From: Papaver somniferum
Taxonomy: Eukaryota; Streptophyta; Magnoliopsida; Ranunculales; Papaveraceae
Direction of reading: 5' to 3'
DNA: 64,000 bases
Assembly: GCF_003573695.1 (NCBI RefSeq)
Contig: NC_039359.1
Coordinates: 139,959,939-140,023,938 of the forward strand
Shown here: positions 1 to 64,000 of the stretch, piece after piece
How the letters are laid out: each line of letters begins with the position of its first letter
How positions within the stretch are numbered: the stretch's first letter is position 1
The notes under the pieces: model-generated
Seen by the model: the letters and a program-made list of their open reading frames with translations, nothing else
What the model was told of the DNA's origin: nothing
Database searches by the model: none
Made by a program: the position numbers and the translations under genes

Positions 1-2041
1 CATGCATTGAATTCACCCAAACGGGATCGCTAAGAGCTTCATCAATATTTCTTGGTTCTACTTGTGACAGATAACAACCAAAATTGCAAATATTTTGAAG
101 TTGTCCTCTAGTCTTAGCTGTAGAATCTCTTCCCCCAATAACACTGTTGGGATCATGATTCCTTTGAACCCAGAGGTGTCGTGGAGGGACACGTTCTTGT
201 TCGTCCGGAGTAGCCTGATCAATGCTCTTCTCCTCGTCACTAATATCAGGATCAACAACAGTTGGGATGACTTTAACTGATTCGGGTGTTTCTTTGACTT
301 TCTCAATTGTCTCAGTTGGAGGCAATTCAGCAGGAGGATTATCATAATGAAAATCACTAATAACATCAATGATAACATTAGCAGATTCCATCATGACCTG
401 GGTTCTGAGATTAAACACTCGAAAACCACGACTATCAGAAGCATAGCCAAGGAAGATACCTTCATCACTTTTGGTATCAAATTTCCCTCTCTGTTCTCGA
501 TCTTTTAAGATGTAGCACTTACTTCCGAACACTCTGAGATAATGCAAGTTGGGTTTTCTACCGTACCACAACTCATAAGGAGTGTTTGGGGTTTTAGACC
601 GTAGGTAGACACGGTTGATCAAATAACATGCTGTAAAGACAGCTTCTCCCCAAAACCTTAAAGGTAAGTTTTTGTTATGGAGCATTACCCTGGCCATTTC
701 CTGAATGTTTCTGTTTTTTCTTTCTGCAACTCCATTAGCTTGAGGAGTAATAGGTGGAGAATATTGTTGAATGATTCCCAGTTCATCACAAAATTCAAAC
801 ACTTTAGTGTCCTTGAATTCAGTTCCACGGTCGCTTCTAATTTTCTTTAGTTTGCGACCTTGTTCGTTCTGGATTCTTTTAACAATAATCTTGAATTCAT
901 CAAGGGTTTCATTATTATGAGATAGGAACGCAACCCAAGTGAATCTGGTGTAATCATCTACCATAACCAAAGCATACTTCTTACCAGCAACAATAGGTTG
1001 TTGAATCGGTCCGAAGAGATCCATATGAATTAAATCAAGTGGAGCTTTAGTGATAATATCTCGAGATGATTTATGGTGAACTTTAGTTTGTTTAACCTTT
1101 TGACATGCACCACATACACCTTCAATCTTTGCATTGATTTTGGGAACACCTCTAACAAGTTCTTTGTTAATGATCTTAGTTAGAAGACGATTGCTGAACT
1201 GAGTATCCAGAAGATAACAGTTGTTTTTACCACGAGTTCCCTGAAAAATTACTTTCCCAGTTTTGTCTACAATGTCACATCCATTTGCATTGAAGACCAC
1301 TCGATGTCCTTTGTCACAGATTTGACTAATAGAAAGAAGATTTGCAGTCATACCTTTTACGAATACTACATTATGGATTTCAGGTACGCCGGATAGTTTG
1401 ATCATTCCCTTCTTTCTTATGTAGCAACAACTCTCATCTCCAAATGTTACTGGTCCTCCTTCACAGTCGTTTGAAGAAACAAACCAAGTGAGATCACCTG
1501 TCATATGTCTGCTACATCCACTGTCAAGAAACCATTGAAAGGGTGATGTTGATTTTAAAGCAAAAGCTCCCATACTATTAGTACTTTCCTGTTTAGGGTT
1601 TCCTAATAGTTTTGTACGTCCTTTTAGAGAAGCACTAAGTTGTTTAGTTTTCGTGTGAAGATTACTTTCAACTTTTAGGCTTTTTTGAAAGGACATAGAA
1701 GTATGTTGAAAGTGATTGGAGGAATCACAAAACAAACATGGGCCAACACTTTTAAATTAGTCAGAGAAGTTCTGAGTCATATCAGTTTTCACAACACTTG
1801 AACATTGTTTATTATCCGACTTACGACTGTTCTTCAGATAGGAACAACTGGAGTTATTCAGATCCACCAAAGGAATTTTGATGGATTTCAAATCCTTAAG
1901 CATTGCAATTTCTTCTATGATATCAGAGTTGATCCGGATTTGTCCATCCAATTTTTTCTGGAGAATAACCAGTTTATTAGAACTTCTTCTACGATTGTTT
2001 TTTAATCCTGGGGAAGAGTTTCTAGAGACTTTACTGTCCAT
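1..2041 (-). pseudogene. Copia polyprotein (Gag remnant, protease, integrase), 3' part outside window
   Basis: This frame encodes the polyprotein that processes and integrates element A. It reads on the minus strand from an ATG at 2041, 53 bases after the PBS. About 94 lysine/serine-rich residues end at TAA (1757-1759), and the same frame then stays open to base 1. A retropepsin motif WFLDSGCSRHMTG lies near 1500-1535. A GAG-pre-integrase cysteine motif (CGACQ) lies near 1110. The integrase core shows DLFGP near 1015, SDRGTEF near 830 and ITPQANGVAERKNR near 740. The downstream fold (FWGEA, YELWYG, FGSKCY) fits the Sirevirus branch. No UBN2 Gag domain is visible between the ATG and the protease, which is unusual because Sireviruses normally have a large Gag. 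The single in-frame TAA may be a true lesion or mark a Gag/Pol boundary. Confidence 0.88.
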
Positions 2042-2093
2042 AGAGTCAGATCGCTACAAACACAGACTTGTAAGGTCTTGAACGTGTTTGCCT

Positions 2094-2105
2094 GCTCTGA
2101 TACCA
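2094..2105 (-). other. Primer-binding site of element A (initiator tRNA-Met type)
   Basis: Reading minus, TGGTATCAGAGC begins two bases after the LTR end. This is the common plant copia PBS, complementary to the 3' end of initiator tRNA-Met. It fixes the orientation of A and the LTR boundary. Confidence 0.95.
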
Positions 2106-2107
2106 AT

Positions 2108-3948
2108 TGAAAGAGTATGGGTACAACAACCACACCCAATATTTCTATTAGCAATTTGTATGGACAAACTCCAATATACTTTCAAGAGAATCAACTAGAC
2201 TCAATCTTAATAAAGTATATCAAAGAGTTATATCTCTCTTTCTTGATTCAATTCTTTCTCAAGCAAATAGAACTCTGCGAGTGTAATTGAATACAAGAGA
2301 AATCACTTGAATGGTACCAAAGACCAATGTTCAAGTATCAATCAATTTCAATCAACAACCAAAGGTCGGATTTCCAATTGATTGATTTTAACGCACAACC
2401 TGTGATATTTAAATTATATAACAAAATATAATCCGAAATAGAAATAACACATACACCAGAATTTTATTAACGAGGAAACCGCAAATGCAGAAAAACCCCG
2501 GGACCTAGTCCAGATTGAACACACACTGTATTAAGCCGCTACATACACTAGCCTACTACAAACTAACTTCAGTCTGGACTGTAGTTGAACCCCAATCAAT
2601 CTCACACTGATCCAAGGTACAGTATGCTCCTACGTCTCTGATCCCAGCAGGATACTACGCACATGATTCCCTTAGATGATCTCACCCACAACTAAGAGTT
2701 GCTACGACCCAAATTCGAATACTTTAATAAACAAATCTCTATCATACAGAAAAGTCTACAGGAGTAGATAAATCTGTCTCCCACAGAAATACCTACAAGT
2801 TTTTGTTCCGTCTTTTGATAAATCAAGGTGAACAGGAACCAATTGATAGACCAGACTTATATTCCCGAAGAACAGCCTAGTATTATCAATCACCTCACAA
2901 CAATCTTAATTGACGCGGCGAAAGAAGATATTGTGGAATCACAAACGATGAGACGAAGATGTTTGTGATTAATTTTCTATCTTGCCTATCGGAGATATAA
3001 ACCTCAAGACAATCGTTACGATTGTACTCAAAACGATAGAAGATGCAAGATCAGATCACACAACTACGAGAAAGTAGTATCGGTTTGGCTTCACAATCCC
3101 AACGAAGTCTTTAAGTCGTTAACCTGGTTTACAAGAAGAAACCTAAGGTTAAAGGAGAATCGACTCTAGCTAATACAACTAGTATCACATAGGAGGTGCG
3201 GGGATTAGGTTTCCCAGTTGCTAGAGTTATCCCTTATATAGTCTTTCAAATCAAGGTTTGCAATCAATGTTAGCTTGGTAACAAAGCATTCAATATTCAC
3301 CGTTATATGAAAACCTGATTAGATTCAAGTTAATATCTTTCAACCGTTGGATCGAAAACTTAGCTTGTTACACACAAATGAGATGCATGATTTTAGGTTT
3401 GTGTCCCGTACCCAAACATGTACATTTGTTGGTTCAATAATAGTTAACAAAATGGTTAGCAATATGAGCACTTTCATATCAACCATATTCTTCTTCACCA
3501 TAACTAGTTCAAATGACTCAAATGAACTAGTTAGAGAGTTGTTCAATTGCAAGGAAATATTATGTAACTACACAAGACACAATCGAAGCAAAAACGATTT
3601 GATTCACTCGAATCGGTTCATGAACTTTATAGCCACGGTTTGCATTTAGCATTCTTTAGTTAATATAAATAAGTTCACAAACAATCGTCTTTAGATATAA
3701 CCAACTTAAGTTCGCAGACTTAGTTCGCGGACTTAAGTTTCCGGAAGGAGTTCTCAAACTCCAACAGATATTCTCGGGTCGAAAACTTCCGCCAGTTCGC
3801 GGACTGGGTTCGCGGACTGAGTTCACGGCTCTTGTTCAGGTTCTCTTGATCAACAAAGTTCGCAAACTTCGGTTCCAAGAAAAAGGACTTATACATATAT
3901 GTGTTGCCACACAATGCCTTATATCCAACATTGGTTATATAATCTAAA
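2108..3948 (-). repeat. Element A 5' LTR, PBS-proximal part
   Basis: This block aligns in reverse with the LTRs of D, E and F: the same TATA region, the same 'GGTACCGTtCAAGT' type segment and the same end before the PBS. It stops at 3948, where G1 begins, and resumes at 16230. A TATATAAGG box on the minus strand lies at about 3233-3241. An array of TTCGCGAA-type near-palindromes lies at about 3700-3880. Several small open frames here are spurious LTR sequence. Confidence 0.9.
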
Positions 3949-6493
3949 TGATAGGTGTAGAATACACCCTATTTATTATCTATTGTTTATGCTTTCTTTG
4001 TTGTTTTTCTTGTGAATTATGTATTTTATGCGTGTTTTTGAGTTATTAGGTAATCTGGAGTCGCATGGAGGAAAAGTAGAAGAAATTACCCAATTTGAGC
4101 AAGAAAGGCACAATTGTCATTTTAAAGGGAACACTATATGGAGCCCAGTCGAGGTTAAGGGGCAACTTTATTTGGAGGAGTACTAAACACATGATAGCTG
4201 AGGTTAAGGAGGTTGCCATCTGGGTGGACCTTATCTAAACAGGTGGGTTGTCTGAATCCATCACCCAAATGATAACTAACCCTAAACGTTGTCTCGTCCC
4301 AAATCATTAGCACCTGAATTTAAGAAAAAGAGAGAGGAGAAAACAACAGCTCATCTGCTGATCCGATTCGAGAGGAAAGTGTAAGAACGAAGAAGATGGT
4401 GTTGGTAATGGAGAAATTAGATCGAGAAGGAACTGAGGCTGCTGTAAATCCGAGAAGGGGATCTGAGATTGATGTGGAGAGATGAAATTGAAAGTTGCAG
4501 TGAATGAATGGAGTTAGGGTTTGCTTCTTCTGGTAAATCAGATGAAGAAATTATGAATTGACAGGGTTTCTGAAGACAGAGATGATGGAATCGATAGAGA
4601 AGATATTGAGGGTTTGCTTCTGAATCTAAGATAGAGATGGAGGGTTTGCTGTTGATCAATTGAACAGAGAAGAAGAGATTGAGATTGGGTTTGCGCTGAA
4701 ATTGAAGATGGTCTGAGATGGGTTCGATCTGTGAATACGAGAGCTTCCATTTAATTGAAAATGGGTAAACTCATTTCGAGTTTCTATTGATTGAAGAGAA
4801 AGATTAATTAATAGAAGAGATGGTGATGACGCTGCTGAGTTCAGAGATGAATGCTGAGAAGGAATGAAATTGTGTGTGCTGCTATGGGGTTCAAGATGCA
4901 GTTCATGTTGGTGTTATTGCAGCTTGAATACAAGATTGAACTAAAGAAAGAAATGGTTCCAGTTTATAGTAGCAGGAACTAAGCAACAAAGAAGATCAGA
5001 TGGAGTTTGAGTTTGTAATGAAGAATTGAGCTGTTACAATGGTGGAGTTTATGCTGCAAGAGCAGGCAATTGGGAGATGAAGATGATATTGCAGCTGAGA
5101 GTTACAGGGAATGATGGAATGGTTTGTGAACTGCTAAACTAGATGTATGATAGGATTTCTTAACAGGTGAAGAAAGAAAGGACTGAACTTGGCCTGAGAA
5201 AATCCTGTAAATAGACAGAACTCGGCCGAGTTTCGATTCAGGCGAGTCAACTCGGTGATCCAGGTGAGTCGACAAAATAACGGCGTCGTCATTCATACTG
5301 TTAAAGAAGACGGTGACCCAGAAAGACTGTTAGTTTGACTCAGGCTGCCGGCGACAGATTTGAGGTCACCGATGGTGACTTTTCCGACCGAATTCCGGTG
5401 GTCCCGAGAACTTTTCAGGCGGCCAAAAACACAGAAATTTGTGAAGAATTCTCTAGACTCATCTAGACTCATGGGTCTGAGGAATTGGACTTGAATTTGG
5501 AAAGTGAAGATGGAAGATTTGAGAAAGACAAGGATTTGGAAAGAAGACTTAGAAAGGGAAAGGGATTCTATTCCAAAGAGGATTGCAAGGAAATTGAAGC
5601 CTATAAATATAGAAGTTCTCTTCTTTTCTCTAGATACTTTTGCACACCTCTACACACACAACACTTCTCTTTTCTTTATTCTTTGTGTGAACTCCTTAGC
5701 ATGAGTAGCTAATTTTCTATTGATTGAGGATGAATTCCTAGTTCTTAACATATAATTTGAGTTTTTGTTTCAATTCTACTTTGAAGTTTTCACATGATTA
5801 TCGTTTGTTTTTACTAATAGGAATGTTTATACATTCATGGTTGACTGATAGATTGTTTAGAGTGCACGCTAAATTGATTTGTTAATTTGACCTAAAGCTA
5901 GTAGAAGTTAGGAAAAACGTAATCATTCTCGACACTTTACACAAGTAGAAAACACGAGACCTTGCAGAGGGATTCTGTGGAGCTATTGTGTGTGAAAACA
6001 ACGCTAGAAAGTGGACCAAGCGAACCGAGTCTAACTACTAGTACCAAACCTAAATTCATAAATCTTAATGCATTCGGGGAATTACATCTTGTAAGCGAAC
6101 CTCAATGTGGTTCTTTTGAATAGAATCTGATAACTAAGCGGACCTGTTACTCAGTTAAACAAGGAATTTTGGGGTTAGCTAAGCGAACCTGCTATCCGAC
6201 GGTTGGTGATAATCTGTGACTAATAAAAAGTGGAAAAGAACATAACTTGAATCATTGTTTTGCAACGAAGAACGATTCCTTGATCGAACTTGTCTTATTG
6301 ATTTCAACTTACACTTTTGATTGCTTTATTTACTTTCTTTTTCTTTATAAATTCTAAAACCCAAACCTCCCTTTTTGTGACAATTAAACAACTAAAACCT
6401 CTTGCTCCTCGTAGGAACGAATTTGGATACACTATATTACTTGTTAATTAAGTGAAAAAATATTAATTAATTTGTTGTTGTTACGACACGAAA
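3949..6493 (+). repeat. G1 5' LTR
   Basis: This LTR matches 13700-16229 along its whole length with scattered substitutions and small indels, for example an extra copy of 'ctctagactcat' near 5450. It begins TGATAGG. The 3' end is slightly ambiguous (ACACGAAA here, ACACGCATCA in the right copy). The small open frames here lie in non-coding LTR sequence. Confidence 0.93.
5602..5610 (+). promoter_or_regulatory. Probable TATA box of the G1 LTR
   Basis: TATAAATAT lies about 890 bp before the LTR end. The matching place in the right LTR (15337-15345) reads TATTAATAG, so that copy is degraded. The assignment rests on sequence only. Confidence 0.5.
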
Positions 6494-6496
6494 TTT

Positions 6497-6513
6497 TGGC
6501 GCCGCTGCCGTGG
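6497..6513 (+). other. G1 primer-binding site
   Basis: TGGCGCCGCTGCCGTGG lies three or four bases after the LTR end. It resembles the tRNA-Asp type PBS (TGGCGCCGTTGCCGGGG) common in Athila and related plant gypsy elements, with a few mismatches. Confidence 0.85.
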
Positions 6514-6779
6514 AGCAGCGGACGATTTTAGTTGCTTTATTTTTTTCTTTTTGCTTTATTCTTGCTTTGTTAGATTCTATATCGTATCTAACTTAGTTTT
6601 TGAGAATCTTGTTTCAGGTACTATATCTTTGGTGAATGTTTAAAGAGGGCAAAACGAGTCCAATTGGTATACGTCTTCGATCCGACACTCTACTGAAGGA
6701 CTTCATTCAAGCGGTTAACACTCCGCTTCCTCCTTCTTCATCAAGTGAATTCGCAGATTCAAACATATAAGAAGAAGCA

Positions 6780-7913
6780 ATGGGTGATCGTACACTCAAG
6801 GACCTAGCTTCTCACAAGCTCGATACACAACAATGGTGTGTCCAAACTAACTCAACCTTCGAGATCAAGCCGGGGTTGATTAGAGAGTTACCAAAGTTTC
6901 ATGGCATGGTGAACGAAGATCCAAACAAACATCTTATGGACTTCTATACCATAGTCATGGCCATGCTTCCACCGGAGACTGATGCAGATGGAGCAATGTT
7001 GAAAGCTTCCCCGTTCTCTTTGGCGGGCAATGCTAAGGAATGGTTGTATTATTTGCCTTCCGGAAGCATCACAACATGGAATGGGATGAAGAAACTTTTC
7101 CTTGAGAGATATTTTCCTGCATCAAAAGCTACTCAAATTCGCAAGGAGATTTGTGGATTGAAGAAAAATGTGGGAGAGTCATTGTATGAATGTTAGGAGC
7201 GATACAAGAGATTGGTGGCAAGCTGTCCACACCATCAATTCAGTGACGTTATGATCCTCCAATACTTTTACGAAGCTCTCCACCCAAGTGATAGATCTCT
7301 TCTTGACGCCGCGGGTGGTGGTGCACTAATGAACAAGACGTTGGACCAAGCTAGAGAGTTGATTGAAAGTATGGCTGCAAACTCGCAACAATTCTACACA
7401 AGAGAAGAACCAATGTTTAGGCGAGTGCATGAAGTTAGTGATTCATCATCACACCTTGATCAAAGGATGGGTAACATGGAGATAATGATGCAAAGGATGC
7501 CTGCGGTTATCATACCTTCATATGATGAAGAGTTGGAACAAGCAAATACTTTGTTTCCAAATCAAAGGCCAAGGTACGATCCATACTCCAATACTTACAA
7601 TCCCGGTTGGAAGGATCACCCTAATTTTAGTTATGCTAACAAGCAACTGGCGGCTCCTAATCCATATGTGCACCAAGGTGGTTTCCAACAACCACGCTTT
7701 CATCCTCAACAACAATTCCAACCTCAAGTGAAGGAACAAGGATCTTAGATAGATGATAAGCTTAATGTCATGATGCAAGGTATTACGTCATTGTTTCAAC
7801 AAAATCAACAAAAGACCGATTCGTCCATCAAGGATTTACAAACTCAAATGGGACAATTGGCAACCGATGTGAACCTATTGAAATCTCAAGAATCTACAAA
7901 GCTTCCTTCATAA
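6780..7913 (+). pseudogene. G1 gag (broken)
   Basis: Gag is the capsid protein of the element. The ATG at 6780 follows a leader of about 280 bp. The retrotransposon Gag core runs roughly from residue 35 to 180, with the typical LAGNAKEWLYYLP and FLERYFPASKA segments. TAG at 7194 replaces a residue inside the core (YEC*ERYKRL), and the same frame reopens at once. A second TAG lies at about 7746. After it the frame reads a Gag tail (QMGQLATDVN) up to a TAA near 7911. The C-terminal half is rich in Q, P and Y. No zinc knuckle is visible, as is usual for Athila. Confidence 0.88.
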
Positions 7914-7923
7914 CCATTTGTGA

Positions 7924-9155
7924 ATGCAAGAGAGAATGTTAAATTTGGTTACCTTGAGGAGTGGAAGACAAGTGGAGAATCCAAGTCATCATGAAGAAGC
8001 TAGTGAAGAGTTAGTCAAAGACAAGGAGGAAGTCGCACCAAGGGAGGATTCAACACCAACCGCCGAATCTAAGGAACCGGTTCCTATTTTCACTATTCCA
8101 CCTCCTTTTCCTAGTCGTTTTGCTAAATCCAAGAAAGAAGCTCAAGACAAGGCACTCATGGATATCTTCAAGAAGATTGAAATCAACATCCCATTCATCG
8201 AGGCCATCAAGACAATGCCAAGGTATGCTAAGTTCATGAAGGAATTATGCACAAAGAAGGATAGGTTGCTTGATAATGAAATTACTAAAGTTGGCGAGAG
8301 CGCGTCGGCTATGCTATTGAAGAAGATGCCTACAAAGTGCACGAATCCCGGTGGTTTCACGGTTCCAATCACTATTGGTATTAAAAGGTTTGAACATGCT
8401 TTACTTGACTTAGGAGCTTCCATTAGTGTCATATCGGCCGATATATATGACTCCTTGAATCTTGGACCTTTGAAAGAGACAAGAGTTATTATCCAATTAG
8501 CAAACAAGTCTAACATATATCCTAAGGGACTTGTAGAAGACGTGCTAGTACAAGTGAATGAGCTAATTTTCCGGTTGATTTCTTCGTGGTGGATATGGAC
8601 AATAATGAGAACCGGTCGTCTACTTGTTTACTTCTTGGGAGGCCATTTATGAAGACCGCAAAGACGAAGATTGATATTGATAAGGGTACACTCACTATGG
8701 AATTCGACAAGGAAATAATACACTTTAACATATTTGAATCCATGCGCTACCCAAGTGATGTGCATTCCGTTTACTCCATTGATGTGATTAGTTCATTAGC
8801 GCAACAAATGGTGGAATTGAGTCAAGAGGACGAACTTTATATGGTGTTGCAAAAGAGCATTGAATTGGACGTCCACGTCTTGTCTAATTTGGATGTTGAA
8901 ATCTCTAAGGAATTGGTGGAGATGTGTGGTTCCTTGGCGACATTACAAGGAGCTAAAATGGGTAATGTTTCATATATTTCTTTACCCGTGAATGATGAAA
9001 TACTTGTACCATCTATTGTGAAGGCGCCTAAACTAGAGTTGAAGCCACTTCCGGACCATTTGAAATATGCGTTATTGGGAGATGGAGATGAGCTTCCGGT
9101 GATTATTGCAAAGAACTCACACCGGTACAAGAAGACCGTTTGCTTAGAGTCTTGA
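7924..9155 (+). pseudogene. G1 protease and start of pol (frameshifted)
   Basis: This region begins near the Athila signature TLRSGRQVE and continues through the conserved linker (NIPFIEAIKTMPRYAKFMK) into a retropepsin. The active-site motif there is DLGASISV near 8407-8430, where plant gypsy proteases have D-L/S-G-A/S. The frame shifts near 8580-8600, between the blocks ending at 8652 and starting at 8586. It continues with LLGRPFMKTAKTKID, a typical flap-to-helix segment, to a stop at 9155. It would have matured the polyprotein, but at least one frameshift makes it non-functional. Confidence 0.85.
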
Positions 9156-10569
9156 AAGATCATAAAATGGCTATTGGGTGGAAAATTGCGGACATCAAGG
9201 GTATTAGTCCCTTCATGTGCATGCATAGGATTCTAATGGAAGAGAACGTGAAGCCAGTACGTGATGCTTAACGTAGGCTTAATCCTCCCATGATGGAGGT
9301 TGTGAAGAAAGAGATACTCAAATTGCTAAGTGTGGGGTAATCTACTCAATTTCCGATAGCAAGTGGGTTAGTTCGGTACAAGTGGTACCAAAGAAGTACG
9401 GTGTTACGGTTGTTAGAAATCAAGACGATGAACTTGTTCCTACAAGAGTTCAAACCGGTTGGAGAGTGTGCATTGACTATAGAAAGATTAATTCCGCAAC
9501 CCGAAAGGATCACTTTCCTTTACTTTTCATTGATCAAATGTTGGAGCGGTTAGCAGGGCATTCTCATTATTGTTTCTTGGACGGTTATTCGGGATACAAC
9601 CAAATTGTTATTGCACCGGAGGACCAAGAGAAGACCACTTTCACTTGTCTGTTTGGAACGTTTGCATATAGACGGATGTCGTTTGGTCTTTGCAATGCAC
9701 CTGCTACTTTCCAAAGATGCATGGTAAGTATATTCTCGGATTATGTGGAGCGCATCATTGAGGTATTTATGGACGATTTTAGTGTTTATGGCAATTCTTT
9801 TGATAGTTGTTTAGACAACCTTGAACTAGTTCTTAAACAATGCATAGACACAAACCTTGTCCTTAATTGGGAGAAATATCACTTTATGGTAAACCACGAC
9901 ATAGTACTTGGTCACATTGTGTCCTCTCGAGGGCTCGAAGTGGACAAGTCAAAGATAGATTTAATAAGAAACTTACAATATCCCACTTCGGTGAGGGAGA
10001 TCCGTTCATTTCTTGGCCATGCAGGTTTCTATAGGCGATTTATCAAGGATTTCTCCAAAATCTCCATGCCGATGTGCAAGTTATTACAAAAGGAGGTACC
10101 TTTTGAATTCAACAAGGAATGCAAGGATGCCTTTGACAAATTGAAGGCAATGTTGACAAGTGCACCAATTATAACATCACTGGGTTGGAATCTTCCATTT
10201 GAATTAATGTGTGATGCTAGTGATTATGCGGTTGGAGCCGTTTTGGGTTAAAGAGTGGAAAAGTTGTCCCATGTTATCTATTATGCATCTAGGACCCTTA
10301 ATGATGCACAAATCAACTATTCTACCACAAAGAAGGAGTTATTGGCTATAGTTTTTGCATTGGAAAAATTTTGATCATACTTGGTGGGCACAAAGGTTAT
10401 TGTGTATTCCGATCATGCCGCACTAAAACACTTAATAAAGAAGAAAAAAGCTAAGCCAAGACTAATCCGGTGGATCCTATTGCTACAAGAGTTCGACATA
10501 GAAATTTGAGACAAGAGAGGTGTGGAGAATACTTTTGCGGATCATCTTAGTAGACTTGTTATGTCTTAA
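9156..10569 (+). pseudogene. G1 reverse transcriptase and RNase H (broken)
   Basis: RT and RNase H copy the RNA genome into DNA. The main RT frame is 9382-10251, with GWRVCIDYRKIN, the finger/palm segment YSGYNQI, FGLCNAPATFQRCM and the catalytic VFMDDF (aspartates near 9770). TAA at about 10249 ends the frame just before RNase H. RNase H then continues in the same frame with [20 protein letters not shown], another stop near 10372, and [26 protein letters not shown] lies near 10510-10557. The RT start upstream of 9382 (MHRILMEE... KLLSVGVIYSISDSKWVS) is frameshifted and contains a stop near 9270. Confidence 0.92.
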
Positions 10570-10599
10570 GAAGAACTTCCATTACAAGACCGCTTTCCG

Positions 10600-11923
10600 G
10601 ACGAACAACTTTTCTCCTTGGAAGAAACAACACCTTGGTACGCGGATATAATGAATTATTTGGTGACAAGAAAGGTACCTAGTATAATGTCCAACTTCCA
10701 AAAGATGAAACTTAAGAACAATATGTGTGGGATGAACCATACTTATGGAAATATGGCGTTGATCAAATAATACGAAGGTGCGTACCTAACTCCGAATTTC
10801 AATCCATTCTCTCTTTTTGTCACACTCTTCCTTATGGTGGCCATTTTGGTGCTAAACGTACCGCTCTCAAAGTTCTCGAGAGTGGATTTTATTGGCCCAC
10901 CTTGTTTGAAGATTCATATGTTTTTTTGTAAATCGTGTGATAGATGTCAACGAACGGGCAATCTAGGTGCTCGAAATCAAATTCCACTCACACCAATTCT
11001 CGCCGTTGAGATTTTTGATATGTGGGGTATTGATTTTATGGGCCCTTTTGTCAATTCGAATGGAAACTTTTATATATTTCTTGCCGTAGATTATGTTTCG
11101 AAATGGGTGGAAGCTAGAGCCACCAAAAACTAATGATTCTTAAATTGTTTGTGATTTTGTAAGAGAAAACATATTCACTAGGCATGGTAAACCAAGAGTG
11201 GTGATAAGCGATGGAGGCTCACATTTAAAGAAGTCTTTCCACGCTCTCCTCAAGAAGTACAACATAACACACAAGATTGGTACGCCTTACCATCCACAAA
11301 CTAGTGGACAAGCAGAAATTTAAAACCGTGAGATCAAGTCCATTCTTGAGAAAACGGTGAATACAACAAGGAAAGATTGGAGCTTTAAGATCAATGATGC
11401 ACTTTGGGCGTATAAAACGACGTACAAGACACCGATTGGTATGTCTCCATATCAGTTGGTTTATGGAAAAAGTTGTCATCTCCTGGTTGAACTTGAACAT
11501 AAGGCTTATTGAGCGATAAAGAAATGCAACATGGAGTATGATGAAGCGGGGAAGAAAAGAAAGTTGCAATTAAATGAGTTAGAGGAGATACGTAATGATG
11601 CTTACGAGAGTGCCCGGATTTACAAGGAAAAGACCAAGCTTTTTCATGACAAGATGATTTCTCGGAAAAGTTTTGTTGTGGGAAAAAAAGTTCTTTTGTT
11701 TAATACTCGTTTACGTTTATTTCCCGGTAGGCTTAAGTCCCGTTGGGTGGGACCATTTATTGTTACTAATGTTTATGATCACGGTGCAGTTGAAATTGTT
11801 AGCGACAAAACAGGAAAACCTTTCAAAGTCAACGGCCATAGGTTGAAGCCATATTATGAAAACTTTCCAATGGATCATGTGGACGTGATTGGACTTCGAG
11901 ATGTGCTCCCTCTGGAGGAGTAA
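10600..11923 (+). pseudogene. G1 integrase (broken) with C-terminal domain
   Basis: Integrase inserts the DNA copy into the genome. The HHCC zinc domain runs from about 10800 (CHTLPYGGHFGAKRT) to CKSCDRCQRTG near 10930-10965, with a frameshift between 10931 and 10834. The DDE core shows MWGIDFMGPF near 11020, [10 protein letters not shown] near 11200 and HPQTSGQAE near 11290. Stops lie after ATKN (11133) and near 11322. The last block, 11531-11923, holds the C-terminal domain ([18 protein letters not shown]) and ends in a natural stop. Several stops and shifts make the gene dead. Confidence 0.9.
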
Positions 11924-11936
11924 TGTGAAGCATGAG

Positions 11937-11985
11937 CTAAGTCGGGCCGTCGACTTTAAAACAAGCGCTTCGTGGGAGGCAACCC
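11937..11985 (+). other. Conserved Athila-type post-pol motif
   Basis: Immediately after the pol stop the sequence holds GGGCCGTCGAC, then AAGCGCTTCGTGGGAGGCAA. From memory, very similar strings (AAGCGCTT...GGGAGGCAACCCA) follow pol in Athila-like elements of many plants. AAGCGCTT is itself a perfect palindrome. The function is unknown to me. A structured RNA, splice or translation signal is possible. Confidence 0.6.
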
Positions 11986-12091
11986 ATTGGTTTAGTATTT
12001 CTTATCCTTTTGTTTTTTTATTTTTTTATTTATTTTTCTTGTTCCATATCATGTTAGGATTTTCCACCTTGACTTTACTAGGAGGATTCAA

Positions 12092-12131
12092 TTACATTGA
12101 GGACAATGTAAGGTTTAAGTGTGGGGGAGTG
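12092..12131 (+). other. Hairpin plus internal polypurine tract of G1
   Basis: A perfect 8-bp stem, TTACATTG / CAATGTAA, with loop AGGA (12092-12111) lies just before the tract AAGTGTGGGGGAGTGG. This tract repeats the core AAGTGTGGGGGA of the true PPT at 13685-13696. It may be a second, central plus-strand priming site. This is inferred from sequence alone. Confidence 0.6.
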
Positions 12132-13683
12132 GTTAAGCATTTTCTTAAAAAAAAAAATTGCATAAAACCTCCAACTTGTAGAGATTTTAGAGTCACTAGC
12201 ATACTTCTAGGTATGTTTACATAGATAATTCTGACCAACATAACGGAACTTGGAAGTGTTAGGGAACTACGTCCGGATTTCTTACTTATTAGAGTGTTAA
12301 ATAATGGATTTAATCATGCCGGTGATGCAAGGGAGAAATGCATTATTAGAGTTGTTGATCAATCATTAGTGGAGAACCCGTTTATATCATGTGAGGCACC
12401 GACCAAATATTCTTTGTAGCTGACTAAAGAGCTTTCTTTTGAGTGTGTGTCACGGTACGTTAATTCCGGGTAAAATGGTGAGTTACCCAACCTATCACCA
12501 ATAGAAACACTAATCTTTGATATCTTGATTGATAATTTTGTCAATCATGAGGGTGACGTCTATAGATGAAAGCCTCCTTCTTGTAGTGATTTGCAGTTAG
12601 CACCATTCTCTCGACGACAACGGGTCCATAGAAATATCATCATCAACAAGGAGCGACATCAAAATCTACAACGAAAGTTGAAAACATTCAAGGTTTACAA
12701 GGAACGGAACAAGAAAAAGAGCAAATTTCATATTCAAATAAAGCAACATACAATGAGCATAATTATATATCCAAGTATGAAGACTTATTTACAAGAGCAA
12801 AGAAAAGAAAAAGGTGAGAATTATTGAAGTTTATGATTTCGAGACGATACAAGTTGTGAAGAATCAAGCGGTAAAGTACTTTTCCCACGGCCACGGTTTG
12901 TTTTATTTTCACTTTGTTTTGTATTTTCTTTCTCTTATCATCAAAAAAAAAAATGAAAAAAAAATTGATGACAAGAGAAATTTTTGGTTCTTATTTATTT
13001 AATAAGCCGTGGGGAAGGAAAATCTATAAAGAAGTTTCAAGCGACAAGGATTTTAAGGTAAAGAGTTACAAATTGTCAAGGATCTATGAAGTTCGAGAGT
13101 TTATCATCAATAGTTGAAGCCGAAGACGAAGACCAAGAAGATGAAGATGAGGAGCGGAAGACGTTTCTATTGGATGCTATGAGAGTGGTGTTATCATCAT
13201 TGCAATCGGATGTGAAGGTGAGTAAGTGATCTCATCCTCGATAATAGTGGTTGATTTTCTTTCTTAGAGATCGTTTGAAAAATGGTTTTTCAAAATATTA
13301 AAAGACGTGGGTTTTTAAAATATTTCGGAAGTTGTCCTTCCCACCATTCAACGTGTTGCAGGAATTCTCTCTTCATTCCTACTTGCACACATGTGAGAAC
13401 CATAAAAGTACGTCTTTTGAGTGCAGTTTCATAAAACCCTTTTTGGTGAGGCAGAAGTCGAGGTGAAATGCTTATTGATCACTCTCAAACACGCATTCTC
13501 TCATTATGGTGTGGTTATTTCTCACTCAACATTTAAGAATGAGAATATGTTCTTTAGTATTTCTAAATTCTTATTACTAGCATGCAAAAACTCTATGTCC
13601 TCATAGATCTTTGGATGCTTGGGACGCAAGAACGCTTTGAAGTTTTAAGTTTTAGTTTGGTTTGCTCGAGGACTAGCAAAGTC
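12132..13683 (+). other. G1 spacer between pol and PPT
   Basis: No recognisable protein is encoded over 1.5 kb. Some Athila elements carry an env-like ORF here. I see no long open frame, signal peptide or membrane segment, so it is absent or fully decayed. A-rich and T-rich runs occur near 12935-12970. The stretch 13125-13160 is rich in GAAGA repeats. Confidence 0.7.
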
Positions 13684-13699
13684 TAAGTGTGGGGGAATT
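13684..13699 (+). other. G1 polypurine tract
   Basis: TAAGTGTGGGGGAATT lies directly before the right LTR start (TGATAGG at 13700). This is the plus-strand primer site expected for a plus-oriented element. Confidence 0.93.
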
Positions 13700-16229
13700 T
13701 GATAGGTCTAGAATACACCCTATTTATTATCTATTGTTTATGCTTTCTTTGTTATTTTTCTTGTGAATTATGTATTTTATGCGTGTTTTTGAGTTATTAG
13801 GTACTCTGGAGTCGCATGGAGGAAAAGTAGAAGAAATCACCCAATTTGAGCAAGAAGGGCACAATCGTCATTTTAGAGGGAACAATATATGGAGCCCAGT
13901 CGAGGTTAAGGGGCAACTTTATTTGGAGGAGTACTAAACACATGATAGTTGAGGTTAAGGGGATTGCCATCTGGGTGGACCTTATCTAAACAGGTGGGTT
14001 GTCTGAATCCATCACCCAAATGATAAGTAACCCTAAACGTCGTCTTGTCCAAAATCATTAGCACCTGAATTTAAGAAAAAGAGAGAGGAGAAAACGGCAG
14101 CTCATCTGCTGATCCGGTTCGAGAGGAAAGTGTAAGAACGAAGAAGATGGTGCTGGTAATGGAGAAATTAGATCGAGAAGGAACTGAGGCTGCTGTAAAT
14201 CCGAGAAGGGGATCTGAGATTGATGTGGAGAGATGAAATTGAAAGTTACAATGAATGAATGGAGTTAGGGTTTGCTTCTTCTGGTAAATAAGATGAAGAA
14301 ATTATGAATTGACAGGATTTCTGAAGACAGAGATGATGAAATCGATAGAGAAGATATTGGGGGTTTGCTTCTGAATCTAAGATAGAGATGGAGGGTTCGC
14401 TGTTGATCAATTGAATAGAGAAGAAGAGATTGAGATTGGGTTTGCGCTGAAATTGAAGATGGTCTGAGATGGGTTCGATCTGTGAATACGAGAGCTGTCA
14501 TTTAATTGAAGATGGGTAAACTCATTTCGAGTTTGTATTGATTGAAGAGAAAGATTAATTAATAGCAGAGATGGTGATGACGCTGCTGAGTTCAGAGATG
14601 AATGCCGAGAAGGAATGAAATTGTGTGTGCTACTATGGGGTTCAAGATGCAGTTCATGTTGGTGTTATTGCAGCTTGAATACAAGATTGAACTAAAGAAA
14701 GAAATGGTTCCAGTTTATAGTAGCAGGAACTAAGCAACAAAGAAGATCAGATGGAGTTTGAGTTTGTAATGAAGAATTGAGCTGTTACAATGGTGGAGTT
14801 TATGCTGCAAGAGCAGGCAATTGGGAGATGAAGATGATATTGCAGCTGAGAGTTACAGGGAATGATGGAATGGTTTGTGAACTGCTAAACTAGATGTATG
14901 ATAGGATTTCTTAACAGGTGAAGAAAGACGAACTTGGCCTGAGAAAGTCCTGCAAATAGACAGAACTCGGCCGAGTTCCGATTCAGGCAAGTCAACTCGG
15001 TGATCCAAGTGAGTCGACAAGATAACGGCGTCGTCAGTCGGATTTTTAAAGAAGACGGTGACCCAGAAAGACTGTTAGTTTAACTCAGGCTGCCGGCGAC
15101 AGATTTGAGGTGACCGACGGTGACTTTTCCGGCCGAATTCCGGTGATCCCGAGAACTTTTCAGGCGACCAAAAATACAGAAATTTGTGAAGAATTCTCTA
15201 GACTCATGGGTTTGAGGAATTGGACTTGAAGTTGGAAAGTGAAGATGGAAGATTTGAGAAATACAAGGAGTTGGGAAGAAGACTTACAAAGGTAAAGGGA
15301 TTCTATTCCTAAGAGGATTGCAAGGAAATTGAAGCCTATTAATAGAGAAGTTCTCTACTTTTCTCTAGATACTTTTGCTCACCTCTATACACACAACAAT
15401 TCTCTTTTATTTATTCTTTGTGTGAACTCCTTAGCATGAGTAGCTAAATTTCTATTGATTGAGGATGAATTCCTAGTTTTTAACATATGATTTGAGTTTT
15501 TGTTTCAATTCTACTTTGAAGTTTTCACATGATTATCGTTTGTTTTTACTAATAGGAATGTTTATACATTCATGGTTGATTGATAGATTGTTTAGAGTGC
15601 ACGCTAAATTGATTTGTTAATTTGACCTAAAGCTAGTAGAAGTTAGGGAATACGTAATCGTTCTCGACACTTTACACAAGTAGAAAACACGAGACCTTGC
15701 AGAGGGATTCTGTGGAGCTATTGTGTGTGAAAACAACGCTAGAAAGTAGACCAAGCGAACCGAGTCTAACTACTAGTACTAAACCTAAATTCATAAATCT
15801 TAATGCATTCGGGGAATTACATCTTGTAAGTGAACCCAAAGGTGGTTCTTTTGAATAGAATCTGATAACTAAGCGGGCATGTTACTCAGTGAAACTAGGA
15901 ATTTTGGGGTTAGCTAAGCGAACCTGCTATCCTACGGTTGGTGATAATATGTGAGTAATAAAATGTGGAAAAGAACATAACTTAAATCATTGTTTTGCAA
16001 TGAAGAACGATTCCTTGATCTAACTTGTCTTATTGATTTCAAATTACACTTTTGATTGCTTTATTTACTTTCTTTTGCTTTATAAATTTTAAAACAATCC
16101 CCCCCTTTTTGTGACAATTAAACAACTAAAACCTCTTGCTCCTCGTGGGAACGAACTTGACTAAACTATATTACTTGTTAATTAAGTGGAAAAATATTAA
16201 GTAATTTGTTGTGGTTACGACACGCATCA
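13700..16229 (+). repeat. G1 3' LTR
   Basis: A 2530-bp copy of the LTR at 3949, ending GCATCA directly before the TSD CTAAA (16230-16234). Differences from the left copy are mostly single bases, plus a few short deletions, for example near 14932 and 15190. This indicates an insertion that is not very recent. Confidence 0.95.
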
Positions 16230-16756
16230 CTAAACTCTCATTTCAATCATTGAAACATTCTTAGAGGACGTTATATAGTTGTTATTCACAAACCATTTTT
16301 CGTCAAAGCAATTTTCAAAGTGATTGAAACATATCATGACTTTCGTCACTAGGTAAAGATGAACTTGGCCAAAGCGAAAGCTTACCAACATATATTTCGA
16401 GAAATAGATAGGCGAGATAAACTCGGCTGGAAATAGCAAATGTGTATAATCAAAGTGTATATAGCAAAACGACTTTTGTCTCAAGATAGGAGATAGAGTA
16501 GATAGACTTTTGAGTGATAGATAAGTTCAAGTCTCCACATACCTTTTAGTCGATGAAGTTCCACCAGTTCCTTGAGTAGTCCTTCGTCTTGTATGATGTT
16601 TGCCATGGAGTTCTTGAGCTCAGCTACACTTTCTATCCTAGTCCGAGACTTAGCTATAGTGGACTAGAAATCAAGACTTATAGTTTTGATCACTAACATT
16701 GACAAACATGCTTGAGATAGCAACGCATGCGAGTTCGACCGAGCAATGCTCTAACA
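16230..16756 (-). repeat. Element A 5' LTR, distal part
   Basis: This continues the A LTR after the G1 insertion. In minus orientation it starts TGTTAGAGC at 16756 and matches the first about 530 bp of the LTRs at 40219, 53049, 59342 and 62467. It includes the GGTCGA and TATCTCAAGCATG segments. Confidence 0.92.
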
Positions 16757-16936
16757 GAATGTTTGGGATTATTGCTACATGCACCATTCTGAATAAATAT
16801 ACTGAGTTGCTTAATACATGTGTGAGTAGAGAGGCCCGGGCACTCATTACTTTTAAATGGCTCAGTCCTCTTTGCAGACGGCGCATTAAACACAGGGTTT
16901 ACAATTTTAGCCATGAACTAAAAACCACCATCAACA
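16757..16936 (-). repeat. Element B1 3' LTR fragment
   Basis: In minus orientation it starts TGTTGATGGTGGTTTTTAG at 16936. It matches 32705-32884 (own 5' LTR) and 45002-45181 (B2). The rest of this LTR is displaced beyond the left edge by insertion of element A. Confidence 0.9.
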
Positions 16937-16950
16937 TTAAGTCCCCTGCT
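16937..16950 (-). other. Polypurine tract of element B1
   Basis: On the minus strand AGCAGGGGACTTAA abuts the LTR start. The same tract occurs in B2 at 45182-45195. It sets the minus orientation of B and shows that the neighbouring PMD gene is antisense. Confidence 0.88.
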
Positions 16951-17873
16951 TACCAAGTAACAATGACATTATTGCGGGGTAAGCACTAGATGGTCACAGA
17001 CGAAGATAAAATCGAAAAAGTCGAGACATGTAGAGATTACCAGGAATAGTCTGACCGCTTTTTGGCAATAGGTACGGGCGGCTGGTGTTTTTAGCGTGCT
17101 GCTTATTTGGTCTTGGGGTGGTGATCTTGGCGCGCTTCTTGTTCGGCCTTGGAGCAGTGGTCTTGGCGTGCTACTTGTTCGGCCTTAGAGTGACGGCGCC
17201 GCGTGACCAACTTCCTTTTTCCAGGCGTGGCACAAAAAGGAAACCCAGTTTCTATTCAAACTCCAAAAACGTTATGCGTAAAAAGGGGGTCGTCCCTTTC
17301 CCATTTCCTTGTTTGCTCGCCCGTATGTGCCTCCTTTTTTCTCTTTAATACGCAGTGCTCCACCTATGGTAGTTGGTCTTATTTCATCGACGCGATCAAT
17401 AGCTCCATCAGCAAGGTTGTATCCTCCAGCAGCAAGGCAAGCACTTCGTTTCTCTTCTTTTTCCTTTTGCAAGTGTGAACTCTTGTATTGGCTGTTTTTA
17501 AAACTTCTGAAACTCCGTTTGATCCCAAGTAGATCTTCTTTGTTGATAGTGTTGGAGTTGAACATCCGTAGCGAAACGGCAGTAAGATCACAACAAGGCT
17601 GGCGGGAATTTGAGGTAAACGCCGCTGTTGCTTCTTCATCTTTTTCAGAAACCTAGTTTTAGGTTTTCGGCAGCGGGTATAATCCCCACGACAAAATTTT
17701 GTTCTTCCCAGTAGAAGGCGCGCGAGCTCCATGTTTCCTCATGTGAACCCGACCATTAATGATCGTATTAAGTTTCGACAAAATTTTGCACATATGGTTT
17801 TGCTGACATAGTGACCTTTCCTATCTTGTTCGTTGTAGTTATTCAAAAGTGAACTTAAGAGATTCTTGTTAAG
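16951..17873 (+). promoter_or_regulatory. Leader and upstream region of the PMD gene in B1, with a 36-bp minisatellite
   Basis: No gene lies here. A 36-bp unit (GCGYGCTNCTTGTTCGGCCTT core) is repeated three times from 17094 to about 17200, as it is in B2. Before the ATG a likely 5'UTR intron runs from a donor in CAGCAAG|G near 17437 to an acceptor GTTCGTTGTAG near 17838. B2 has GTAAGC at the donor and B1 has GCAAGC. Small overlapping open frames here differ between copies and look spurious. Confidence 0.55.
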
Positions 17874-19471
17874 ATGTCACCTGGAGATGCTTATGTGGCC
17901 AAACTGGGAAGTATTAGCGGCTCGAAAAATAAGCCAAATGTGGATGATGAATTCTTCACAAAGTCTTTTATAGTTGCAAGAACACACCCCAGCCATGTAA
18001 TGACCCTCCTTACTGGTTCAGAAAATGAAGAGACTGCTCAATCGATTTATCCGGAGCGTGTGATAAGGTTTTGTCTTCAAAGGAACGAGTATCCTGCCTC
18101 TCCCATTGATTTCAAAATTTTCCATAACCCATTTCCCGCTTATGATGGATGGATGAAATACATGATGAGTAATGACAGTGTCAGGAAAAATTTGATTAAG
18201 GCGCAAATTGCGGATGCTGTCATCGCGTCTGCAACACTTTGCATTAGAAAGGATGTTGCAGGTTTGACTACTTTTATTTCTAGATGGAACATGTCCACCC
18301 ATACTTCCATATGTAGATGGGGCGAGATGACTATCATCTTGGAGAGTGTAGTTGTTCTGTTGAATCTTCCGGTTGTAGGAAATCTTGACTTTAGATTATC
18401 CGAGGAAGAAGAAACAATGCATGTCTCCCTAATCGAGAAGGCTGAAGAATATAATCGGCAAGGGAAGGATGATAAATGCTTCTATACTTGGTGGGTGTCT
18501 GAATGGTTCCCCGCAAAACCGAAACCAGATCAGGTAGTGAATGACACACTCAGTGTCGCTTCGTTTTTATCTTTGTGGCTATCTAGGGATGTTTTTGATG
18601 ATGGCTATGCCAAGAAGGAAATAAGACAGAAACTCGTCAAATTCGCTATTAGGATGGCGCAAGGTATTTCTCTTCCCATAGGCAGCTTGTTCCTTGGTTC
18701 CTTATATACCCACTTAGATTGTCTATCAGTGGATATGTACGCCTCCAACGGATATATGAAGGTGGACTCATACGTTCACATTGCCTTTGTCCAAGCGTGG
18801 TTGTGGGAGCATTTCAGAGGTTATGCTCCTAATCCTGCGACTTCACTTTCTAGCACATTTGGAGGAGCTAGGATACTTCGTTGGTTGAAGAAACGTGCAA
18901 GACCTAGATTAAAGCTCGTCGATTTTCTTGACAATATGTATGCAATTGACTTTCGTCCCTGGGCACCAGTTCACGCATCTATAGTCCATTCTGATACTTT
19001 TGCATCTTCTCCAGGTATAACGTTGCACTCTGACGGAAAGGACACGAGCATTAGGGAAATCGTATTCATGTGAAGCTGCATACCTGGATATGTCCCATCT
19101 TTCTTCAAAGGATCTTTTGAGGTGGTTCCTTATAATATTGACAGAGATGCTCGTCAGATGGGCTTCGACCAGGAAATCTCGTTCTATCGTCCGTCGACGC
19201 CTTGAGATGACCTTTTGTCGTCTGTTTTTGATGGTAGCGTTTTCAAAACAAATAAGAGCTTCCCATTCTTGCCCCCAGAAAGAAAACCTATGATGACCCC
19301 CAAGTGTAAGGAATTCTGGCAAGAGAATTTTGTCGCTCTTCATGAGTTCGTGCATAACATCGTGAAGAGTCCTCGTGTAAATCCCTCTCCCAAGACCTTA
19401 TAAAACCACAAGCTGTTGAAGCGGCTCCCTTCGCGTAAACGGAAACCTTCTGACCAAGGTGAAGATAGTCC

Positions 19472-19940
19472 TGTAGTTGCAGGAAATCCTACACTACACC
19501 CCTCACAAGATTTCATTAACATTCAACTCATTTTAGATTAACAATCTTAATTTATTGATCAATCATTGAACAATCTTACAAGAAAAGATAAAGGAATCAA
19601 GAATAATCACTGCTCTAGATTTTCTCTCTCTGATTTACTTGCTTCTCACCCAGAAAAAGATCTCTTTCTTTCCTTTACAACTGAACGACTATTTATAGGA
19701 AGTACCTAGTGGATGACAGCTAATCTGTCCTTTATTTTCGGATATGGCTTGCGATATTCTCGCAACCTTACAAATGTTAACCTCGCAAACTCTCTTATTT
19801 TCGCAGAAGCATCACATTTTTCTCATGATTTTAGCTGACGTCGTTTATTATGTCATTTCTGAAATTGTTCTGCGACGCTGTTGTGTTGTGTTGTTGATAA
19901 TTTCGCTGAGGCATTATTGTTGCGAGATTCTGATCCTACA
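19472..19940 (-). repeat. Element C 3' LTR
   Basis: The plus strand reads TGTAGTTGCAGG...GATCCTACA. It is the same length as the other copy with scattered differences, such as TGAACAATC versus TGAAAAATC near 19568. It abuts the PPT at 19941. Confidence 0.95.
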
Positions 19941-19954
19941 TCTTGCCTCTTCTC
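19941..19954 (-). other. Element C polypurine tract
   Basis: On the minus strand AGAAGAGGCAAGA lies directly before the LTR start TGTAGGATC. It is purine-rich except for one C, and its position matches minus orientation. Confidence 0.75.
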
Positions 19955-20308
19955 ATATCTTCTCTGCGAAGTAGAGAATGATGTGAGAAATGCCGCAGTT
20001 GTCCATCTCTTCATATTCTGCATTTATCACACGTATCCTTTCTTCCATTTATTTCTTGACACGTCTTCTGTAACCGCTGCTTTTCAACCGCTCACGTCTT
20101 TTCGCATTAATGGTGTTTATTTCTTCGAATAAAAAAAATCTTCTTTATATATTCTTCTTACTCTTCTTTCCATTTTCTTTTTACTTTCTCTTCTCTTTTT
20201 ACTTTCTCATATCTGCAACTCTTTTGTTCTTCCATAAGTTCTGCTACTGTAATTCTTCATTCTTTAATTTTCTTACTTTATATTCATTCCCATACTTTAT
20301 ATTCAGAT

Positions 20309-23013
20309 ATGCCTCCAAGTGGCCACAAACATGAGAAAAACTTAAAAGATGTCCAAAAAGATCTTGCTGAGAAAGGCTTCACACTTTCTACCATTCCTGG
20401 TGAAAGTGCCAAGTCAATTCTTTCTATCAAACTTTTCTGTGATCAACATTGTGATGATCAATTAATCATAATTTCGCTAGATCAAATTCTCGCAGGTCTC
20501 CCCATTCCTCTTTATGACCCATATATTCCTTTGTTCTATGAAATTCTCGCTCACTCGGGATTTTCGCGAGCTATCTTCCAATTGAGTAGGGATTGCATCC
20601 GTCTGACGCTAGAATTCGCTAACCGTGGTGCTGGTAAAGGATCTCTTTACTCCAAAGAACTTAGGGATCCTAAATTCGCAGACTTGGAGATAATTGCTGA
20701 AAAATACACAGTAGCGAGTTTCTTTGAAAATTATGAATTGATCTCCATGAAGAAAGAGAATACTCGCTGGGGTATTCGCTTGAAAAGGAAAGATAACATT
20801 GATGAAGATAAAATACTCATGCAAGACATTGATTGGAATTCTGGTAAGAACACAACTCCTCGCCAATCCAAAAATGATAAATGGTGTGTTTTTCCCTTGA
20901 TGCTAAAAGGACCTTACATTGCTGGGTCAAATGTTCTTCCTGAGAATCTCGCTACCTATCAACCTTGGGTATTCTCTTGGCACGAGAAGGAGAAAGAGGT
21001 ATGTTTCTTCTAGTTTCGCTCACTTTACATTTTTTTATTTATCTTTATTCTTTTGTTCGCTGATTCTTGCGAAATTCTACAGATCCAGAAACTGAAAGAT
21101 AGCTATCACAGGACTGGGAAGGCTAGTACCTTGTTAGCTCTTCGCTCATACACAGATGTGGTAAGAAATATTCTCTTATGATTTTAAACAGTATACTGTT
21201 GCCTCTATTTCTTATTTTTATCTGTGTGTGAAGATTATTGCTGAAATAGAAGAGCCTGCCAATGTTGCGATGACTGGAGATAAAGGAAAAGGTGCTCTTC
21301 GCAGGGAAAAACCAACTGCTCCTCCTTCAAAGAAGAGAAAAATTCGTTCTTCCTCTCCTTCAAATATTCCTTCTCATGAAAACTCCGAGAGTGACGAGGA
21401 TTATGAGGATAATGATGACCTTGCTGCAAATGAAGATTCTCCATATGAATCTTCTATGGATAAGCTCTCTGGCCTCTTTTCTGATTCTTTGCAAGGAATG
21501 GGAGATAGTCAATTCGCTAATACCTGCAAAGCTCTCTCTACAATTTGCGATATTCCTTTATTGGATGGTGATAATTCTCTTCGTGGAGTTTCTAGATCAG
21601 TGACTCCCAATTTCCTGCATTCTCTTAATAGTCTGGTATGCTTTCATCCTTTTACTTATTTATTATTGTAACTCAAAATCTCTTTCTATTTTAATACTTT
21701 TTATATTTTCTCGCAGGCTGGAAAAGCTTCCTTCGCTGTTGCCTCAGATCTAGAGAGGAGACGTGAAATTCTTGAAAAGAAGAATCTTCAATTTTGTACA
21801 AAGAATGAGGAACTGGAAGCTGAAGTCAAATGTATTCGCGAGAAGAACAAACAACTAGAAATTGATTCTTCTTCGTATAAGAAAAAAATCTCTAGTCTCC
21901 ATCAAGCTAATAATCAACTCTATGGTATGTTACTTTTCTCCTTTCCCTTCATTCATTCATCCTGTTGTTTTATCTTATTTAATTGATCCTTTTTGCAGAC
22001 ATTTATGGTCTTTCTGATGAAGCTACCATTCTTCGTTCATTTCCTAATGCCTTGGATAATGATCCCTTCTTGAGTGTCTTAATAAATCAATAAATAGTTT
22101 CTCAAATGATTTTCATCTCTTTCTCTGAATAAATTAAGATCCAAATTTCGCCTCTTAGAAATTGACCATAGATCTAATTTAAGCTTAGCCAACCGATTTA
22201 AGCGTTTCTTTCTTAATTCTAAAGAGAAAATCAATGAGCTAAGAACCAAAATTAGCGGTCTCATAGATGATAAGGATCGCATCTATGATCAAGGTGCTAA
22301 GGCTTTGGCGAAATTCCAAGAAACCCTTCTTGAAGTTCAACTTGAACGAGATAAAGCTAACCGCAAGAACATCGAGCTCTGGGAAAGAGAAAACCAAATT
22401 CGTTCTCATCTTCTTATAAATAATGAGGATGAATTTGTTTGGGATGCGAAAATCTTAGACGATGCCAGAAAAGATTTAGGTGTAAATGTTAGTCTCCAAG
22501 TTGAGCATACAACCTTGATTAGAGATATGGTTTCTGACAGAGAAGGTTATTAACTGTTCTTCTTCACTAATCTTTTGTTTCTTATGAATTTTTATCAAGT
22601 TATTAATTTATTGCCTTTTGCTCGCAGATTTTGAAAGTAGATATCGCCAAAGAATTGAGGAACTTGAAGATGAAAAAGAGGAACTCGCAAAGAATCTTTC
22701 TTCTCGCAACGACAAGTATTCTATATTAAAGAATCAAATCAAGATCACTGTTGCGAACTTTAAGAATGATGCTATGCATTTTCGCAACCAAACTATTCAA
22801 ATGGTTTGTGATGACCATAGTATTCCTCATTATGATTATCCTTGTCTCTTGGAGGATATCCCAAAGAACATTCCAAGTCTGACTATTTCTGATAGCGAAG
22901 CTGATGATGAAGAATCTGATGGTGATGAAGGTTCTGATGGAGATGAAAGTTCTGATGCAGACGAAGAAGGGAACAAGTCTGATGAAGATGATGAAGGATC
23001 AACTAAGAAGTAG
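20309..23013 (+). pseudogene. Antisense accessory gene of element C, Transposase_28 (PF04195)-like, spliced
   Basis: The product is not certain. Exon 1 (20309-20998) encodes LPIPLYDPYIPLFYEILAHS and QLSRDCIRLTLEF, which resembles the 'putative gypsy type transposon' domain PF04195 of plant gypsy accessory ORFs. Clear GT-AG introns follow: 20999-21082, 21161-21233, 21636-21715 and 21925-21998, with a weaker one at about 22546-22627. All keep the frame. Exons 3-6 encode a Ser/Lys-rich acidic linker, then long coiled coils (residues EKKNLQFCTKNEELEAE onward), then an Asp/Glu/Ser tail ending at TAG 23011-23013. Exon 5 hits TAA near 22092 and the frame shifts before 22130, so this copy is broken. 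It lies on the strand opposite gag-protease, between pol position and 3' LTR. Confidence 0.75.
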
Positions 23014-23446
23014 TTTTTGTTTGTTTCTTTGATCTTCTGTAATACTTGTACATTTATTCCTTCTTTCTGTATATTTGCGAATTCTTTTGGTTCCCCATAT
23101 TCCTTAATATATGAGTTTCTTTCATTTTGACCTGCATTCATTAAAACAATTCTTCCTTGCAATACATTTAATCAACATAATCATTAATTTTTGAATTTTT
23201 TCATAAATCTATCATATGGAGACAAATAACATTTTCTAATTTCATTCATTACCATACTTGCCTCTGTTATTTGTATCCAAATGAGAGATTTTGCAGATTT
23301 TTCTTATTTTGTGCCTCAACTTCGCAGTTGTTTATGTATAATTTCGCAATCTTATGCGAAGTGAATTTTGATTCTTTTCAAAATATCATTCCTGTGTGGT
23401 CTTATTTTTCCTTCCTAATTAAAGGTCTTATTATGTCACCTCTTGT

Positions 23447-23765
23447 CATTGCGACAAAATCGCAGGACGTTCTTGCACTTTCATGCAAAAACCCATTGAT
23501 CATGCATTAACTTTTTCTTATGTATTATGGCCTCTTCAGGAATTTTGCGACAATATGACAAGCCTAAATATTCTTGCGAAAATAAAGCCCCATGACATTG
23601 CCGTCTTGCGACGAAATCGCAGGACGTCTTCGCACTTTCATGCGAAAACCCATTGATCTCGTCTTATCTTTTTCTTTTGTATTATTGCCTCTTCAGGATT
23701 GTTACACAAATATGACAAGCCTTAATACCCTTGCGAGTAAAAAGCCTCATGACATTTGCGTCTTA
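23447..23765 (+). repeat. Tandem repeat, two units of about 157 bp, in element C
   Basis: TTGCGACNAAATCGCAGGACG recurs at 23449 and 23606. Each unit continues through CACTTTCATGCNAAAACCC, a T-rich part and CTCTTCAGGA to CATGACATTNGCG. Tandem repeats between pol and 3' LTR are common in Tat-type elements. Confidence 0.8.
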
Positions 23766-24300
23766 AGACACTTATCATCTCCCTAATGGAGGGTGCCGCC
23801 CTTATCTTTCCCCTGGTTTCCCCTTCAAGGAGGCGTACCTCTACCATACAAGCTTGGCTCCTCCCATCCGGTCTTAACAACAACCAGTTGTTTTCGCAGC
23901 CTCTTATCCCTTTTACCTATAGGGTTTATGGTTACGAGACTGCACCCTAAGTGGGGTTTTCTTCGGGCCGAGTGCAGTATAAGCCAAGACTTGTCAACAA
24001 TGGCAAGGTACGCTCCAGACGCCCCTGGCACTCTTGACTCAACCGTGTACCTCGTCGCCTTGGTCAGATTCCGCACTCCTTGGGAGAGTCCTTATTACCT
24101 TAGTCGCCTAACCTAAGTCATATGCTTAAGCTGAGAATCCAAGGTGCCTCTCCCGGATGGGCTTTATTGACCCCAAATCTCCATGACTCAGGTTCCGGTG
24201 GCGGTGTATCCTTTCCCTGAGCCATGCAACAGGTACCCCCTTATATGACGTACTTTAGGTCTTACATTTGCCTCTTGCGGAATTGTATTCACGAACTAGG
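23766..24300. other. GC-rich non-coding block of element C
   Basis: About 530 bp is clearly richer in G+C than the AT-rich sequence on both sides, with no convincing open frame. It contains many short self-complementary pieces. I see no similarity to RT, integrase or any RNA gene I know. It lies where pol would be expected to end. Confidence 0.5.
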
Positions 24301-24603
24301 GTGTACGCCATAAAGGTTCGCCTCTTTCTATTTTGTCATTGTTCTCTGATTGTCTTCTGTAAAATTCATTATCTCTGCGAGATTCTCGCACATCATCATT
24401 TCGTATTTGCATTTCGCAATCTCAATTTTGTCATTCAATAAAATGTATTTTGAGAATTTCACTTATTGTGAGAGTGTCGCAATAAATTAATCATTCATAC
24501 ATTTCTTATTTTTATTACCTTTGCCATCCTCTGCTTCTTTGTTATTTTCTGCTACTGCTTCCTTGGTAGTGGTATGTTCATCATTTTTTATTCTAAGCTA
24601 GCA

Positions 24604-27600
24604 TTAGTTTCGCAACATCTCTTCTTCTTTTCGTTCGATTGCATCCACCATCAATTTCTCACTTCTTTGTGTCTCTTTGATTTTTTGTAGCCAATTTTCC
24701 TTCTTGTTTGCTCTTCCTTCGCAGGATTCCACCTCAGTTCCGTAACACCTCTTTCCTTCAACCCAATCTCCCTTTATGATTCCTACACCGCTGGGGTGAG
24801 GAAATTTGATGCACTAGTGGAAAGTTGAAGCTACACCTAGAATCCCATGTAGCCAAGGTCGACCAATTAATGTATTGTAGAGTGATTCTACATCAACGAC
24901 ACAAAATAGGATTTCTGAAGATACTCCCTTCAATGGAATTAGCATAGTAACCTCCCCTTTAGGATTGTTGGTAGTACCATTAAAACCATATATCTTATAT
25001 GTTGATGGTATAAGATCATCATCTCTTCCTCCCATAGTTTTATAAGTATGATAAAATAATATGTTCACAGAGCTTCCAATATCGATTAGAATCCTATTAA
25101 TTGCCCATGAATCTTCAGCTTCATCATCCTCATCTTCTTTCGGTTTTGGATTAATTTCTAATTTTACTACTAATGGATTATCATGTACCTCTTCACCTTT
25201 GGGGATTTCTTCTGCGGTAAAAGAAATAATATGTTTCTGCCATTCCTCTAGTGGCGAGATTTTCGCAATATTCATAATTTCTCTTCCATAATTATCTTTT
25301 GCGAACACTCTACTCAAAACATTGTCATGAAAATCTTAAATTGTCTTGTATGAATGTATGATAGAGTGACAGAATAGATTCTTTGCTTTTGCACCAACTT
25401 CTATGAAGAATGTTTCCTTCTTTTTCATCGTGTTTACTTTGTAATGCTCTGGTGGTGGTGGAAATGGTTGAGATTGTGGGTTCCCTACCAAAAAGTGGTT
25501 TAGTTTTCCTTGATTTATCATTCTCAGAATAATTATTTTTACATTTCTGCAATCATTTGTAGTATGTCCATGAAAATGGTGATAAGAACAAAACTCATGA
25601 CTTCTGTGGTTTGGAGGTGGTTCCGTTCCCATGTTCCATGGTGTTGGTATATTCTCCATCAAAATTATAGCTTCCCATATTTTCTCCACACTTGCATTTA
25701 GAGGTGCCATCTTGATTTCTTCCCATACTACCTTGTGTCCTCCTTGTCCTCTACTATAGTTTTTTCTTTGACCTCCATAAGTTTCTTGTGGCTGATCGAG
25801 TCTTTGAATCTTGTTATTTCCACCACGATTGTAGAAATTTATTTCTCTTTCATACTCCTCTTGATCTCAGCTTCCCATAGCTACCAGTTTCTGTTGATTG
25901 TTACCTGTCACCTTCTCTTGTTGTACTTGCGAAGTGTTCTCCACTATGTTTATTAGTTTGGGTAATAAACTTGCATTCGCTGTTTGTGAACTGGTGTTCG
26001 CAACTGGGTATGATTCCATTTCATTTTGCCTTTCCTCTAGAGAAATATATTCTTCTTGAAGTTCTCGCAATTCAGTCATTGTGATCGTATTCTTGACTCT
26101 GAAAATTTGGATGTACAATAGGTTGGTTGCAAACATATCATTGTTAAATGATAAGATAAGATATATCTCATCCACACGGCCAGCCATTTCGCTACACATA
26201 GTCCTCCATCTTTTAGTTAGGTGCTTCAAACTTTCGCCAATCCTTTGTTTTAATCCAAAAACGTCTTCAATACCAGATCGCGAAGAATTATTACTTATAT
26301 ATGCCCCCAGGAATGTAGTCTGCAAATGATTGAAGGATGTTATTATATTCTTTGGTAGACTTTGAACCATTTTAACGCCTCCCCTGTTAAGCTGGATGCA
26401 AAATATTTGCATAATACGGCATCATGATTTTCCCATTGCAACATACACCTCACGTAGGCTTTAATGTGTTGAATTGCACAAGTTGTTTCATCCAAAATGA
26501 TGGTTAATGCGGGAAAATTGCATTTCGGAGGTATTCCTCCTAGTTGTACTTCCCTTGTAAATGGAGTTTTTGCAGCTTCTTCTATAGCTTCATCTAATTG
26601 TCTTCTGCCTACCTCTCCTCTATTATTTAGCATTCCTCTCATTTCTTCTAATTCTTTCAAGATTTGTTTATTTACACCTGAATTTTGATCCATTGGTCTT
26701 TTTAATTTCGCCTCCCTTCTTCTGCGTTCATGTCTTTCTTCTCTCGCGAAATTTTGCGTTTCTTCTTCATTATCCTAATCTCGTCTTCTTCTGCGATTCT
26801 CTTCTTCATCTCTATCTTGAATTCGCATATGATGATATCTCTCATTTTCACCTTCATGATTTTGTTCATTTCTTATTAATTCCATTCGCTGTCTTTCAGC
26901 CATCCTCTGTACTCTATCATACTCTTCATTGATATTACCGTTATTCCGGTTTTGTGTATGCCTTCTTTCTCGATTGTCGTGATTGTTCTGGCGAATTGTC
27001 TCCTGAATCTCTTGTTCTTCCATTTCCGCTCTCAATCTTTCACGTTCGCAAATTAAACGTGCTTGTTCAGCATAATGTCTTTCAATTTCTTCTTCAATAG
27101 TTTGTTGATTTCTTTGAGTTTCTCTCTCATGTAAAATTCTCCTGCCTTCCTCTTGATTCCCTTCGCCATCTTGATCATTTCGTCCCTGACGTTGTCCATT
27201 CTCTTGATTTCTACCATTTTGCCTATCATCAAAAGTTTCATTTTGTGGAACGTAACGATCATCAGTTCTTTCTCTATTTTCGCGATATTCTACATTAGAA
27301 TTTGATATTTCTTCTTGAATATTGTTTCCAGCATTAATTGTGGGTGAGTTTCGCCTCATCTCTCTTCTAGTCGATCTTGAATATGATTTTGTAATACTTC
27401 TCGATCTTCTACTCTGTAGTCTCATATTTTCCATCCTCAATTCGTGATTTTGCCTTGTTAGATTTGCACGTTCTTCTGCCTCAGCTCTTCTTTCTTCATG
27501 TATTCTTCGTCTCAACGTTTATAACGCTCCAATTTCCTCATCTCCATGAATTATTCCTTCATCTGCTTCTTGATTTCTTTCTACCTGTCTATGGTTTCTG

Positions 27601-27863
27601 GTTTGCTGCTCTTCTTCTACTTCTTTTGCGGAATTTGATTGCCAAGTGTGTATACTCACCCTATCATAATCTATACTCCTTCCTTGTACTTGTGTTTGTT
27701 GAACTGGTGGTTGAATTTGATTTTCTCCATTATTTCTCATTCTAGTAGATTCTCCCATGTCACTTCTTTTTCTTCCAGCAATTCTCTTGCTTCTTCTAAC
27801 AGTAGTTGGTTGTTCTGATGTATTTCTTCTTCTAGCCATTTCTTCAATGTTAACGAATTGCAA
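24604..27863 (-). pseudogene. Element C gag-protease (broken)
   Basis: This is the capsid and protease polyprotein. It reads minus from 27863; the Met of MARRRNTSEQ at 27839 is the likelier start. A charged Arg/Glu-rich N-terminal region of about 360 residues precedes the Gag core (FASSLTGEALKWF near 26345-26385, then NHLQTTFLGAYI). A zinc-knuckle-like segment, FCSYHHFHGHTTNDC, lies near 25550-25595. The protease carries LIDIGSSVNILF near 25055-25090 and ends with YNTLIGRPWLHG near 24845-24880. In-frame stops lie at 27519, 26775 and about 24814. The frame shifts near 26345-26380 and again between 25710 and 25867, and near 25320. After the protease the frame reads KFPHPSGVGIIKGDW to TAA at 24604. 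There is no RT downstream. Confidence 0.88.
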
Positions 27864-27953
27864 GAAATTATGTAAAAATCTTAATCAATCACTCCAAATC
27901 TTCACAAATCTCAATATTACTCTTCAATTTTTTCTAGAATAATCTTCAATCCT

Positions 27954-27970
27954 CCCTGTTTCTAGCGCCA
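27954..27970 (-). other. Element C primer-binding site
   Basis: On the minus strand the LTR ends CTACA, then TAA, then TGGCGCTAGAAACAGGG. TGGCG...-type sites are typical of plant gypsy elements. I cannot name the tRNA with confidence. Confidence 0.8.
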
Positions 27971-27973
27971 TTA

Positions 27974-28442
27974 TGTAGTTGCAGGAAATCCTACACTACA
28001 CCCCTCACAAGATTTCATTAACATTCAACTCATTTTAGATTAACAATCTTAATTTTATTGATCAATATTTGAAAAATCTTACAAGAAAATATAAAGGAAT
28101 CAAGAATAATCACTGCTCTAGATTTTCTCTCTCCTATTTACTTGCTTCTCACCCAGAAAAAGATCTTTTTCTTTCCTTTACAACTGAACGACTATTTATA
28201 GGAAGTACATAGTGGATGACACCTAATCTGTCCCTATTTTCGGATATGGCTTGCGACATTCTCGCAACCTTACAAATGTTAATCTCGCAGACTCTCTTAT
28301 TTTCGCAGAACCATCACATTTTTCTCATGATTTTAGCTGACGTCGTTTATTATGTCATTTCTGAAATTGTTCTGCGATGCTATTGTGTTGTGTTGTTGAT
28401 TATTTCGCTGAGGCATTATTGTTGCGAGATTCTGATCCTACA
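27974..28442 (-). repeat. Element C 5' LTR
   Basis: A 469-bp copy equal in length to 19472-19940. It is followed on the right by the TSD AGTCC. It contains the minus-strand TATA box at 28192-28200. Confidence 0.95.
28192..28200 (-). promoter_or_regulatory. TATA box of the element C LTR
   Basis: On the minus strand CCTATAAATAGTC is a good plant TATA box, about 220 bp before the LTR end. It points into gag, which confirms the element's direction. The other LTR has the same box at about 19690-19698. Confidence 0.7.
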
Positions 28443-29909
28443 AGTCCCTAGAAGAAAGAGCATAGGTCGAAAAGTCGGGCAGATGGTATTCGTCCAGGTT
28501 CATCAGCCTCAATGATTTCCAACTCTTCAAATATGCAAGTATATACGCATTTCTTTCTGAACAACCATTTTTTTGTTGTTGCTCATTTCACTGAGTATCT
28601 CTCTTTTCTAGTTTTTGAAACCAGGGGGAGAGAGTATGAATGCCTTTGCCAGACTTGCCCGTGGCCAAAAGTTGGCGCTTCAAGAAGAAGAATTCGTCGA
28701 TACTGAGTCTTCTGAAGACGAGGATGAAGGAGAAGAAAGTTCAGGATCCAGTGGTGACGAAAAAACGCTTCTGAGCGTAATAGCGAATCCAACTCTTCCA
28801 GTGGGCCAAAGAATGAATTGGTAAGTCTCACACATGGTTTTCTTCTTGGGTTATTTATCCTTTTGATGTGAAATAAATATCCAATTGGTGGTATTACAGA
28901 AAGAAACTGTTATGATTACGCCTTCGACCATGAAAGATGCAAACAACCCTGAGATAGAGATCAATCATAATGAAGATGTGGTTGCGCTCTCAATCATAGA
29001 AACCGCATCTGTGAATTACTCCGAGATGAAGATTGATCATAATGAGGATATTGTTGCATCTTCACCAGTAGAAACCCTATTTTTGACTGTGGGCGCAATT
29101 GTTTCCAGAGAACTTCCTGGAGTTGAAGGAGCTACGCTAATCAAATATCCGGCTGCAGGTGTTATCTTCAGCCCTCCATTTATGGCTCCTTTTATTGATC
29201 ATGTGTTGATTGGGGGATTCAGCATACCAGCTAAGTATGCGGAGTTATACACTCGAATATGGGAAAAGTATGGGCACATCGCAACGACCAGGAAGATCGA
29301 CAGTCGCTTCACGTTGGTTAAACGCGCGGAGTAAACCTTATCTTCAATCCATGATATGTGCAATGTGACTGGATACACCGTTTCTGGATATGTAATCTCA
29401 AGTTGGGAGTTCCATCGGGACATGTGCGTGAGCTTTGAGTTTAATGTCTCCTGGTTCTGTGAAGGGTTTTCTGAAATCAAAAGGCTGCAAACTGAAATGA
29501 ACAATATCCCTTCCTTGGATTTCATTAATCAACGAGAAGCGGAGCTCGAGAAGTTATCCCAGGAGCTGAAGTTGAAACAAGCTGCTCTTCAAAGCATGAA
29601 TGACACTTTTTCTAAGAAGAACGAACTACTGCTGAATGATTTCCCTTGAATGCTTTTGTTTTTTGAACTTTTCTCCTTTTAGATTTTTGAAAGGCAAGAG
29701 ATGCCTCTTTTGTGGTTGGATTTTCTAGTTTTGAACTAGTAGGTAATTGCTTTGTGAAAATGTTTGAATTGGTTTGTTTCTGAAATGATTTCGTGGGTAA
29801 TTTTCTGAATGATATTTAGATAACTAATAAGTTAGAATCATGAATGAATAATGCAACCACTTTAGGAGAAACTGTAAACGCAGGTATTTTGAATATGGCT
29901 TCTCTTGTG

Positions 29910-30600
29910 TTAGGAGTTGTTGTCGTGGGAATTCTTGTATACTTTGACGCGAAGCTCGTTTCGAGGGTGGAGTCGAGACTGCGAATGTTGACTCAGGCAC
30001 GGATAGTTTAGTTCCACAATTTGGTTGAAACGCAAGTTCTCTTGCGGGTTCTGCATCAGTGGCGATAGCGTGAAGCGGTTAGACTGAATACTATTCATTG
30101 GTGCAATTCCCGTCTTCATAGATGCCTTGGTAAATTTCCCCTTCCTCTGGTGCTTCTTTATTTAGCAAAGTCAGAGAGGGCGTGGATGCGGATTGTTGGA
30201 CGACTCTCTGAAATTCCGCAAGAGTTTGGAGATACAATTTTTCCAATAAATATTCGTAGGCCGTCTCCTTACCTTTGCTTTGCAAACACTATGATGCACC
30301 TGGCGGGTCTCTTCCTTTGGCCTTATGAAATTGTATTAACTCTTTGTCATTGGATGGGTTGAGTTGGTCATTTTCCTTTTGCTCGCGTCCGATGCGTCTA
30401 CGTACTCTGTCTGCATTGTTGTTGGCGGAGGCACATACCTCAGACAGGGACTCAACACCTTTTGTATCACTTCTAAAGATGGTGGCGTTCTCCGAGCAAA
30501 CGAATCGGCTTGTCATATTCTTTAGCACACGAAGCGTCTCATTTTTCAACTTGAAAATATTGGTTTGATTTAAGATAACGTCTTCTAGCATCTCCGCCAC
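29910..30600 (-). pseudogene. Gag-like remnants of element B1
   Basis: These lie on the minus strand about 190 bp after the PBS. Three short frames (30600-30289, 30285-30091, 30119-29910) encode a Glu/Lys/Asn-rich sequence (MAEMLEDVILNQTNIFKLKN near the start, EAPEEGEIYQGI later). Position and direction fit the N-terminus of a Tat-type Gag, but I cannot identify a Gag core or zinc knuckle. The sequence stops about 250 bp from the end of the PMD gene. The rest of gag and all of pol are therefore missing. Confidence 0.35.
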
Positions 30601-30791
30601 AATCTCCGTGGTGATCGGATCTCAAGCATTTGTGGTTTTGGAAGAGTTTGGATGACCCGGGTACATAATAAGATAGAAAGTTGGAATTGGAAATTGAAAT
30701 GATTTTTAGGTTAATGATTTAAGATTCACCCTCTTGAAATTGAGAAAATTGAAATGAAATTGAAAATTGATTTTGCAACCGAGAGATTAAT

Positions 30792-30809
30792 CTCCCACTG
30801 TGGTCGCCA
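30792..30809 (-). other. Element B1 primer-binding site
   Basis: On the minus strand TGGCGACCACAGTGGGAG lies two bases after the LTR end (AAACA). It resembles the TGGCGACTCC-CTGGGGA type used by Tat/Ogre elements. It fixes B1 as minus-oriented. Confidence 0.85.
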
Positions 30810-31196
30810 GTTGTTTATAGGTGAAAACTGACTCTGCTGGTTTTGGTAAATTTAGGTGTGCCGCCGAGAAACGAATCTTAACCCTAAACAAATGCAATGC
30901 ACTGGAGTACTTTAGATTCGAGAGATCAATCTGTACAATCCTGGCCTAAATCAAGAAATGGTCGTTCCAGTCTTGCTTCGATCACAAAGTGAAGGAGAAG
31001 GGTTGATCTTAGGGAGGGAAGCGGAGAAGGTGTTGAGATCAAAATATTGAATTTTGAGGGTGTGACTGTTTTATGACTTGTATCAAAATTTGGAACTGGC
31101 TTGCGGAATGTAATCTATCAGTTCTTAGTGTTTTTGTGGATACTTATGTTGTTGTTAACCAAAACTCTCTTGTCCTTTGGTCGAAATAGGTAGAAA

Positions 31197-31206
31197 CCTA
31201 TTTATA
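31197..31206 (-). promoter_or_regulatory. Sense TATA box of the element B LTR
   Basis: On the minus strand TATAAATAGG lies about 390 bp before the LTR end and points into the element. It is conserved in B2 at 42906-42914. Confidence 0.6.
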
Positions 31207-31864
31207 CAAGTCATAATTGAACGTATCTTGATATCGTAGGAAGTGGAGGTGGTTGAGTGATGGATAAGTGGGGTAATGTGTAAATGCTAGGAACCACGTC
31301 TCCACTATGAAGGGAAACGGGTTAGTTTACACTCACTACTTCTTGCTGCCACTAACGATCCGCTCTCCTGACACTTTCTTATAATGGGCGTGTTGTATGA
31401 CACTTTCTTATAATTATGGCGGTGCCATGATGTGGGAACGGCCACAGGCGCAAGGATAGCCATGGGTGCCATAGCATGGCGCCATTTTTAGGGTTTCCTG
31501 GGTCTCGCATGGATCGTGGCATGTTGTGGGGCCAAAGTGGCGTAATTTGGGCCACGACTAGAAATTAGGGTTTCGACTAATGCCACTAAAGAAAAAATCG
31601 TGTTTCTGATTAGAATACCCTGATTGAAGTCCGTTATGGCATTGGCCACGAACAAAAAGTGGGTTTAGCACGTAGCTGCGCTTGTTGTGGCACGTTGGCA
31701 TGTTGCTGCCGCGGAATGGCATGTTGCCATGTTGCTACCACGGAATGGCATGTTGGCATGTTGCTTCCACAGAATGGCGTGGCCTGCCAATAATCATGTT
31801 GGCGCGGTTTGGCGAGTTGGTTAGCTAATTGGCATGGCGGCCTTTTGGTGCAGCTTCCCTTTTT

Positions 31865-32160
31865 AATGCGTGTAGCGGATTTAGAGCGACATGATTGGTC
31901 GACAGGAATGGGGGTCGGCCAATCATGGGGCATGGCCACATCTCTAGTGCTCGTGGCGCATTTAAAGCGACCTAATTGGTCGATAGGAAAGAGGGCCGAC
32001 AAGTATGGGCCCGACCACATTCCATGTGCATGTGGCACATTTAGAGCGACCTGATTGGTCGATAGGAAAGAGGGCCGACAAGCAATATGGGGCCGGCCTC
32101 ATTATAAATGCGTGTGGCACATTTAGAGCGGCTTGATTGGTCGATATAAAAAGAGATTGT
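31865..32160 (+). promoter_or_regulatory. Four-copy tandem repeat with ATTGGTCGA boxes and an antisense TATA
   Basis: A unit of about 82 bp, with GTGGCACATTTAGAGCGACC then TGATTGGTCGA, starts near 31866, 31951, 32028 and 32110. Each unit carries an inverted CCAAT box. The last one leads into TATAAAAAG (32145-32153) on the plus strand. The same arrangement occurs in B2 (44150-44460). It could be an outward or antisense promoter. This is inference. Confidence 0.6.
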
Positions 32161-32884
32161 CAAGGGTAACATGGAGCGTGGCCAGCGGCCACAGGCGGCG
32201 CCTGTTGGAGCGGACCGACCAGTTATGTGGCATGGCCGCGCCTCTTTTGTTATCGCTCCCATTTGCCACAGTTCTTCTTTATTTCTCGTTTTTTGGTAGG
32301 ACTTTGCTCCTACTATCTCCATGGCGGATTAGTTCCCAGTTAGTCTAGGTTTGGCCTCGACCAATAGGGTTCGAGATATTTGCACAAGGCGTAAAAGACC
32401 TAATGTGTGTACATTAATTGGGCCAAAAATTGAATCTTGTGAATTATCACAAAAATGAACAAATTTAACAAATTCTGTGTGTTGACACAAAATTCTTTTA
32501 TTCTCAGAGAGCAGTTAGCGCTTCTTCTGATTGAGCATTTTCATGCAGACCTTAATTTTGATACTTTGGGAAATTCATGCTACCCAGCTGCGAGTGAACA
32601 GTAATTGTCATGTCGTACCAATACTAAGGGTTCAGCCAGGGAACATAGCATAGGAAAATACTCAATAAACCATACGCTAGTAAGTAATGCAGGCGAGAGT
32701 TTACAGAATATTTGGGATTCTTGCTACATGCACCATTCTGAATAAATATACTGTGTTGCTCAATACATGTGAGTAGAGAGGCCCGAGCACTCATTACTTT
32801 TAAATGGCTCAGTCCTTTTTGCAGACGGCGCATTAGACACGGGGTTTTACAATTTTAGTCCTGAACTAAAAACCACCATCAACG

Positions 32885-34599
32885 GGAAGAAACCAACTTT
32901 ATTATGTAAGAACTCATTTATTTTCGAATAAAATATTCTTTTGGATTTAATTGCCTATTAATTTCTCTTCTAAAAATGCTTTATTCTTTAATCCTTTCGA
33001 ATAGCCTTCAGCAATTGATTTTTTATAAGAGAAGGAGACTATAAATATTGTTTTGGTACAACAAAAGTTGTAATACTGTAAAATATTTCAAGACATATCA
33101 GTTGAGTCTTAGATAGTCTTGAGATATAAAACGAATATTCATTAGAGATTTGATTGAGTAATCTGCATAAATAAATTGGTGGAATCTGAAAACCCCAGTT
33201 CTCTTTAGTAAAGTTGCTTATTATTTTATAAGTTTAAGATTTTCTAAATTCGTTCCTTTTTTTATATTTTTTGGATAATTTAATGATTTTTGTTAGAGGG
33301 AGAGCAAAAACGGAACCGAGGAGAGCAAATAACGTAATTGACTCACTAACCAGGACTGATTTAATATATTTATGTGAGTCAGACGAAGTTACCCTTCAAC
33401 CTAACCCTCCCGACTTGTAATCTAACCATACAATATTTGTACATTAGAAAAATTTTGTTCTCCAATTTTGATATGAACTATTTTTTTTGTTCACTTTCAG
33501 CAATACGATTTAATGGGTTTTCATTTCGTGATCGAATGATGATTGGGCATAATGTGCAGATGATAAATTACTGATTTTTTGTTTGTTTTCTTCGTTTTGG
33601 CCTGTTTGATTTGATTCGCGGCATCATATATCTTCTTACTATCTTCATTATCCTTCTTTGATCTATATTCTTTTGAATTTATGACAAGATCATTGAATAG
33701 GTTTGGTGCTGTTACTGAAATCAACAAAAATAAACATAAAAACAAGAAGGGTTTGAAAATTGTTTATGATACAACAGACAAACAAATCTTTGATTGGTTT
33801 AACAAAAGATCACCTTTAAATTCTCTTTTTTATATTACATGAACAACAAAAGATCGAGGAAGTACTTTTCTGATTATAATAGCAAGAACAACATTTGTCG
33901 CATTAATGAAATTCAGAACGATATTAACTGGTATATGAGGGCTAATGTAAGGTTAACTTTATCCACCTCATACAAATTCATTAAATCGGTCCATGTTAGT
34001 GAGTCAATTACGATTTTTGATTTCCTCGGATCCGTTTTTGCTCTCTCTCTAACAAAAATCTAATTTAATTGTAGATTAGAGATAATAATTATTTAGTCTC
34101 CGAGGACAACCCTTACTTGCATATTATACAATCCATAGTCGTGCTCTTGTGGTCAACATTTTTATCACATCAGTGAATGAAACCCTAAATTGAGTTTATA
34201 GAGCCAAGACCTGTCTCGAGATGATGAAAACTAAAAATCTTGGCATATCTCGTTGCCTAGTTAAAAGATTCATCTTGCATGAGAATGCTGAAGTTCAAAA
34301 CTTATTCGACGCGAGTCTTGTGCTTAAGGTTGAATCATATTTGCATGTGATATATTTTTGTTGGGTATCCCGCATGAGCTAGGGCTCAGTCCCCAAGGGT
34401 TGGGGCTTAGTCTCCAACTTTTGACCAGAGTTTGGACTTGGCATGAATACTGGCAATCAACAACACCTTGCGGAGGCTTCACCATGAGATGTTCATGATT
34501 GAGTCTTTGTTTGTGACCTGTCGTGGATTGTGAACAGGGAGGATACATCGCTAATCTAGGATTTTATGTTGATGGCGTGTATAAATAAGGCTTAAGCAT
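32885..34599. other. Unassigned repeat-like DNA around a MITE
   Basis: Outside 33276-34069 I recognise nothing. The left part (32885-33275) has a TATA-like GACTATAAATATTG near 33038 and could be LTR-derived. The right part (34070-34599) ends with GTATAAATAAGG near 34580, just before sequence that matches the D LTR. No coding region is seen. Confidence 0.5.
33285..34060. mobile_element. Mutator-like (MULE) MITE, 776 bp
   Basis: A 9-bp TSD, TAATTTAAT, flanks it exactly (33276-33284 and 34061-34069). The terminal inverted repeats begin GATTTTTGTTAGAG and stay similar for about 75 bp, with weaker similarity to about 115 bp. They share GAGCAAAAACGG and GTAATTGACTCACTAAC. A 9-bp TSD with long inverted repeats is the signature of Mutator-like elements. 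No transposase is encoded, so it depends on a partner. Confidence 0.88.
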
Positions 34600-34676
34600 T
34601 CCTATAACCCATGTCTGGATACATTACGGTTTGTGTACTAAGTGTACGAACTGTTTGGACGGAATTCAGGACCAGA

Positions 34677-34912
34677 AGTTTGCATACCCATTCGCAAACT
34701 CATTCAACTGTTTAAGTCAGGGTACTTAAGTTTGCATACCCGTTCGCAAACTGATTTAACTGTTGAAGTCCGGGAACCAAGTTTGCGTACCCATTCACAA
34801 ACGGTTTCAACTAAGTTCGGTCGGGAGATAGAGTTTGCGTACCTGTTTGCAAACTGTCGGCTTGTGACCAATGTCCGGGACTTAAGTTTGCGTACCCATT
34901 TGCAAACTTAAG
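34677..34912 (+). repeat. Array of five palindromes in the D LTR
   Basis: AGTTTGCG, a spacer of about 8 bp (TACCCGTT type), then CGCAAACT recurs five times at 40-60 bp spacing. The last copy has 12-bp arms, CTTAAGTTTGCG / TGCAAACTTAAG, with one mismatch. The 3' LTR has the same array at 40873-41106. Confidence 0.9.
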
Positions 34913-35394
34913 TGGTTCAAGTTCTAAAATTGGTTAAATATGATTTCATACTCATGGACAAATATATTTATATATTAAGGAATACAATCTTTGCAAACCG
35001 TGGCTAAAATGTTCATGAACTGATTCTTTTGAATCAATCCGATTTTGCTTCAATTTTGTCTTGTATACTTCTATGATAATATAAACAATTGAAATCTCCA
35101 TGAGTAACACAATTAGATTCGTTTGATTATCAATTGATCTAGAAGTGTTAAAATGAACATGGTTAAGACAAAAGTGTTCATATGGCTAACTTCGGTTAAC
35201 TGTTACTGAGCCAACTCAATATACACGTTTAGGTACGGTTATCCATATCTAAATGAAGGTATATTTCATTTGTGTGTAACAAGCTAAGACCATCTAACGG
35301 TGTAAAGATATTGGCTTGAATCTTGATTCAGGTTTCCCCTAACGGTGAATATTGATTGCCTTATTCCAAAGATATCAAACCCTGATTTAAATAC

Positions 35395-35401
35395 TATATA
35401 A
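35395..35401 (+). promoter_or_regulatory. TATA box of the D LTR
   Basis: ACTATATAAGGGAG is conserved at the same place in the other LTRs: 41589-41596, 54339-54346, about 60647-60654, and on the minus strand at about 3233-3241. It is followed by the CTAATCCCCACAC leader. It is degraded in E (GACTATATGAGG, GACTATAGAAGG). Confidence 0.65.
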
Positions 35402-36538
35402 GGGAGAACTCTAACAACTGGGAAACCTAATCCCCACACCTCCTGTGTGATACTAGTTGTGACTAGAGTCGATTCTCCTTTAACCTAGGTTTTTCCTAAA
35501 ACCATTATAGGTTAACGACTTAAAAACTTCATTAGGATTATGAAGCCGGACCCAACTATTTTCTCTGTAGTTGCGTGTTCTGATCTTACTTGTTCTATCG
35601 TATTGAGTACTATCTTCTCTAAGATTTGCTCGAAATTTATCTTCGATAGGTAAAATATAAAAAGTAATCACAAAGCACTTCGTCTCATTTTTTGTGATTC
35701 CACAATAACTTGTTCTACTACTATATAGTTAAGTTATTGTGAGGTGATTGATATTTCTAGGATGTTCTTCGGGAATATAAGACCGGAGTATCAATTGGTT
35801 CCTGTTCACCTTGATTTAGCAAAAGACGGAACAAACTTCGTAGGTATTTCTGTGGGAGACAGATTTATCTATTAAATTAGACTTTTCTGTGGGAGACATA
35901 TTTGTTTATCAAGTCTTCGAATTTGGGTCGTATCAACTCTTAGTTGTGTGTGAGATCAGCTAAGGGATTCAAGTGCGTAGAGTCCTGCTGGGATTCAAAG
36001 GCGTAAGGAACGCGACTGTACCTTAATCAGTGTGAGATTGGTTAGGGCTCAACTACATTCCAGTTCGAAGTTAACTTGTAGTAGGCTAGAGTCTGTAGCG
36101 GCTTAATACAGTGTGGTGTTCATATCTGGACTAGGTCCCGGGGTTTTTCTTCATTTGCGGTTTCCTCGTTAACAAAACTTCTAGTGTCTATGTTATTTCT
36201 TTTCCCCATTATATTTTCTATATAATTGAAATATCACAGGTTGTGTGTAGTTCAATCAATTGGTAAATCCAACCTTGGTTGCTGATTGAAATTGATTGAC
36301 AATTGAACATTGGTCTTTGGTACCGTTCAAGTTGTTTCTCATAATAATCAAGCTCGCGGATTTCTATATGTTTGATTTGCTGATTACATTGAGAAACAAA
36401 GATATAACTCTTGGATATATTTTCCTTGATTGAGTCTGATTGTCTAGTTGATTCTTTTGAAATTATATTGGAGTTAGTCCATACAGATTGCCTAAACGAA
36501 ATATTGGGTGTGGTTGTTAGACCCCATCTTTTTTAATT

Positions 36539-36550
36539 GGTATCAGAGCA
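36539..36550 (+). other. Element D primer-binding site
   Basis: TGGTATCAGAGC lies two bases after the LTR end, the same as in A and E. Confidence 0.95.
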
Positions 36551-36601
36551 GGCAAACACGTTTAAGACCTCATAAGTCTGCGTTTGTAGCAATCTGACTC
36601 T

Positions 36602-37912
36602 ATGGACGATAGTATTATCTCAAAAAACGCATCACCAGATCAGAAATGTTCTGACTTGGTCCAAAGTTCTACTTCTCCTGAGAAATCTATCATATCTTTT
36701 CCATGGTATGAAATTGTGTAGAACTTGGAAACACGCCTAGATGAACAATTGGATGATCTTTCGGATGAAAGTGATTCAGACGATGGATACGATGTTGATG
36801 AGGAAGTCTCGCAATATATCAAGCTTTTTGACCATCTCATAAATAAAAAGAAGTCAACATCTTGCTTGGCTGAGTTTCTAACTCCTCTCTGTCTAGAAAA
36901 CATGAAAATGAGAAAGCTCTTTAAAGTTTACGATTGTGGAGATAATCTCTTACAATCCCTTCTTAAAGATCGTGAAGAAGATGTGCGTTCAAAGAATTCT
37001 GAATGTGAAAATCTTCGTCGAAATCTCTTTGTGTTTAAAGAATAACTTGTTGAATCTGAAGCTAGATGTAACTCTCAAAAATGTTGTTTTAAAGACAGAC
37101 AAAACGTTATTCTCTCACGAGAGAAACAATTGGAGGATGAGCTTTCTGCTGCTCAGAACAAGGTAATTATGCTGGAGGAAAACTTGAAAAAGTTTAATCT
37201 TAGTTCAACAAAATTATCCACTATGCTGGGAGCTTGTAAGAAACGTCGTGATACATGAGGATTGGGATATGAAGGAATAAACACTCCAAATAGTAACAAG
37301 ATTGATTTTGTTTGTACTAATAGAAATTTCCTACAGAAAAATTTCACTAATGGTAAAAGTGGAAAATTACCTTCTGCGGCAGAAGCATCAATAAACAAAG
37401 GAAGTCATTCTCCTATTCATATGAGAAAGGTTAATAACATTCCCTTCAGATGTTATTAGTGTGGAAACAAAGGTCATCTTGAGAAGAAATGACGTTTTCG
37501 TTTGCGGAATGAAAAACTTCATAACATTCTTATCTAGATGTCTAAGGAAGTAATCAAACATGTTTCTCATATTACTGGTCTTAAATTTCCAACTCTCAGA
37601 CAAGTAAAGTGTTGTGATGAGCCAAGTCTTGCCTGTAAAGATAATACAAAGGATTTCTACAATTGTAAAAAGAATTGTATTATACGGACAAATGACTGTT
37701 TTGTTGATCCAATGAGTAAGGAAAATTCTTCAAACTCTTATTCCGTGACTAAAGGAAGTGTTGGATCAAAAGTGTCAATCGTTCCTGAATACATTCATAT
37801 CAATAATCGTGTTTCGAAACTCAAGACCAACATAGACAGACTCAAGCGTAGCATTAAGAAGGCAAGGAAGGAAGGAAGCAGCTTCAGGTATCTCTTGTCC
37901 TATTCTTGTTAA
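36602..37912 (+). pseudogene. Element D Gag C-terminal region (broken)
   Basis: The ATG at 36602 lies in the same context as in A and F. An acidic stretch (LDEQLDDLSDESDSDDGYDV) is followed by coiled coil and then LKKFNLSSTKLSTMLG with GLGYEG, the motif that ends the coiled coil in Sirevirus Gag. A degenerate zinc knuckle follows near 37449-37491. Stops lie at 36719-36721, near 37043, at about 37256 and in the knuckle, where one Cys codon reads TGA. The last block, 37538-37912, is Lys/Ser-rich. There is no UBN2 domain upstream and no protease downstream. It is homologous to the F gag over its whole length. Confidence 0.8.
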
Positions 37913-38479
37913 TTCTCTTGAGACGAATACTTTTGACTTTCCTGATGATATTCAAGGAATAAGGGAAAATGTCAGAACCCTTGATGAGCTATATGCTCGT
38001 CAAATTACAACTTGACTGCTTACAATTGTGCATCCTCTTTGAGACCGTGTGAGGATTCTCATAATTCTCAAGAAGATTATCTTCTTCTTGACAAAGTGGT
38101 CTTTGTTGTGTCTTTCTTTTTTCTCTTCAATTTGAAAAATAAAATGACCATCTTACCGATGAGCACTGCTCCGGTTAGTCATTACACGATGTAATATGAT
38201 TGATCAATAATTCTTAAGAAAATTCTTTTTGTTGTTCACTTTGAAAATCTTCGTTTTTCCTTAATGACAGTTGATTTGTTGACTATCAACAAATTCCTTG
38301 TGCTCTATTTCTGAGCTAAGATGTTATGTCATATCTTTAGAATTTGTTTTTGATGTTACCAAAACATACTTCTAAAAATAGGTTCCATTGGTTCCTTGGT
38401 TTTGAACCTGGTTCGTAACCACGAACGTTCGTGCACCCGACCCTTATCGAACGTAAACGAGTAACTCTAGGTTTTCCCT
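37913..38479 (+). other. Non-coding spacer in element D
   Basis: I see no gene. GAACGTTC, a perfect palindrome, lies within ACGAACGTTCGTGCACCC near 38422. E has the related AGTTCGTGCACCCTAG near 51250. A TATATATATA run near 38485 follows. This may be the promoter of the next small frame. Confidence 0.45.
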
Positions 38480-38845
38480 ATGAATATATATATACCATGG
38501 ATTCCTTCTTCTAATATATATTTGTTCCGTAACATCAAGATTTCTTGTGATATTATGGTGCACACAATGGATGGATGCAAAAAGGAAGACAAAGTTGAAG
38601 AAGGCAAAGTCATTGAGTTTCACAAGAACCCTGTTTTCATTACATGCTTTCATGCAGTCGACCATGAAAACGATCTTCCAGTTCAGATGTCATCTCAATT
38701 GCCTGGAAATCTTCTTCGATATTTTGAGGTTGTTCGTGGTCAACTTGAAATTGCAACAAATAATTTTGAGTTTCTGAAGGTTGAACTGAAAACAACAACT
38801 GATGAACTTATTTTTGTTCGATCCCTAGTTGCTGTTTATGTCTAA
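38480..38845 (+). pseudogene. Small ORF in element D, function unknown
   Basis: A 121-codon frame. The likely Met is MVHTMDGCKKEDK at about 38555, rather than the first ATG. The C-terminal half (YFEVVRGQLEIATNNFEFLK) could be a short coiled coil. It occupies the position of the Transposase_32-like gene of E, just upstream of the shared 3' non-coding region. It may be a remnant of such a gene. I do not recognise a family. Confidence 0.35.
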
Positions 38846-40217
38846 AGTTCTTTTTAGTTCATAATGTCTAGGAAACTTCTTATGAGAATTTATTCTTGTG
38901 TTTTAAGAAGGATAACCAGGGTTTGGAATAACATATATTGTGATTACACATATCTATTGCCAACGATTTTCATCTTGCAATGTTTTTAGATTTATTTATA
39001 TAAATTCTAAGTTATTTGGAAGATGATTTTGCAGTATTAATCTCTATTGGTTTCATATATTGCAAATAATGTTATAGGATATGTGTGTTTACGTCCGTGA
39101 ACTATGATTGTCCCATATATGTCAAAAGTTAAGTCTATTATGTCATTATGCAAATATTGATAAAATGTAGAATGAACTTTTGTATATTCCGCAGTATTGA
39201 TCTTTCCCTGATCCACTTCTATGTGAAAGTATTGTATAGCTCCGTAAGTTTTCTTATGTTGAGAATTTCCGATTAAATTAATCATTGAGGTTCCTTTGTG
39301 GTTAATTTAATTGAGTTTTCTGGATACAAATTCATGTTTCATGTAATTTGTTAATGTCCAAAGAAATCCTTCTTTTCTTGTGAAAGTAAGGTCGCTCTTG
39401 TTGTTCTTTCGGGAATGACATTGGGGGAGAGTTCTTAATTGAACTTGTGCTTAATTTCCAAATCGTTGTGGGGAGTGCGGCTATGGAAATATTTTAGGAG
39501 TTATCTTGTATCTTTATAAACTCCTTGATGAATACACTAAGTTTCGACTATGTGAAATCATCGAAACAAAGTTGATATTTAGTCATGAAGTATCTCTTTG
39601 AGAATTTCATTATGATCCCGCTAGTTTTCGTACCTTTGCCAATTTATATTGACAAAATGGGGGGAAATTATTTTGTAGTTCACACTAGGGGGGGGGGGGG
39701 TTTCAGTGTGNNNNNNNNNNNNNNNNNNNNNNNNNNNNNNNNNNNNNNNNNNNNNNNNNNNNNNNNNNNNNNNNNNNNNNNNNNNNNNNNNNNNNNNNNN
39801 NNNNNNNNNNNNNNNNNNNNNNNNNNNNNNNNNNNNNNNNNNNNNNNNNNNNNNNNNNNNNNNNNNNGTTTCAGTGTGAGATGAAGTATTGACTAAGGGG
39901 GAGTGATACATATCACTGTAGTATTATTGTTAAAGTTGTGATACAATTGAACTTTGATGATGTGTAATAATACTATGACACTGTATAACAATAAGAAAAC
40001 AATCTTGTGAAATTATTGTTATGGCTACGGATCTTCAACAACTATGATGCTGAGTTGAACACGTTCAAAATCACTGGAGTACTTGGAGTGACGAAGAATT
40101 CAAGGAATGTTGAAGAACCAAGGAAATCAAGCATTTGGATGAGAAGCTACAAAGTTTATTTATTTTGTAATCCATATGTATTGATAGTTTTGTCATTAAA
40201 ATTGACAAAGGGGGATA
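38846..40217 (+). other. Element D 3' non-coding region with multiple polypurine tracts
   Basis: This region is homologous to the 3' regions of E and F. G-rich purine tracts lie near 39422, 39657, 39896 and, at the LTR border, 40207-40217 (AAAGGGGGATA). Several PPT-like tracts before the 3' LTR are a described Sirevirus feature. It includes the sequence gap. Confidence 0.75.
39711..39867. other. Assembly gap, 157 N
   Basis: The gap is preceded by a run of 13 G, then TTTCAGTGTG, and is followed by GTTTCAGTGTGAG. Both edges carry the same 11 bases. Any open frame drawn across it is meaningless. Confidence 1.
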
Positions 40218-40218
40218 T

Positions 40219-42518
40219 TGTTAGAGCACTGCTCGATCGAACTCGCAATCGTTGCTATCTCAAGCTTGTTTGTCAAGTTTAGTTGTCAAAACTAGAAGTC
40301 TTGATTTCTAGTCTACTTATAGCTATGTCTCGGATTAGGATAGAATGTGTAGTTGAGCTTTAGACTTCACAACGTTCATCGATTGAAGACGAAGAACTAC
40401 TAAAGGGAGCTTGTGGAACTTCATCAACAAAAGGTATGTGGAGACTTCAACTCATCTATCACTCAGAAGTCATATAGCTATATAGACTTTACATTATACA
40501 CATTTGATATTTTGAGCTGAGTTTAACTCGCTTATATCTTTCTCGAAATATGTGTTGGAAAGATTTTTGCTTTAACTACGTTCATCATTATTCTTGACGA
40601 AAGTCAAAAGATGGTCATGTGAAAATCACCTGGTAACATCTTACATAATTTATGTGAGACAATCATTTGATGTAGACTCAGAATGTTTCGTATTGATCAT
40701 TCGATCACTTGAAAATTGCTTATAAGCTAATAGTTTGTGTGAGACAGCTATTGTCATCTTCTAAGAATGTTTTAATGATTGAAATGGGAGTTAAGAGATA
40801 AAACCTATGTCTGGATACATTATGGTTTGTGTACTAAGTGTATGAACTGTTTTGACGGAATTCAGGACCGGAAGTTTGCATACCCGTTTGCAAACTTATT
40901 CAACTGTTTAAGTCAGGGTACTTAAGTTTGCATACCCGTTCGCAAACTGATTTAACTGTTGAAGTCCGGGAACTAAGTTTGCGTACCCTTCCGCAAACGG
41001 TTTCAACTGAGTTCGGTCCAGAGCTAAAGTTTGCGTACCCGTTTGCAAAATGTCGGCTTGTGACCAATGTCCTGAACTTAAGTTTGCGTACCCGTTTGCA
41101 AAATTAGGTGGTTCAAGTTCTAAAACGGTTAAGTATGAGTTCATACTCATGAACAAATAAATTTATATATTAAGGAATGCAATATTTGCAAACCGTGGCT
41201 AAAATGTTCATGAACTGATTCTTTTGTATCAATCCGATTTTGCTTAAATTGTGTCTTGTATACTTCTATGAGAATATAAACAATTGAACATCTATATGAG
41301 TAACACAATTAGATTCATTTGATTATCAATTTATGTAGAAGTGTTAAGATGAACATGGTTAAGACAAAAGTGTTCATATGGCTAACTTCAGTTACTGTTA
41401 TTGAGCCAACTCAATATACATGTTTAAGTATGGTTAACCATATCTATTTGAAGGTATATTTCATTCGTGTGTAACAAGCTAAGACCATCTAACGGTGGAA
41501 AGATATTGGCTTGAATCTTGAACCAGGTTTCCTCTAGCGGTGAATATTGATTGCTTTGTTCCAAAACTATCAAACCCTAATTTAAAGACTATATAAGGGA
41601 GAACTCTAGAAACTGGGAAACCTAATCCCCACACCTCATGTGTGATACTAGTTACGACTAGAGTCGATTCTCCTTTAACCTAGTTATTTTCTAAAACCAT
41701 TATAGGTTAACGACTTAAAGACTTCATTGGGATTCTGAAGCCACACCCAACTATTTTCTCTGTAGTTGCGTGTTCTGATCTTACTTGTTCTATCGTATTG
41801 AGTACTATCTTCTCTAAGATTTCCTCGAGATTTATCTCTGATAGGTAAGATATAAAAAGTAATCATAAAGCTCCTCGTCTCATTTTATGATTCCACAACA
41901 ACTTGTTCTAATACCGTATAGTTAAGTTATTGTGAGGTGATTGATATTTCTAGGCTGTTCTTCGGGAATATAAGACCGGATTATCAATTGGTTCCTGTTC
42001 ACCATGATTTATCAAAAGACGGAACAAACTTCGTAGGTATTTCTGTGGGAGAATAATTTATCTATTAAAATAAACTTTTCTGTGGGAGACAGATTTGTTT
42101 ATCAAATCTTCGACTTTGGGTCGTAGCAAATCTTAGTTGTGGGTGAGATCAGCTAAGGGAATCAAGTGCGTAGATTCCTGCTGGGATTCAGAGCCGTAAG
42201 GAACGCGACTGTACCTTAATCAGTGTGAGATTGGTTAGGGTTCAACTACATTCCAGTCCGAAGTTAACTTGTAGTAGGCTAGAGTCTGTAGCGGCTTAAT
42301 ACAACGCCGTGTCCAAATCTGGATTAGGTCCTGGGGTTTTTCTGCATTTGCGGTTTCCTTGTTAAAAAAACTTCTGGTGTTTGTGTTATTTCTTTTCCGC
42401 ATTATATTTTCTATATAATTGAAAACCACAGGTTGTGCGTAGTTCAATCAATTGGTAAATCTAACCTTGGTTGTTGATTGAAATTTATTGACACTTGAAC
42501 ATTGGTCTTTGGTACCGT
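40219..42518 (+). repeat. Element D 3' LTR, interrupted
   Basis: It starts TGTTAGAGCACTGC after the PPT. It matches the A, E and F LTRs and stops at GGTACCGT, about 190 bp before the expected end, where the LTR of B2 begins. The missing end is not found on the other side of B2. Confidence 0.9.
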
Positions 42519-43452
42519 TGTTTTGGGGTAAAAACTGTTTCTGCTGGTTTTGGTAAATTTGGGTGTTTTGATGAGAAACGAATCTAAACCTTAAACAAAT
42601 GCACTACACGGGAGTACTTTAGATTCGAGATATCAATCTATACAATCCTGGCTTAAACCAAGAAATGGTCGTTCCAGTCTTGCTTCGGTCAAAAAGTGAA
42701 GGAGAATGGTTGGTCTTAGGGAGGGAAGCGAATAAGGTGTTGAGACCAGAATGGTTAATTCTGAAGGTGTGGCTATTTTATGACTTGTATCAGAATGTGG
42801 AATTGGCTTGCGGAATGTAAGCTATTAGTTCTTTTGTTTTTTTTTCTGGATACTTGTGTTGTTGTTAACCAAAACTGTTGTGGTTTAGTCGAAATAGGTA
42901 AAAATCTATTTATACAAGTCATAATTAAACGCACCATGATCTCGTAGGAAGTGGAGGTGGTTAAGTGATGGAGAAGTGGGGTAATGTGTAAATGCTAGGA
43001 ACCATGTCTCCACTATGAAGGGAAATGGGTTAGTTTACACCCACTACTTCTTGCCGCCACTAACTATCCGCTTTCCTGACACTTTATTATAATAGGCGTG
43101 TTGTATGTCGCACGCTGTAAACCGCCAGACCAATATCCTGATGAGCATCCCCCAATTTGTGACATGTTTGATGTCTTGAGTATTTTCGTGGAAAAAGTGC
43201 AGCAGATTGCTGAGTGGGTCTTGTGTGCAAAACCTGGCTATTCTGATTAATCCTACGCCAACTAAATGGCGGATAATCATGTGTGGCAAGTTAAATCATG
43301 AGACTTGCCATAAGAAAATGGCGTGTGACGCTATTAGTTTAGTCTTGGTTAACTCCGTGGAGAAGTTGGACGACTGAGATTGCAGTTTATGAGAGAAGGT
43401 GGTCGTTGATTATGGACACATCCTGTTGGCACCTGGTGACGGCATAGTGGCG

Positions 43453-43572
43453 CCAGTGGCATAGTGGCACGATTGGCACATTCCAGTGGCGTAGTGGCGC
43501 GATTGGCACATGCAAGTGGGGTAGTGGCACGATTGGCACATGCCAGTGGCATAGTGGCGCGATAGCGCCAGG
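43453..43572 (+). repeat. 30-bp minisatellite, four units, in the B2 LTR
   Basis: The unit CCAGTGGCATAGTGGCACG plus ATTGGCACATT starts at 43453, 43483, 43513 and 43543. It lies in the LTR segment absent from B1. The repeated peptide on the minus strand (CANRATTPLA) is a by-product. Confidence 0.9.
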
Positions 43573-44149
43573 CGTAGCCGCAGTCGTTATATCTTAGCAT
43601 ATTGGTGTTGGATCCAAATATGGCTCGGCAATATTGGCTCTCCGTATCAAACTTAATTCCCTAGGTAGCATTATTTGGCATGGTTGGCGTAGAGACCTTA
43701 CTTAAATTAGGGTTTGGCATGCCAAAACCCTAATTAGCGCGTGTGGGAACAGCCACAGACGCAAGGATAGCCATGGTTGGCCATAGCATGGCGTCATTTT
43801 TAGGGTTTCCTGGGTCCCGCATGGCTCGTGGCATGTTGTGAGGCCAAAGTGGCGTAATTTGGACCACGACTAGAAATTAGGGTTTCGACTAATGCCACTA
43901 AAGCAAAAGTCGTGTTTCTGATTAGAATACCCTGATTGAAGTTCGTTATGGCATTGGCCACGAACAAAAAGTGGGTTTACAACGTAGATGCGCTTATTGT
44001 GGCACGTTGCTTCCGCAGATTGGCATGTTGGCATGTTGCTGCCACAGAATGGCATGTTGGCATGCTGCTGCCGCGGAATGGCGTGGCCTTCCAATTGACG
44101 CGGTTTGGCGAGTTGGTTAGCTAATTGGCATGACGGCCATTTGGTGCGT

Positions 44150-44460
44150 CTTGCCCATTTTAATGCGTGTGGCAGGCTTAGAGCGACCTGATTGGTCGAC
44201 AGGAAAGGGGGTCGTCCATTAATGGGGTGTAGACACATCTCTAGTGCGCATGACGCATTTAAAGCGACCTGATTGGTCGATAGGAAAGAGGGATTGCAAG
44301 TATGGGCTCGCCCACATTCCATGTGCATGTAGCGCATTTAGAGAGACCTGATTGGTCGATAAGAAAGAGGGTCAGCAAGCAATATGGGGACGGCCTCATT
44401 CTAAATGTGTATGACACATTTAGAGCGCCCTGATTGGTCGATATAAAAAGAGATTGGGAA
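44150..44460 (+). promoter_or_regulatory. 82-bp tandem repeats and antisense TATA in the B2 LTR
   Basis: The same four units as in B1, each with TGATTGGTCGA, end at TATAAAAAG (44442-44450) on the plus strand. This lies 1.67 kb upstream of the PMD ATG in the same direction. It could drive the antisense gene. This is inference. Confidence 0.5.
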
Positions 44461-45181
44461 GGGCAACATGGAGCGTGGCCAGCGGCCACAGGCGGCGCCT
44501 GTTGGAGCGGACCGGCCAGTATGGGCGTGGCCGCGCCTCTTTTGTTGTCGCTCCCATTTGCCACAGTTCTTCTTTATTTCTCGTTTTTTGGTAGGACTTT
44601 TCTCCTACTAGGTCCATGGCGGATTAGTTCCCAGTTTATCTAGGTTTGGCCTCGACCAATAGGGTTCGAGATATTTGCACAAGGCGCAAAAGACCTAATG
44701 TTTGTACATTAATTGGGCCAAAACTTGAATCTTGCGAGTTATCACAAAAATGAACAAATTTAACAAATTCTGTGTGTTGACACAAAATTCTTTTATTCTC
44801 AGAGAGCAGTTAGCGCGTCTTCTGATTGAGCATTTTCATTTAGACCTTAATTTTGATATTTCGGGAAATTCATGCTACCCAGCTGCGAGTGAACACTAAT
44901 TGTCATGTCGTACCAATACTAAGGATTCAGCCAGGGAACATAACATAGGAAAATACTCAATAAACCATACACTAGTGAGTAACGCAGGCGAGAGTTTACA
45001 TAATGTTTGGGATTGTTTCTATATGCACCATTCTGAATAAATATACTGAGTTTCTCAATACATGTGTGAGCAGAGAGGCTCGGGCACCCATTACTTTTAA
45101 ATGGATCAGTCCTTTTTGTAGACGGCGCATTAAACACAGGGTTTTACAATTTTAGCCCTGAACTAAAAACCACCATCAACA

Positions 45182-46118
45182 TTAAGTCCCCTGCTTAGTA
45201 CGTAATAGTGACATTGTTACGGGGTAAGCACTAGATGGTGACAGACGAAGATAAAATCGAAAAAGGTGAGACATGTAGAGATTACCATGAATAGTCTGAC
45301 CTCTTTTTGGCCATAGGTACGGGCGGCTGGTAATCTTTGCGTGCTGCTTGTTTGATCTTGGAGTGGTGATCTTGGCGCGCTGCTTGTTCGGCCTTGGAGC
45401 GGTGGTCTTGACACGCTACTTGTTCGATCTTAGAGTGATGGCACTGCGTGGCCAACTGCCTTTTTCCGGGCGTGGCACAAATAGGAAACCCGGTTTCTAT
45501 TCAAACTCCAAAAATTCTATGCGTAAAAAGGGGGTCGTCCCTTTCCCATTTCCTTGTTTGCTCGCCCGTCTGTGCCTCCCTTTTTATCTTTAATATGCAG
45601 TGCTCCACCTGTGGTAGCTGGTCTTCTTTCATCGACGCGATCATCAGCTCCATCAGCAAGGTTTTATCCGCCAGCAGCAAGGTAAGCACTTCGTTTCTCT
45701 TCTTTTTCCTTTTGAAAGTGTGAACTCTTGTATTGGCTACTTTTATAACTTCTGAAACTCTGTTTGATCCCAAGTAGATCTTTTTTTTTTATAGTGTTGG
45801 AGTTGAACATCCGTAGCGAAACGGCAGTAAGATCACAACAAGGCTGGCGGGAATTTGAGGTAAACGCCGCTGTTGCTTCTTCATCTTTTTCAGAAACCTA
45901 GTTTTAGGTTTTCGGCAGCGGGTATAATCCCCACGACAAAATTTTGTTCTTCCCAGTAGAAGGCGCGCGAGCTCCATGTTGCCTCATGTGAACCCGACCA
46001 TTAATGATCGTATTAAGTTTCGACAAAATTTTGCACATAAGGTTTTGCTGACATAGTGACCTTTCCTATCTTGTTCGTTGTAGTTATTCAAAAGTGAACT
46101 TAAGAGATTCTTGTTAAG
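45182..46118 (+). promoter_or_regulatory. PPT and leader region of the B2 PMD gene
   Basis: The minus-strand PPT lies at 45182-45195. The 36-bp minisatellite runs from about 45336 to 45450. A candidate 5'UTR intron runs from CAGCAAG|GTAAGC near 45682 to GTTCGTTGTAG near 46082, and the PMD ATG follows 37 bases later. The sequence is nearly colinear with 16937-17873. Confidence 0.6.
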
Positions 46119-48489
46119 ATGTCACCTGGAGATGCTTCTGTGGCCAAACTGGGAAGTATTAACGGCTTGAAAAATAAGACAAATGTGGATGATGAATTCT
46201 TCACAAAGTCTTTTATAGTTGCAAGAACAGACCCCAGCCATGTAATGACCCTCCTTACTGGTTCAGAAAATGAAGAGACTGCTCAATCGATTTCTCCAGA
46301 GCGGGTGATAAGGTTTTATATTCAAAGGAACGAGTATCCGACCTCTCTCATTGATTTCAAAATTTTCCATAACTCATTGCCCTCTTATGATGGATGGATG
46401 AAATACATGATGATGAGTAATGACATTTTCAGAAAAAATTTGATTAAGGCGCAAATTGCGGATGCTGTCATGGCGTCTGCAACACTTTGCATTAGAAAGG
46501 ATGTTGCAGGTTTGACTACTTTTATTTCTAGTTGGAACATGTCCACCCATACGACCATATGTAGATGGGGAGAGATGACTATCACCTTTGAGAGTGTATT
46601 TGTTCTGTTGAATCTTCCGGTTGTAGGAAATCTTGACTTTAGATTATCCGAGGAAGAAGAAACAATGCATGTCGCCCTAATGGAGAAGGCTGAAGAATAT
46701 AATCGGCAGGGGAAGGATGAGAAATGCTTCTATACTTGGTGGGTGTCTGAATGGTTCCCCGCAAAACCGAAACCAAATCAGGTAGTGAATGATACGCTCA
46801 GTGTCGCTTCGTTTTTATCTTTGTGGCTATCTAGGGATGTTTTTGATGATGGCTATGCCAAGAAGGAAATAAGACAGAAACTCGTCAAATTCGCTATTAG
46901 GCTGGCGCAAGGTATTGCTCTTCCCATAGGCAGCTTGTTCCTTGGTTCCTTATATACCCACTTAGATTGTCTAACAACGGATATATACGTCTCCAACGGA
47001 TATATGAAGGTGGACTTATTACTACCACATTGCCTTTCTCCAAGCGTGGTTGCGGGATCATTTTAGAGATTATGCTCCTAATCCTGCGACTTCACTTTCT
47101 AGCACATTTGGAGGAGCTAGGATACTTCGTTGGTTGAAGAAACGTGCAAGACCTGGCTTAAAGCTCGTCGATTTTCTTGACAATATGTATGAAATTGACT
47201 TTCTTCCCTGGGCACCAGTTCACGCATTTATAGTCCAGCCTGATACTTTTGCATCCACTCCAGGCATAACGTTGCACTCTGACGGAAAGGACATGAGCAT
47301 TGGGGAAATCGTGTTCATGCGAAGCTGCATACCTGGATATGTCCCATCTTTCTTCAGAGGATCTTTTGAGGTGGTTCCTTATAATATTGACAGAGCTTCT
47401 CGTCAGATGGCCTTCGACCAGGGAATCTCGTTCTATCGTCCATCGACGCCTTCAGATGATCTTTTGTCGTCTGTTTTTGATAGTAGCGTTTTCACAACAA
47501 AGAAGAGCTTCCCATTCTTTCCCCCTGGAATAAAACCGATGATGACCCCCAAGTATAAGGAATTCTGACAAGAGAAGTTTCTCGCTCTTCATCAGTTCGT
47601 GCATATGAAGAGTCCTCGTGTAAAGCCCTCTCTCAAGACCTTAGAAAAACACAAGTTGTTTAAGAGGCTCCCTTCGCGTAAATGGAAACCTTCTGACCAA
47701 GGTGAAGACAGTCCCTAGAAGAAAGAGCAGAGGTCGAAAAGTCGGGAAGATAGTATTCGATCAGGTTCATCATTCTCACTGATTTTCAACTCTTCAAATA
47801 TGCAGGTATATACGCGTTTCTTTCTGACTAGCCAATTTTTGTTATTTTTATTTTTTTTTGCTAATTTCACTGAGTATCTCTCTTTTTTATTTTTTGAAAC
47901 CAGGGGGCGAGAGTATGACTGCTTTTGCCAGACTTGATCGTGGCTAAAAGGTGGCACTTCAAGAAGAAGAATCCGATGATACTGAGTCTTCTAGAGGCAA
48001 GGATGAAGGAGAAGAAAGTTCAGAATCCAGTGGTGCCGAGAAAAGCGCTTCTGAGCGTAATAGCGAATCCAACTCTTCCAGTGGGCCAACGAATGAATTG
48101 GTAAGTCTCACACATGCTTTTCTTCTTGGGTTATTTATCCTTTTGATGTGAAATAAATATCCAATTGGTGGTATTACAGAAAGAAACTGCTCCTAGAGAT
48201 AATACTGAGATGGAGATTAATCATAACAAAGATATGATCACGCCTTCGACCATGGAAGCTGCAAACAACCCTGAGATGGAGATCAATCATAATGAAGATG
48301 TGGTTTCGCTCTCAATCATAGAAACCGCATCTGTGAATTACTCTAAGATGGATATTGATCATAATGAGAATATTGTTGCGTCTTCACCAGTAGAAACCCT
48401 ATCTGTTACCGCGGGCGCAATTGTTTCCAGAGAACTTCCTAGAGTTAAAGGAGCTACGTTAATCAAATATCCGGCTGCAGGTGCTATCT
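46119..48489 (+). pseudogene. PMD gene copy in B2, frameshifted and truncated
   Basis: Same gene as 17874-29649, closely similar at protein level, and not interrupted by element C. It has ICRWGEMTI, FVLLNLPVVGN, TWWVSEWF and LPIGSLFLGSLY. A frameshift near 47020 (TTATTACTACCACATT versus CTCATACGTTCACATT in B1) ends the first frame at 47066. The correct frame resumes as 47050-47568, where TGA replaces the TGG of KEFW. The CGA codon that became TGA in B1 is intact here. An acidic exon follows at about 47905-48100 (donor GTAAGT at 48101), then an exon from about 48180. The copy ends at the 48489 junction, before the YAELY segment. Confidence 0.85.
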
Positions 48490-50369
48490 TAACCAATGTA
48501 TTCTTTGAACCGAAGTTCTCGAACTTTGTTGATCAAGAAAACCGGAAGTGTGGCAAGTGCCAAGTCCGCGAACTCAGTTCGCGAACTGCCGAAGTTCTCA
48601 AACCCGAGAATTTCTGTTGAAGTTGACAAACTACTTGCGTGAGCCAAGTCCGCGAACCCAGTCCGCGAACCGGCGAATTTCTCAAACCCGAGAATTTCTG
48701 ATGGAGTTTGTAAACTCTGTCCGGTGTCTTAAGTCCGCGAACCTAGTCTGCGAACTTGAGAAGGTTATATATCTAAAGATGATCTCTGAACTTAATCTTA
48801 AAAGACTAAGGAATGCTTTTGAAAACTGTGGATATTAAAGTTCATGAACCGATTCTTGTGAATCAAATCATCTTTGTTTCAATTATGTCTTGTGTAGTTA
48901 CATAAGATTTCCTTGCAATTGAACAACTCTCTTAACTAGTTCATTTGAGTCATTTGAACTAGTTATGGTGAAGAAGAACATGGTTGGTATGAAATGCTCT
49001 TATGGTTAACCTTTTTGGTAAACCATTGTTGAACCAACAATGTACACGTTTGGGTGGGGTTTACAAACCTAGAAGCGTACAATCATTTGTGTATGACAAG
49101 CTAAGTTTTCGATCTAGCGGTTGAGAAATATTAGCTTGAATCTAAATCAGGTTTTCATCTAATGGTGGATATTGATTGCTTTGTAACTAAGGAAAACCCC
49201 TGATTTGTAAGACTATATGAGGGGACATCTAGCAACTCTGCAAAACTAATACCCACACCTTACGTGTGCTACTAGTTTGCGTGCTAGAGTCGGTTCTCCT
49301 TTAACCTTTGGTTATCTTCTTCTAAAACCAGGTTAACGACTTGAAGACTTCATTGGGATTGTGAAGCCAGACCGATACTAATTTTATCGTAGTTGTGTGA
49401 TCTGATCTTGCATCTTCTATCATAATAGTACAATCATATTGATTGGATAGAGATTGTTTGATTTCTCCGATATGCAAGATATAAAAAGTAATCACAAACA
49501 CCTTCGTCTCATTGTTTGTGATTCCACGACATTTTGTTTCGTTACCATACGATTAAGATTGTTGTGATGTGATTGATTAATCTTGGCCGTTTTTCGGGAT
49601 TATAAGACCGGATTATCAATTGGTTCCTGTTCACCTTCATTATTATCAAAAGACAGAACAAAAACTTTAGGGTTTTTCTGTGGGAGACAGATTGATCCTT
49701 TGATAGACTTGTCTGTGTGAGACAGATTTTTTTTATTGTTAAAACCTGCGATTTTGGGTCGTAGCAACTCTTACTTGTGGGTGAGATCAGCTAAGGGAAT
49801 CAAGTGCGCAGTATCCTGCTGGGATCAGAGGCGTAAGAAGTACAACTATACCTTGGATCAGTGGGAGACTGATTGGGGTTCAACTATAGTCCAGTCCGAA
49901 GTTAGCTTGGAGTAGGCTAGTGTCTGTAGCGTCTTAATACAATGTGTATTCAATCTGTACTAGGTCACGGGGTTTTTCTGCATTTGCGGTTTCTCGTTAA
50001 CAAAATTTCTGGTGTCTGTTATTTCAGTTTCCGCATTATATTGTTTATCTTTATAATTGAAATAATACAGGTTGTGCGTATATATCATCAATTGGTATAA
50101 TCCAACCTTTGGTTGTTTGATTGTCATTGATTGATCCTTGGACATTGGTCTTTGGTACCGTCCAAGTTATTCCTTATGTTTGATTATGACTCGCTGATTT
50201 CTATTATCTTGAGTAAATCAAAACAAGAGAGAGATATTAACTCCTTGAGATACTTTTACCTAGATTGAGTCTGACTGTCTAGTTGATTCTCTAAAAAGTA
50301 TTTTGGATTTAGTCCATACATATTGCTAAGCGAAATATTGGGTGGTGTTGTTAGACCCCCGCTTTTTCA
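48490..50369 (+). repeat. Element E 5' LTR, 5'-truncated
   Basis: It begins at AACCAATGTATTC, which lies about 530 bp into the intact LTR (compare 62999), and ends CGCTTTTTCA. A palindrome array of the TCCGCGAACT type lies at about 48520-48760. The TATA position reads GACTATATGAGG, a degraded box. Confidence 0.9.
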
Positions 50370-50371
50370 AT

Positions 50372-50383
50372 TGGTATCAGAGC
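50372..50383 (+). other. Element E primer-binding site
   Basis: TGGTATCAGAGC lies two bases after the LTR end. Confidence 0.95.
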
Positions 50384-50439
50384 AGGCAAACACCTTAACC
50401 TAATAAGTTTGTGTTTGTTCGTTCCTTAAAAATTGTCCC

Positions 50440-51000
50440 ATGGGAAATTTCTTTGGAAAACTTGCTCTTGGAATCTGTAGAGCGCGCCATATTTCCTTGA
50501 AGATTGTTCAAAGATTATTATGGCTAAAACCTATGGGTTCTCATGATAATCTTACTTCATCTAAAAGGGAAGATTTAGATGTTAAGAATCAATCAGAAGG
50601 AAAAAATAAAAAGAAGGAAAGGTTGAGAAAACGCTCGACACGCTCAAGGATATGGAACCTCACTAGATTAACTCTTGATCTCTTTCAGGAATACTATCGT
50701 GGTGGATCAATTGATAAAGATCTATTCATAGCTTTCGAAGGCGTTTTTAAATTCTTGGAAAAACTTAAATCTGTGAAGTCTAAGAATCATTCCGAAAAGG
50801 GTTCTGTATGTGTTGAATCTGTTAATACCATGCAACCCAGAAATCGGAAGTATCCTCCTTCTATCCAGAACAAACGAAGGATAGAAATCTCTAACTGCCC
50901 TGACTATCATCATTACTTTGATTATACTACAGGGACTGTTCACACATATCAACCAGAAATGTCGCATGAGAATTCCTCTGCGCATTATGCCTCTTGGTAA
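50440..51000 (+). CDS. Element E first ORF, unknown basic protein
   Basis: An intact 186-codon frame that starts 56 bases after the PBS, the position where A, D and F start their Gag frames. The protein is strongly basic in residues 40-75 (Lys/Arg clusters such as KNKKKERLRKRS). It has a hydrophobic helix-like part around residues 75-110 (LTLDLFQEYYRGGSIDKDLF) and a Tyr/His-rich tail. I do not recognise a family, and no zinc knuckle or protease motif is present. It may be a diverged nucleic-acid-binding Gag substitute. That is a guess from charge and position. Confidence 0.45.
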   Translation: MGNFFGKLALGICRARHISLKIVQRLLWLKPMGSHDNLTSSKREDLDVKNQSEGKNKKKERLRKRSTRSRIWNLTRLTLDLFQEYYRGGSIDKDLFIAFEGVFKFLEKLKSVKSKNHSEKGSVCVESVNTMQPRNRKYPPSIQNKRRIEISNCPDYHHYFDYTTGTVHTYQPEMSHENSSAHYASW

Positions 51001-51412
51001 CAATGATGGAAATTCCCCATTTGTATATATCTTGGAATGGGAAAAGAAAATGGTTTGAGTTGTGTACAGTTTTGTTATTGTGATTAAATATCAATTTTAG
51101 CTTTCTATTGCATCCGTTGTCATTCACCTGTGTGTTGTCACGAAGTGCATAACCTTTAATGTGCAATTGGCTAATAAAATCCTAGCTTTCTTATATAGGT
51201 CGCGGTTCATGAACGGGTCCAAGCCCAAGTGTGGTCTTTATAAAGAAGAAGTTCGTGCACCCTAGTCTTCTTCTTTATTCATCTGCGCACGTGATTCTAG
51301 GGTTTTGTGTGTTTCCACCCTTGAAGCTTCATTGGAAAAATTAAAAGAAAGGGTGTTCAAGATTCAATCCAAGTAAGTAATTTTCTCTTAATCCTCTCAT
51401 ATTTCTTGTCCC
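51001..51412 (+). promoter_or_regulatory. Possible internal promoter and leader of the E accessory gene
   Basis: No frame lies here. CTTTATAAAGAAG (51237-51249) is a good TATA box, followed by TTCGTGCACC. A GTAAGT donor-like site (AAGTAAGTAATTT) lies near 51371, about 40 bases before the ATG at 51413. The layout looks like a gene with its own promoter. Confidence 0.4.
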
Positions 51413-52449
51413 ATGATGAATTCTAGAAGCACTAAAAGGAGTTCTAAAAATCCAAAAACCTGTAGCTTGAATTCTTCTTGTGACCAAAACTCTCTTAGAA
51501 TTAGGTTTGTGGATGATTCTTGTGTTAGAGTGTTTGATAAGATTGCTTCAAAAGGTTTCATACTAGAAAAGAAATTGGATTTTTCTAGTGGGCATGAAGA
51601 GGATTTGGTATGCTTTAAAAAATTCAAGCTTGGAAATATCTTTGATGGTCTTGGTCAAGGATTTGATTCTCTTACAAGGATTTTCTATGCTAATATTCAT
51701 GATGTTGATTACAACAAGATGGAATTCAAATCCATGATTGGTAGAGAAAGGTTTCTTGTTGATAGAGAATTAATTTCAAGGATTACCAAAATCCCGTTGG
51801 GGAATTACAGCTTCCTAAACCAAGTGATGAACGTCCATCTTGTGATGATATCTCGGTTGGAATTTGTGGCAAGAAGGTTGCATGGAGTTAAGGAAAGTTC
51901 CCTACTAATGATCTTAGTATTGCCTTGATGGCTTTTGGAAAACTTGGTATCCCCAATCTTTGTCCCTCCACAATTGAAAATTCTTGGTGGAGTCACGAGT
52001 TTGCGGAATTGGTCTATTTCCTTGTTTCGGGTATTTCAAGTCTCGATATTTGTGGTTTCATTATCTCTCAAATGATTTCGATGACTTCACCAGTCAAGAT
52101 GTTGGGTTACCCTTGCTTGATTAGTCAAATTTACCTTGATCATGGGTGTGATTCAATTGGAAACTCTCTTGGGTTTCCCAAACCGGTTCGTCCATGTACC
52201 TTTAGGCGCATAAGGGAAAATGCTTGCAAGCGACAAAGAATCGCTTCTCTTGATTTTAGTGACCCTACTACCATGAGCCTTCTTCAAAAAATTCATAAAG
52301 GTGTGTGTAAAGTTGATTCAAGAGTGAAGTGTGTTCAAGAACAATTGTCTTTGGTTGCAACGAAGTTTCCCGAGCTCAAGAAAGAATTGAACATGATTAA
52401 AGCATCTTGGAGTGTCTCCGATGAGGAAGAAGATGCGCTTATTGCCTAG
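51413..52449 (+). pseudogene. Transposase_32 (PF20167)-like accessory gene in element E, frameshifted
   Basis: Two frames (51413-51928 and 51925-52449) form one gene with a frameshift near 51800-51920. The first half carries RIFYANIHDVDYNKMEFKSM and ITKIPLG, which match the 'FYAN...V.G..V' start of the putative plant transposon domain PF20167. The second half carries SWWSHEFAELVYFLVSGIS, GFIISQMI and YPCLISQIYLDHG, matching its conserved C-terminal part. The end is an acidic helix (SVSDEEEDALIA). This domain is common in plant retroelement accessory ORFs, and its biochemical role is unknown. The gene is in sense orientation here, unlike those in B and C. Confidence 0.7.
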
Positions 52450-53048
52450 TATGTCTTCTTATTGGCTTAGTTGGAAGAATAACCAGTGCTTTGAATAGCG
52501 ATGATTCTAACTACACATTGCTATTATTTTCATCTTCTTGTTTTTAGGTTTTTTGGTTTAAAATTCTAAAAATATTTGGAGGATGATGTTTTTGCAGTAT
52601 TTAATCTTTATGATTTGTTATATTTCAATTTGATATGGGATATTGGTGTTTACGTCCGTGAACTATGTTTTCCCATATTTTGTCAAAAGTAAAGTCGTTC
52701 ATGATCGGTATTCATTTATTGGTTTAAGAATAAATAAACTTTTGACAAATACAATAGTTAAGCCTATATTGTCAATCTTTGACGGAAGATAGGTTAAAAT
52801 CTTTTGTATCCAAGGATTATTGCTATTGTATATGCTTGTGCAAAAGAATGAATCCTTGTGTATTCCACGGTATTGATCTTCATTGATCCATCCTTTTTGT
52901 ATTACCGTGAGGCTCTGTAATGTGTCTTATGTTGAGCACGATACGACAAAGTTGATTATTTTTTATTAGCCTTGTTGGTTGTTCCGTAAGATACTTTATG
53001 TTGAGCATATTAGAACTAAATTAATCATCTTGTTGGTTATTTAGTTAT
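52450..53048 (+). other. Element E 3' non-coding region, left part
   Basis: Similar to 38900-39300 in D and 57700-58185 in F. It contains 'TTATGTTGAGCA'-type repeats. It ends GGTTATTTAGTTAT, cut by the LTR of F. The last five bases, GTTAT (53044-53048), are the left TSD of F. Confidence 0.8.
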
Positions 53049-55315
53049 TGTTAGAGCATAGCTCGGTCGACCTCGCATGCGTTGCTATCTCAAGCATGTT
53101 TGTCAATGTTAGTGATCAAAACTACGAGTCTTGATTTCTAGTCTACATAGCCAAGTCTCGGACTAGGATAGAAAAGTGTAGTTGAGCTCAAGGACTTCAT
53201 GGAGATTCATCATACAACGACGAATATCTACTCAAGGAATCGTGTAACTTCATCAACAAAAAGATATGTGGAGACTTGAACTTATCTATCACTCAAAAGT
53301 CTATCTCTTCTATCTCCTACTTCTTATGAGACAAAAGTCGTATGCTATATAAACTGGATCATACACATTTGATATTTCGAGCCGAGTATATCTCTCCTAT
53401 CTATATCTCGAAATCATGTGTTGGTAAAGCGTTTCACTTTGATCGGGTTTATCTTCACCTAATGACGAAAGTCAAAATGTTTCAATCAATTTGAAAATCG
53501 CTTTGACGAGAAATAGTGTAACAACTATATAACGTCCTCTAAAAATGTTTCAATGGATGGAATGAGAGTTTAGGTATATATAACCAATGATGGATATAAG
53601 CATTCTGTGGAAACACATATGTGCATAAGTCCTATTCCTTAATCCGAAGTTTGCGAACTTTGTTGATTAAGAGAAACTGGAGGAATTGGCTTTGCCAAGT
53701 CCGCGAACTCAGTTTGCGAACTCAGTCCGCGAACTGACGGAAGTTTTCTGCTGGGATTTTCCAAAAACTCGTTTGCGTGTTTAGTCCGCGAACTGGAGGA
53801 AGTCTCCTTGCCGAGATTTTCTGCTGAGTTTGGAAAACTCTGTCGGTTGTCTTAAGTCCGCGAACTTGTTTGCGTACTTGAGTGGGTTATGATCTAAAGA
53901 TGTTCTTTGAACATGAAACTTAAATTACTAAGGAATGCAGTATGCAAACCGTGGCTATAAAGTTCATGAGCCGATTCAATCGAATCGAATCATCTTTATT
54001 TCAATTGTGTCTTGTGTAGTTACATAATATCTCATAGCAATTGAACAACTCTCTAACTAGTTCATTTGAGTCAATTGAACTAGTTATGGTGAAGAAGAAC
54101 AAGGTTAATATGAAATGCTCATATGGTTGACCTTTTGGGTTACTATGTTGAACTAACATACACGTACACGTTTGGGCACGGTTTTCACCAACCCAGTAAA
54201 CGTATATCTCAAGTGTGTGTGACAAGCTAAGTTTTCGATCTAACGGTTGAGAAATATTAGATTGAATCTGAATCAGGGTTTCATCTAACGGTGAATATTG
54301 ATTGCTTTGTAACTAAGGTAAAACCCTGATTTGAAGACTATATATAGGAGACATCTAGCATTGGGAAAAACTAATCCCTACACGTCTGTGTGATACTAGT
54401 GCGCTCGCTAGAGTCGATTCTCCTCGAACCTTTGGTTTTCTTCTCTAAAACCAGGTTAACGACTTAAAGACTTCATTGGGATTGCGAAGCCAGACCGATA
54501 CTACTTTTGACGTAGTTGTGTGATCTGATCTTGCATCTTCTATCGTACGAGTACAATCTTTGATTGGCTTGAGATCGTGAGAGTTCTCCGATAGGAAAGA
54601 TAAAGAAGTCACAAACATCTTCGTCTCACTGTTTGTGATTCCTCGACGTCCTCTTGTGTATTCAAGTAAGACTGTTGAGAGGTGATTGATTAATCTAGGC
54701 TGTTCTTCGGGAATATAAGACCGGATTATCAATTGATTCCTGTTCACCTTGATTTCATATCTTAAGATGGGACAAAAACCTAGGGTTTTTCTGTGGGAGA
54801 CAGATTTATCCTTTGATAGACTTTTTTTTGTGAGACAGATTTGTTTATTATCAAGTCTGCGATTTTGGGTTGCAGCAACTCTTGGTTGTGGGTGAGATCA
54901 ACTAAGGGAATCAAGTGCGCAGTATCCTGCTGGGATCAATTAATTGGAAATAATTCTGGTGTCTGTGTTATTTCTATTTCCGCATTATATTTGTTTATAT
55001 AATTGAAATAATACTGGTTGTGCGTTTGAATCAATTAATTGGAAATCCTACCTTTGGTTATTGATTGATATTGATTGATCCTTGGACATTGGTCTTTGGT
55101 ACCGTCCAAGTTATTCCTTGTGTTTGAATATAGACTCGCTGATTTCTATTAGCTTGAGTGAATCAAAACAAGAGAGAGATATTAACTCCTTGAGATACTT
55201 TTATCTAGATTGAGTCTGACTGTCTAGTTGATTCTCTAGTAAGTATTTCGGAGTTAGTCCATACAGATTTCTAATCGAAATATTGGGTGGTGTTGTTAGA
55301 CCCCCGCTTTTTCAA
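53049..55315 (+). repeat. Element F 5' LTR
   Basis: 2267 bp, TGTTAGAGC...TTTTTCA. Compared with E it has a deletion near 54935, where GCTGGGATCA joins ATTAATTGGAAAT. The palindrome-rich array (AGTCCGCGAACT, AGTTTGCGAACT) lies at about 53645-53880. Confidence 0.95.
54339..54346 (+). promoter_or_regulatory. TATA box of the F LTR
   Basis: GACTATATATAGGAG, at the conserved LTR position. The same box occurs in the 3' LTR at about 60647-60654. Confidence 0.65.
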
Positions 55316-55317
55316 TT

Positions 55318-55329
55318 GGTATCAGAGAA
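55318..55329 (+). other. Element F primer-binding site, one mismatch
   Basis: TGGTATCAGAGA lies two bases after the LTR. The last base differs from the usual TGGTATCAGAGC. Confidence 0.9.
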
Positions 55330-55378
55330 GGTAAACACGTTAAAGACCTTATAAGTCTGTGTTTGTAACGATCTGATT

Positions 55379-56867
55379 ATGGACGAGTCTATCTCTAATA
55401 ACGTACCAGTTCAGAAATTACCAGATGATTCTAAAAGCTTGGATTCACCTGAGAGAACTGTCACATCTAAGTCAATATCCAAACATTCTCTTGATGTAAA
55501 AACTGTTGATTGGGAAACTCTCCTAGAAGAACAGTTGGATGAACTTTCTGATGAAGGTGATTCAGATATTGATAGAGATGTTGATGAGGAAGTCTTAGAG
55601 TATGTTAAGTTTTTGGATTCGTGGAATATGAAGAAGATTACAACTTCTCATGTCACACCTCTTCTGACTCCTCTCTGTCGAGAAAACAAGAAATTGAGAA
55701 GATGTTACGAAGGTGTTTATTTTTCGAATCGTTCTACCGAATCGATCCTCAAGGATTCTGAGGAAAACCTACGTATAAAGTCACTTGAATGTGATAATCT
55801 TTATAAAAAGTACTTTTTGTTGGAAGAGAAACTTGAAGAATCTGAAGCAAGGTTTAACTCCCAACAAACAAGTTTTGACGATAGAGAAAGCGCTTATCTC
55901 ACTCGAGAAAAGCGCCTTGAGGCTGATTTAGCTGATGCTCTTGATAAAATCAAGATGTTGGAAGATGACTTGAAAAAGTTCAATACTAGTTCAAGCAAAT
56001 TAACCACTATGATAGGAGCAAGTAAAAATCATCGTGATACACGAGGATTGGGCTATAAGGGAATAGATGCTCCAAGTACTAGCAAAGAGGTAAAATTTGT
56101 CAAGTCTAGTGATTCTTCTCAACAAAAGGTTTCCACTGATGGAAAAAGTGAAATACCTTCTCCGGCAGTTAAGGTTCAAAAGAGCAAAGTTTATCAACCT
56201 CCAAAGTTAGCACACATGGATCGAGGTAAGAACATTCTTATGTTTGCCACTATTGCGTAAATAAAGGTCACCTGGAAAGGAGATGTTGTTTCCGTATAAG
56301 GAATGAGAAACTTCATGATGTTCTTGTTTGGGAATCACAAGAAGTTGTGAAACCAAGATCATACGTTAAGACTGATCCTCTTACGTTACAAGTTGTAATT
56401 GTCCAACCTTTAAGAAAAGGAATCAGTGCTATGATAGACCTCGATTTGCCGATAAACGTCGTACGAATCCTTTTCATAATCGTAATGGTTATCAAAAGGA
56501 TAACTTCGTAAAGACGAAGACAAGATCCGATGCTCCCAATTGGAGAAAGACTAACTTGCAAAAGAATAGTCAATCCAATTCTCTTCCAAGAATTCTAGAA
56601 GAGAGTGATGGGAAGAAGGTTCCGACCATTCCTAAACGCACTCAGAAGTGGATACCTAAGAAAGACAATGATGTTTTGAGTGTGAAAAGGAATGATCTTC
56701 CTGAAAACTCCATGACTATGGAAAAGGAAGTATCCATGATGTTGGAACTTAAAAAGTTTTTTGGAAAAATTGAATTGGATGTGAAAGGTTCTAAAAGTGA
56801 TCTCTTTCATGATAATCCAAAGGTCACTTGTGGTGAGCAATACTTTGTTCACCCCAACGCAACTTGA
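55379..56867 (+). pseudogene. Element F Gag C-terminal region (frameshifted)
   Basis: A 293-codon frame from the ATG at 55379. Its parts in order are a Ser/Asp-rich head, an acidic stretch (QLDELSDEGDSDIDRDVDEE), and a long coiled coil (residues about 120-215). LKKFNTSSSKLTTMIG and GLGYKG follow, as in Sirevirus Gag. A frameshift near 56225 puts the zinc knuckle in another frame. There CHYCVNKGHLERRC (about 56245-56290) keeps a complete C-X2-C-X4-H-X4-C. A third block (56556-56867) holds KRTQKWIPKKDN, like the W-x-P-K motif after the knuckle. The UBN2 N-terminal domain is missing and nothing follows in place of protease. It is homologous to the D gag. Confidence 0.83.
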
Positions 56868-59340
56868 TTGTGTTGGAAGTGCACCCTCACCAAGGAATGC
56901 GCTGCTTTGTATGCGATGAGGGAATCACAAGAATTGGGGCACACAGATTATGTTCGGTAAGGCGGTAGAATTTGATTGGATTCATCTAAAAAGGTATGCC
57001 TATAAACATGAGCAAGATTTGTACTTTTATTTGCTTAGAATACTTATAATAATCTTTCTTATCGTTCATTTCTACCTAACTTGATCCGTGTTTAAGGTTC
57101 TTAAATGTTTAGGTTTGAAAATAATAGTTCGGGATGTCTGGACTACATGGTACACATACCAAGTATGCATAACAACATTTAAAATCAAAATCCAGGGGTT
57201 TAAGTTCGCAAACCCGTATGCATACTTGATGTCGATATTCGGAAAACTTGTTTTGGCCGTAACTTCTTCTTCCAAACTCGGGTTTACCTCATTCTTTTTG
57301 CATTCTCTTCCTTATTGAATTCACTTCAAAATGGAGATGAGAATTGTTGAATTTGGATGAGTTAATATTGGTCTTTGTCCTGTCTCTTGTTTTTTATTGT
57401 TTGCTTCGTTTCGTTGCACTTGTTCTATTCTCTTGGACTTGGGAACTGGGATTCTCGGAGAAATCCTATTCTAAGCTATTTTTTGGCTGTTACAAGAGTG
57501 ATGTTGGTGAATCACAAAGAAGGAAGTTCGAGAATGGGTAGTAGTTCATATTGCTATATATTCTTGAGTGTTCACAATCATGGTGCATAGTCGTCAATGA
57601 CTTTGTATGTTCTTCTTTGTTAAGGATATCTTTGTATACGCTTTTGGTAACCACTCTTGGTATAAATCCGTGCGAAAAAGATTGATTCTACCTTCTAAGG
57701 GTAAAGATTGTTATTGCAGTATTAATCTTTATGATTTTGTGATATTGCAATTGTTTATGGGATATGTATTGTTTGTGTCTGTGAACTTGAAGGTCCCATA
57801 TGTTGTCAAAAGTAAAGTCGTTCATAAATTGGTATTCGTATTGATGAAAGGACGAATGGCTTTTGACAAATACAAAAGTTATACCTGCAGTCATTTATTT
57901 GATGGAAAATAGGGTAAAATCTTTTGTGTAACAAGGATAAAGTCTATTATGTGATTATGCATATAGTGATGGAAAGATAGAATAGATCCTTGTATGTATT
58001 CCACGGTATTGATCTTCATTTATCCTTTCTTTTTTATTAACGTGAAGGCTCCATTGTGTGTCTTATGTTGAGCACGATACAACTAAGTCTATTATTCTTA
58101 TTGGCTTTGTTAGTTGTTCCATAAGATGATATATGTGGAGCATTATGAACTAAATTAATCATCTTGGTTGGTTATTTAGTTATTTGCTCCGAAAGTCTTC
58201 TTTTATCGAGCAAAACTTTTGACAAATAAATTGATTACCTTCGTGATTAGTTTGGTTATTTGTATTCCAATTAGATTAATTATGGCTTCTCTTGTAATTA
58301 GTCTAGTTGAGTTTTCATATATTCCACAAGTTCTTGTGTTGAGTATATGAACGGCTATACTAACTATGTTCTATTGGTTGATGTAGTCGTATATTCCGTA
58401 AGGTGTTCCTTATGTTGAGTATGTGAATGATTAAGTTAGTCATCTCCGTATGATTACCTTAGTAGTAGCTCCGTAAGTTTATTTATGTTGAGCACAATCA
58501 ATTAAATTTATCACTTTTGTGGTTTGATTTAGTTGCGTATTCCAATTAAATTAATCATGCTTGTGATTAATTTGATTGAGTTTTGGATATAGAAAATCAT
58601 TTTCCTATGGTTTTTGGTGTCCAATCAAAAATCCTTTTTTTCTTTAGAAATTAAGGTCGCTATATTTGTTTTCTCGGGAATGACTTCAAATGGGGGAGAG
58701 TTATTTTGAACTTGTGCTTAATTGTAATATCTTGCGGGGTGTGCGGCTGTGGAATTTTATAGGGGTTATCTTGTATCTTAAAACTCCTTGATGAATGCAT
58801 TTAGCTTCGGCTTTATGATTGCATCTAAATTAAGTTGGTATGTATTTGTTCTTTTAGTCTATGAAACGTCTCTTCTCGGAAATTTCATTAGGAACCCGTT
58901 CTTGTACCTTTGCCAATTTTATTGACAAAAAGGGGAGAATTAATGTGTAGTTCTACTACATATACATATGGTTTTCGGATCATTGTGTAAGGGGGAGTGG
59001 TTTCTATGTGATATGGAGTATTGACTAAGGGGGAGTGATACATATCACCGTAGTATTATTGTTAAAGTTGTGATGCAATTGGACTTTGATGTTACATAAT
59101 AATACTATGTCACTGTATAATAATGATCGAGAATCTCTATTTCTCTCATTGTTATAGCTACGGATCTTTAACAACGGTGATGCTAAACTTACAACCTTTT
59201 GGATCATTGGAGTACTTGGAAGGACGAAGATTTCAGGGAACGTTGAAGATTAGACTATGGAATAGGAGCCACTAAAGTTTATCTTTTTTATATTCCATAT
59301 GTATTAATAGTTTTGTTACTAAAATTGACAAAGGGGGAGA
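56868..59340 (+). other. Element F 3' non-coding region, degenerate repeats and multiple PPTs
   Basis: Small frames here are not conserved in E or D. A degenerate unit of about 75-80 bp (TTCCGTAAG...TTATGTTGAGYA...AATTAATCAT) recurs about six times from 58010 to 58590. G-rich purine tracts lie at 58688-58700, 58924-58939, 58989-59000, 59027-59037 and 59330-59340; the last one abuts the LTR. One LTR-like palindrome, TTCGCAAACCCGTATGCATA, lies near 57205. Confidence 0.75.
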
Positions 59341-59341
59341 T

Positions 59342-61502
59342 TGTTAGAGCTATGCTCGGTCGACCTCGCATGCGTTGCTATCTCAAGCATGTTTGTCAAT
59401 GTTAGTGATCAAAACTATGAGTCTTGGTTTCTAGTCTGCATAGATAAGTCTCGTACTAGGATAGAAAAGTGTAGTTGAGATCAACGACTTCATGGCGATT
59501 CATCATACAACGACGAAGATTTAATCAAGGAACCGTAGAACTTCATCAACAAAAAGGTATGTGGAGAATTGAACTTATTTATCACTCAAAAGTCTATCTC
59601 TTCTATCTCCTACTTCTTATGAGACAAAAGTCGTATGCTATATAGACTGGATCATACACATTTGATATTTCGAGCCGAGTATATCTCGCCTATTTATATC
59701 TCGAAATCATGTGTTGGTAAAGCTTTTCGGGTTTATCTTCACCTAATGACGAAAGTCATAATGTTTCAATCACTTGAAAATCGCTTTGACGAGAAATAAT
59801 GTAACAACTATATAACGTCCTCTAAGAATGTTTCAATGGTTGGAATGAGGGTTTAGGTCTATATAACCAATGATGGATATAAGCATTGTGTGGAAACACA
59901 TATGTGCATAAGTCCTATTCCTTAATACGAAGTTTGCGAACTTTGTTGATTAAGAGAAATCGGAGGAATTGGCTTTGCCAAGTCCGCGAACTCAATTTGC
60001 GAACTCAGTCCGCGAACTGAAGGAAGTTCTCTTGCCGAGAATTTCTGCTGGGATTTTCCAAAAACACGTTTGCCTGTTTAGTCCACGAACTCAGTCCGCG
60101 AACTGGCGGAAGTCTCCTTGCCGAGATTTTCTGCTGAGTTTGGAAAACTCTGCCGGTTGTCTTAAGTCCGCGAACTTGTTTGCGTACTTGAATGGGTTAT
60201 GATCTAAAGATGTGCTCTGAACATGAAACTTAAATTACTAAGGAATGCAATATGCAAACCGTGGCTATAAAGTTCATGAGCCGATTCAATCGAATCGAAT
60301 CATCTTTGTTTCAATTGTGTCTTGTGTAGTTACATAAGATCTCATAGCAATTGAACAACTCTCTAACTAGTTCATTTGAGTCAATTGAACTAGTTATGGT
60401 GAAGAAGAATAAGGTTAATATGAAATGCTCATATGGTTGCCCTTTTGGGTTACTATGTTGAACCAACATACACGTACACGTTTGGGCACGGTTTTCACAA
60501 ACCCAGTAAACGTATATCTCAAGTGTGTGTGATAAGCTAAGTTTTCGATCTAACGGTTGAGAAATATTAACTTGAATCTGAATCAGGTTTGCATCTAACG
60601 GTGAATATTGATTGCTTTGTAACTAAGAAAAAACCCTGATTTGAAGACTATATATAGGAGACATGTAGCATTGGGAGAAACTAATCCCCACACGTCTTTG
60701 TGATACTAGTGCGCTCGCTAGAGTCGATTCTCCTCTAACCTTTGGTTTTCTTATCTAAAACCAGGTTAACGACTTAAAGACTTCATTGGGATTGTGAAGC
60801 CAGACCGATACTACTTTTATCGTAGTTGTGTGATCTGATCTTGCATCTTCTATCGTACGAGTACAATCTTTGATTGGCTTGAGAACGTGAGAGTTTTCCG
60901 ATAGGCAAGATAAAGAAGTCACAAACATCTTCGTCTCACTGTTTGTGATTCCTCGACGTCCTCTTGTGTATTCAAGTAAGATTGTTGAGAGGTGATTGAT
61001 TAATCTAGGATGTTCTTCGGGAATATAAGACCGGATTATCAATTGGTTCCTGTTCACCTTGATTTCAAGGAACAAAAACCTAGGGTTTTTCTGTGGGAGA
61101 CAGATTTATCCTTTGATAAAATTTTATGTGTGAAACAGATTTGTTTATTATCAAGTCTGCGATTTTGGGTTGCAGCAACTCTTGGTTGTGAGTGAGATCA
61201 GCTAAGTCTGCGAATTGTTTATTATCAATTGGAAATTCGACCTTTGGTTGTTGATTTATATTGATTGATCCTTGGACATTGGTCTTTGGTACCGTCCAAG
61301 TTATTCCTTGTGTTTGATTATAGACTCGCTGATTTCTATTAGCTTGAGTGAATCAAAATAAGAGACATATATTAACTCCTTGAGATACTTATCTAGATTG
61401 AGTCTGATTCTCTAGTTGATTCTCTAGTAAGTATTTCGGAGTTAGTCCATACAGATTGCTAATCGAAATATTGGGTGGTGTTGTTAGACCTCCGTTTTTT
61501 CA
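59342..61502 (+). repeat. Element F 3' LTR
   Basis: 2161 bp, TGTTAGAGC...TTTTTTCA. It has its own deletion near 61205, different from that of the 5' LTR. The palindrome array is at about 59930-60190. TSD GTTAT follows at 61503. Confidence 0.95.
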
Positions 61503-62465
61503 GTTATTACTCCACAAGTTTCTCTTGTGTTGAGTATATGAACGATTAAGCCAATCACTCTCTTGTATGGTTAACTTAGTCGCTGCTCCGTAAGTTTACT
61601 TATATTGAGCAAAATGAATTAAATTGATCACTTTTATGTTTATTTTATTATGTATTCCGATTAAAATAATCATGGGTTTACTTATGATTAATTTGATTGA
61701 GTTTTGGATATAAAAATTATTCTCATGGTTTTGGTGTCCAATAAAAATCATTCTTTTCTCTTGAAATTAAGGTCGCTCGTTGTTGTTCTTTCGGGAATGA
61801 CATCAAATGGGGGAGAGTTCTTTTGAACTTTTGCTTAATGGTCATATCTTGAGGGGTGTGCGGCTGTGGAATTTTAGAGGGGTTATCTTGTATCTTTAAA
61901 CTCCTTGATGAATGTTGTTAGATTCGGCTATATGATTGCATATAAATAAGATAATGTGTGTTTCTTTCTCTCAGTCATGAAATATTTCTTACGGAAATTT
62001 CATTATGAACTCGTTCTTGTACCTTTGCCAATTTTATTGACAAAAAGGGGGATAATTAATATGTAGTTCACACTACAAATACATATGGTTTTCGGATCAT
62101 TGTGTAAGGGGGAGTGGTTTTCATGTGAGATGGAGTATTGACTAAGGGGGAGTTATACATATCACCATAGTATTATTGTTGAAGTTGTGATACAATTGAG
62201 CTTTGACACTGTGTAATAATACTATGACACTGTATAACAATGATCAAGACCGATGCTTTCTCATTTTTATAGCTACGGATCTTCAACAACGATGGTGCTA
62301 AACTTACAACCTTTGGGATCATTAGAGTACTTGGAAGTGACGAAGATTTCGAGGAATGTTGAAGATTAGACATGTGGAATAGGAGCTACTAAAGTTTCAT
62401 TATCTTTTTTTTTTGTATTCCATATGTATTGATAGTTTTGTCACTAAAATTGACAAAGGGGGAGA
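61503..62465 (+). other. Element E 3' non-coding region, right part, with multiple PPTs
   Basis: This continues 52450-53048 after the F insertion. It starts GTTATTACTCCACAAG, homologous to F near 58315. G-rich tracts lie near 61807, 62045, 62106 and 62140, and the true PPT (ACAAAGGGGGAGA) is at 62453-62465. Confidence 0.85.
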
Positions 62466-62466
62466 T

Positions 62467-64000
62467 TGTTAGAGCACTGCTCGGTCGACTCGCATGCATT
62501 GCTATCTCAAGCATGTCTGTCAATGTTAGTGATCAAAATTATAAATCTTGATTTCTAGTCTCTTATAGCTAAGTCTCGGACTAGGATAGTAAGTGTAGTT
62601 GAGCTCAAGGACTTCATGGCGATTTATCATACAAGTAGAAGGACTACTCAAGGAACCGGTGGAACTTCTCGACAAAAAGGTATGTCGAGACTTGAACTTA
62701 TCTATCACTCAAAAGTCTATCTATTCTATCTCCTACTCTTTGAGACAAAAGTCGTATGCTATACATATAGACTAGATCATACACATTTGGTATTTCGAGC
62801 CGAGTATACCTCGCCTATCTATATCTCGAAATATGTGTTCGTAAGCTTTTCGCTTCGACCAAGTTTATCTTTACCTAGTGACGAAAGTCATGAATGTTTC
62901 AAACACTTTGGAAATTGCTTTGACGAGAAATGGTGTAACAACTGTATAACATCCTCTAAGAATGTTTCAATGATTGGAATGAGAGTTTAGATTACATAAC
63001 CAATGTATTCCTTGAACCGAAGTTCTCGAACTTTGTTGATCAAGAGAACCGGAAGTGTGGGAAGTGCCAAGTACGCGAACACAGTCCGCGAAATGCCGAA
63101 GTTCTCAAACCCGAGAATTTCTGCTGGAGTTGACAAACTACTTGCGTGAGCCAAGTCCGCGAACCCAGTCCGCGAATCGACGAAGTTCTCAAACCTGAGA
63201 ATTTCTGCTGGAGTTTGTAAACTCTGTCTGGTGTCTTAAGTCTGCGAACCTAGTCTACGAACTTGAGAAGGTTATATATCTAAAGATGATCTCTGAACTT
63301 AATCTTAAAAGACTAAGAAATTCTTTTGCAAACCGTGGCTATTAAAGTTCATGAACCGATTCTTGTGATTCAAATCATCTTTGGTTCAATTGTGTCTTGT
63401 GTAGTTACATAAGATTTCCTTGCAATTGAACAACTCTCTTAACTAGTTCATTTGAGTCATTTGAACTAGTTATGGTGAAGAAGAACATGGTTGGTATGAA
63501 ATGCTCTTATGGTTAACCTTTTTGGTAAACTATTGTTGAACCAACAATGTACATGTTTGGGTGCGGTTTACAAACCTAGAAGCGTACAGTCATTTGTGTA
63601 TGAGAAGCTAAGTTTTCGATCTAACGGTTGAGAAATATTAGCTTGAATCTAAATCAGGTTTTCATCTAACGGTGTATATTGATTGCTTTGTAACTAAGGC
63701 AAAACCCTTATTTGAAAGACTATAGAAGGGGACATCTAGCAACTCTGCAAAACTAATCCCCACACATTACATGTGCTACTAGTTTGCGTGCTAGAGTCGG
63801 TTCTCCTTTAACCTTTGGTTTTCTTCTTCTAAAACCAGGTTAACAACTTGATGACTTCATTGGGATTGTGAAGCCAGACCGATACTAATTTTATCGTAGT
63901 TGTGTGATCTGATCTTGCATCTTCTATCGTAATAGTACAATCATATTGATTGGCTAGAGATTGTTTGATTTCTCCGATAGGCAAGATATAAAAAGTAATC
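62467..64000 (+). repeat. Element E 3' LTR, runs off the window
   Basis: It starts TGTTAGAGCACTGCTCGG and matches the E 5' LTR closely from 62999 onward, for example CCGAAGTTCTCGAACTTTG. The palindrome array is at about 63010-63265. The window ends before the PBS-side end. Confidence 0.95.

What the first reader, a model, noticed from the sequence alone, without database searches (positions are those of the whole stretch)
1..64000. One copia LTR family with four different, partly complementary interiors
A, D, E and F share LTR, PBS position, start-codon position, 3' non-coding region and PPT. Their cargo differs. A has protease-integrase in one long open frame but almost no Gag. D and F have only the Gag C-terminal half (coiled coil, GLGY, CCHC) and no pol. 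E has neither and carries a basic ORF plus a Transposase_32-like gene. This fits a cooperative set in which A supplies enzymes and others supply Gag or accessory functions. That is inference. The alternative is independent deletions from a full Sirevirus.
Basis: partly seen in the sequence, partly recalled or inferred. Interest (0 to 1): 0.8.

Follow-up and report, generated by a model that had tools for sequence, protein, structure and literature searches.

The report
Gag and enzymes on separate retrotransposons
A family of plant jumping elements shares the same ends and control regions, but different copies carry different genes - some the copying enzymes, others coat-like or unknown proteins - so they may depend on one another to move, a more divided arrangement than the known helper-and-dependent pairs.

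Summary
A, D, E and F are real LTR elements with one chassis (Sirevirus junctions, leader, 3' linker) and different interiors. Corrections: F is nested inside E (TSD GTTAT); A also has RT-RNaseH, beyond the window edge; D's LTR is only 70-77% like the others. Random decay does not explain A and F types. F type: 134 scored places in the genome, 72 without a stop; three fetched intact copies have the same pol-less interior and a 496-aa ORF. A type: 75 scored copies; in four fetched 5' ends leader, ~165-codon mini-Gag region and protease follow directly, without capsid Gag; longest frame 1,196 aa. Sixteen interiors examined in 284 kb form six cassette types; two (e7, e9) carry canonical copia Gag without pol, only A has pol. 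Purifying selection shows in 16 of 26 overlapping comparisons (0.2-0.5 in deep ones), not in recent ones. LTR similarity follows cassette type poorly (nearest LTR is another type in 6 of 7 elements tested, 6 of 12 when sister copies are kept), so cargo has moved between chassis. Best reading: a divided, trans-complementing Sirevirus group. Mobilisation in trans is inferred; a complete gag-pol helper is not excluded; E's copy number and the full census did not complete.

The parts
1..2111 (-). Element A interior, part inside the window: PBS 2094-2105, leader, start codon at 2041, mini-Gag, protease, integrase (RT-RNaseH and 3'LTR continue upstream of base 1, in L009)
2112..3948 (-). Element A 5'LTR, PBS-proximal part (split by a Ty3-type insertion at 3949-16224)
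16225..16756 (-). Element A 5'LTR, outer part; starts TGTTAGAGC at 16756; TSD CATTC at 16757-16761
34603..36534 (+). Element D 5'LTR (5'-truncated)
36535..40218 (+). Element D interior: PBS 36538-36549, Gag-C-type remnant (36602-37786 matches P0001 1-419), second ORF, linker, PPT; 157-base N run at about 39711-39867
40219..42519 (+). Element D 3'LTR (3'-truncated)
48490..50367 (+). Element E 5'LTR (first ~530 bp missing)
50368..53048 (+). Element E interior, 5' part: PBS 50372-50383, ORF1 and ORF2, start of linker
50440..51000 (+). E ORF1, 186-aa basic protein beginning MGNFFGK; 60% identical relative P0003
51413..52449 (+). E ORF2 in two frames (51413-51928, 51925-52449); second piece weakly matches Transposase_32 (20.6 bits, cut-off 45)
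53049..55313 (+). Element F 5'LTR; TSD GTTAT at 53044-53048
55314..59341 (+). Element F interior: PBS 55317-55328, Gag-C-type ORF, linker with 3 PPT octamers
55379..56260 (+). F Gag-C-type ORF, 293 aa (coiled coil, RGLGY); similarity continues in other frames through the CCHC to 56864; 496 aa in intact copies
59342..61503 (+). Element F 3'LTR; TSD GTTAT at 61504-61508
61504..62466 (+). Element E interior, 3' part: linker with multiple PPTs, terminal AGGGGGAG-AT at 62457-62466
62467..64000 (+). Element E 3'LTR (continues to 64877 in L010)

Best explanation
A divided Sirevirus-type Copia group. The types share the cis signals used in retrotransposition (LTR ends, primer site, PPT/attachment site, leader, linker), but roughly between the start codon and the end of a second ORF they carry different gene cassettes. 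A-type copies carry a capsid-less mini-Gag of about 165 codons followed in one frame by protease-integrase-RT-RNaseH. Other types lack pol and carry canonical copia Gag (e7, e9), Gag C-terminal-like proteins with a zinc knuckle (D/F; e1/e8/e10), or unassigned ORFs (E; e4/e5). Most likely the A-type enzymes mobilise all of them in shared particles built with Gag from other copies, and recombination, presumably template switching between co-packaged RNAs, has moved cassettes between chassis. Shown: architecture, copy number and open frames of A and F types, selection in deep comparisons, individual cases of unlike cargo on closely related chassis. Inferred: trans-mobilisation, shared particles, which Gag is used, and the route of recombination.
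For: F type: 134 scored places (F included) of 18,343 first-look candidates, 72 of 134 without a stop in the matched stretch, 13 of 134 with a 504-codon frame and no stop (counted by eye); 3 of 3 fetched copies, chosen because intact, have LTR-interior-LTR, an interior colinear with F, no pol and a 496-aa ORF. A type: 75 scored of 47,817 first-look candidates, apart from A itself 87-93% identical in the integrase match, longest open frame 1,196 aa; 4 of 4 fetched 5' ends (4 of 75) are colinear with A from PBS into protease over 656-660 nt, 3 of 4 open throughout. 1 of 16 examined interiors in 284 kb has A-like pol. LTR-to-LTR insertions with 5-bp TSDs, read by eye, for four cassette types: A, F, e1, e9. 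Ka/Ks upper bound below 1 in 16 of 26 overlapping comparisons of 60 codons or more; 0.21-0.22 for three ORFs of e7/e9, which align over one pol-less layout. Unlike cargo on close chassis: F (II), e4 (V), e7 (VI) LTR K 0.10-0.13, against F/D (both II) about 0.35 and e7/e9 (both VI) 0.27-0.28. Nearest LTR of another type in 6 of 7 elements that had a same-type candidate, nearest linker in 7 of 11. Homology between types ends at interior nt 51-114; it resumes within 120 nt of the assigned second-ORF stop in 37 of 69 ordered pairs (my count; misses mostly involve A, F, D2, e8).
Against: No mobilisation was observed. Ka/Ks is not clearly below 1 in 10 of 26 comparisons (e4/e5 0.88; several at Ks 0.2-0.36; D/D2 1.29 and 5.0, the latter with a lower bound of 1.22), nor among three F-type copies (0.67-0.94). 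Selection could partly predate loss of pol. With sister copies kept (D2, e5, e6, e8) the nearest LTR is of another type in only 6 of 12, and 924 of 5,000 label shuffles cluster as well by type (4,236 and 4,197 of 5,000 without them). The e7-e8 link may be DNA-level recombination. Only 4 of 75 A-type 5' ends were read, 3 of them picked for long frames. The LTR+PBS census, the E search and the canonical-Gag search did not complete. The mini-Gag knuckle is complete in 3 of 5 copies seen (by eye).
Confidence: 0.52

Rival explanations
1. All of these, A included, are non-autonomous passengers of a complete gag-pol Sirevirus with a different LTR elsewhere in the genome.
For: A different-LTR Sirevirus-like element with canonical Gag pieces lies at window coordinates 250839-263309, so related families are present; one search had 47,817 first-look candidates and scored 75.
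Against: At least three A-type copies show no stop in protease and integrase matches and frames of 1,102-1,196 aa, which a pure passenger would not be expected to keep; the other-LTR element also shows no A-like pol match.
Confidence: 0.27
2. Independent deletions from full-length Sirevirus copies: A, D, E, F are decay products.
For: All four window copies are broken; recent pairs show no selection.
Against: Same layout and open frames in copies on other contigs; purifying selection in deep pol-less comparisons; no full gag-pol parent among the 16 interiors examined.
Confidence: 0.07
3. A type is autonomous as it is: the mini-Gag suffices for particles, and the other types are parasites of A with no useful products.
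For: A-type frames open to 1,196 aa; mini-Gag has a zinc knuckle in 3 of 5 copies.
Against: No room for a capsid domain between start codon and protease in the 5 copies seen; other types' proteins are under purifying selection in deep comparisons.
Confidence: 0.1
4. Chassis-cargo mixing arose by DNA-level recombination or gene conversion between genomic copies, not by co-packaging (compatible with the best explanation except for its recombination step).
For: LTR-sharing tandem interiors (e4-e5-e6) and an element with unlike LTRs and no TSD (e8, K 0.31) show that DNA-level exchange occurs.
Against: A, F, e1, e9 are insertions with TSDs and matching LTR pairs, so each combination has itself retrotransposed.
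Confidence: 0.35

Closest known systems
RLG_Cereba / RLG_Quinta pair of wheat (PMC11302176; passages read)
   Same: Shared LTR termini and PBS; one member has the enzymes, the other a Gag and an unknown domain; Gag-coding parts recombined between lineages with matching flanks.
   Different: Cereba is described as contributing all proteins required; here the pol donor lacks capsid Gag in the 5 copies seen and five pol-less cassette types share the chassis. Copia here; RLG means Gypsy (recalled).
RLG_Sabrina / RLG_WHAM semi-autonomous elements of wheat (named in passages of PMC11302176; their own paper not read)
   Same: Sabrina sometimes encodes Gag without RT/IN.
   Different: Not described in those passages with several unrelated cassettes or a Gag-poor pol donor.
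TR-GAG elements (definition read in passages of PMC6022998; original paper recalled)
   Same: LTR element with Gag (or Gag + protease) only: e7/e9 come closest.
   Different: In D/F, e1/e10, e4/e5 and E no copia Gag domain was recognised.
BARE-2 (named in passages of PMC6022998; details recalled)
   Same: A pol-bearing Copia element thought to rely on a relative's Gag, as A would.
   Different: Recalled: BARE-2 lost the Gag start codon; A type has a short, different Gag region in frame with pol.
Sireviruses (PMC2829016; abstract and sections 6, 7, 9, 12, 13 read)
   Same: PBS junction, attachment sites, repeated PPT octamer, long LTR and linker.
   Different: No palindromic CGG-CCG repeat found; genes split over element types.

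Membership tests
Sirevirus | 5'LTR/internal junction CA|ATTGG + TATCAGAGC | tested here: met
   A and E exact; D has TA for CA; F has TATCAGAGA (compared with PMC2829016 section 12)
Sirevirus | Terminal PPT AGGGGGAG 10 bp before 3'LTR, AT/TG attachment site | tested here: met
   E, F exact; D AGGGGGAT, A ATGGGGAG (for the definition)
Sirevirus | Several identical PPT octamers in the linker | tested here: met
   exact octamers A 2, D 1, E 3, F 3; D alone would not meet it
Sirevirus | Palindromic repeated motif with CGG-CCG core in LTR (reported in 13 of the paper's 21 tabulated elements, so not in every Sirevirus) | tested here: not met
   among 5-base-arm palindromes in four LTRs, one contains CCG and none has the core
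Sirevirus | C-rich signal near LTR 3' end | tested here: inconclusive
   C-rich stretch about 10-15 bp from the LTR end, by eye only
Sirevirus | RT/integrase phylogeny within the genus | not tested
   Copia RVT_2, rve, Pol_BBD domains found; no tree made
TR-GAG | LTR element with Gag (or Gag+AP) domain only | tested here: inconclusive
   e9 ORF: Retrotran_gag_2 E 3.3e-5, 23.9 bits, cut-off 27; F-type: no Gag domain, weak zf-CCHC only
Autonomous/non-autonomous pair (Cereba-Quinta criteria) | Same PBS and LTR termini in both partners | tested here: met
   (near-identical, single-base departures in D and F)
Autonomous/non-autonomous pair (Cereba-Quinta criteria) | One partner carries all proteins | tested here: not met
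   A and 4 of 4 fetched A-type 5' ends have no capsid Gag; 71 of 75 scored copies not read there
Transposase_32 (PF20167), E ORF2 | Score above curated cut-off | tested here: not met
   20.6 bits against 45

The most novel reading that the evidence does not exclude
A multipartite LTR retrotransposon: no copy of this LTR family holds a complete gene set; capsid Gag, mini-Gag-Pol, other Gag-C/RNA-binding proteins and unassigned proteins sit on at least six element types that are packaged together and reassort cassettes between the start codon and the last stop, like the segments of a segmented virus.
Probability: 0.28. Interest if true: 0.85.

Novelty: new variant of a known kind. Interest (0 to 1): 0.64.

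Why it matters
Helper-and-dependent LTR pairs are known, but in the described wheat pair one partner is complete. Here the enzyme donor itself lacks capsid Gag in the five copies examined, pol-less cassettes show purifying selection in deep comparisons, and unlike cargo sits on closely related LTRs. If confirmed, it gives a testable case of mutual dependence among selfish elements, and a natural experiment on whether retrotransposon genes can be spread over separate elements and reassort. It would also mean that some elements filed as decayed could be working parts of such sets.

Tried and rejected
Independent decay: rejected for A and F types. Tandem arrangement of E and F: rejected, F is nested in E. 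One LTR family at 80%: D fails (the 80% rule is recalled). D/F as capsid donors: no copia Gag domain found; a structure prediction of the 496-aa protein had mean pLDDT 39.8, only a long helix (128-213) being partly of fair confidence, so it settles nothing. Recent-pair Ka/Ks does not differ from 1. Plasmid collection: no match. A protein search with A protease-integrase gave best 47% identity and could not see full gag-pol proteins because of its length limit. Literature searches; no title or abstract start in those listings describes this family, but most subscription journals are not held. Two odds were lowered after a recount showed that the LTR-versus-cargo statistic weakens when sister copies are kept (best explanation 0.55 to 0.52, novel case 0.30 to 0.28); the helper rival was raised a little for the same reason.
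Full report
The window lies at G000:C2:139959939-140023938 of a 2.7-Gb genome of an unnamed organism. A self-comparison, ten kilobases on either side and junction reading give four related Copia elements. A is on the minus strand. Its 5'LTR is interrupted by a Ty3-type element (3949-16224, LTRs 95% alike), its RT-RNaseH and 3'LTR lie before window base 1, and both ends carry the target duplication CATTC. D is truncated at both outer LTR ends. E lost about 530 bp of its 5'LTR and is inserted in a repeat that resumes after its 3'LTR. F is complete and sits inside E with the duplication GTTAT. Within-pair LTR distances are 0.04 (A), 0.08 (D), 0.06 (E), 0.05 (F); between elements they are 0.16-0.20 among A, E, F and 0.28-0.39 for D. 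The types therefore separated before these insertions.

Membership signals follow the Sirevirus description in PMC2829016 (abstract and sections 6, 7, 9, 12, 13 read): CA|ATTGG-TATCAGAGC, AGGGGGAG-AT|TG, and several PPT octamers in the linker, with single-base departures in some elements. The palindromic LTR repeat was not found. No pol phylogeny was made.

Because genome search was mostly unavailable, I read 200 kb downstream of the window, which with window and flanks makes 284 kb. The family is dense there. I examined 16 interiors, not every fragment: I, mini-Gag plus pol (A); II, Gag-C-type (D, D2, F, e3, e11); III, E; IV, zinc-knuckle ORF plus coiled-coil ORF (e1, e8, e10, e12); V, a 379-aa ORF plus a 143-aa coiled-coil ORF (e4, e5, and the remnant e6, placed by its leader); VI, canonical copia Gag with two knuckle-like regions plus a basic second ORF, no pol (e7, e9). 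A-like pol is in 1 of 16; other copia pol matches in the 284 kb are 24-41% identical to A and lie outside these interiors. Short knuckle-region similarities join types I, II, IV and VI (E-values 0.002-0.04, so weak), and second ORFs of e4 and e8, and of D2 and e4, resemble each other (3e-6 and 0.003). An older element of another LTR family at 250839-263309 also shows canonical Gag pieces and no A-like pol.

Copy number and frames. With F's 293 residues the genome search scored 134 of 18,343 first-look candidates; apart from F itself they are 90-97% identical, 72 of 134 have no stop in the match and 13 of 134 show a 504-codon frame without a stop (my count by eye). A protein record of 496 aa, 95% identical to F's ORF, was found independently. 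Three fetched copies (of the 13; chosen because intact) have LTR pairs, a colinear pol-less interior and a 496-aa ORF. With A's protease-integrase, 75 of 47,817 candidates were scored; apart from A itself they are 87-93% identical in the integrase match, and the longest open frame is 1,196 aa, about what start codon to RNaseH needs without a capsid Gag (about 1,170-1,180 codons by my arithmetic). I could fetch the 5' ends of 4 of 75: all 4 match A from PBS into protease over 656-660 nt without added Gag, 3 of 4 open throughout, the fourth with a stop in the mini-Gag region. Three were picked for long frames, so they show that the more intact form is capsid-less, not that every copy is.

Selection. 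Of 26 overlapping Ka/Ks comparisons of at least 60 codons (codons with stops skipped), 16 have an upper bootstrap bound below 1: e7/e9 0.21, 0.22, 0.21 for three ORFs; type IV 0.20-0.54; F/D and F/D2 0.52 and 0.45. Ten do not: recent or moderately diverged pairs, and one (the 123-aa ORF of D2 against D, 5.0) has its lower bound above 1. Three intact F-type copies give 0.67-0.94 with intervals including 1. No E comparison reached 60 codons. e7 and e9 align from PBS through both ORFs into the linker without pol, so their common ancestor was probably already pol-less while selection acted. For D/F the alignable shared part is the Gag part and the linker.

Chassis and cargo are partly decoupled. 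F (II), e4/e5 (V) and e7 (VI) have LTRs only 0.10-0.13 apart though their cargos do not align, while F and D (both II) are 0.35-0.39 apart and e7 and e9 (both VI) 0.27-0.28; A's LTR is nearest to e10 (IV). In one search the nearest LTR was of another type in 9 of 10 elements, but three of the ten had no same-type partner in the test. Among those that had one it is 6 of 7, and for linkers 7 of 11, or 6 of 10 without the probably recombinant e8. I had left out D2, e5, e6, e8, e11 and e12 from the LTR test as sister, shared, partial, chimeric or lacking a clear LTR; with D2, e5, e6 and e8 put back it is 6 of 12, and 924 of 5,000 label shuffles are as clustered by type, against 4,236 or 4,197 of 5,000 without them. 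So recent sister copies keep their pairing, as they must, while older members of a type often sit on unrelated chassis. Between types, 5' homology ends at interior nt 51-114, around the start codon (66-108 where one was called), and 3' homology resumes within 120 nt of the assigned second-ORF stop in 37 of 69 ordered pairs (my count; misses mostly involve A, F, D2 and e8, where it starts further down the linker). e8 has unlike LTRs (0.31) and no target duplication, and e4-e5-e6 share LTRs in tandem, so DNA-level recombination also happens. But A, F, e1 and e9 are insertions with duplications, so four different combinations have been transposed as units.

Mechanism. Shown: one cis-signal set; separate pol and Gag-like cassettes in high copy for two types; selection in deep comparisons; cases of unlike cargo on close chassis. 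Inferred: A-type enzymes act on all; capsid comes from type VI or an unseen helper; template switching in shared particles makes the mosaics. The closest published case I saw is Cereba-Quinta of wheat (PMC11302176, passages read), where one partner is described as supplying all proteins and the other adds Gag variants; here the enzyme donor lacks capsid Gag in the copies seen and the partners are many. I rate co-operation more likely than not but unproved, and a complete gag-pol helper with another LTR as the chief rival.

Noticed in passing
window 16754-19471 + 28443-30900 and 42517-48490 (continuing after 64879 in L010): Two copies (about 85-96% alike in pieces) of a long repeat that encodes a Plant Mobile Domain protein (PF10536, E 7.7e-33); A's target site adjoins one, and E is inserted in the other, with 20 nt of the repeat and ~530 nt of E's LTR missing at the junction.
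   Followed up: partly
window 50440-51000: E ORF1 starts MGNFFGK and its 60% relative P0003 has an internal MGNSLGK at residue 11; this resembles an N-myristoylation signal (pattern recalled, not tested), which might suggest a membrane-directed, matrix-like or captured host protein.
   Followed up: partly
window 19472-28442: Element with ~470-bp LTRs (96% alike) and a minus-strand series of ORFs, one with a retroviral-type protease-like stretch (by eye), inserted in the Plant Mobile Domain repeat.
   Followed up: no
window coordinates 91525-109717 (L012-L014): On the minus strand, neighbouring interiors (e4, e5, e6) share LTRs in tandem.
   Followed up: partly
window coordinates 191614-200322 (L022-L023): e8 is bounded by two unlike LTRs (K 0.31) without target duplication, so probably a DNA-level recombinant.
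   Followed up: partly
window coordinates 248492-269746 (L028-L030): Older Sirevirus-like element of another LTR family with canonical Gag pieces and no A-like pol, itself interrupted by e9.
   Followed up: partly
window 1-2111, integrase region of A: In most of the 75 scored A-type copies the protease and integrase matches are listed apart with about 40 nucleotides between them, so the window copy of A appears to lack a short piece in the pre-integrase region.
   Followed up: no
window 39711-39867: Run of 157 N in D's linker, probably an assembly gap or a withheld stretch.
   Followed up: no
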